Source: Lachnospiraceae bacterium (GTDB taxonomy: Bacteria > Bacillota > Clostridia > Lachnospirales > Lachnospiraceae). From it: DNA of 33,495 nt. The stretch spans positions 1-33,495 of the forward strand of contig JAEEKC010000321.1 in NCBI GenBank assembly GCA_016282215.1. Reading direction: 5' to 3'. The notes under the pieces are model-generated. The model was not told the DNA's origin. It saw nothing but the letters and a program-made list of their open reading frames with translations, and made no database searches. A program made the translations under genes and the position numbers. Below are positions 1-33,495 of this stretch, piece by piece (the first letter of the stretch is position 1; each line of letters opens with the position of its first letter).

Positions 1-2
1 CA

Positions 3-3000
3 GCCGGTATTGAGACGCAGCATCTGCATAAGGTCATTTCAAGGGTACAGTACTTAAATCCCGGACTGAGACTCAGGCTGCAAAAGGATCTGAAGCTTTA
101 TCTTTCCGATGATCTTGAAACGGGAGTTTCCATGTATGACCATAGGAATGTTCCGCCCGAAGAGACTATGGACAAGATCCGGGACCTGATGAAAGAGCCG
201 GTTTTCGGATATGATAAGGCGCTGGTGTATTATCATATTTTTCAAAGAACGGATGAGATCCTGGTTTTCGGGATTTATGATCATCTGATCTGCGACGGGC
301 TTGCTTTTATCAAGATCGCAGACGAGTTTAAAAAAATGGCGCTGGATCCCGGTGATATGCTCTGGAGCAGCGAGGCGACGCCGGATCAGGCATTTATTGA
401 GTATCTGTCAGAAGAGGCTGACAAAGAGAAGAAACTCTCAAAAACGGCTGAAGAGTTTATACAGCGCTGCAGCCGGGAACATATCAATTTCCCCGTAAGG
501 AGAGAAGGCGGCAGCGGCCTTGCCGGAGTGTTCAGCGCATCACTGCAGCAGGATTTTTATGAAAGGGTGGACGCGGCCGGCCGGGAAAAAGGGCTGAGCA
601 TAGAGCAGATCTATCAGGCGGCTCTTTATCTGATCTACAGCCTGATCACAGGAAGGGAATGGATCAGTATCGGAAGGGTACTTGTCGGGCGCAGAAAAAA
701 AACCTTAACAACGGTGGGAATGTTCAGCAATACGCTTCCCCTGGCGGTGCAGGTCGGCAGAGAAGAATCCTTTGAAACGATATGCAAAAAGATAAAAAAA
801 GCGGAATTTCAGATGCTTTCCTATTCCGATCTGGATCCTGAAGGGATCAGGAAGGCAAACAGACTGACGAAAAATCTATATGATACGACCATAACATACA
901 GACCGCTGAAGCGGCTTCCCTTTGGACGTGAAGGAACCATTCCGGAGATTGAGAATGACAGGGTAGAGGTTCCACTGCGGATCCTGATCGATGAACGGGA
1001 AGATGGCGTTCATATTACATATAAATATATGAGGCAGGTTTATGAGGAAAGGGAGGTAGAAAGACTTCATGAACTGATCCTCGGTGTGATGGAGAAGGGG
1101 ATCGCACATAATGAAACAGCGGAAAATTTTACGGCTTTTGTGGGAGGGGATCTGCAAAGCCGGTCCGCAGCACCTTCGCAAAAACAAACAGATGGCGATA
1201 TCGCAAAAGCATTCAGACAGCATGCAAAGGATCATCCGGATGACATCTATATCATAGATGAGAGTAAGGCACAGCCGGAACTTACATATGCAGATGCCGC
1301 AGGGCTTGTTGACGATATTAAATGCAGATTATATAGTGAATATGAGAAATACGGAAGAAAAGACGGCCTGTTTCTGGTGGGACTGAAACTGAAGCGGACA
1401 TTCCGCCTGCCGCTGACCTGTCTGGCCTGTCTGGAACTGGGGGCAGTATGGGTTCCGGTCAGTATCGACGAGACGGCGCAGCGGACAAAAGAGCTGGCAG
1501 AGTCTTTTTCCGTTCTTCTGGATGATGCCTGGTTTGAAGATGGGCCTGAGCGCAGGCAACAGGCAGATGGAGAACCGGCGGAGGTGCCGGATCAGTCAAA
1601 TGCCGATCTGATTTACATCGGAAATGAAGAAGGGATCGCTTACGGGATTCATACTTCAGGAACCACAGGCCGAAAAAAACTCGCGCTTTTATATGAAAGA
1701 AGCCTGCAAAAAAGACTTTCCTGGATGCTTGAGGAATTTCAGCTTACAGGATGCCGTGTTCTGCAGAAAACGAAAAATGTATTTGACGTATCCGTTTGGG
1801 AGCTGCTGCTCCCCGCCCTGGCACATGGAAGCCTGGTAATGCTTCCCGACGGAATGGAAAAAGATCCCGAGGCCATAGCCGGGTTCGCCGAAAAGTATGA
1901 AACAGATACCTTGCATTTTGTGCCGTCCATGCTCAATGTATTTTTATCCTGGCTGGGCGTACGGGAGGCAAGAAAAGAGAAGCTTCGCAGTGTAAAAAGG
2001 GTGATAGCCAGCGGCGAGGCGCTTCACGGGGCTACTGCGGACAGGTTTTTCGAGCTGCTGCCCGGCGCCGATCTGTACAATCTGTACGGACCTGCGGAGT
2101 GTACGATCGATGTCAGTTTCCATCGATGCGTGCGCGGCGAAAAGGTGATCCCCATCGGAAGAGAGGCAGCGGATACCCTTCTTCGGATCGTCAATGAAAA
2201 GGGAGACGGGATCCCGGACGGGTTTATCGGTGAGATCGAAATACGAGGCGGTCTGGTGGGGAAGGGCTACTTCGATAATCCGGAGGAAACAGGAAAACGT
2301 TTCTATGAGGAAAATGGCGTTCGTTGTTACAGGACAGGGGACAGTGGATATAAAAATGCAGATGGCGAGGTCATCTATACCGGCAGGATCGACCGGGAGA
2401 TCAAATTGCGCGGCATGCGCATCGATCCGGCATTTCTGGAAAAAGAAGCGGTATTGACAGATGGCATTGAAGCTGCGGCTGCCATGCCGGTGGATGGCAG
2501 GCTGGTCCTGTTTGTTGTTTCAAAATACGGTGTTGAAACCCTGAAAAGAGAGCTGGCAAAGAGAGTTGCGCCGCATTATATTCCGGACCGGATATTTGGC
2601 ATCACCGCGATGCCCTTTACCGAAAACGGGAAAACAGATTACGCAGCGCTGGCTAAGATCTGTGCGGAAAAAAACATAGAGTCAGGACAGGCGCTGCAAA
2701 ATACGGAGGAACTAAGCGAAACGGAGAAGGTGATCACCTGCGAGGTGAAGAGGATCCTTTCCGTCAGCAAGATCGGGGTGACGGATTCTCTCAGGGAATT
2801 CGGGCTGGATTCGCTGTCCCTGGTGGAACTTCTGGTAGCACTTGACAAAAAAGGGTATTCGCTGAAATACGAAGATATCGCTTCCTGCGTCAATATCAGG
2901 GAACTGGCTCATATTGCCGTGGATATGGTGGAAAAAGATGATCCGGGATCGGGTTTTTGTCACGAATGGCCCGTGCCGGAGCCTGGAAAAGTACCTGTAG

Positions 3001-3698
3001 GCAGCGGCAAAAAGCTTTTTCTGGGTATTCCATATGCGGGAGCGGATGTAACTGTTTTTGACGGCCTTGCCAAAAAGCTGAGTGAAAAAGGAAGCAGATT
3101 TGCTGCCTTTGATATTTCGAAGGCGGATACCGGACTTTCCGATATGGCGGAAAGGATCGTTTCCTTCGTAAAAAAACGGTATCTGATCCGGGAAGAGGAC
3201 CGGGAGGAATTTGAGATCACGGTCGTCGGATGCTGCGTGGGTTCTTCTCTTGCGATCGAAATCGTAAGAGAATTATCGAAGATTTCGCAGCTTACGGTCA
3301 GGCTGGTTTTGATCGGGGCACTTCCTGCGGAGTTTTTGGGTGATCCGGAGCAGCAAAAACTTGCCTGGGACAGGATACCATATGCAGCCAGCGCGCTTCC
3401 GATCCGAAGCCTCCATGGGAAAAAAGTATCCATGACGCAGGAAATGTATGAGCGCCTGAAGGAGGAAGCCCGGGCCTATGTGGCACTGCTTCATGAAGAA
3501 AAGGAAGGCAAAGTCAGGCCGGGGAAGGGAACGCTGCTCATATTCGGAGACCGTGATGTGCTGACGAAAGGCTATGCAAAGCGGTACACGGAGTGGGAAA
3601 GATACATAGCAGGCAGCGTTCAGGTCAGGACGCTGAGAGGCGCATGGCATTTTTGTCTGACATCTCATGCGGATGAGATCGCAAAACTTTTACAGTAA
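3..3698 (+). CDS. Nonribosomal peptide synthetase module, C-A-T-TE architecture, 5' end outside window
   Basis: The frame is open from base 3 (AGIETQHLHKVISRVQYLNPGLRLRL...) into the listed ORF at 132. C-domain motif YDHLICDG; A-domain motifs HTSGTTGRKK, NLYGPAE, YRTGD, GRIDREIKLRGMRI, ENGKTD; carrier motif FGLDSLS; C-terminal alpha/beta-hydrolase TE with GCCVGS, FGDRD and GAWHF. Confidence 0.94.
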   Translation, partial: AGIETQHLHKVISRVQYLNPGLRLRLQKDLKLYLSDDLETGVSMYDHRNVPPEETMDKIRDLMKEPVFGYDKALVYYHIFQRTDEILVFGIYDHLICDGLAFIKIADEFKKMALDPGDMLWSSEATPDQAFIEYLSEEADKEKKLSKTAEEFIQRCSREHINFPVRREGGSGLAGVFSASLQQDFYERVDAAGREKGLSIEQIYQAALYLIYSLITGREWISIGRVLVGRRKKTLTTVGMFSNTLPLAVQVGREESFETICKKIKKAEFQMLSYSDLDPEGIRKANRLTKNLYDTTITYRPLKRLPFGREGTIPEIENDRVEVPLRILIDEREDGVHITYKYMRQVYEEREVERLHELILGVMEKGIAHNETAENFTAFVGGDLQSRSAAPSQKQTDGDIAKAFRQHAKDHPDDIYIIDESKAQPELTYADAAGLVDDIKCRLYSEYEKYGRKDGLFLVGLKLKRTFRLPLTCLACLELGAVWVPVSIDETAQRTKELAESFSVLLDDAWFEDGPERRQQADGEPAEVPDQSNADLIYIGNEEGIAYGIHTSGTTGRKKLALLYERSLQKRLSWMLEEFQLTGCRVLQKTKNVFDVSVWELLLPALAHGSLVMLPDGMEKDPEAIAGFAEKYETDTLHFVPSMLNVFLSWLGVREARKEKLRSVKRVIASGEALHGATADRFFELLPGADLYNLYGPAECTIDVSFHRCVRGEKVIPIGREAADTLLRIVNEKGDGIPDGFIGEIEIRGGLVGKGYFDNPEETGKRFYEENGVRCYRTGDSGYKNADGEVIYTGRIDREIKLRGMRIDPAFLEKEAVLTDGIEAAAAMPVDGRLVLFVVSKYGVETLKRELAKRVAPHYIPDRIFGITAMPFTENGKTDYAALAKICAEKNIESGQALQNTEELSETEKVITCEVKRILSVSKIGVTDSLREFGLDSLSLVELLVALDKKGYSLKYEDIASCVNIRELAHIAVDMVEKDDPGSGFCHEWPVPEPGKVPVGSGKKLFLGIPYAGADVTVFDGLAKKLSEKGSRFAAFDISKADTGLSDMAERIVSFVKKRYLIREEDREEFEITVVGCCVGSSLAIEIVRELSKISQLTVRLVLIGALPAEFLGDPEQQKLAWDRIPYAASALPIRSLHGKKVSMTQEMYERLKEEARAYVALLHEEKEGKVRPGKGTLLIFGDRDVLTKGYAKRYTEWERYIAGSVQVRTLRGAWHFCLTSHADEIAKLLQ

Positions 3699-3743
3699 AA
3701 AGCACAGCCTTTCTATATACTATCAGTTTACAGGAGAGGGATC

Positions 3744-4556
3744 ATGTATCCGTTTTGGATCATAGGAACGACGTATATCAGTATGCGTAAGCTGCTCACG
3801 GCCGTGGGCTGCGTTATCAACTTTATTGTTCTGACAATTTTGCTGACAAAGCGTTTGAAAAAAGGGATGAAGGAAGAAAAACCGGCAGCGGGAAAGTGGT
3901 TTTTCCAGGTGCTTCTTCCCCTGATCACGGAACTGTGCATCTTTATCTCCGTCGGGCATTTTTTAGGGAACCTGATCAGGGCGCTGACGCGTCCACTGAA
4001 GGAAAACATCGCGGAGGAAATGCAGTATGTGGTCGATGGCGCAGGCGTTCATTTTATCGGAACGGTGCTTGCATCAGCGCTGCTGCTTCCGCTGATCTTT
4101 CAATGGATCTATCGCCGGGAAGCGGACAGCAAACTCGATCTGATGGCATTTTTCTTTACGATCCAGCACATTTGCAACAGGATCGGCTGTTTTTTAGAGG
4201 GGTGCTGCTATGGGATACCGGCTTCGGGCGTTTTGTCGGTCCGTTTTCCGGAAAACCCGCCATACAGAGTTTTTCCATCCCAGTTGTTTGAAGCATCCCT
4301 GATGCTGCTTTTGCTGATATTGCAGTGCATTCTATACAAAAAGGGAAAAAGCATATTCAGGTCCACCACGCTGTTATTTGGCGCGTCCATCCTGCTCTCG
4401 GAGTGCTTCATGGATAAAAGGGGAGTTGTGATGTATGCGGGACTGACAGCGATCCAGGTGGCAGCCATTCTGCTGATGATCGTCTCGCTGACAGAGATCT
4501 TTGCAGCAAGGCGCAGGAGCGCTGACGGGCAGACACAGAAGGGACGACAGAAGTAA
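3744..4556 (+). CDS. Prolipoprotein diacylglyceryl transferase (Lgt)-like multi-pass membrane protein
   Basis: Several TM stretches; CNRIGCFLEGCCYGIP and PSQLFEA resemble the Lgt RIGNFxNGExYG and PSQLYE motifs; RBS aggagaggg upstream. Confidence 0.75.
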   Translation: MYPFWIIGTTYISMRKLLTAVGCVINFIVLTILLTKRLKKGMKEEKPAAGKWFFQVLLPLITELCIFISVGHFLGNLIRALTRPLKENIAEEMQYVVDGAGVHFIGTVLASALLLPLIFQWIYRREADSKLDLMAFFFTIQHICNRIGCFLEGCCYGIPASGVLSVRFPENPPYRVFPSQLFEASLMLLLLILQCILYKKGKSIFRSTTLLFGASILLSECFMDKRGVVMYAGLTAIQVAAILLMIVSLTEIFAARRRSADGQTQKGRQK

Positions 4557-4594
4557 AGGCAATGTTACGGAATTGATCGGAGAGGCTGATTGGC

Positions 4595-6232
4595 ATGAAA
4601 ACGATCATAAGACTGAAAAAAAACCGCATACAGTGGATCAGCATGGTCATGGCTGCGACTCTTTTGCTCAGCTTAAGCTTACCGGCTGTGCAAAGCCGCG
4701 CTGCGGTCAATTCCTTTTTACTGGCGCATTACACGAACACTGGGCTTGCGTCTTTGCTTGATGATCTGGATGAAAAAGGAAAACGCCCGGGAGAAGGCAT
4801 CGTCGTGGCCGTGATCGATACGGGCCTGTATTCGAAGGCCGATCAGTATTTTGACAATCTCTGGTATAATGAGACAGAAAAAAACGGCACAGAGGGTGTG
4901 GATGATGACGGCAACGGTTATGTGGACGATATCTGCGGCCTCAGCCTGGCCAACAGTGACGGAATGAAGGACAGTGACGGCCACGGCACGCAGGTGGCGG
5001 GGATCATAGGCATGTACATTCCGGAAAGTGATATAAGGGGCGTGGCATATGGCGCAAAGGTCATGCCGATCAGGGTGAGCACAGACCGGAATTATGACGA
5101 AGATGACGTGATAGAGGCGATCGAATATGCTGTCGATAATGGGGCAGATATCATCAATATGTCCTTTGCGACCTACAGGTATTCCGAAAAAATGGAAAAC
5201 GCGGTGCGAAAAGCTTCTGAAAAATGCGTCATGGTGGCGGCTGCCGGCAATGAAAGTTATGCGACGGTCGGACCGCTGAAGTCAGAAGACCTGACGGAGG
5301 AGGGTAAGGAGCAGGTTTATTGCCATGATGCTTATCCGGCTTCCTGGGACTGCTGCATCGGTGTCATGTCCTATGGCAATAACGATGAACTGGCCTATTT
5401 CAGTAACTGGGATCAGGGCGGCAGCGACCGGGTAAAGTATGATATCATCGCGCCGGGTGAGAATATCTATACCCTGACAAACGGCGGAAAGTTTGTCAAT
5501 GTTAAGGGAACTTCCTTCTCAACACCCTATGTTTCGGCTGCGGTGGCGATCTATATGAGCCTGACGGGACAAAAGGACCCGTCTGCGGTGAAAGAAGGTT
5601 TCCTGTCCCTGATAAACAGGAATTGTATCTACAGACAGGCGGGTTACGTTTTTTCATTTCCGAGGCTTTCTTTTGACGGAGTGAACAGTCTGACGGTCCG
5701 TGGAAACAGCACGGAGGATACGGTTAGCGGGAACAGCACGGACGATAGCGAAGGCGGAGAAGTTTCCGGACAGGACCAAAGCGGTACAGATACAAATACC
5801 GGAAAGCAGAATGCCGGTGATGAAAATACCGGAGGAAAGAATACCGAAACCGTTCAGGGCAGCGGAAAGGGTTGCAAACAGGACGATCCGCCGGAAGGGA
5901 TCGGTTGTCCGGAACAGGGCAGCGGGCATGAGCTTCCTTCGAAAACCGGAACGGAAATTTTCAAAAAACCAGTGATCAAAAAAGTAAAACAGACGACAAA
6001 GAAACTGACGATCACCATTAAAAACCTGCCCCAAACCGGAAAGACTACGCTTCGGATCTATAAAAAGAACAAGCTTCTGTATAAGGTTACGGTGAAAAAG
6101 TCCAAGGTGGTCATCAAGAGAAAGAAACTGGCGGTGAAAGGAAAGATCAAACTGCAGCTTTCCTATAAAAAGGGAAAAACCGTTACAAAATCAGGAAAAA
6201 CGATAAAACTTGGCAGTGTAAAGTCAAAATGA
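4595..6232 (+). CDS. Secreted subtilisin-like (S8) serine protease with low-complexity linker and Lys-rich C-terminal domain
   Basis: N-terminal signal peptide; triad motifs VVAVIDTG (Asp), DGHGTQVAG (His), GTSFSTPYVSAA (Ser) and AAAGNE (oxyanion Asn); Lys-rich beta-type C-terminus. Confidence 0.94.
   Translation: MKTIIRLKKNRIQWISMVMAATLLLSLSLPAVQSRAAVNSFLLAHYTNTGLASLLDDLDEKGKRPGEGIVVAVIDTGLYSKADQYFDNLWYNETEKNGTEGVDDDGNGYVDDICGLSLANSDGMKDSDGHGTQVAGIIGMYIPESDIRGVAYGAKVMPIRVSTDRNYDEDDVIEAIEYAVDNGADIINMSFATYRYSEKMENAVRKASEKCVMVAAAGNESYATVGPLKSEDLTEEGKEQVYCHDAYPASWDCCIGVMSYGNNDELAYFSNWDQGGSDRVKYDIIAPGENIYTLTNGGKFVNVKGTSFSTPYVSAAVAIYMSLTGQKDPSAVKEGFLSLINRNCIYRQAGYVFSFPRLSFDGVNSLTVRGNSTEDTVSGNSTDDSEGGEVSGQDQSGTDTNTGKQNAGDENTGGKNTETVQGSGKGCKQDDPPEGIGCPEQGSGHELPSKTGTEIFKKPVIKKVKQTTKKLTITIKNLPQTGKTTLRIYKKNKLLYKVTVKKSKVVIKRKKLAVKGKIKLQLSYKKGKTVTKSGKTIKLGSVKSK
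5702..5755 (+). repeat. 27-nt imperfect tandem repeat encoding GNSTEDTVS/GNSTDDSEG in the S8 protease linker
   Basis: GGAAACAGCACGGAGGATACGGTTAGC followed directly by GGGAACAGCACGGACGATAGCGAAGGC. Confidence 0.75.
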
Positions 6233-6289
6233 AAATAAGTCGCTAAGTGGCATATAAACTATTCATTCAAAAATTAAGAGGATCATGTA

Positions 6290-7645
6290 ATGCTGACAAC
6301 CATCAGAAGAGAACTGGAAAAGGCGGCGATCGATCTGCAAAGCAGTATTTACTGTGAGGCGCCGGAACATATTCTTGATTATAAACTTACCATCGGTGAT
6401 TTTGTTGAGCCCGAGACGGCGGACAGGGCCGTTGAGGACTTTGAAGTACTCCGTAGTTATTTTGCCGTGCAGCAGGAAGTCTATGCGGAAGATGAAGAAT
6501 ACTTTGAGGCAGTCAGAAACTTAAAGCAGATCAAAGCAAAGCTGAAGGAAAAAGGACAGGATCCGCAGGAACTGGAAAAAGCGCGCACACAGCGGAAGGA
6601 ACTGTCCAAAAAGATCGGTGAGCTGACACAGATGCTCGAAGAAAAGATCGAAGAAAGACTGGGTTTTCCATGGAAGGATAAGAAGGTTTTATGCTATAAA
6701 AATACCGTATTTATTTCCTGGCTGGCTGATCTGAAAGAGCGGCTGGAACAGCTTGAAGACCTTTCTTTGCCCGGTGCGGATAAGTATCCTTTGTTCATCT
6801 CAAATATCCGTTCTCTGGAAGAAGCCATCGGATACGGGGAGCAGATCGGGATTGTGGGCGGTCCGTGCCTGTTCGGTATCGATGAAGTGATCTTTTCCCT
6901 GACACTGGATGACGGCATGACGGTACGTTTTGACAGCTGCTGCGGCAGAAGGTGCTTAAGCGAGAACAAGACGCAGGCCACATTGGAGGAGTTCACATGC
7001 CAATATGGCGCAAGGATCGTAAAAGTGCAGCTTGATAACCGAAAGACAGGGGTGACAAAGCAGGAATATGACAGTATCTATAATCTGTTTTCCTTTGCAA
7101 GGGTTTTCCATGCAAGGTGTGTCATTCCCCTTCCGGACATCTCTTATTTCAAATATGCGGCCAGTGATCTGAAGGGACTTCCCGAGCAGCTGAAGAAAAA
7201 AAGCATGGAAGCATTCCGAAAAGAATGTTATGTTATATCTGATATGTATCTTCGATTGATCGAAAAAATTGCAGAGCAGTTTCCGGAGGTGGAATACTGC
7301 GTTCTCCATGACAGGGATGAAAAACTGGTAAGGCTGTTTTATGAGAAGAGAAAACCCTATGTGGAGAATTCCTCCTATCTGCAGAAGATCACGAATATCA
7401 GCGGGAAGAAGGATTCGGTGATCGACTATATCACCATGCTGGCCCTGCCTTATTATGTCTATGGCACGAAAACGGTGATCCAGCTTGACAGTGTGGACGA
7501 AACGGATTCCGGCAGAAAATGCAACAAGATCCATAAGGGTGATATCAGATTGTGTCAGATTCTGTATCCGGAATATTTAAGCCCGGATATGGAGCATACG
7601 ATCTATAATGCTCCACTGGATTTCAAGGAATATATTACGGTTTGA
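6290..7645 (+). CDS. Uncharacterized 451-aa protein with predicted N-terminal coiled coil; no family recognised
   Basis: Long ORF with RBS-like aagagga upstream, in cluster orientation and spacing. Charged helical segment around residues 60-130, then a Cys-containing globular-looking region. Confidence 0.85.
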   Translation: MLTTIRRELEKAAIDLQSSIYCEAPEHILDYKLTIGDFVEPETADRAVEDFEVLRSYFAVQQEVYAEDEEYFEAVRNLKQIKAKLKEKGQDPQELEKARTQRKELSKKIGELTQMLEEKIEERLGFPWKDKKVLCYKNTVFISWLADLKERLEQLEDLSLPGADKYPLFISNIRSLEEAIGYGEQIGIVGGPCLFGIDEVIFSLTLDDGMTVRFDSCCGRRCLSENKTQATLEEFTCQYGARIVKVQLDNRKTGVTKQEYDSIYNLFSFARVFHARCVIPLPDISYFKYAASDLKGLPEQLKKKSMEAFRKECYVISDMYLRLIEKIAEQFPEVEYCVLHDRDEKLVRLFYEKRKPYVENSSYLQKITNISGKKDSVIDYITMLALPYYVYGTKTVIQLDSVDETDSGRKCNKIHKGDIRLCQILYPEYLSPDMEHTIYNAPLDFKEYITV

Positions 7646-7686
7646 TATGATAAGGACCGGAGCGAAACACGCATAATAAATTGTCT

Positions 7687-7736
7687 AAAGACCGGTAGGA
7701 AAATACGGATTCGGGAAATTACTGATAAATTCAGGA
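7687..7736 (+). repeat. Dispersed ~50-nt leader repeat, copy upstream of the PBP1 lipoprotein gene
   Basis: AAAGACCGGTAGGAAAATACGGATTCGGGAAATTACTGATAAATTCAGGA is an ungapped near-match to AAAGTCCGGTATAAAAATACGAAGTCGGTATATGACTGATAAATTAAGGA at 19577. Confidence 0.7.
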
Positions 7737-7743
7737 GAGGGAT

Positions 7744-8913
7744 ATGAAAAAAAAGAAATGGCTGATCTATGTGGCTCTGATCATAGTTCTGATCATTGCA
7801 GGATGCATTTTTCAGGCGCTGTGGAAGGGAAATAACAAGGAGCAGGTGGAAACGGAAAAGGTTCTGAACCTGGTAGTTCTCGACAGCGGTGACTATTATC
7901 ATATCGATGACGGGATCGATGCGGGCCTGAAGATGGCATTTGATTCGCTGGAGGAACGGTTCAACCTGCATGTGAACCTGTCAGTTGTGGATGATGAAGG
8001 CGATTATGTCAAAGGGATCGCGCTTGCTAAGTCCCTGGCGGCGGATCCGAACGTGGATATTGTCATGAGTTTCCAGAACTTCGATTCCATCGGACCCGAG
8101 GCACCCTTTTTTGAGGAAGCAAAAAAGCCCTTTATCGTCACCATGGGATGTTATGATGAAGTGGCGGAGTCCGGTTATCAGTATTTCATTGCCGACTTTA
8201 TGAGCGGCAAGACGATCGGCAGGGAGATCGGAAAAAACCTGCAGAAAAACGGTGCAAAGAATGTAGCATTGTGTCATTCCGATACCCGGTTTGAGCAGGA
8301 TGAGATCCGCGGCATTCAGTCGCAGATCAGTCAGGATGACAGTGTACGCGTTGTGCATACGCAGACAGGACCATTTCAGGTTTCCGAGCTGTCTGAGCTG
8401 CTGCTGCGGTGCAAGCAGCTGAGCGTGGATACGGTTGTCGCCAACTTCTATAATCAGGAGGACTGTGCATGGCTTCTCAGCATGCTGTCGGAAAGCGGTC
8501 AGGATCTTGTACTTGTGGGCGATTATGCCATTGACAGTCCGGATATCCTGCGGCAGTACGGTACGTCCCTTGAGGGTGTATCCATCATTCCAAATTATCC
8601 TTATACGAAATCCCCGATCCTGGATGAATTTATAGCTGAGTATGAGAAAACGACAGGCCTGGAGTTTTCCAGCGTTGCCCTGCAGTATTATGACCTGATG
8701 GCAATGATCGGCGCTTACTGGCAGGTGACCGGAGGACGAACTGACCAGGTCATGAAACTGGTTAAAAAACAGGACGGATATGAGAGTATCGGCGGAAACA
8801 TCCGATTTGACGCAAACGGATGCCTGAGCGTAGAAGATGCGCCGGTGTACATATGTAAAGACGGCCATTTTGAACCGGTAGAGAAAGACCGCGAAAAGGC
8901 GGCAACCGAATAA
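7744..8913 (+). CDS. PBP1-type periplasmic-binding-like lipoprotein (ABC substrate-binding/sensor protein)
   Basis: N-terminal hydrophobic segment ending in the lipobox-like LIIAGC; fold features consistent with Leu/Ile/Val-type type-1 binding proteins; RBS aggagaggg. Confidence 0.82.
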   Translation: MKKKKWLIYVALIIVLIIAGCIFQALWKGNNKEQVETEKVLNLVVLDSGDYYHIDDGIDAGLKMAFDSLEERFNLHVNLSVVDDEGDYVKGIALAKSLAADPNVDIVMSFQNFDSIGPEAPFFEEAKKPFIVTMGCYDEVAESGYQYFIADFMSGKTIGREIGKNLQKNGAKNVALCHSDTRFEQDEIRGIQSQISQDDSVRVVHTQTGPFQVSELSELLLRCKQLSVDTVVANFYNQEDCAWLLSMLSESGQDLVLVGDYAIDSPDILRQYGTSLEGVSIIPNYPYTKSPILDEFIAEYEKTTGLEFSSVALQYYDLMAMIGAYWQVTGGRTDQVMKLVKKQDGYESIGGNIRFDANGCLSVEDAPVYICKDGHFEPVEKDREKAATE

Positions 8914-8957
8914 TCGGGAACGGAGTTAATAATTACGGATTAATTTAGGAGAAAAGC

Positions 8958-9869
8958 ATGAAGAGTGAACTCTTTAATGAAGAGGCAATGAAGGAGCTGT
9001 CCTCACCCGAGCAGCTGGATGAACAGGTAAAACTGATCACAAACGGATCACTTACCATGTTTTTTGCGGTCATTTTAGGCTTGGTCGCTGCGGTGGTTTG
9101 GATGTTTGTCGGGATCATCTCCAGCGGTCTTGAGTTTAAAGGCGTTATTTTTGACCATAACAAGGTACAGCGCCTGAATTCGGAAATGGATGCCGTGATC
9201 TCCGATGTTCTGGTCAATGAGGGTGACAGGATTTCCGAAGGGGAAGTGGTGGCTTATCTGACAGATGAGGAGACCGACCAGCGGATCGCTGAGCTGAATG
9301 CTCTGCTGAAAGAGGCAGAGAAGGGCAGTCCGGAGTACGATACCATTCAGGCCCAGATAAGTGACTACAACAGAAAAATGGTCATCCGAAGCAATGCCGA
9401 TGGCGTGGTGCAGGATGTGGCGCTGCAAAATGATGCTGTGGCAAAGGGAGATGTTGTGGCAACGGTCATCCCGCACAGTGATTACAGTTACAATGAAGTA
9501 TATATTTACGTGCCAAAGGATGAGGCGGGCGCTTTTTCCGTAGGCATGCCGGCGCAGATCACACCCTCTTATGTGTCGAGGGAGGAATATGGTTATATCG
9601 AAGGAATGATCTCGGAGATCTCCAATACACTGGTAACCGAGAACAGTATCGTCCGTCATATGGGAAACATGGATTATGTGAAAGAACTCCTGCCGGAAAC
9701 GAGCTGTGTGCAGATCACGATCCAGCTTGGAGTTGCTTCCGACGGAAGCGGAGAGTACAACTGGTCCAATGATAAGGGAAGGGACCTTGAGATCAAATCG
9801 GGAGATCAGTGCAGAGTCAGGATCCTGAAGAAGGAATATCATCCTTATGAACTGCTGCTGACGAACTAA
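8958..9869 (+). CDS. HlyD-family / NHLM-type bacteriocin secretion (membrane-fusion) protein
   Basis: One N-terminal TM segment, biotinyl-lipoyl-like halves (VISDVLVNEGDRISEGEVVAYL; VIRSNADGVVQDVALQNDAVAKGDVVATV), directly upstream of two ABC exporters. Confidence 0.85.
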   Translation: MKSELFNEEAMKELSSPEQLDEQVKLITNGSLTMFFAVILGLVAAVVWMFVGIISSGLEFKGVIFDHNKVQRLNSEMDAVISDVLVNEGDRISEGEVVAYLTDEETDQRIAELNALLKEAEKGSPEYDTIQAQISDYNRKMVIRSNADGVVQDVALQNDAVAKGDVVATVIPHSDYSYNEVYIYVPKDEAGAFSVGMPAQITPSYVSREEYGYIEGMISEISNTLVTENSIVRHMGNMDYVKELLPETSCVQITIQLGVASDGSGEYNWSNDKGRDLEIKSGDQCRVRILKKEYHPYELLLTN

Positions 9870-9893
9870 CGCCCCAAAACCCGGAGAAACAGG

Positions 9894-12047
9894 ATGAAAA
9901 AAGTGAAACACAAACTGCCGGTGATCCTGCAGATGGAGGCCGTGGAATGCGGCGCGGCTTCGCTGACCATGATCATGGGTTATTACGGAAGGCACATTCC
10001 TCTGGAAAAAATGAGGGTCGACTGTAATGTGACCAGAGACGGCAGTACAGCTAAATATATTGCACTGGCAGCCAAAAGACACCGTCTGAAGGTGTCTGCT
10101 TTCAGGCTGACTGCGGATCAGTTTCGGGAGAAGAACCGGTTTCCTGCTATCATTCACTGGGAGTTTAATCATTTCCTGGTGGTAGCCGGCATCAAAAAGG
10201 ACAAGGTATATCTGCACGATCCGGCGGCCGGCAAAGTTACCGTGGACTGGGAAACCTTCTCCAAGTCCTTTACCGGCGTGGCGCTTTTCTTTCAGCCTGA
10301 GGAGGATTTCGAGCCCTTAGGCAGCGGAAAGAACAACATGAATGATCTGAAATACGGCTTCGAAGGGATCCGCGGTGCCGTGCGTATGATCATCATTGTC
10401 GGCGGTATTTTTTCCATCCTGAGATTGTTTACCCCGTTTTTCTACAAGATATTCACTGACAAGATCCTGCTTGAACAGTCCGATGAGTGGATGATGCCGC
10501 TCATGGTCATCATGGGGCTGGTTGCTTTCGGTGCGCTTTTGACAGGAAGTATGGAGCGCATGTGGCTGGCAAGGCTGAAAGCCAAGTACAGGGTGCGCAT
10601 GACCACCGGACTGATGTGGAAGATATTGCGGCTGCCGGCCCAGTTTTTTGCCCAGCGTTTTGATGGAGATATCGTGTCCAGGGTGGAAAGCAATACGGAG
10701 GTAGCCTCCGTGCTGTTTGACCGGCTGATTCCCGCAGTGATGGATTTTTATCTGCTGGTCGTTTTATTTGTCCTGATGCTGGCACTCAGTCCGAAGATGG
10801 CGCTTGCGACGGCTGCTTTCGGCATATTGCAGGTAATGCTGATCCTGCTGATTTCAAGAAATACCGGCAATATCGCAAGAAGCCTGAGCCGTGATCAGGG
10901 AAAAATGTCAGGTATGATGCTTTCCGGTATTTCCATGGCCGAAACCGTGAAATCCAGCGGTTCAGAAGGAGAACTGGTGGGAAAGATCTTAGGATATCAG
11001 GCGAAATATGATAATTCCATGCTTTCTCTTTCCATGAACCGGCTCTACCTCGGCGCGCTGCCCAAGGTACTCGAAGGTGTCTGCGCGGCTGTGGTACTTG
11101 CCATCGGGATCAATTCGATTTTCAAGGGAGATACCACCGTCGGTATGCTGGTGGCATTCCAGTCCTTTGTGCAGATGTTCTTTCTGCCTGTTTCGTCCCT
11201 GACGTCTTGTATTCAGGCAGTTCAGGAGATCAGCGGCAGTCTCGATCGGATCGGCGATGTGGTAAATTATGAGGATGCCATCTCCAAGGAGAAACTCTTT
11301 GAGATTCAGGAAAATATGCCCCAGAGGCTCAGCGGCAGGGTGGAGATCAATGATGTCTGCTTCAGCTATTCTCCTGTGACAAAGCCATTGATCGATCATT
11401 TTACCATCAAGGCAAAAAGAGGCGATATCATTGCATTGTCCGGCGGCAGTGGCAGCGGCAAGTCCACACTGGCAAAACTGATCTGCGGCCTGTATCCCGT
11501 CAGCAGCGGGATGATCACCTTTGACGGCAGGAATATTGAAGATATCGATCATTATATCTTCACATCATCCGTGGCTGTGGTGGATCAGAACATTTCACTG
11601 TTTGCCGGAACCATCTGGGACAATGTAACTATGTGGAATGAAAATGTCAGTGAGGAAACCGTCATTCAGGCCTGCAAGGATGCATGTATCCATGATGAGA
11701 TCATGCAGAGGAAGGGCGGTTATCAATATATGGTAAAAGAGGGTGGCTCGGACTTTTCCGGCGGACAGCGCCAGAGGATTGAAATCGCCAGGGCTTTCGC
11801 CGCAAACCCCTCCATTCTGATCATGGACGAGGCCACCAGTGCGTTGGATGTGATCACGGAAAAGCATGTCATGGATGCGGTCAGACGCCGCAGGATCACC
11901 TGCTTTATCGTAGCACACAGGCTTTCCACCATCCGGGATGCGGATGAGATCATATTACTTGCAGACGGTCAGATCAAAGAACGGGGAACACATAAGGAGC
12001 TGATGGCTTTGAACGGCGCGTATGCGGCACTTGTCAGAGCAGATTAA
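9894..12047 (+). CDS. Peptidase C39-containing ABC transporter (NHLM-type peptidase/permease/ATPase)
   Basis: C39 motif LQMEAVECGAASLTMIMGYYG with catalytic Cys, His in HWEFNHFLVV and Asp in LHDPAAG; Walker A GGSGSGKST; signature FSGGQRQRIEIARA; Walker B ILIMDEATSALD. Confidence 0.96.
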   Translation: MKKVKHKLPVILQMEAVECGAASLTMIMGYYGRHIPLEKMRVDCNVTRDGSTAKYIALAAKRHRLKVSAFRLTADQFREKNRFPAIIHWEFNHFLVVAGIKKDKVYLHDPAAGKVTVDWETFSKSFTGVALFFQPEEDFEPLGSGKNNMNDLKYGFEGIRGAVRMIIIVGGIFSILRLFTPFFYKIFTDKILLEQSDEWMMPLMVIMGLVAFGALLTGSMERMWLARLKAKYRVRMTTGLMWKILRLPAQFFAQRFDGDIVSRVESNTEVASVLFDRLIPAVMDFYLLVVLFVLMLALSPKMALATAAFGILQVMLILLISRNTGNIARSLSRDQGKMSGMMLSGISMAETVKSSGSEGELVGKILGYQAKYDNSMLSLSMNRLYLGALPKVLEGVCAAVVLAIGINSIFKGDTTVGMLVAFQSFVQMFFLPVSSLTSCIQAVQEISGSLDRIGDVVNYEDAISKEKLFEIQENMPQRLSGRVEINDVCFSYSPVTKPLIDHFTIKAKRGDIIALSGGSGSGKSTLAKLICGLYPVSSGMITFDGRNIEDIDHYIFTSSVAVVDQNISLFAGTIWDNVTMWNENVSEETVIQACKDACIHDEIMQRKGGYQYMVKEGGSDFSGGQRQRIEIARAFAANPSILIMDEATSALDVITEKHVMDAVRRRRITCFIVAHRLSTIRDADEIILLADGQIKERGTHKELMALNGAYAALVRAD

Positions 12048-12064
12048 GCTTTCGGAGGAGCATC

Positions 12065-14209
12065 TTGACGAATATCAGGGAAAAGAAAAGAAAAGAGAGA
12101 GAACTCCTTTATACCGCAACGGAGCAGCTTTACGGGTCGATCCTGTGGAAAAAAAAGGAACCCGAAAAAGATGAGGGAAAGGCACAGACGCAGACGGAGG
12201 CGCTTTTTCAGATTCTGGACTATTTTCATCTGGACAGGCCGGAATTTGATGTGCCGCCGGAAGAGGTCAGTTTTGACGATCTGCTTCGAAGAAGCGGTCT
12301 GATGATGCGAAGGATTCAGCTGCGCAAGGGCTGGTGGATGCATTCCGCTTTGCCGATGATCGTCACCGATGAAAAGGGTGACGGCATTGCCATGGTTCCG
12401 GGCAAGGGAAATTTTTACCTGGAAATGACGGAAAACGGACCGGTTCGCCTGACCGCAGCCAGGGTGGGAGAGATCCATTCCCTTGCTTATTGCTTTTATA
12501 AACCGCTTGCGCCGGATAAGACCGGCATGAAGGAGTTCTGGAAGTTTATTGCTACCAGTATCACCTCCGGCGATATCGCCATGGTGCTGGTCATCAGTTT
12601 GTTTCTGGAACTGTCCGGTCTGATCCTGCCTTATCTGAATCAGACAATTTATAACAATGTTATCCCATCCGTAACGGCCAAGGAGATTCCGGGCATCATG
12701 GTTCTGCTTGTCAGCACTGCCATTTTCAGTTGTCAGATCTTTCTGGCGCGAAGTATCTGCGTGACCAGGATCGGTTCCAAAATGCGTATCGCCGGGCAGA
12801 GTGCGATTTGGAACAGGCTGTTTACACTGCCGATGCCTTTTATCCGCAGTTACGATGCCGGCGAACTGTACAACAGAGCCCTTGCAGTCAACACCATCTG
12901 TGATATCTTAGGCGGCGGTCTGATCCCTGCGGCCCTGACTGCGCTGCTGTCATTTATTTATCTGCTGCAGATCCGCGCATTTGCTTCGTGCATGGTGATT
13001 CCTTCGTTTATCATCATTGTCGTGATGCTGGCCAATATTATTGTCGCGGGTTTTATGCAGATCCGGCTCAGCAGGGTGGTGAATGAAAAAAACAACCGCG
13101 TCACCAGTTTTCTTTATCAGATCATCGGCGGCATCACCAAGATCAGGACGGCCGGCGCAGAAGTACGTGCCTATGCCAAGTGGGCGGAAAAGTGGAAGGA
13201 ACTTCCGTTGATGCCTCCTGTTTTTCTGCAGGTATCCGGTGTTCTGGGACTGGTTATCTCCATTTGCGGAAACATTCTGCTCTATGCCATTGCCTGGAAG
13301 GAAAAGCTTCCGGCCTCAACCTATATCGCTTTCCAGACCTCTTTTGCATCCTTTGCCGCATCGGTTCTGACGCTCGCTGATTTCGGCCTGCAGTTTGGTG
13401 CCCTGAAGCCGGCCATCGATATGGTCAGGCCCATCATGGATACCAAACCGGAAATCTTCACGGATCGGGAATATGTTAATAAACTGGATGGCAAACTGGA
13501 GCTGATGCACCTGAAGTTCCGTTATACACCGGATATGCCTTATGTGCTCGATGGGCTGAGCCTGAGCATCCAGCCGGGTGAATACCTGGGTATCGTGGGA
13601 AGTTCGGGATGCGGCAAATCAACCCTGATGAAAATGATTCTGGGATTTGAGACGGCGGAGAGCGGTTCCGTTTACTTTGACGGGAAGAATATCATCAATC
13701 TGGATCTGCAGTCACTGCGGCGCAGGATTGGCGTTGTACTGCAGAGCGGCAGTCTGTTTTCGGGGGATATCTATTCCAATATCGCGATCTGCGCGCCGGC
13801 CCTGACCATGGACGGTGCCTGGGACGCGGCCAGAAGAGCAGGGGTAGCAGAGGATATTGAGAAAATGCCCATGGGTATGTATACCATGCTTTCCGAGGAC
13901 GGCGGCGGCGTATCCGGCGGACAGAAGCAGAGGATCCTGATCGCGCGGGCCATTGCATCGAATCCGGATATCCTGTTGTTTGACGAGGCGACCAGCGCGC
14001 TCGACAACAGAACACAGGAAACTGTGGTCAATACCCTGAAGGAAATGCATTGTACCAGACTTGTGATCGCCCATAGATTATCCACTGTCAAAGACTGTGA
14101 CAGGATCATTTACCTGGATAAAGGAAAGATCATTGAGTCAGGAACCTATGATGAACTGATGAATCTGGGCGGCATGTTCGCAAAAATGGCCGTTCGGCAG
14201 TTGACATAA
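12065..14209 (+). CDS. ABC transporter permease/ATPase (second NHLM-type exporter subunit), no C39 domain
   Basis: TTG start after RBS ggagga; TM domain; Walker A GSSGCGKST; signature VSGGQKQRILIARA; Walker B ILLFDEATSALD; roughly 200-aa N-terminal region without C39 motifs. Confidence 0.93.
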   Translation: MTNIREKKRKERELLYTATEQLYGSILWKKKEPEKDEGKAQTQTEALFQILDYFHLDRPEFDVPPEEVSFDDLLRRSGLMMRRIQLRKGWWMHSALPMIVTDEKGDGIAMVPGKGNFYLEMTENGPVRLTAARVGEIHSLAYCFYKPLAPDKTGMKEFWKFIATSITSGDIAMVLVISLFLELSGLILPYLNQTIYNNVIPSVTAKEIPGIMVLLVSTAIFSCQIFLARSICVTRIGSKMRIAGQSAIWNRLFTLPMPFIRSYDAGELYNRALAVNTICDILGGGLIPAALTALLSFIYLLQIRAFASCMVIPSFIIIVVMLANIIVAGFMQIRLSRVVNEKNNRVTSFLYQIIGGITKIRTAGAEVRAYAKWAEKWKELPLMPPVFLQVSGVLGLVISICGNILLYAIAWKEKLPASTYIAFQTSFASFAASVLTLADFGLQFGALKPAIDMVRPIMDTKPEIFTDREYVNKLDGKLELMHLKFRYTPDMPYVLDGLSLSIQPGEYLGIVGSSGCGKSTLMKMILGFETAESGSVYFDGKNIINLDLQSLRRRIGVVLQSGSLFSGDIYSNIAICAPALTMDGAWDAARRAGVAEDIEKMPMGMYTMLSEDGGGVSGGQKQRILIARAIASNPDILLFDEATSALDNRTQETVVNTLKEMHCTRLVIAHRLSTVKDCDRIIYLDKGKIIESGTYDELMNLGGMFAKMAVRQLT

Positions 14210-14243
14210 AATCGCGCAAAGAGTATTATTAAAATGCACTAAT

Positions 14244-14285
14244 GCTGTTGTCATAACGAGAGAGTATGACAAGCAGCGGTTTTTG
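14244..14285 (+). terminator. Rho-independent terminator/attenuator-like hairpin between the ABC exporter and the MFS fusion gene
   Basis: GCTG-TTGTCATA acgagagag TATGACAA-g-CAGC (one bulged G) followed by GGTTTTTG. Confidence 0.7.
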
Positions 14286-14333
14286 CGTGTTTTAAGAGAG
14301 AAAATACAATGGAAAACTAAGAGGAAAAAAAAC

Positions 14334-17327
14334 ATGTTTTTGTGTATCAGAACAATGCAATTCAGGAAAAGGGATGTCGTATTCCTTATCATGGCTGCTG
14401 TTTTACTTATTTTTTCCGTTTTGGACTGGTGGTATCTTCCGTATGAACGGGCTCTTTCCGTAACAATAGACAGCCCTTATTATTCCACAGTGGATGAGGC
14501 AGGGAATCACTATGTTGTGAACAGCGGGAAAAGTGAGATCCTGAAGATCAATCCGGCAGGAAAGGTGCAGCGCAAGATCATGATGGTCAATCATGAAGCG
14601 GACTCTTTCGGAGAAGCGAATGAAATTGCTGTTGACAAAAATGGCAATATTTATGTGCAGGATGTCATCTGGAATGATACCGGACTCGGCCTTGCCGCAG
14701 AACGCATTATACGTTTCGATCAAAACGGCCATTTCCTGAATGTGGTTTATGAAGCGGATTATTCGGATGTACTGGTCACCAAACGGCATCTGTTTTCCCT
14801 TCGCATCATAGATAACATGCTGATGTTTGCCGCTGCGGATCCGGACGGCACGCAGTTTTTCATTATGGGCGTGAATACGGCATCAGGTGAGGGCGTCGTG
14901 CGGCTGTCTTCGTTTTCGCGCGATAATATAGAAAATGCCCAGTATATCGCAGTCTGTGGAAAGGACAGCGCATATATCGTAGAAAAGACAGGTACCATCT
15001 CTTTCATGACAACGGAAGGGGAAACAAACGTCTATGAAAGCGAAGAGGGACAGTACCTGCTGCCCTTCCAGATGACGGTGGATCAGGGCGGAAAAGCATA
15101 TATTACGGACATCTGCAACCAGTGCGTTTATCAGCTGTCCGGTGGCGAAGGCGGGGGCATTGAGGTTTTGTTTGACAGCCAGGCATTAAGCAAGATGACC
15201 GGACTGGATATGGAAAACTCCGTACTTTTGAACCTGAACGTGGTAAGTGTGCAGGGGAAAACAAAGCTCTGCATTACAGCTGATACGGGATATGCGGTTT
15301 TGGACCTTGAAGGCCGCAGCGCAGTAAGCTATGCTGAGGCACCCTATGAAATCTTCCTTCAGTTTATGATCATCGTTCGTTATGCGGCGCTGGTGATCAG
15401 TATGCTGATCCTTTTGTACTATGCAGCGGCACTTCTGATCTATTTGTTTAAATCCGGTGTGATCAAAGAGAAGATGATGAGTGTGATGCTGATCATCTGC
15501 GTAGCTGTGACAGGCCTGTTTATCATGACCAGTATGCTGGCCAGGTTCCGAATCAATTTCATAGATGAACAGATCGGCAATATCTGTACGGTGTCTCAGA
15601 TCGCATCGAGCATTATGGATAAAGAAGCCTTTGCCCATGTCAATTATCCTTCGGATTACCAGACCGAAGAATATCATATCCTGCAGGAAAACATGAAGCA
15701 GCTCATCGAAATGAAGAGCGAATACAGCGGCAACATGTACTGTAATCTGGTTAAAATGCAAAACGGCCGCTTTTATGCCTTTGCTTATCTGGACAATTCC
15801 ATCGGTGCTTTTTATCCTCTCGATGAGAAGGAGCGCAGTGAGGTGAAGGAAGTCTATGAAACCGGTGAGATGTTCATCAATGACGGTAAGGCGGATGCAA
15901 CCGGTGCTTATACCTATGTAAAGAGTCCCATCAAAAATGCAGACGGCTCCGTCATCGGCGTGGTTGAGATCGGTATGGTGGCCGATACCCTGACCGGCAT
16001 TGTGGACCAGATGCGTATGGATATCATGGTACACATTACGCTGATCCTGATCATAGCGGTATTCCTGCTCAATGAGATCTATGGATTTGTAAATGACAGA
16101 AAACAGTGGATTCAGGAGACCAATACGAGAGGGAAAGGATTGTTTCCACAGCCTTACCTTCGTGTGCTGATCTTCTTTACCACATTGGCTTATAACATGC
16201 CTACCAGTTTCCTTCCGGTTTATGTGGCAAGATTCTATAATGAATCACTTCCCATCACGGAAGATCTGGCCGGTTCCCTTCCGCTGACTGCCAACTTTTT
16301 CATGGTCGGCCTTGTGGCGATCTTCTGCAGTGCCATGCTCAGAAAAATGGGCTTCCGGTTTACGATGATACTGGGAGGACTGATCGTTGCAGCTGCCGAT
16401 TTCCTGACGGCGGTTTCCACCAATTGGTGGATGGCAATGATTGGCATTTTAGTCAATGGTATCGGTGTCGGTATTCTGCTCAACGGCCTGTTCATTATCG
16501 TTGCCAATCAGGATGATGAAAAAGCCAAGTCCGGTGGATTTTCCATCATCAATGGTTCCATGCTTTCCGGCATGATCTGCGGAACCGTTATCGGTGCAAC
16601 CCTTGCAGAGAAGATCGGTGAAGCAAAAATGTTCTTTGCATCCTGCGGACTCTGGGGGCTGATCGCTCTCATCGCCCTGTTTGCAGGCGGTCTGTTCAAG
16701 ACGAGTCCGAATCAGGCGGAGACAAGCAGGAAAGAGAAAAAAGGCGTGCCGGTATTGTTCTCAAGGGAGATCCTGGGCTTTTTGATCCTGGTAGCCATTC
16801 CTTATGTGATCGTCAACGGATTTACAAGTTATTTTCTGCCGGTGTTCGGCGATGCCTACGGACTGACCGAATCCCAGACCAGTTTGTTCCTGGTTATGAA
16901 CTGCCTGGTAGGAATTTTCCTCAGTGGTACGTTAACAGATATCTGCATGAAGTATTTGGGTAAGGCATCTCTGTATCTGTCCAGTGCGCTGTCTCTCGGT
17001 GCAGTACTGGTATTCGGGTACTTCCAGAATCTCTACATGCTTGCCTTTGCACTGTTCGTGCTGGGAGCGGCAAGGAGTTTCGGTGCGACCACAAGAGAAC
17101 TGATCTTCTGTGCGCAGCCTAAGGTACAAAAGATCGGGGAAGACAAGGCGATGGGTTATTACAATTTTGCGGACAATATCGGTGAGTCCATCGGGACCAT
17201 CGTATTCGGCGGCATCATGAGAGTGGGATTTGTCGGTGGCATGTGGGCGCTGACTGGTATTTCGGCCGGTCTTTTGGCACTGTTCGGGATATCGGATGCG
17301 CGTAATTCCGGAAAGAAAGAGAAGTAG
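14334..17327 (+). CDS. Multidomain membrane protein: extracytoplasmic NHL/beta-propeller-like region + Cache-like sensor + C-terminal MFS transporter
   Basis: ATG at 14334 after aagaggaaa is preferred to the TTG at 14283. Propeller-like repeats (VDEAGNHYVVNSGKSEILKINPAGKVQRKIM; VDKNGNIYVQ); TM pair flanking a Cache-like segment (YVKSPIKNADGSVIGVVEIGMV); about 12 TM MFS-like segment. Confidence 0.87.
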   Translation: MFLCIRTMQFRKRDVVFLIMAAVLLIFSVLDWWYLPYERALSVTIDSPYYSTVDEAGNHYVVNSGKSEILKINPAGKVQRKIMMVNHEADSFGEANEIAVDKNGNIYVQDVIWNDTGLGLAAERIIRFDQNGHFLNVVYEADYSDVLVTKRHLFSLRIIDNMLMFAAADPDGTQFFIMGVNTASGEGVVRLSSFSRDNIENAQYIAVCGKDSAYIVEKTGTISFMTTEGETNVYESEEGQYLLPFQMTVDQGGKAYITDICNQCVYQLSGGEGGGIEVLFDSQALSKMTGLDMENSVLLNLNVVSVQGKTKLCITADTGYAVLDLEGRSAVSYAEAPYEIFLQFMIIVRYAALVISMLILLYYAAALLIYLFKSGVIKEKMMSVMLIICVAVTGLFIMTSMLARFRINFIDEQIGNICTVSQIASSIMDKEAFAHVNYPSDYQTEEYHILQENMKQLIEMKSEYSGNMYCNLVKMQNGRFYAFAYLDNSIGAFYPLDEKERSEVKEVYETGEMFINDGKADATGAYTYVKSPIKNADGSVIGVVEIGMVADTLTGIVDQMRMDIMVHITLILIIAVFLLNEIYGFVNDRKQWIQETNTRGKGLFPQPYLRVLIFFTTLAYNMPTSFLPVYVARFYNESLPITEDLAGSLPLTANFFMVGLVAIFCSAMLRKMGFRFTMILGGLIVAAADFLTAVSTNWWMAMIGILVNGIGVGILLNGLFIIVANQDDEKAKSGGFSIINGSMLSGMICGTVIGATLAEKIGEAKMFFASCGLWGLIALIALFAGGLFKTSPNQAETSRKEKKGVPVLFSREILGFLILVAIPYVIVNGFTSYFLPVFGDAYGLTESQTSLFLVMNCLVGIFLSGTLTDICMKYLGKASLYLSSALSLGAVLVFGYFQNLYMLAFALFVLGAARSFGATTRELIFCAQPKVQKIGEDKAMGYYNFADNIGESIGTIVFGGIMRVGFVGGMWALTGISAGLLALFGISDARNSGKKEK

Positions 17328-17347
17328 CGGTATCAAATAACGGGTGG

Positions 17348-19495
17348 ATGATCATGGAAAAAGGCAGGGGAAAAGATCCGGTTTCTAAAAGTAAAATTTT
17401 GCGTATAGCCGGGCTGATCGTATTATGTTCTGTCGGGGTTTTCTTAAACCTCGGCGCTGGGTGGTTCGCCGGCAGAGCCGGTCGGCCTCTTTATCTGGAT
17501 ACGCTTGGAACGGTACTGATCGCTGCCGTAGGCGGTTATATTCCTGCAGTCTTTGTGGGCTTTTTTACCAATCTGATCAAAAGCATCTATGATACGACAG
17601 CTGTCTATTTTGGCTGTATCAATGTATTGATCGCCATTCTTGTCGGTTATCTGTCTAAACAGGGCTGGATGAAAAAATGGTACAAGGCCTTTACGATTGG
17701 TTTGCTCATGGCGGTATCATCCGGCATTCTGGGTTCGATTCTTTCCTATTGTTTATATGGTTTTGCCGCAGACGGCGTATCGGCGGATCTTGCGCTGCGT
17801 ATCTATGAATCTACGGGTATGCCGCAGTATCCTGCCCAGCTTCTGGCGAATCTTGCCCTGGAATTCTGCGATAAAGTGCTGACTGTAACGGTGGTATTTT
17901 TCTTATGTCTTGGCATTCCTGAGAGTATTAAGGAAAGCACCATGTTTGACGGCTGGCAGCAGACGCCCTTGAGCAAAAAGACGTTAAATCGCATCCGGAA
18001 AATGAGCAGCAAGGGTATGGGCATTCGATCCAAGATATCGCTGATCCTGATTCTGTCGCTTCTCAGCGTTTCCTTGGGGGCGACGGTCATCAGTTATTAT
18101 CTGTATCGACAGAATACCATTGAGGAGCATAAGCATCTGGCAGGCGGCGTAGCAGATCTGGCAGTCGGACTCATCGATCCGGAAAAAGTGAATGAGTATA
18201 TCATCAACGGAAGGCAGGTGCCGGGCTATGAGGAGATTGAGCAGCGGCTGTACCAGCTTCGGGACAGTTCTGACGAGATTGAATTCATTTATGTGTATAG
18301 GATTGAGCTCGATGGCTGTCATGTGGTATTTGACTTAGGCACGGATGATTATCCTGCAGCAAAGCCGGGAGAAGTGCTTTCCATTGAAGAAGCGTTTGTA
18401 CCGCTGCTCGGAGACATGATCCTGGGCGAACAGATCGATCCGCAGGTCACCAATGATCAGTACGGATTTCTTCTGACAGTCTACAAACCGGTTTATAATA
18501 AGGCGGGTAATTGTACCTGCTATGTGGGTGTCGATGTTTCTATGACGAAACTGGCGCATAACAGTTACATCTTCTTTGCCAAGCTTCTTTCCATCTTTTT
18601 AAGCTTTTTCCTGCTGACCATGTCTTTTTGCTTGTGGCTTGCAGAGTATAATATCCTGATACCGGTCAATACCATGACCTATGCAGCCGGTATTATGTCA
18701 AAGGAAGAAGGCATGTCATCGGATGAGGCAGATGAGGTGAAGAATCTGGATATCCGGACCGGTGATGAGATTGAGCTGCTCTACCGTGCGCTGGCGAAGT
18801 CGTCTGAAAAATCCCTGAAACAGTTTGACACTCTGTCGCAACGATTCTCGCATGTGCTTTTATCACGAAGGAAACTGATATTCCTGTTTGCTGATATGAT
18901 TGAAAGCAGGGAATCTGACACCGGCGGTCATGTGGACAGACTTGTGAAAAGCGTTAAGGTCATTCTTCGTTCCATGAGGGAACTCGGTTATTATCAGGAT
19001 ATCGTAACGGATCAGTTTGTCGAAGATGTGATCAGTGCAGTGCCCCTTCATGATATCGGTAAGGTCAATGTCAGCGAGATCGTATTGAACAAACCGGGAA
19101 AACTGACGGATGAAGAATTCGCGATCATGAAGATGCATACCAGATACGGCAGTGAAATCATTGACGGGATCCTGCAGGATGTTCCGGATTCCGGCATGCT
19201 TCAGGAGGCGAAGAATATTGCGGCTTATCATCATGAAAGATGGGATGGCAAGGGGTATCCTGAAGGCTTAAAGGGAGAAGACATTCCCCTTTCTGCCAGA
19301 GTTGCAGCTGTCGCTGATCTGTTTGATGAGCTGATGACAAAGCGCGGACCCGACCGCAAAAAGCCGCTCAGTTTTGAAGATGCGATGGATGTCATGAATG
19401 ACGAATCGGGAACCGGTTTTGATCCGCTGGTGGCAGAAGCGTTCATCATGGCAGAGGATGAGATACGAAAGATTTATGCTGACAAGGCACCGTGA
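17348..19495 (+). CDS. ECF-S-like TM region + Cache-like sensor + HD-GYP c-di-GMP phosphodiesterase-like protein
   Basis: HDIGK and HHERWDGKGYPEGL (HD-GYP signature); N-terminal YLDTLGTVLIAAVGGYIPAVFVGFFTNLIKS resembles ECF substrate-binding subunits; periplasmic segment YGFLLTVYKPVYNKAGNCTCYVGVDVSM is Cache-like. Confidence 0.93.
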   Translation: MIMEKGRGKDPVSKSKILRIAGLIVLCSVGVFLNLGAGWFAGRAGRPLYLDTLGTVLIAAVGGYIPAVFVGFFTNLIKSIYDTTAVYFGCINVLIAILVGYLSKQGWMKKWYKAFTIGLLMAVSSGILGSILSYCLYGFAADGVSADLALRIYESTGMPQYPAQLLANLALEFCDKVLTVTVVFFLCLGIPESIKESTMFDGWQQTPLSKKTLNRIRKMSSKGMGIRSKISLILILSLLSVSLGATVISYYLYRQNTIEEHKHLAGGVADLAVGLIDPEKVNEYIINGRQVPGYEEIEQRLYQLRDSSDEIEFIYVYRIELDGCHVVFDLGTDDYPAAKPGEVLSIEEAFVPLLGDMILGEQIDPQVTNDQYGFLLTVYKPVYNKAGNCTCYVGVDVSMTKLAHNSYIFFAKLLSIFLSFFLLTMSFCLWLAEYNILIPVNTMTYAAGIMSKEEGMSSDEADEVKNLDIRTGDEIELLYRALAKSSEKSLKQFDTLSQRFSHVLLSRRKLIFLFADMIESRESDTGGHVDRLVKSVKVILRSMRELGYYQDIVTDQFVEDVISAVPLHDIGKVNVSEIVLNKPGKLTDEEFAIMKMHTRYGSEIIDGILQDVPDSGMLQEAKNIAAYHHERWDGKGYPEGLKGEDIPLSARVAAVADLFDELMTKRGPDRKKPLSFEDAMDVMNDESGTGFDPLVAEAFIMAEDEIRKIYADKAP

Positions 19496-19506
19496 TACGG
19501 TGCCTT
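19484..19506 (+). terminator. 10-bp perfect hairpin overlapping the stop codon of the HD-GYP gene
   Basis: AAGGCACCGT GAT ACGGTGCCTT; the TGA stop lies at the apex. U-tract is weak, so termination is uncertain. Confidence 0.6.
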
Positions 19507-19522
19507 ATCTATATAGCCGTGT

Positions 19523-19626
19523 AAAGTCCGAAATATAAATACGAAGTCGATATATGACTGATCAATTTGGGAGTACAAAGTCCGGTATAAAAATACGAAG
19601 TCGGTATATGACTGATAAATTAAGGA
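19523..19626 (+). repeat. Two tandem copies (54-nt period) of the ~50-nt leader repeat
   Basis: AAAGTCCGAAATATAAATACGAAGTCGATATATGACTGATCAATTT at 19523 and AAAGTCCGGTATAAAAATACGAAGTCGGTATATGACTGATAAATTA at 19577. Confidence 0.9.
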
Positions 19627-19634
19627 TTCAGAAG

Positions 19635-20120
19635 ATGAGTGATGAAATTGTAATGGCAACAGAAGATGACAGAGAAGAGCTTATGGCGTTGTACAAAGCG
19701 CAGCTGGGACGGGAGTTTTGTCCCTGGGAGGAAGGCTATCCGGGAAATGAGACCATTGACTTTGATCTTTCACGGGACGCCCTTTTTGTGATGAAACGGG
19801 ACGATAGGATCATAGCTGCGGTATCCATTGACGAAGACGAAGATGTCAATGCCCTGCCCTGCTGGGATCCTGCCCTTGCACCGGGAGGGGAACTGGCCAG
19901 ACTCTGTGTTCTGCCGGATCTGCAAAACGGCGGCATCGCAAGAAAGATGCTGCAGTATGGAATGGAGCAGCTGAAAGAACGCGGATTTAAAAGCATTCAC
20001 TTTCTGGTCAATCAGCATAATACCAAGGCGCTCAGGAGTTATGCGGTTTTCGGTTTTGCGAATGTGGGTGAATGCTATATGTTTGAGCAGGATTTTTACT
20101 GCTATGAGAAGGCGCTGTAA
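19635..20120 (+). CDS. GNAT family N-acetyltransferase
   Basis: ARLCVLPDLQNGGIARKMLQYGMEQLKERGFKSIHFLVNQHNTKALRSYAVFGF is a GNAT acetyl-CoA-binding core. Start at 19635 preferred because AAGGA is well spaced upstream; the longer ORF begins at 19554. Confidence 0.88.
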   Translation: MSDEIVMATEDDREELMALYKAQLGREFCPWEEGYPGNETIDFDLSRDALFVMKRDDRIIAAVSIDEDEDVNALPCWDPALAPGGELARLCVLPDLQNGGIARKMLQYGMEQLKERGFKSIHFLVNQHNTKALRSYAVFGFANVGECYMFEQDFYCYEKAL

Positions 20121-20146
20121 GTGAAAATGGCAATTGAGAATAAGTG

Positions 20147-20770
20147 ATGAGACCTGAATTTGACGATATTAAGGATTATGAAGAGTTCAGTAAGTATTAC
20201 TGGTACAGGGAAGAACTGATCAGGATTTGTAAGGATCATGGTCTTAAGTCTGACGGCAGTAAGATTGAACTGAATAAGGTGATAGAAGCGTATTTTTCCG
20301 GTGAGAAGATATTGCCGGAGAAAAAGAAACCAGGTTACAGGAAATCCGATCAGACGCGAAAGGCAGCGGCTGAAGAACTTACTTTGGATACCGGACTGCT
20401 CGAATGCGGTTTCACATTCGGAAACAGATTCCGGGAGTTCTTCAGGCAGCAGACCGGGGTGGAGAATTTCAAGTTCAACGTCGATATGGTTGCTACAGCG
20501 AAGGCTGTAAAGGAAAGCGGTGATGAGAGTTTTACCCTTGGCGACCTGCTGGATATCTACTACGGGAAAAAGACCTATGCCACTTACGATAAATCCGCTC
20601 TGCAATGGAATAAATTTGTAAAAGACTTTTGTGCGGATGATGCGACGAAGGTATGTAAGGAGCGGCTGAAGGCTGCGGCAGCATTATGGAAGATTGTCAG
20701 AGAGTCGGATCTGAAGAAAGAGTACTCGCATGAACTGTTTGAGAAATATAAAAACCATGTGAAAATATGA
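20147..20770 (+). CDS. SAP domain-containing protein
   Basis: YWYREELIRICKDHGLKSDGSKIELNKVIEAYFSGEKI resembles a SAP helix-extension-helix; Lys-rich linker follows. Confidence 0.7.
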   Translation: MRPEFDDIKDYEEFSKYYWYREELIRICKDHGLKSDGSKIELNKVIEAYFSGEKILPEKKKPGYRKSDQTRKAAAEELTLDTGLLECGFTFGNRFREFFRQQTGVENFKFNVDMVATAKAVKESGDESFTLGDLLDIYYGKKTYATYDKSALQWNKFVKDFCADDATKVCKERLKAAAALWKIVRESDLKKEYSHELFEKYKNHVKI

Positions 20771-20847
20771 AAATACGAAGATGCATAAGCATGCTTGCCA
20801 TGAGGGAAATTTGCAACTGGGCTGAGAAACTGTAAAGCCATAACGAA

Positions 20848-20861
20848 CGAACAAATGTTCT
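20848..20861 (+). promoter_or_regulatory. LexA (SOS) box upstream of uvrB
   Basis: CGAACAAATGTTCT fits the Gram-positive LexA consensus CGAACRNRYGTTYC at nearly all positions (symmetric core GAAC-N4-GTTC), 9 nt upstream of the predicted -35. Confidence 0.87.
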
Positions 20862-20869
20862 GAAAACTA

Positions 20870-20898
20870 TGGACATGAAGCTCATAGAATGGTATACT
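20870..20898 (+). promoter_or_regulatory. Sigma70-type promoter for uvrB
   Basis: TGGACA - 17 nt - TATACT. Confidence 0.7.
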
Positions 20899-20942
20899 AC
20901 TAGTTGTATGCCATTCTATTTTTATGGGGATCTGAAACAAAA

Positions 20943-22928
20943 ATGGACTTCAAACTTCATTCAGAATTTAAACCGACCGGCGATCAGCCGCAGGCAATAG
21001 AACAGTTAGTGGAAGGGTTCAAACAGGGCAACCAGTTTGAGACCCTACTTGGCGTGACCGGTTCCGGCAAGACCTTTACCATGGCCAATATCATCGAGAA
21101 GCTGAATAAGCCGACTTTGGTCATCGCGCACAATAAAACGCTGGCGGCACAGCTCTACGGGGAGTTTAAGGAGTTCTTCCCGGAGAATGCTGTGGAGTAT
21201 TTTGTCTCCTACTACGACTATTATCAGCCTGAGGCATATGTTCCTCAGACGGATACCTATATTGAAAAGGACTCTTCCATCAATGATGAGATCGACAGAC
21301 TGCGGCTTTCCGCAACGGCTGCGCTGGCCGAGCGGCGGGATGTGGTTGTGGTAGCGTCTGTATCCTGCATTTACGGGATCGGCAGTCCGGATGATTACAT
21401 GAACATGATGGTATCCCTGCGTCCCGGCATGATCAAGGACAGGGATGAAGTGATCCGGGAACTGGTGGAGATTCAGTATGACCGCAGCAACCTGGACCTG
21501 GATCGAGGGAACTTCCGCGTGCGGGGTGATGTGCTGGAGATCAATCCGGCCACCGGCGGGGAAGTATTGATCCGCGTAGAGTTTTTCGGGGATGAGATCG
21601 AGAGGATATGCGAGGTAGATCCTCTGACGGGAAATGTGAAGGCAGAGCTGAATCATGCGTCCATCTTTCCGGCGTCCCATTACGTGGTGCCGCGGGAAAA
21701 GATCGTACATGCCTGCCAGGAGATCGAAAAAGAGCTGGAAGAACAGGTAAAGTATTTCAAAAGTGAAGACAAGCTTTTAGAGGCGCAGCGCATCAGCGAG
21801 CGGACGAATTTTGATGTAGAGATGCTGATGGAAACCGGGATCTGTTCCGGTATCGAGAATTATTCCAGACACTTGAACGGCACGCTGCCGGGACAGCCCC
21901 AGCAGACGCTGATGGATTATTTCAGGGGTGATTATCTGATCATCATTGATGAGTCCCATATGACGGTGCCCCAGATCCGTGCCATGTACCATGGTGACAG
22001 GTCCAGAAAAACGACTTTGGTGGATTATGGTTTCCGCCTTCCGTCGGCGCTCGATAACAGACCGCTGAATTTTACGGAATTTGAGCAGCGGATCGACCAG
22101 CTTCTGTTTGTATCGGCCACGCCGGCAGAGTATGAAAGTGATCATGAACTGCTGCGGGCAGAGCAGATCATCCGGCCGACAGGCCTTTTGGATCCCGAAG
22201 TATTTGTGCGTCCCATTCAGGGACAGATTGATGACCTGATCTCGGAGATCAAAGCCGTTACGGCAGATCAGGGAAAAGTGCTGGTGACCACGCTGACCAA
22301 ACGGATGGCAGAGGATCTGACGGATTATCTGAAGGATGTGGGCATTCGCGTGCGGTATCTGCATTCGGATATTGATACCCTGCAGCGGGCAGAGATCATT
22401 CGTGATATGCGTCTTGATGTATTCGATGTGCTGGTGGGGATCAACCTGCTCCGTGAAGGTCTGGATATCCCGGAAATTCAATTGGTAGCGATTCTGGATG
22501 CGGACAAAGAGGGGTTCCTTCGTTCCCATACTTCTCTGATCCAGACCATCGGCCGTGCGGCGCGAAATGTGAAAGGTCATGTGGTCATGTATGCCGATGA
22601 CATGACGGATTCCATGAAGGCAGCCATCGACGAGACCAACAGGCGACGCAGCATTCAGATGGCATATAATGAGGAGCATGGCATCACGCCGCATTCCGTG
22701 AAAAAGGAAGTGCGTGAACTGATCGCTATTTCGAAGAAGGTGGATGCGAAGGATCTGAAGATGGAGAAGGACTATGAATCCATGGACAAGTCGGAGCTTC
22801 GCAAAGAGATCGAGAAGGTCATGGGCAGGATGCAAAAAGCAGCTGCCGAACTTGACTTTGAGCAGGCAGCCGTTCTGCGTGATCAGATGAAGGAAATGAA
22901 AAAACTGCTCTTTGACATGGAGAGCTGA
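20943..22928 (+). CDS. uvrB: Excinuclease ABC subunit UvrB
   Basis: [48 protein letters not shown]-type motif, C-terminal UVR motif. The track's TTG start at 20904 extends 13 codons upstream of the likely ATG. Confidence 0.98.
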
Positions 22929-22940
22929 CGGGTAGCGGAT

Positions 22941-24605
22941 ATGGTTTTTTCCAGTGTGATCTTTGTATTCTTTTTTCTGCCGGTGGTGATCATCGGCTAT
23001 TATCTGCTGCCCAAAATCGCGAGGAATTATTTTCTGTTGGCGGCCAGCCTCTTTTTTTATGCCTGGGGTGAGCCGAAGGCAGTCTGGGTGATGGTGCTGT
23101 CCATTGTCTGTAATTATGTATTCGGTCTGCTGGTGGGGAAAGCAGCCGGGAGTACTGATGACAGAGCAGACGGAAAAACGGGGAGATTGATTTCGGAACT
23201 TGCCGGACATAAGGCAGGAAGGAAAGGGCTTCTTGTTCTGGCAGCGGCAGTCAACATCGGTATCCTGTTCATCTATAAATATCTGGGATTTGCAACCGAA
23301 AACCTGCATGCTGTTTTTTCACAGGTTCCCATCCTGCAGATCACACTGCCCATCGGCATTTCCTTTTATACTTTTCAGGGTTTATCCTATGTGATCGATG
23401 TATATCGTGGAGAAAAACCACTGAAAAATCCTTTCACGCTGGCACTTTATATCTCGATGTTTCCGCAGCTCATTGCCGGGCCCATCGTCCGCTATGGGGA
23501 TATTGCAGCGCAGCTTCAAAAGCGCAGTTACAACAGCACTATGTTTGCGCAGGGTATCCGGCGGTTTTCAGCCGGCCTTGCAAAAAAAGTGATCCTGGCA
23601 AACCAGATGGGTGCTTTGGCGGATATGATCTTTGACAGTGATTATTCCGTGATGGGCATGGGCGTAGCCTGGCTGGGAACCTTGGCTTATACGCTGCAGA
23701 TATTCTTTGATTTTTCCGGATATTCCGATATGGCCATCGGCCTTGGAAAAATGCTTGGTTTTACATTTTTGGAAAACTTCGACAGGCCCTATTTATCTAC
23801 TTCTGTCAGCGAGTTCTGGCGCAGATGGCATATGTCACTTTCCGGCTGGTTCCGGGATTATGTTTATATTCCCCTTGGCGGCAGCAGGAAGGGAAATGTG
23901 TATCTGCACCTGATGATCGTATTCCTTCTGACCGGGATCTGGCATGGCGCAGGCTGGGGATTTTTGATCTGGGGACTGTGGCACGGATGTTTCGTTATGG
24001 CGGAACGGTATGTGGCGAAACGAGACAAGAGAAGGATAAGCAGTGAGAAGGAAATTACAACGAAGAAGCAGAAAGAACTAGACGATGAAATGAAGGGCAA
24101 GCAGAATGGCATAATCAGCGGTGATCAGGTTAAGAAACCAGGCTATGAAAACAGATCTGTACTCCGCACTGCTGCCGGCTGGCTCTACACGATTCTGGTG
24201 GTGATGATCGGCTGGACGCTGTTTCGGATCGTGGACTTCCCAGCTTTTTTGAAATATCTCAGTGTGATGCTTTGCTTCGGGCAGGGCAGTTTTCAGGCAT
24301 TTTCGCTTCGTTATTATCTGACAAACCAGCGGATCTTTTATCTGGCATTGTCGATCCTTGCCTGTGTTCCGTTTGGGCGGATCCTGCGTCATATTGTGAA
24401 TGGAAAAACCGTTGATAACGGCGAAGGCAAAGGCACCGTAAAAGTCGGAGAGTCCGGGAAAGACAGAGAACCTGAGAAAGACGGAGAATCCGGGAATCTG
24501 CTGACGGAGTGGCTTTTGAATATATCATCGCTTCTGTTGCTGGTCACCTGCTATATTTATATGATCAACAGCACCTATAATCCGTTTATCTATTTTCGGT
24601 TTTAA
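22941..24605 (+). CDS. MBOAT family O-acyltransferase, AlgI-like
   Basis: MVFSSVIFVFFFLPVVIIGYYLLP; SEFWRRWHMSLSGWFRDYVYIPLGGSRKG; LTGIWHGAGWGFLIWGLWHG. Confidence 0.95.
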   Translation: MVFSSVIFVFFFLPVVIIGYYLLPKIARNYFLLAASLFFYAWGEPKAVWVMVLSIVCNYVFGLLVGKAAGSTDDRADGKTGRLISELAGHKAGRKGLLVLAAAVNIGILFIYKYLGFATENLHAVFSQVPILQITLPIGISFYTFQGLSYVIDVYRGEKPLKNPFTLALYISMFPQLIAGPIVRYGDIAAQLQKRSYNSTMFAQGIRRFSAGLAKKVILANQMGALADMIFDSDYSVMGMGVAWLGTLAYTLQIFFDFSGYSDMAIGLGKMLGFTFLENFDRPYLSTSVSEFWRRWHMSLSGWFRDYVYIPLGGSRKGNVYLHLMIVFLLTGIWHGAGWGFLIWGLWHGCFVMAERYVAKRDKRRISSEKEITTKKQKELDDEMKGKQNGIISGDQVKKPGYENRSVLRTAAGWLYTILVVMIGWTLFRIVDFPAFLKYLSVMLCFGQGSFQAFSLRYYLTNQRIFYLALSILACVPFGRILRHIVNGKTVDNGEGKGTVKVGESGKDREPEKDGESGNLLTEWLLNISSLLLLVTCYIYMINSTYNPFIYFRF

Positions 24606-24614
24606 GGTAGAGTT

Positions 24615-25769
24615 ATGAATAAACGAAACAAGATCTCCAACTACATATTTATCGCATTGTTTTTGATCCTGCTGCTGATTCCGGCGGCGGGCTTTGACCG
24701 TGCGCAGATCATTGATTCCAAAACGGAAAACCGGCGCATGACCACCTGGCCGGGGTTCTACCCGGACGGATCGAAGAATACTGTATATGAGTATTACGTG
24801 CAGGACCGGGTTGCTTTCCGGGAGCCGGTGGCGGCACTTTACGGAAATGTGATCTATCATGTCTTTGGAGAATTTACGGAAGATCTGCATATGTACGGAA
24901 AAGACGGCGAGATCTTTCCTGCGAACAAAGAGTATATCGCCGCTTACCAGCATCTGGCAACGGATGAGGAACTGATCGATGATCTGGCAGGCTGGCTTTC
25001 CCGTACGAAGGTTTATCTGGATGGACAGGGGATCCCCTTTGTTTTTATGATGGGCCTGGATAAAAAGACCGTCTGCTCCAATGCTATGCCGGATTCGATC
25101 CGCGTGGATGAAAGCAGGGACAGCATTCCGCAGTATCTGTCAAAGCGGCTGGATGAAGAAAGTGTGCCATATGTGATCCCGGTAGAGGAGTTTCGAAGCA
25201 CGATGCAGGAAGGCAGGATCTATAACCGCATTTACGACACTGCCCACTGGAATGCGGACGGCGCCTATCTGGGCATGCAGCTGTTAAATGACAGGATCCG
25301 GCAGCTGGAAACGGACGCCGGCCGGCAGGATGTTCTTCCTGCAATGAAAAAAAGCTGGTTTAAGGTAAAAACCAAGGAATATCCGCTGGAGAATTGCTTC
25401 CTGGATATCCGGGAAGAAGTCCTGATCCATAAACTGAAAAAGAAATTCAAAAATGCCCTGACCCAGGAGGAAGGCTTGCTGGAGCAGGTGCCCTACATGG
25501 AAGGCGTATATCTGCAGCACTTCATTAGCGAAAAGGCAAAATCAAATCAGACACTGCTGATCTTCGGGGACAGTTTCATCAGGGAGCGGACGGATTATCT
25601 GATGCCACAGTATCACGATATCTATTCCGTGGGCAGACAGAATTACAAATATCTGCAAACTTATGTGGAAACCTGGCACCCGGATGTGGTAGTCTTTGAG
25701 GTGGCCGAACGTGCCTTTGTGGATGATCTTTATAATTACACAGAGTTGAGCGGGATTGTGTATCCATAG
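24615..25769 (+). CDS. AlgX/AlgJ-like SGNH-type protein (O-acetylation partner)
   Basis: [42 protein letters not shown] and [11 protein letters not shown]; directly downstream of the MBOAT gene. Confidence 0.85.
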
Positions 25770-25927
25770 GGCTGGTGAAAAAAGAGATATATAATCGGGC
25801 AAATTGCAGTTGCTGAATGATAGGAACTGAGTGTATGATGGTGACCGGACCAGGAGGTAAGACGGCTGTCGCCAAAGACGAATGATGATAGACCATTCTA
25901 ATAGCGAGAAAAGAGAGTACGAATAAC

Positions 25928-28783
25928 ATGGGAAAAGAAAACATGGATAAAAAAGAGTGCATCCGCATCCGCGGAGCAAGAGAGCATAATCTGAAAAACA
26001 TCAGCCTGGATATTCCGCGAAATAAGCTGGTGGTGATGACCGGTCTTTCCGGCTCGGGAAAATCATCTCTGGCTTTTGATACCATCTATGCGGAAGGGCA
26101 GCGGCGTTATATGGAATCGCTTTCGTCCTATGCAAGGCAGTTCCTTGGACAGATGGAAAAACCGGATGTGGAAAAGATCGAGGGCCTGTCGCCTGCGATT
26201 TCCATCGATCAGAAATCGACCAATAAAAATCCCCGTTCCACGGTAGGTACCGTAACGGAGATCTATGATTATTTCCGTCTGCTCTATGCCAGAGTGGGAA
26301 CGCCTCACTGTCCGAATTGCGGACGCACCATCGAAAAGCAGAGCGTAGACCAGATGGTGGACAGTATCATGTCCCTGCCGGAGCGTTCCAAGATCCAGAT
26401 CCTTGCTCCCATGGTCAGGGGCAGGAAGGGTATGCATGAAAAAGTGCTGGACCGGGCAAAGCGCAGCGGTTATGTGCGTGTCCGTGTCGACGGAAGCATG
26501 TATGAACTTTCCGAAGAGATCAAACTGGATAAAAATATCAAGCATAATATCGAGATCGTAGTAGACCGTCTGATCATCCGGGAAGGCATTGAGCGAAGGC
26601 TGACCGATTCCCTGGAAAATGCCATGTCCCTGACTGACGGACTGATCATCGTGGAGTGCGGGGACGGAAAGGAACTGACTTTTTCCCAGAGCTTTTCCTG
26701 CCCGGACTGCGGCATCAGCATCTCAGAGATCGAGCCGCGGAGTTTTTCCTTCAACAATCCCTTCGGTGCCTGTCCTGTCTGCGCGGGTCTGGGTTACAAG
26801 ATGGAGTTTTCCCATGAACTGATGATCCCTGATGAGAGTCTGTCCATCAATCAGGGCGCTATTGTGGCCATGGGCTGGCAGAGCGCCAACAAGGATTCGA
26901 GCTTTACAAATGCACTTTTGCAGGCACTGGCCAAGAGATATAAGTTCAGCCTGGACACCCCCTTTGAGGATTATCCGGAGAAGATCCGGAATATCATTTT
27001 GTATGGTACGGACGGGGAAGAGGTCAATGTCTATTATGAAGGGCAGCGTGGCAGAGGCGTTTATCCCACCGCTTTTGAAGGACTGATCAAAAATGAGGAA
27101 CGCCGTTACAGAGAGACCTTTTCCGAAAATCAGAAAGCGGAATATGAAAAGTATATGTCCATCACGCCCTGCAAGGAATGCGGCGGGATGCGTCTGAAAA
27201 AAGAGTCCCTGGCGGTGACGGTTTCAGACAAGAACATTTTTGAGATCACAAATATGTCCATTGAATCCCTGGGCAACTACATGGAAGAGATCAAGCTGAC
27301 AAAGCAGCAGGAGCTGATCGGTCATCAGATCTTAAAGGAGATCCGGAGCAGGGTTGGATTCCTTAATAACGTAGGACTGGGCTATCTGTCCCTGTCCCGG
27401 GCAACAGCCACCCTTTCCGGCGGTGAGGCGCAGCGGATCCGTCTGGCAACCCAGATCGGCTCCGGTCTGGTGGGCGTGTGCTATATTTTAGACGAGCCGA
27501 GCATCGGACTGCATCAGCGGGATAACGATAAGCTTTTGCAGGCGCTCAAGGACCTGCGGGATCTGGGGAATACCCTTTTGGTGGTGGAGCATGATGAGGA
27601 TACCATGCGTCAGTCAGACTGGATCGTGGATATCGGCCCGAGGGCCGGCAGCGATGGAGGCGAGGTGGTCGCCGAAGGAACATGTGAGGATATCATGAAT
27701 ACCGAAGGTTCCATTACCGGAGATTATCTGGCGGGCAGGCGGTCCATCCCCGTTCCGAAGATGCGGAAAGCTCCCACCGGCTGGTTGAAGGTCAAAGGCG
27801 CGAGCCAGAACAACTTAAAGAACATAGATGTGGATATTCCACTGGGCGTCATGTGCTGTGTCACCGGTGTTTCCGGATCCGGAAAGTCATCCCTGGTCAA
27901 TGAGATCCTATATAAGAAACTGGCGCACGATCTGAACAGGGCGCTGATGATACCGGGAAAGCATAAAAAGATCGAAGGGATCAAACAGCTTGACAAGGTC
28001 ATCAACATCGATCAGTCTCCCATCGGCCGCACGCCCCGTTCCAATCCGGCAACCTATACCGGGCTTTTTGATGATATCCGGGATCTGTTCGCCCAGACGC
28101 AGGATGCCAGGGCCAAGGGATATAAAAAAGGCCGGTTCTCTTTTAACGTGAAAGGCGGACGGTGCGAAGCCTGTTCGGGCGACGGCATCATCAAGATCGA
28201 GATGCACTTTTTGCCGGATGTTTATGTGCCCTGTGAAGTCTGCGGCGGCAAGCGGTATAACCGGGAAACGCTGGATGTCCGTTATAAGGGAAAGAGCATA
28301 GCGGATGTTCTGGATATGACGGTGGAGGAGGCACTGCCTTTCTTTGACAGCCTGCCGAAGATCCGGAACAAAATACAGACAATGTATGACGTGGGACTTT
28401 CCTATATCAAGCTTGGACAGCCGTCCACAACCCTGTCCGGCGGTGAAGCCCAGAGAGTGAAGCTGGCCACGGAGCTGTCACGCAGAAGTACGGGAAGGAC
28501 CATCTATATTCTGGATGAACCTACCACAGGACTGCATTTTGAAGATGTCAGAAAACTGGTGGAAATCCTGCAGCGGCTGCGGGAAGGGGGCAACTCCGTT
28601 CTGGTGATCGAGCATAACCTCGATGTGATCAAGACGGCGGATTACATCATCGATATCGGCCCGGAAGGCGGCGACGGCGGCGGCACCATCATTGCAGCCG
28701 GCACGCCGGAAGAAGTGGCAAAGAACAAAAAATCCTTCACGGGGCTTTATATAAAGAAAATGCTGCAGGGCAGGACAGAGTAA
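25928..28783 (+). CDS. uvrA: Excinuclease ABC subunit UvrA
   Basis: [50 protein letters not shown]; two signature motifs ([34 protein letters not shown]); CPxC-type zinc motifs. Confidence 0.99.
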
Positions 28784-28883
28784 AGTCCGATTTGAAAATA
28801 CGGAGCAAGATAAAGAAAACATATAATCAGGTATAATACTGACGGAAAATCTGCCGATATAAATTATAACAAACAGTATATCA

Positions 28884-28941
28884 CGCAGGGACGCATCTAT
28901 CGGGAAAAGAATTTTCCCACCATTATAGGTGCGTCCCTGTG
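28884..28941. repeat. Long nested hairpin (palindromic element) in the uvrA-mreB intergenic region
   Basis: Outer arms 28884-28900/28925-28941 (CGCAGGGACGCATCTAT / ATAGGTGCGTCCCTGTG) pair over 17 bp with two G-U wobbles; inner hairpin GGGAAAA-GAA-TTTTCCC at 28902-28918. Confidence 0.88.
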
Positions 28942-28990
28942 CGTTTGGAAAACTTTTTAAACTAATTTACATAAAATTGCAATTTCCCCT

Positions 28991-29018
28991 TTGAAAAACT
29001 CTTTTAATGATATATAAT
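28991..29018 (+). promoter_or_regulatory. Sigma70-type promoter for mreB/mbl and flagellar genes
   Basis: TTGAAA - 16 nt - TATAAT, 44 nt upstream of the start codon. Confidence 0.72.
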
Positions 29019-29061
29019 AAACTGATTTGTTATGGTTTTTTGATAGAGAAAGGGGAATATC

Positions 29062-30057
29062 ATGCAGTTTACGGATATAGGAATTGATTTGGGAACGGCC
29101 TCGATCCTGGTTTATATCAGAGGCAAGGGCGTAGTTTTGAAAGAGCCCAGCGTGGTGGCTTTTGACAGAGATACCAACAAGATCAAAGCCATCGGTGAAG
29201 ACGCAAGACTGATGCTCGGCCGTACCCCCGGCAATATCGTGGCAGTCAGACCGCTCCGTCAGGGTGTTATCTCGGATTACACCGTTACGGAAAAGATGAT
29301 GAAGTATTTTATCCAGAAGGCTTTGGGACGCAAATCCTTCCGCAAACCCCGCATCGCAGTCTGCGTTCCCAGCGGCGTTACCGAAGTGGAAAAGAAAGCC
29401 GTTGAGGATGCAACTTATCAGGCAGGAGCCAGAGAAGTATCCATTATCGAAGAGCCCATCGCAGCAGCGATCGGCGCAGGTATCGATATCAGCAAGCCCT
29501 GCGGAAATATGATCGTGGATATCGGCGGCGGTACTTCGGATATCGCAGTGATCTCCCTGGGTGGAACCGTAGTCAGTGCCTCCATCAAGATCGCAGGCGA
29601 TGATTTTGACGAAGCCATCGTCCGCTATATGAGAAGAAAACACAATCTTCTGATCGGTGAAAGAACCGCAGAAGATCTGAAGATCAAGATCGGCAGCTGC
29701 TTCCCCGGCGTGGAAGTCGAGGTGGCTGAGGTCCGGGGCAGGAACCTGGTAACCGGTCTGCCGAGAACCGTGGAAGTGACCAGCGAGGAAATGGAAGAAG
29801 CCCTTCGCGAGGCAACCACGCAGATCATTGACACCATTCATAATGTTTTGGAAAAAACGCCGCCCGAACTTGCGGCGGATATCGCTGACAGGGGAATCGT
29901 GCTGACCGGCGGCGGCTCGCTGTTGGGAGGTCTCGAGGATCTGATCCACAAAAAAACCGGTATCAACACCATGACCGCAGAAGATCCCATGACCTGCGTT
30001 GCCATCGGAACCGGAAAGTATGTGGAATTCCTGGCAGGCTATAAAGCTGATTATTAA
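29062..30057 (+). CDS. MreB/Mbl rod-shape-determining actin homologue
   Basis: DIGIDLGTASILVYIRGKGVVLKEPSVVAFD; MIVDIGGGTSDIAVISLGG; GIVLTGGGSLLGGLEDLI. Confidence 0.95.
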   Translation: MQFTDIGIDLGTASILVYIRGKGVVLKEPSVVAFDRDTNKIKAIGEDARLMLGRTPGNIVAVRPLRQGVISDYTVTEKMMKYFIQKALGRKSFRKPRIAVCVPSGVTEVEKKAVEDATYQAGAREVSIIEEPIAAAIGAGIDISKPCGNMIVDIGGGTSDIAVISLGGTVVSASIKIAGDDFDEAIVRYMRRKHNLLIGERTAEDLKIKIGSCFPGVEVEVAEVRGRNLVTGLPRTVEVTSEEMEEALREATTQIIDTIHNVLEKTPPELAADIADRGIVLTGGGSLLGGLEDLIHKKTGINTMTAEDPMTCVAIGTGKYVEFLAGYKADY

Positions 30058-30081
30058 TTCTATATTGAAAAGGAGAACCCT

Positions 30082-30858
30082 ATGGTCAAAGGCTTATACA
30101 CCGCATACACCGGCATGCGCCATCAGCAGAACCGCATGGATATCCTGTCCAACAACATGGCAAATTCCGCAACGGTCGGATTTAAGAAGGAAGGCGCCAC
30201 CAACCAGGCATTCAAGGATGTGCTGGCTTACAGGATCAAAGATACCACGGACGGCTGGCGGGCTGCGGGCATCGGCAAGATGAATCTCGGTGTTAAGATC
30301 GGTGAGAACTACACTGACTATTCACAGGGTTCTTTTCATGTAACCGATAATCCCTATGATCTCGCCATCGGCGGCGACGGTTTTTTTGCCATCGAGTATA
30401 CCAACAAGGCAGGCGAGACTTCCATTAAATACACAAGGGACGGGTCCTTTACCCTGACAAAAGACGGAACGCTGGTGACCAAGGACGGCGATTATGTTCT
30501 GGATAAAAACGGAAAGCATATCAAGATCGATCCGCTGCAGCAGGCCGATATCGATCTGAACGGAAACATCACCCAGAATGGGAAGAAGATCGCGACGATC
30601 CAGATCGCGGATTTTGCAGACTATAATTATCTGGAGCATTTCGGCGAGAATATGTATCAGCCGGTGAAAGGCTTTACATTCAAACAGTCGGATGCGCAGA
30701 TTTATTCCGGCTACTTAGAACAGTCCAATGTGACGGTTGTCAGTGAAATGGTGGAACTGATCTCAATCTCCAGGGCGTACGAATCCAATCAGAAGGTGAT
30801 CCAGACCATTGACGGATCTTTGGAGATCGCAGCAAACCAGCTTGGGAAGTTATCATAA
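30082..30858 (+). CDS. Flagellar rod/hook-basal body protein (FlgF/FlhO-like)
   Basis: N-terminal MVKGLYTAYTGMRHQQNRMDILSNNMANSATVGFKKE and C-terminal VVSEMVELISISRAYESNQKVIQTIDGSLEIAANQLG. Confidence 0.92.
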   Translation: MVKGLYTAYTGMRHQQNRMDILSNNMANSATVGFKKEGATNQAFKDVLAYRIKDTTDGWRAAGIGKMNLGVKIGENYTDYSQGSFHVTDNPYDLAIGGDGFFAIEYTNKAGETSIKYTRDGSFTLTKDGTLVTKDGDYVLDKNGKHIKIDPLQQADIDLNGNITQNGKKIATIQIADFADYNYLEHFGENMYQPVKGFTFKQSDAQIYSGYLEQSNVTVVSEMVELISISRAYESNQKVIQTIDGSLEIAANQLGKLS

Positions 30859-30926
30859 CAACACTGTTCCTTTCGGCTGATTGAGTCGATATAGTAGTAG
30901 GAGTCATAATTTAGGGAGGTTACAGC

Positions 30927-31772
30927 ATGGTCAGAAGTTTATGGTCAGCAGCGACCGGCATGCATGCACAGCAGACAAATCTCGATACCATCGCCAATAA
31001 TCTGGCAAATGTCAACACCACGGGTTATAAGACCGACGTGGTGGAGTTTAAGTCTCTTTTATATCAGAATCTGCAGACGAAGACAACCACAGCCAACGGA
31101 GAGCATAAGCCCATCGGTTCCCAGGTGGGACTTGGTGTCCGTCAGGCGGCCATTACATCGATCTTCCGCCAGGGCTCACTTTTGGAGTCCTCGTCAAGTT
31201 CTTCTTTTGCCATTGAGGGCAGCGGCTTTTTTCAGATCCAGGCGGCAAATGGGGAGAAAATGTATACGAGAAACGGTAATTTCAACTGGGCGATGGATAA
31301 GCTGAACGGCAAGAATGCCATTACCCTGACAGATTCCGACGGACGTCCTGTTCTCTCTTCCAATGGACAGAAGATCACCCTTCCCACCACCAGGGCAAAC
31401 GGCAGCGAACTTGCGGCGTCTGAGATCCAGATTACGAGTGACGGAGAGATCACCTATCCGGACGCGCTCGGCAATATGCAGAAACTCGGTGTGACCATCG
31501 GCGTTTTCCAGTTCCAGAATCCTGCAGGCCTGTACAACCACAGCAACAGCCTGTACTCGGTTACGGACGCCAGCGGTCCCGCCATGAACGAAGCGACCAC
31601 CAGAGGCCTTCAGCGGAGCCGTGTCGTACAGGGATACCTCGAAGGCTCCAACGTACAGGTGGCGGATGAGATGGTCAATATGATCGTCGCACAGCGTGCC
31701 TACGAAATGAACTCGAAAGTGATCCAGACATCGGATAGTATGATGGATACTGCCAACAACTTGAGACGTTAA
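30927..31772 (+). CDS. flgG: Flagellar basal-body rod protein FlgG-like (FlhP-like)
   Basis: MVRSLWSAATGMHAQQTNLDTIANNLANVNTTGYKTD; C-terminal VADEMVNMIVAQRAYEMNSKVIQTSDSMMDTANNLRR. Confidence 0.93.
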   Translation: MVRSLWSAATGMHAQQTNLDTIANNLANVNTTGYKTDVVEFKSLLYQNLQTKTTTANGEHKPIGSQVGLGVRQAAITSIFRQGSLLESSSSSSFAIEGSGFFQIQAANGEKMYTRNGNFNWAMDKLNGKNAITLTDSDGRPVLSSNGQKITLPTTRANGSELAASEIQITSDGEITYPDALGNMQKLGVTIGVFQFQNPAGLYNHSNSLYSVTDASGPAMNEATTRGLQRSRVVQGYLEGSNVQVADEMVNMIVAQRAYEMNSKVIQTSDSMMDTANNLRR

Positions 31773-31788
31773 CGAGCGATGCAAAGAC

Positions 31789-31897
31789 GTGATCCGAACG
31801 GACGGGGGTGCTTGCACACCCGGACGATTTGGATCATGGATTTATCTCGCGACAGCGAGACATCGAAAAAACCGCAGGTTTTTGAGATGCGCATCGC
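31789..31897 (+). other. Cluster of consecutive hairpins between flgG and the FlgJ-like gene
   Basis: CGTGATCC...GGATCATG outer pairing (31789-31837) with inner GGGTG/CACCC; TCTCGC-GACA-GCGAGA (31845-31860); AAAAACC-GCA-GGTTTTT (31867-31883); palindrome GATGCGCATC (31886-31895). Confidence 0.72.
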
Positions 31898-31912
31898 GGA
31901 AGGAGTTTTTAT

Positions 31913-32350
31913 ATGTCAGATCTTTCCCTTGGCTCTGCCGATTATATGTCCCTTCTTTCAAGCACCGGAAAAACCGGCGCGGCGGGCAATATCGATGCCA
32001 TGAAAAACAAAGACCTTTCGAATGCTTCCGACGAGGAGCTGATGAGCGCCTGCAAAGAATTCGAGGCGTATTTTCTGGAAATGGTCATGAAGGAAATGAC
32101 GAAAAACGTGAATCTGACCGGCAGCACTTCGGACAGCGGATCTTCTACGCTGCTCGATTATTATAAGGACCAGACCATCTCCTCCCTTGCGGCACAGTCA
32201 ACGGAGCAAAACTCGCTCGGGCTGGCACAGCAGATGTATGAGCAGATGAAACGGTCTTCTCAGTCCGTTTCTATGGCGGATATTCAGGCACATCAGGAGT
32301 CCCTGCGCACAGGGGCAAAAAAAGAAACAGACGAGACAGAGAGCGTCTGA
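31913..32350 (+). CDS. FlgJ N-terminal-like flagellar rod-binding protein
   Basis: ELMSACKEFEAYFLEMVMKEMTKNV...STLLDYYKDQTISSLAAQ...LGLAQQMYEQM; no muramidase domain. Confidence 0.85.
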   Translation: MSDLSLGSADYMSLLSSTGKTGAAGNIDAMKNKDLSNASDEELMSACKEFEAYFLEMVMKEMTKNVNLTGSTSDSGSSTLLDYYKDQTISSLAAQSTEQNSLGLAQQMYEQMKRSSQSVSMADIQAHQESLRTGAKKETDETESV

Positions 32351-32403
32351 TTCTTTTCTTTATGCACATCGAAGCTTATCAGATACTTTAAACGGAGCAT
32401 TTC

Positions 32404-33495
32404 ATGGAAACAAAACAGGTTTATATAGAAGATGTCATCTTCCAGGCAGAGGATGACTGTTATTATGTATTGGAAGCCATCGAAGGCAGCAAAATCCTGA
32501 CCGTGGTCGGCCAGTTTCACGAAAACGTGACAGGCCAGACGCTGAAAATAACCGGTGAAATGATGATGCATAAGCGATACGGCATGCAGTTTAAAGTTGT
32601 TTCCTATGAGATCGTTGAACCGACAGACAGGGACGATATCCTCAGGTATCTGTCTTCCGGCGCCATCAAAGGGATCGGTGCAAAGCTGGCACAGCGGGTT
32701 GTGGACAGGTTTGGGGATGATACGCTGCGGATCATGGAAGAGGAGCCGGAGCGCCTGGCCGAAGTCAAAGGGATCAGTCTGCGGATCGCGCAGGAACTCG
32801 GGATTCAGATCGAGGAGAAAAAGGAACTGCGGAATGCGCATATGCTGATGCAGCAATATGGTTTTTCCATCAGAATGATCAACAAGGTCTGGGAGCATTA
32901 TCAGGATTCGTTGTTTGCCGTGATCAGGGAAAATCCATACAGGCTGGCCGAAGATATTGACGGCATCGGATTTCACAGAGCGGATGCGATCGCCATGGCA
33001 AGGGGGATCGAAAAAAGGAGTGAGTACCGTGTTCGCGCCGGCCTTTTATATCTGCTGACGGAAAATCTGGCAGAAGGACATACGGGCCTGCCGCAGGAGC
33101 AGCTGGTCCGACAGGGGATGGAAATGCTGCAGGTGGAAGAAGAGATCATCAGGACGCAGCTGGCCAACTTGATCGTTGCTGGCAGTATCATCATGGATAA
33201 CGGTCTTGCATTTCATTACCGCGCATATTATGCGGAAAAGCATGTGGCAGATATGCTCGCAAAGCATAACTGGATATCAGAGGATGAGGCGGCAGTAACG
33301 GAAAAACTGGCAAAGAAAGCATGGGAAGAACAGGAATTTACGCCGGATCCGCTGCAGCTGGAAGCTGTGACAAAAAGTGCCGGACATGGTGTGTTTCTTC
33401 TGACCGGGGGACCCGGAACGGGAAAGACGACGACGCTCAACGCCATCATCCGGTTTTTTCTGCAGCAGAAAAAGAAGCTGGTGCTGGCAGCGCCG
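32404..33495 (+). CDS. recD2: RecD2-like ATP-dependent helicase (5' part, continues beyond window)
   Basis: ORF absent from the supplied track because it has no stop in the window. METKQVYIEDVIFQ...LSSGAIKGIGAKLAQRVVDRFG (HhH); NPYRLAEDIDGIGFHRADAIA; LLTGGPGTGKTTTLNAI (Walker A). Confidence 0.94.
   Translation, partial: METKQVYIEDVIFQAEDDCYYVLEAIEGSKILTVVGQFHENVTGQTLKITGEMMMHKRYGMQFKVVSYEIVEPTDRDDILRYLSSGAIKGIGAKLAQRVVDRFGDDTLRIMEEEPERLAEVKGISLRIAQELGIQIEEKKELRNAHMLMQQYGFSIRMINKVWEHYQDSLFAVIRENPYRLAEDIDGIGFHRADAIAMARGIEKRSEYRVRAGLLYLLTENLAEGHTGLPQEQLVRQGMEMLQVEEEIIRTQLANLIVAGSIIMDNGLAFHYRAYYAEKHVADMLAKHNWISEDEAAVTEKLAKKAWEEQEFTPDPLQLEAVTKSAGHGVFLLTGGPGTGKTTTLNAIIRFFLQQKKKLVLAAP

Follow-up and report, generated by a model that had tools for sequence, protein, structure and literature searches.

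A ten-gene run with an NRPS, an NHLM-like exporter and a predicted synthetase-like orphan, whose parts are found separately in relatives

The window, a stretch of 33,495 nucleotides from a gut-type Lachnospiraceae bacterium, is the start of a MAG contig (C8) and begins inside an NRPS gene. Ten genes, all on the + strand, formed one run from 3 to 19495, with the following features:

3..3698, +, NRPS C-A-T-TE (Pfam PF00668/PF00501/PF00550; orthologues in G301, G008 and G358), its 5' end cut by the contig start
~1212-2657, ~2736-2912 and ~3009-3698, +, A, T and putative TE domains of the NRPS, respectively
3744..4556, +, Lgt-like membrane protein (PF01790; GxHxxG and NRxGCxxxGCCYG motifs)
4595..6232, +, secreted S8 subtilase with a basic C-terminal domain (PF00082, triad motifs)
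6290..7645, +, 451-aa orphan, predicted to be class Ic aminoacyl-tRNA-synthetase-like (AlphaFold2, Foldseek)
7744..8913, +, membrane-anchored type 1 periplasmic-binding-like protein, PBP (PF13458)
8958..9869, +, HlyD-type adaptor, long (~300 aa) subtype (PF13437; TIGR03794, 155.1/156.2 bits; alignment A2)
9894..12047, +, C39 peptidase-ABC, NHLM ABC1-like (TIGR03796, 841/853.3 bits)
12065..14209, +, ABC without a C39 domain, NHLM ABC2-like (TIGR03797, 660/709.4 bits)
14201..14229, +, promoter-like TTGACA-17-TATTAT between ABC2 and the MFS gene (11/12 match; expected 0.17 per 20 kb strand)
14334..17327, +, propeller-Cache-MFS fusion (PF07690; the mechanical ORF opens at TTG 14283)
17348..19495, +, membrane sensor with HD-GYP output (PF13487, NF045596)

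The ten co-directional genes with short gaps described by the sequence-only reading were recovered at the same coordinates. Gaps ranged from 17 to 98 nt, with 124 nt ahead of the MFS gene if its start is the ATG at 14334, which has the ribosome-binding-site-like sequence AAGAGGAAA and at which orthologues also begin. Pfam gave, gene by gene, Condensation, AMP-binding and PP-binding; LGT; Peptidase_S8; Peripla_BP_6; HlyD_3; Peptidase_C39 with ABC; ABC; MFS_1; and HD_5, and the 451-aa orphan was indeed an orphan, matching no Pfam family. Intact motifs were observed for the C39 Cys/His/Asp, Walker A, SGGQ, the S8 triad, HD-GYP, the A-domain core and the T-domain GLDS. The promoter-like sequence was not seen in the orthologous gaps of L069, L071 and L072. 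A plasmid search gave no match, and PADLOC, applied to proteins other than the NRPS and the exporter, detected no defence system, returning only subtilase/IetS-type matches for the S8 protease and one weak LmuB match. No description of the gene set as such was found in the open-access literature. For comparison, we used a set of ~1,900 genomes.

The exporter had been assigned to the NHLM type, and an NHLM-like identity was supported by the gene order HlyD–C39-ABC–ABC, the nearest NCBIfam models and the tree. As in the NHLM/NHLP export system (PMC2887384), HlyD, a C39-ABC and a second ABC stand in a row, and in the tree ABC1 falls within the NHLM-type transporters of the family, on a long separate stem (0.86), forming a well-supported clade (100/100) that spans five genera. 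Unlike that system, the window has an additional PBP and contains neither an NHLP/Nif11 precursor nor a TOMM/lanthionine enzyme; moreover, HlyD, ABC1 and ABC2 were all near misses, falling under the curated cut-offs of TIGR03794, TIGR03796 and TIGR03797, respectively. The PBP was present in every member of the exporter clade (5/5), versus none of the 42 other NHLM-like loci. Its earlier description as a lipoprotein applied to the window's genus only, where a lipobox-like site was observed; orthologues in the four other genera had a plain N-terminal anchor.

Because contig C8 opens within the NRPS gene, some 45-55 residues are missing from the N-terminus of the protein. The C, A and T domains proposed earlier were confirmed by Pfam; the terminal hydrolase (putative TE) had no Pfam match and exhibited a Cys-type motif, GCCVG. 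The A-domain specificity residues, DVWHISLID, were of the serine type when read by eye. The putative domain order and the code as read by eye resemble those of EntF (enterobactin synthetase, C-A(Ser)-T-TE), which was among the PDB and NCBIfam matches; in contrast to EntF, the window protein has Cys in place of Ser in the hydrolase motif, the first His of its C-domain motif is replaced (DHLICDG), and the window is without siderophore genes. The enzyme probably couples serine to a fatty acid. The subfamily was rare, being found by profile search in 4 of the 397 genomes of the family, and the one member outside the profile-building set scored 919 bits, versus 475 for the next protein. Other condensation domains, found in G173, G035 and G008, were considered as relatives and rejected, as they were part of unrelated C + AMP-ligase (+ACP) sets.

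The Lgt-like protein shares with Lgt (prolipoprotein diacylglyceryl transferase) the PF01790 domain; a conserved His (GxHxxG) and a conserved Arg (NRxG) also lie where Lgt would have them. It differs in having NRxGCxxxGCCYG where the canonical region is expected, and its score of 36.7 bits was far below the equivalog cut-off of 334. The gene adjoins the S8 gene in G301, and a different subtype lies beside a giant Calx-beta surface protein in G004. This giant was observed with the exporter clade of the window in G035, G173 and G347 and, in G004 and G017, with a second lineage of exporters; in the window's own genome, its N-terminus is on a separate contig (C77). S8 genes were found beside the giant and/or the orphan in five genomes (G347, G173, G301, G003 and G004), and the giant, the S8 protease and, often, the Lgt-like gene were the recurrent company of these exporters.

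The earlier "MFS fusion" label held up: as far as models show, the protein consists of a propeller, a single Cache domain (sCache_3_2 in relatives) and an MFS domain. The HD-GYP sensor has an N-terminal ECF-S-like TM region and an extracellular region that appeared Cache-like by eye; a BLAST comparison of the window's two Cache-like regions detected no similarity between them. In relatives, a Cache-type sensor with a SpoIIE phosphatase takes the place of the HD-GYP sensor. In 11 of the 12 assessable loci, the MFS fusion adjoined the orphan or lay close to it, and six genomes (G593, G354, G715, G387, G269 and G309) had the orphan, the MFS fusion and the SpoIIE sensor with no exporter. Two partial sets were also observed: G035 has the exporter and MFS fusion with the orphan absent, and G445 the orphan and sensor with the MFS fusion absent. 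The orphan and the MFS fusion, together with a Cache protein whose output domain is either a SpoIIE phosphatase or HD-GYP, thus make up a conserved unit of their own, in most cases with neither the exporter nor the NRPS. The sensory arm proposed earlier was therefore correct in outline, although it proved independent of the NRPS and the exporter.

The orphan fold is, by structure prediction, class Ic tRNA-synthetase-like. Relatives were gathered with profiles, single-sequence searches being near-empty, and an alignment of 13 sequences, with identity down to 31%, had 40 invariant columns and six invariant motifs (GGPCLFGxxE, KxxxTxQE, PDxSYxK, HxR[DN], DYxxMxAxP and ExxSxxKCxxxH). The AlphaFold2 model of orthologue L124 had a pLDDT of 90.3 and a pTM of 0.90; an earlier model was poor (pLDDT 64), yet gave this fold too. 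The top 50 Foldseek matches in the PDB were all TyrRS/TrpRS, with TM-scores of 0.28-0.46, and a viral structure library also gave CDPS matches, including a phage cyclodileucine synthase. Because these TM-scores were low and hhalign profile-profile comparison with TyrRS/TrpRS gave no signal, it is the predicted structure that argues for a relationship to synthetases. The orphan shares its predicted fold with TyrRS/TrpRS (PF00579), but is without profile similarity to them and lacks their motifs: KMSKS was absent from 13/13 sequences and HIGH from 12/13, the exception being NTAH in L140, a chance match. A class Ic synthetase-like fold without HIGH is also that of the cyclodipeptide synthases (PF16715; PMC2922099), from which the orphan differs by ~150 additional residues, an N-terminal extension and other invariant motifs, with no match to PF16715 even at E 10. 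A PDB sequence search returned only coiled coils and designed proteins, and a CDPS search of 120 genomes of the phylum found none, a negative that carries no weight as the positive control likewise gave no match.

Neighbourhood comparison thus divided the cluster envisaged earlier. The exporter, PBP, MFS fusion and orphan were co-conserved across genera and are therefore a set; the NRPS separates from them. It is beside the exporter in two genera (window and G301), and is paired with the Lgt-like gene with no adjacent exporter in G008 and G358, whereas G173, G035 and G347, three of the five genomes of the exporter clade, lack it. The NRPS is an optional passenger of the exporter locus, and its adjacency to an NHLM-type exporter, which genome-mining programs would count as a single cluster, joins parts that are found separately in relatives. 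The idea that an NRPS-made acyl or peptide group decorates a ribosomal peptide, with C39-ABC/HlyD processing and secreting the conjugate, could draw on the adjacency in two genera and on the intact C39 catalytic residues. We consider it very improbable, as the exporter occurs without the NRPS, the NRPS occurs without an adjacent exporter, and the set lacks any known RiPP-modifying enzyme; it is also left without support because the window's gaps yielded no candidate precursor gene, the sole ORF there with a ribosome-binding site encoding 22 aa and overlapping the end of the orphan. Reuse of the exporter for an NRPS product, the other earlier proposal, fails as a general role, given the three clade genomes without an NRPS and the NRPS genes elsewhere with no exporter next to them. 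Restricted to the two genomes with both, where an acyl-serine lipid or oligomer would be exported and C39 cleavage would be unneeded, it agrees with the adjacency and with the ACP and ketosynthase divergent from the NRPS in G301; it is still unlikely, the C39 active site being fully conserved.

Somewhat better placed, though doubtful, is maturation of the giant Calx-beta protein, which the S8 protease and Lgt-like enzyme would process or lipidate with acyl-serine supplied by the NRPS. Exporter, Lgt-like gene, giant and S8 gene occur together in G004, and the last three in G301; the giant adjoins the exporter in two separate exporter lineages, and a secreted protein precedes the Lgt-like–NRPS pair in G008 and G358. 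However, the giants appeared by eye to have ordinary Sec signal peptides, no common modification site was found, and the giant of the window's genome lies on another contig. To a reading of the window as a mosaic surface-and-signalling locus of three separable parts (exporter; NRPS–Lgt-like; orphan–MFS–sensor) with the roles proposed here, we give about even chances. Since its C39 domain is intact, the exporter subtype would most likely cleave and export a leader-bearing peptide encoded elsewhere, serving the cell surface. In the optional pair, the NRPS, a stand-alone EntF-like C-A(Ser)-T-TE, would most likely take an acyl group from an acyl carrier protein, attach it to serine and then release the product; the Lgt-like enzyme may act on this product or on a membrane lipid or protein acceptor.

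On the best reading, the orphan family is the newest element of this mosaic locus. Having lost the ATP-binding HIGH and KMSKS, the orphan most likely forms a small product from aminoacyl-tRNA or some other activated aminoacyl donor, in the manner of cyclodipeptide synthases; by guilt by association, the MFS domain would move this product and the Cache domains report it. The same loss, together with the adjoining signalling proteins, would suit a catalytically dead synthetase-like sensor of tRNA or amino acids for the Cache/SpoIIE/HD-GYP pathway, a possibility to which we give limited weight, as the 40 columns invariant in 13 sequences include Cys, His, Lys, Asp and Glu residues that look catalytic. 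Equally tentative is the proposal that the orphan stands for a new enzyme family, descended from class Ic synthetases but separate from the cyclodipeptide synthases, whose members would convert aminoacyl-tRNA to a small signal. The MFS protein with its extracellular propeller and Cache domain would then be both exporter and receptor, with the SpoIIE phosphatase or HD-GYP as output, and this circuit would have been joined to an NHLM-type exporter in the clade of the window. Pfam has no entry for this protein family, whose predicted fold suggests tRNA-dependent chemistry and whose gene neighbours suggest sensing.

The window lies at the beginning of contig C8 in a draft Lachnospiraceae-type MAG (2.8 Mb in 405 contigs, 81% complete, 5% contamination), and its readable sequence begins within the NRPS gene. 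The ten co-directional genes described in the sequence-only reading were confirmed as real and tightly packed, with the stated domains found and active-site motifs intact. G+C content was uniform over the window. A strong promoter-like site was observed in the gap between ABC2 and the MFS fusion gene (11 of 12 positions; 0.17 expected per 20 kb strand); since none was seen in three orthologous gaps, it constitutes weak evidence for a putative second transcription unit. Between the locus and uvrB lie genes for a GNAT acetyltransferase and a SAP-domain protein (19554-20770). Further along, an MBOAT acyltransferase-like gene followed by one for an AlgX/DHHW-like secreted protein (22941-25769) resembled, by eye, an O-acetylation pair.

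The comparison drew on sampled genomes from the family and order, many of whose contigs are short, and absence from an incomplete MAG is weak evidence. The 451-aa orphan protein was found at 13 loci in 13 genomes, one of them from another family of the order. The gene next to it encoded the MFS fusion (propeller-Cache-MFS) in eight of the 12 loci that could be assessed (all but that of G003). In the window, G173 and G347, the exporter cassette stands between the two genes, and in G445 the MFS fusion was missing from the orphan locus. Moreover, a sensor with a SpoIIE-phosphatase output adjoined the orphan in seven loci (Pfam-confirmed in L124, assigned by homology or by eye in the other six). 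An HD-GYP sensor takes its place in the window, and neither type was found at that position in G173, G347 or G301. The exporter, the NRPS and the giant secreted Calx-beta surface protein were absent from most of these orphan loci. Among the parts of the locus, it is this orphan-MFS-sensor unit that merits further study. In G445, genes that by eye resemble parts of a contractile injection system (PAAR-like, DUF4255-like) precede those for the orphan and the SpoIIE-type sensor (L139:5306-11133).

An AlphaFold2 model of the orphan's orthologue at L124, built from 13 sequences, had a pLDDT of 90.3 and a pTM of 0.90. In a Foldseek search of this model against the PDB, the best 50 matches were all tyrosyl- or tryptophanyl-tRNA synthetases (best E-value 2.8e-5, TM-score up to 0.46), and matches in a viral structure library were to TyrRS, TrpRS and a cyclodileucine synthase. 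Sequence methods gave no signal of a link to the synthetases, and the HIGH and KMSKS motifs are missing. The motifs KxxxTxQE, at the start of the first core helix, and GGPCLFGxxE, within the N-terminal extension, were placed by secondary structure only. Cyclodipeptide synthases derive from class I synthetases and have lost HIGH (PMC2922099); the orphan likewise combines a synthetase-type predicted fold with the lack of this motif, and our leading guess is therefore a candidate tRNA-using enzyme. Such a protein would perform aminoacyl-donor chemistry, and the MFS and Cache proteins would transport and sense its product.

Among the 397 family genomes scanned, 62 had matches to ABC1 of the NHLM export system (E ≤ 1e-150), and 46 ABC1 neighbourhoods were taken for comparison. 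A membrane-anchored periplasmic-binding-like protein (PBP) together with a long HlyD was common to the window and four of these neighbourhoods; the PBP, orphan, MFS fusion, NRPS and Lgt-like genes were not detected by phmmer in the other 42 NHLM-like loci. The five PBP/long-HlyD loci formed a fully supported group on a long stem in the ABC1 tree, and because they make up one clade, this exporter reflects one gain rather than five independent ones. The exporter is a real subtype, whose C39 component would process a peptide. The MFS fusion comes after ABC2 in every locus whose contig extends beyond that gene (window, G035, G173 and G347); in G301, it shares with the orphan a contig separate from that of the exporter.

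A secreted giant of ~3,000 aa precedes the exporter in G035, G173 and G347; it contains Calx-beta domains (Pfam) in G035 and is divided between contigs in G347. In the window's own genome, contig C77 carries the first 507 residues of a giant, cut off by the contig end. Contig C111 of G301 has the order giant, LytTR regulator, orphan, MFS, S8, Lgt-like; all window gene types except the HD-GYP sensor are present in this genome over two contigs, whose ends are compatible with joining. G004, of the same genus, carries HlyD, ABC1, ABC2, Lgt-like, giant and S8 genes in one run (L155:3007-19167), with an exporter lineage different from the window's; a giant-like protein also occurs in G017, which is sister to that lineage in the ABC1 tree. 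The region upstream of the G035 locus encodes a secreted protein and an AAA-type ATPase-like protein twice, as near-identical pairs in tandem (L085:2041-8495).

A profile built from the window, G301 and G008 NRPS orthologues identified four clear members among the 397 genomes, namely these three and G358. Exporter genes lie downstream of the NRPS in the window and G301. In G008 and G358, the order is a secreted ~350-aa protein, the Lgt-like gene and the NRPS, with no exporter adjoining; by profile search, an NRPS of the window type was absent from G173, G035 and G347, all of which have the exporter. The sequence-only reading, which proposed an NRPS-RiPP hybrid or a reused exporter, is partly supported. 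The exporter subtype is real and the orphan-MFS-sensor unit is conserved; the NRPS is an optional neighbour. In the window, G301 and G008, the A-domain specificity residues DVWH(I/F)SLID, read by eye, suggest a serine-type code, and all three NRPSs carry the hydrolase motif GxCVG. An ACP and a ketosynthase are encoded divergently to the NRPS in G301, consistent with acyl transfer to serine; the NRPS would synthesise acyl-serine. That divergent group (L068:571-4082) comprises a ketosynthase, an ACP and an esterase, a possible acyl-chain source. Sets of a free-standing condensation domain and an AMP-ligase, unrelated to the window's NRPS, recur in several Lachnospiraceae genomes (L099:7805-11231, L101:1855-5098, L102:9807-12994), and the set in G008 also includes an ACP.
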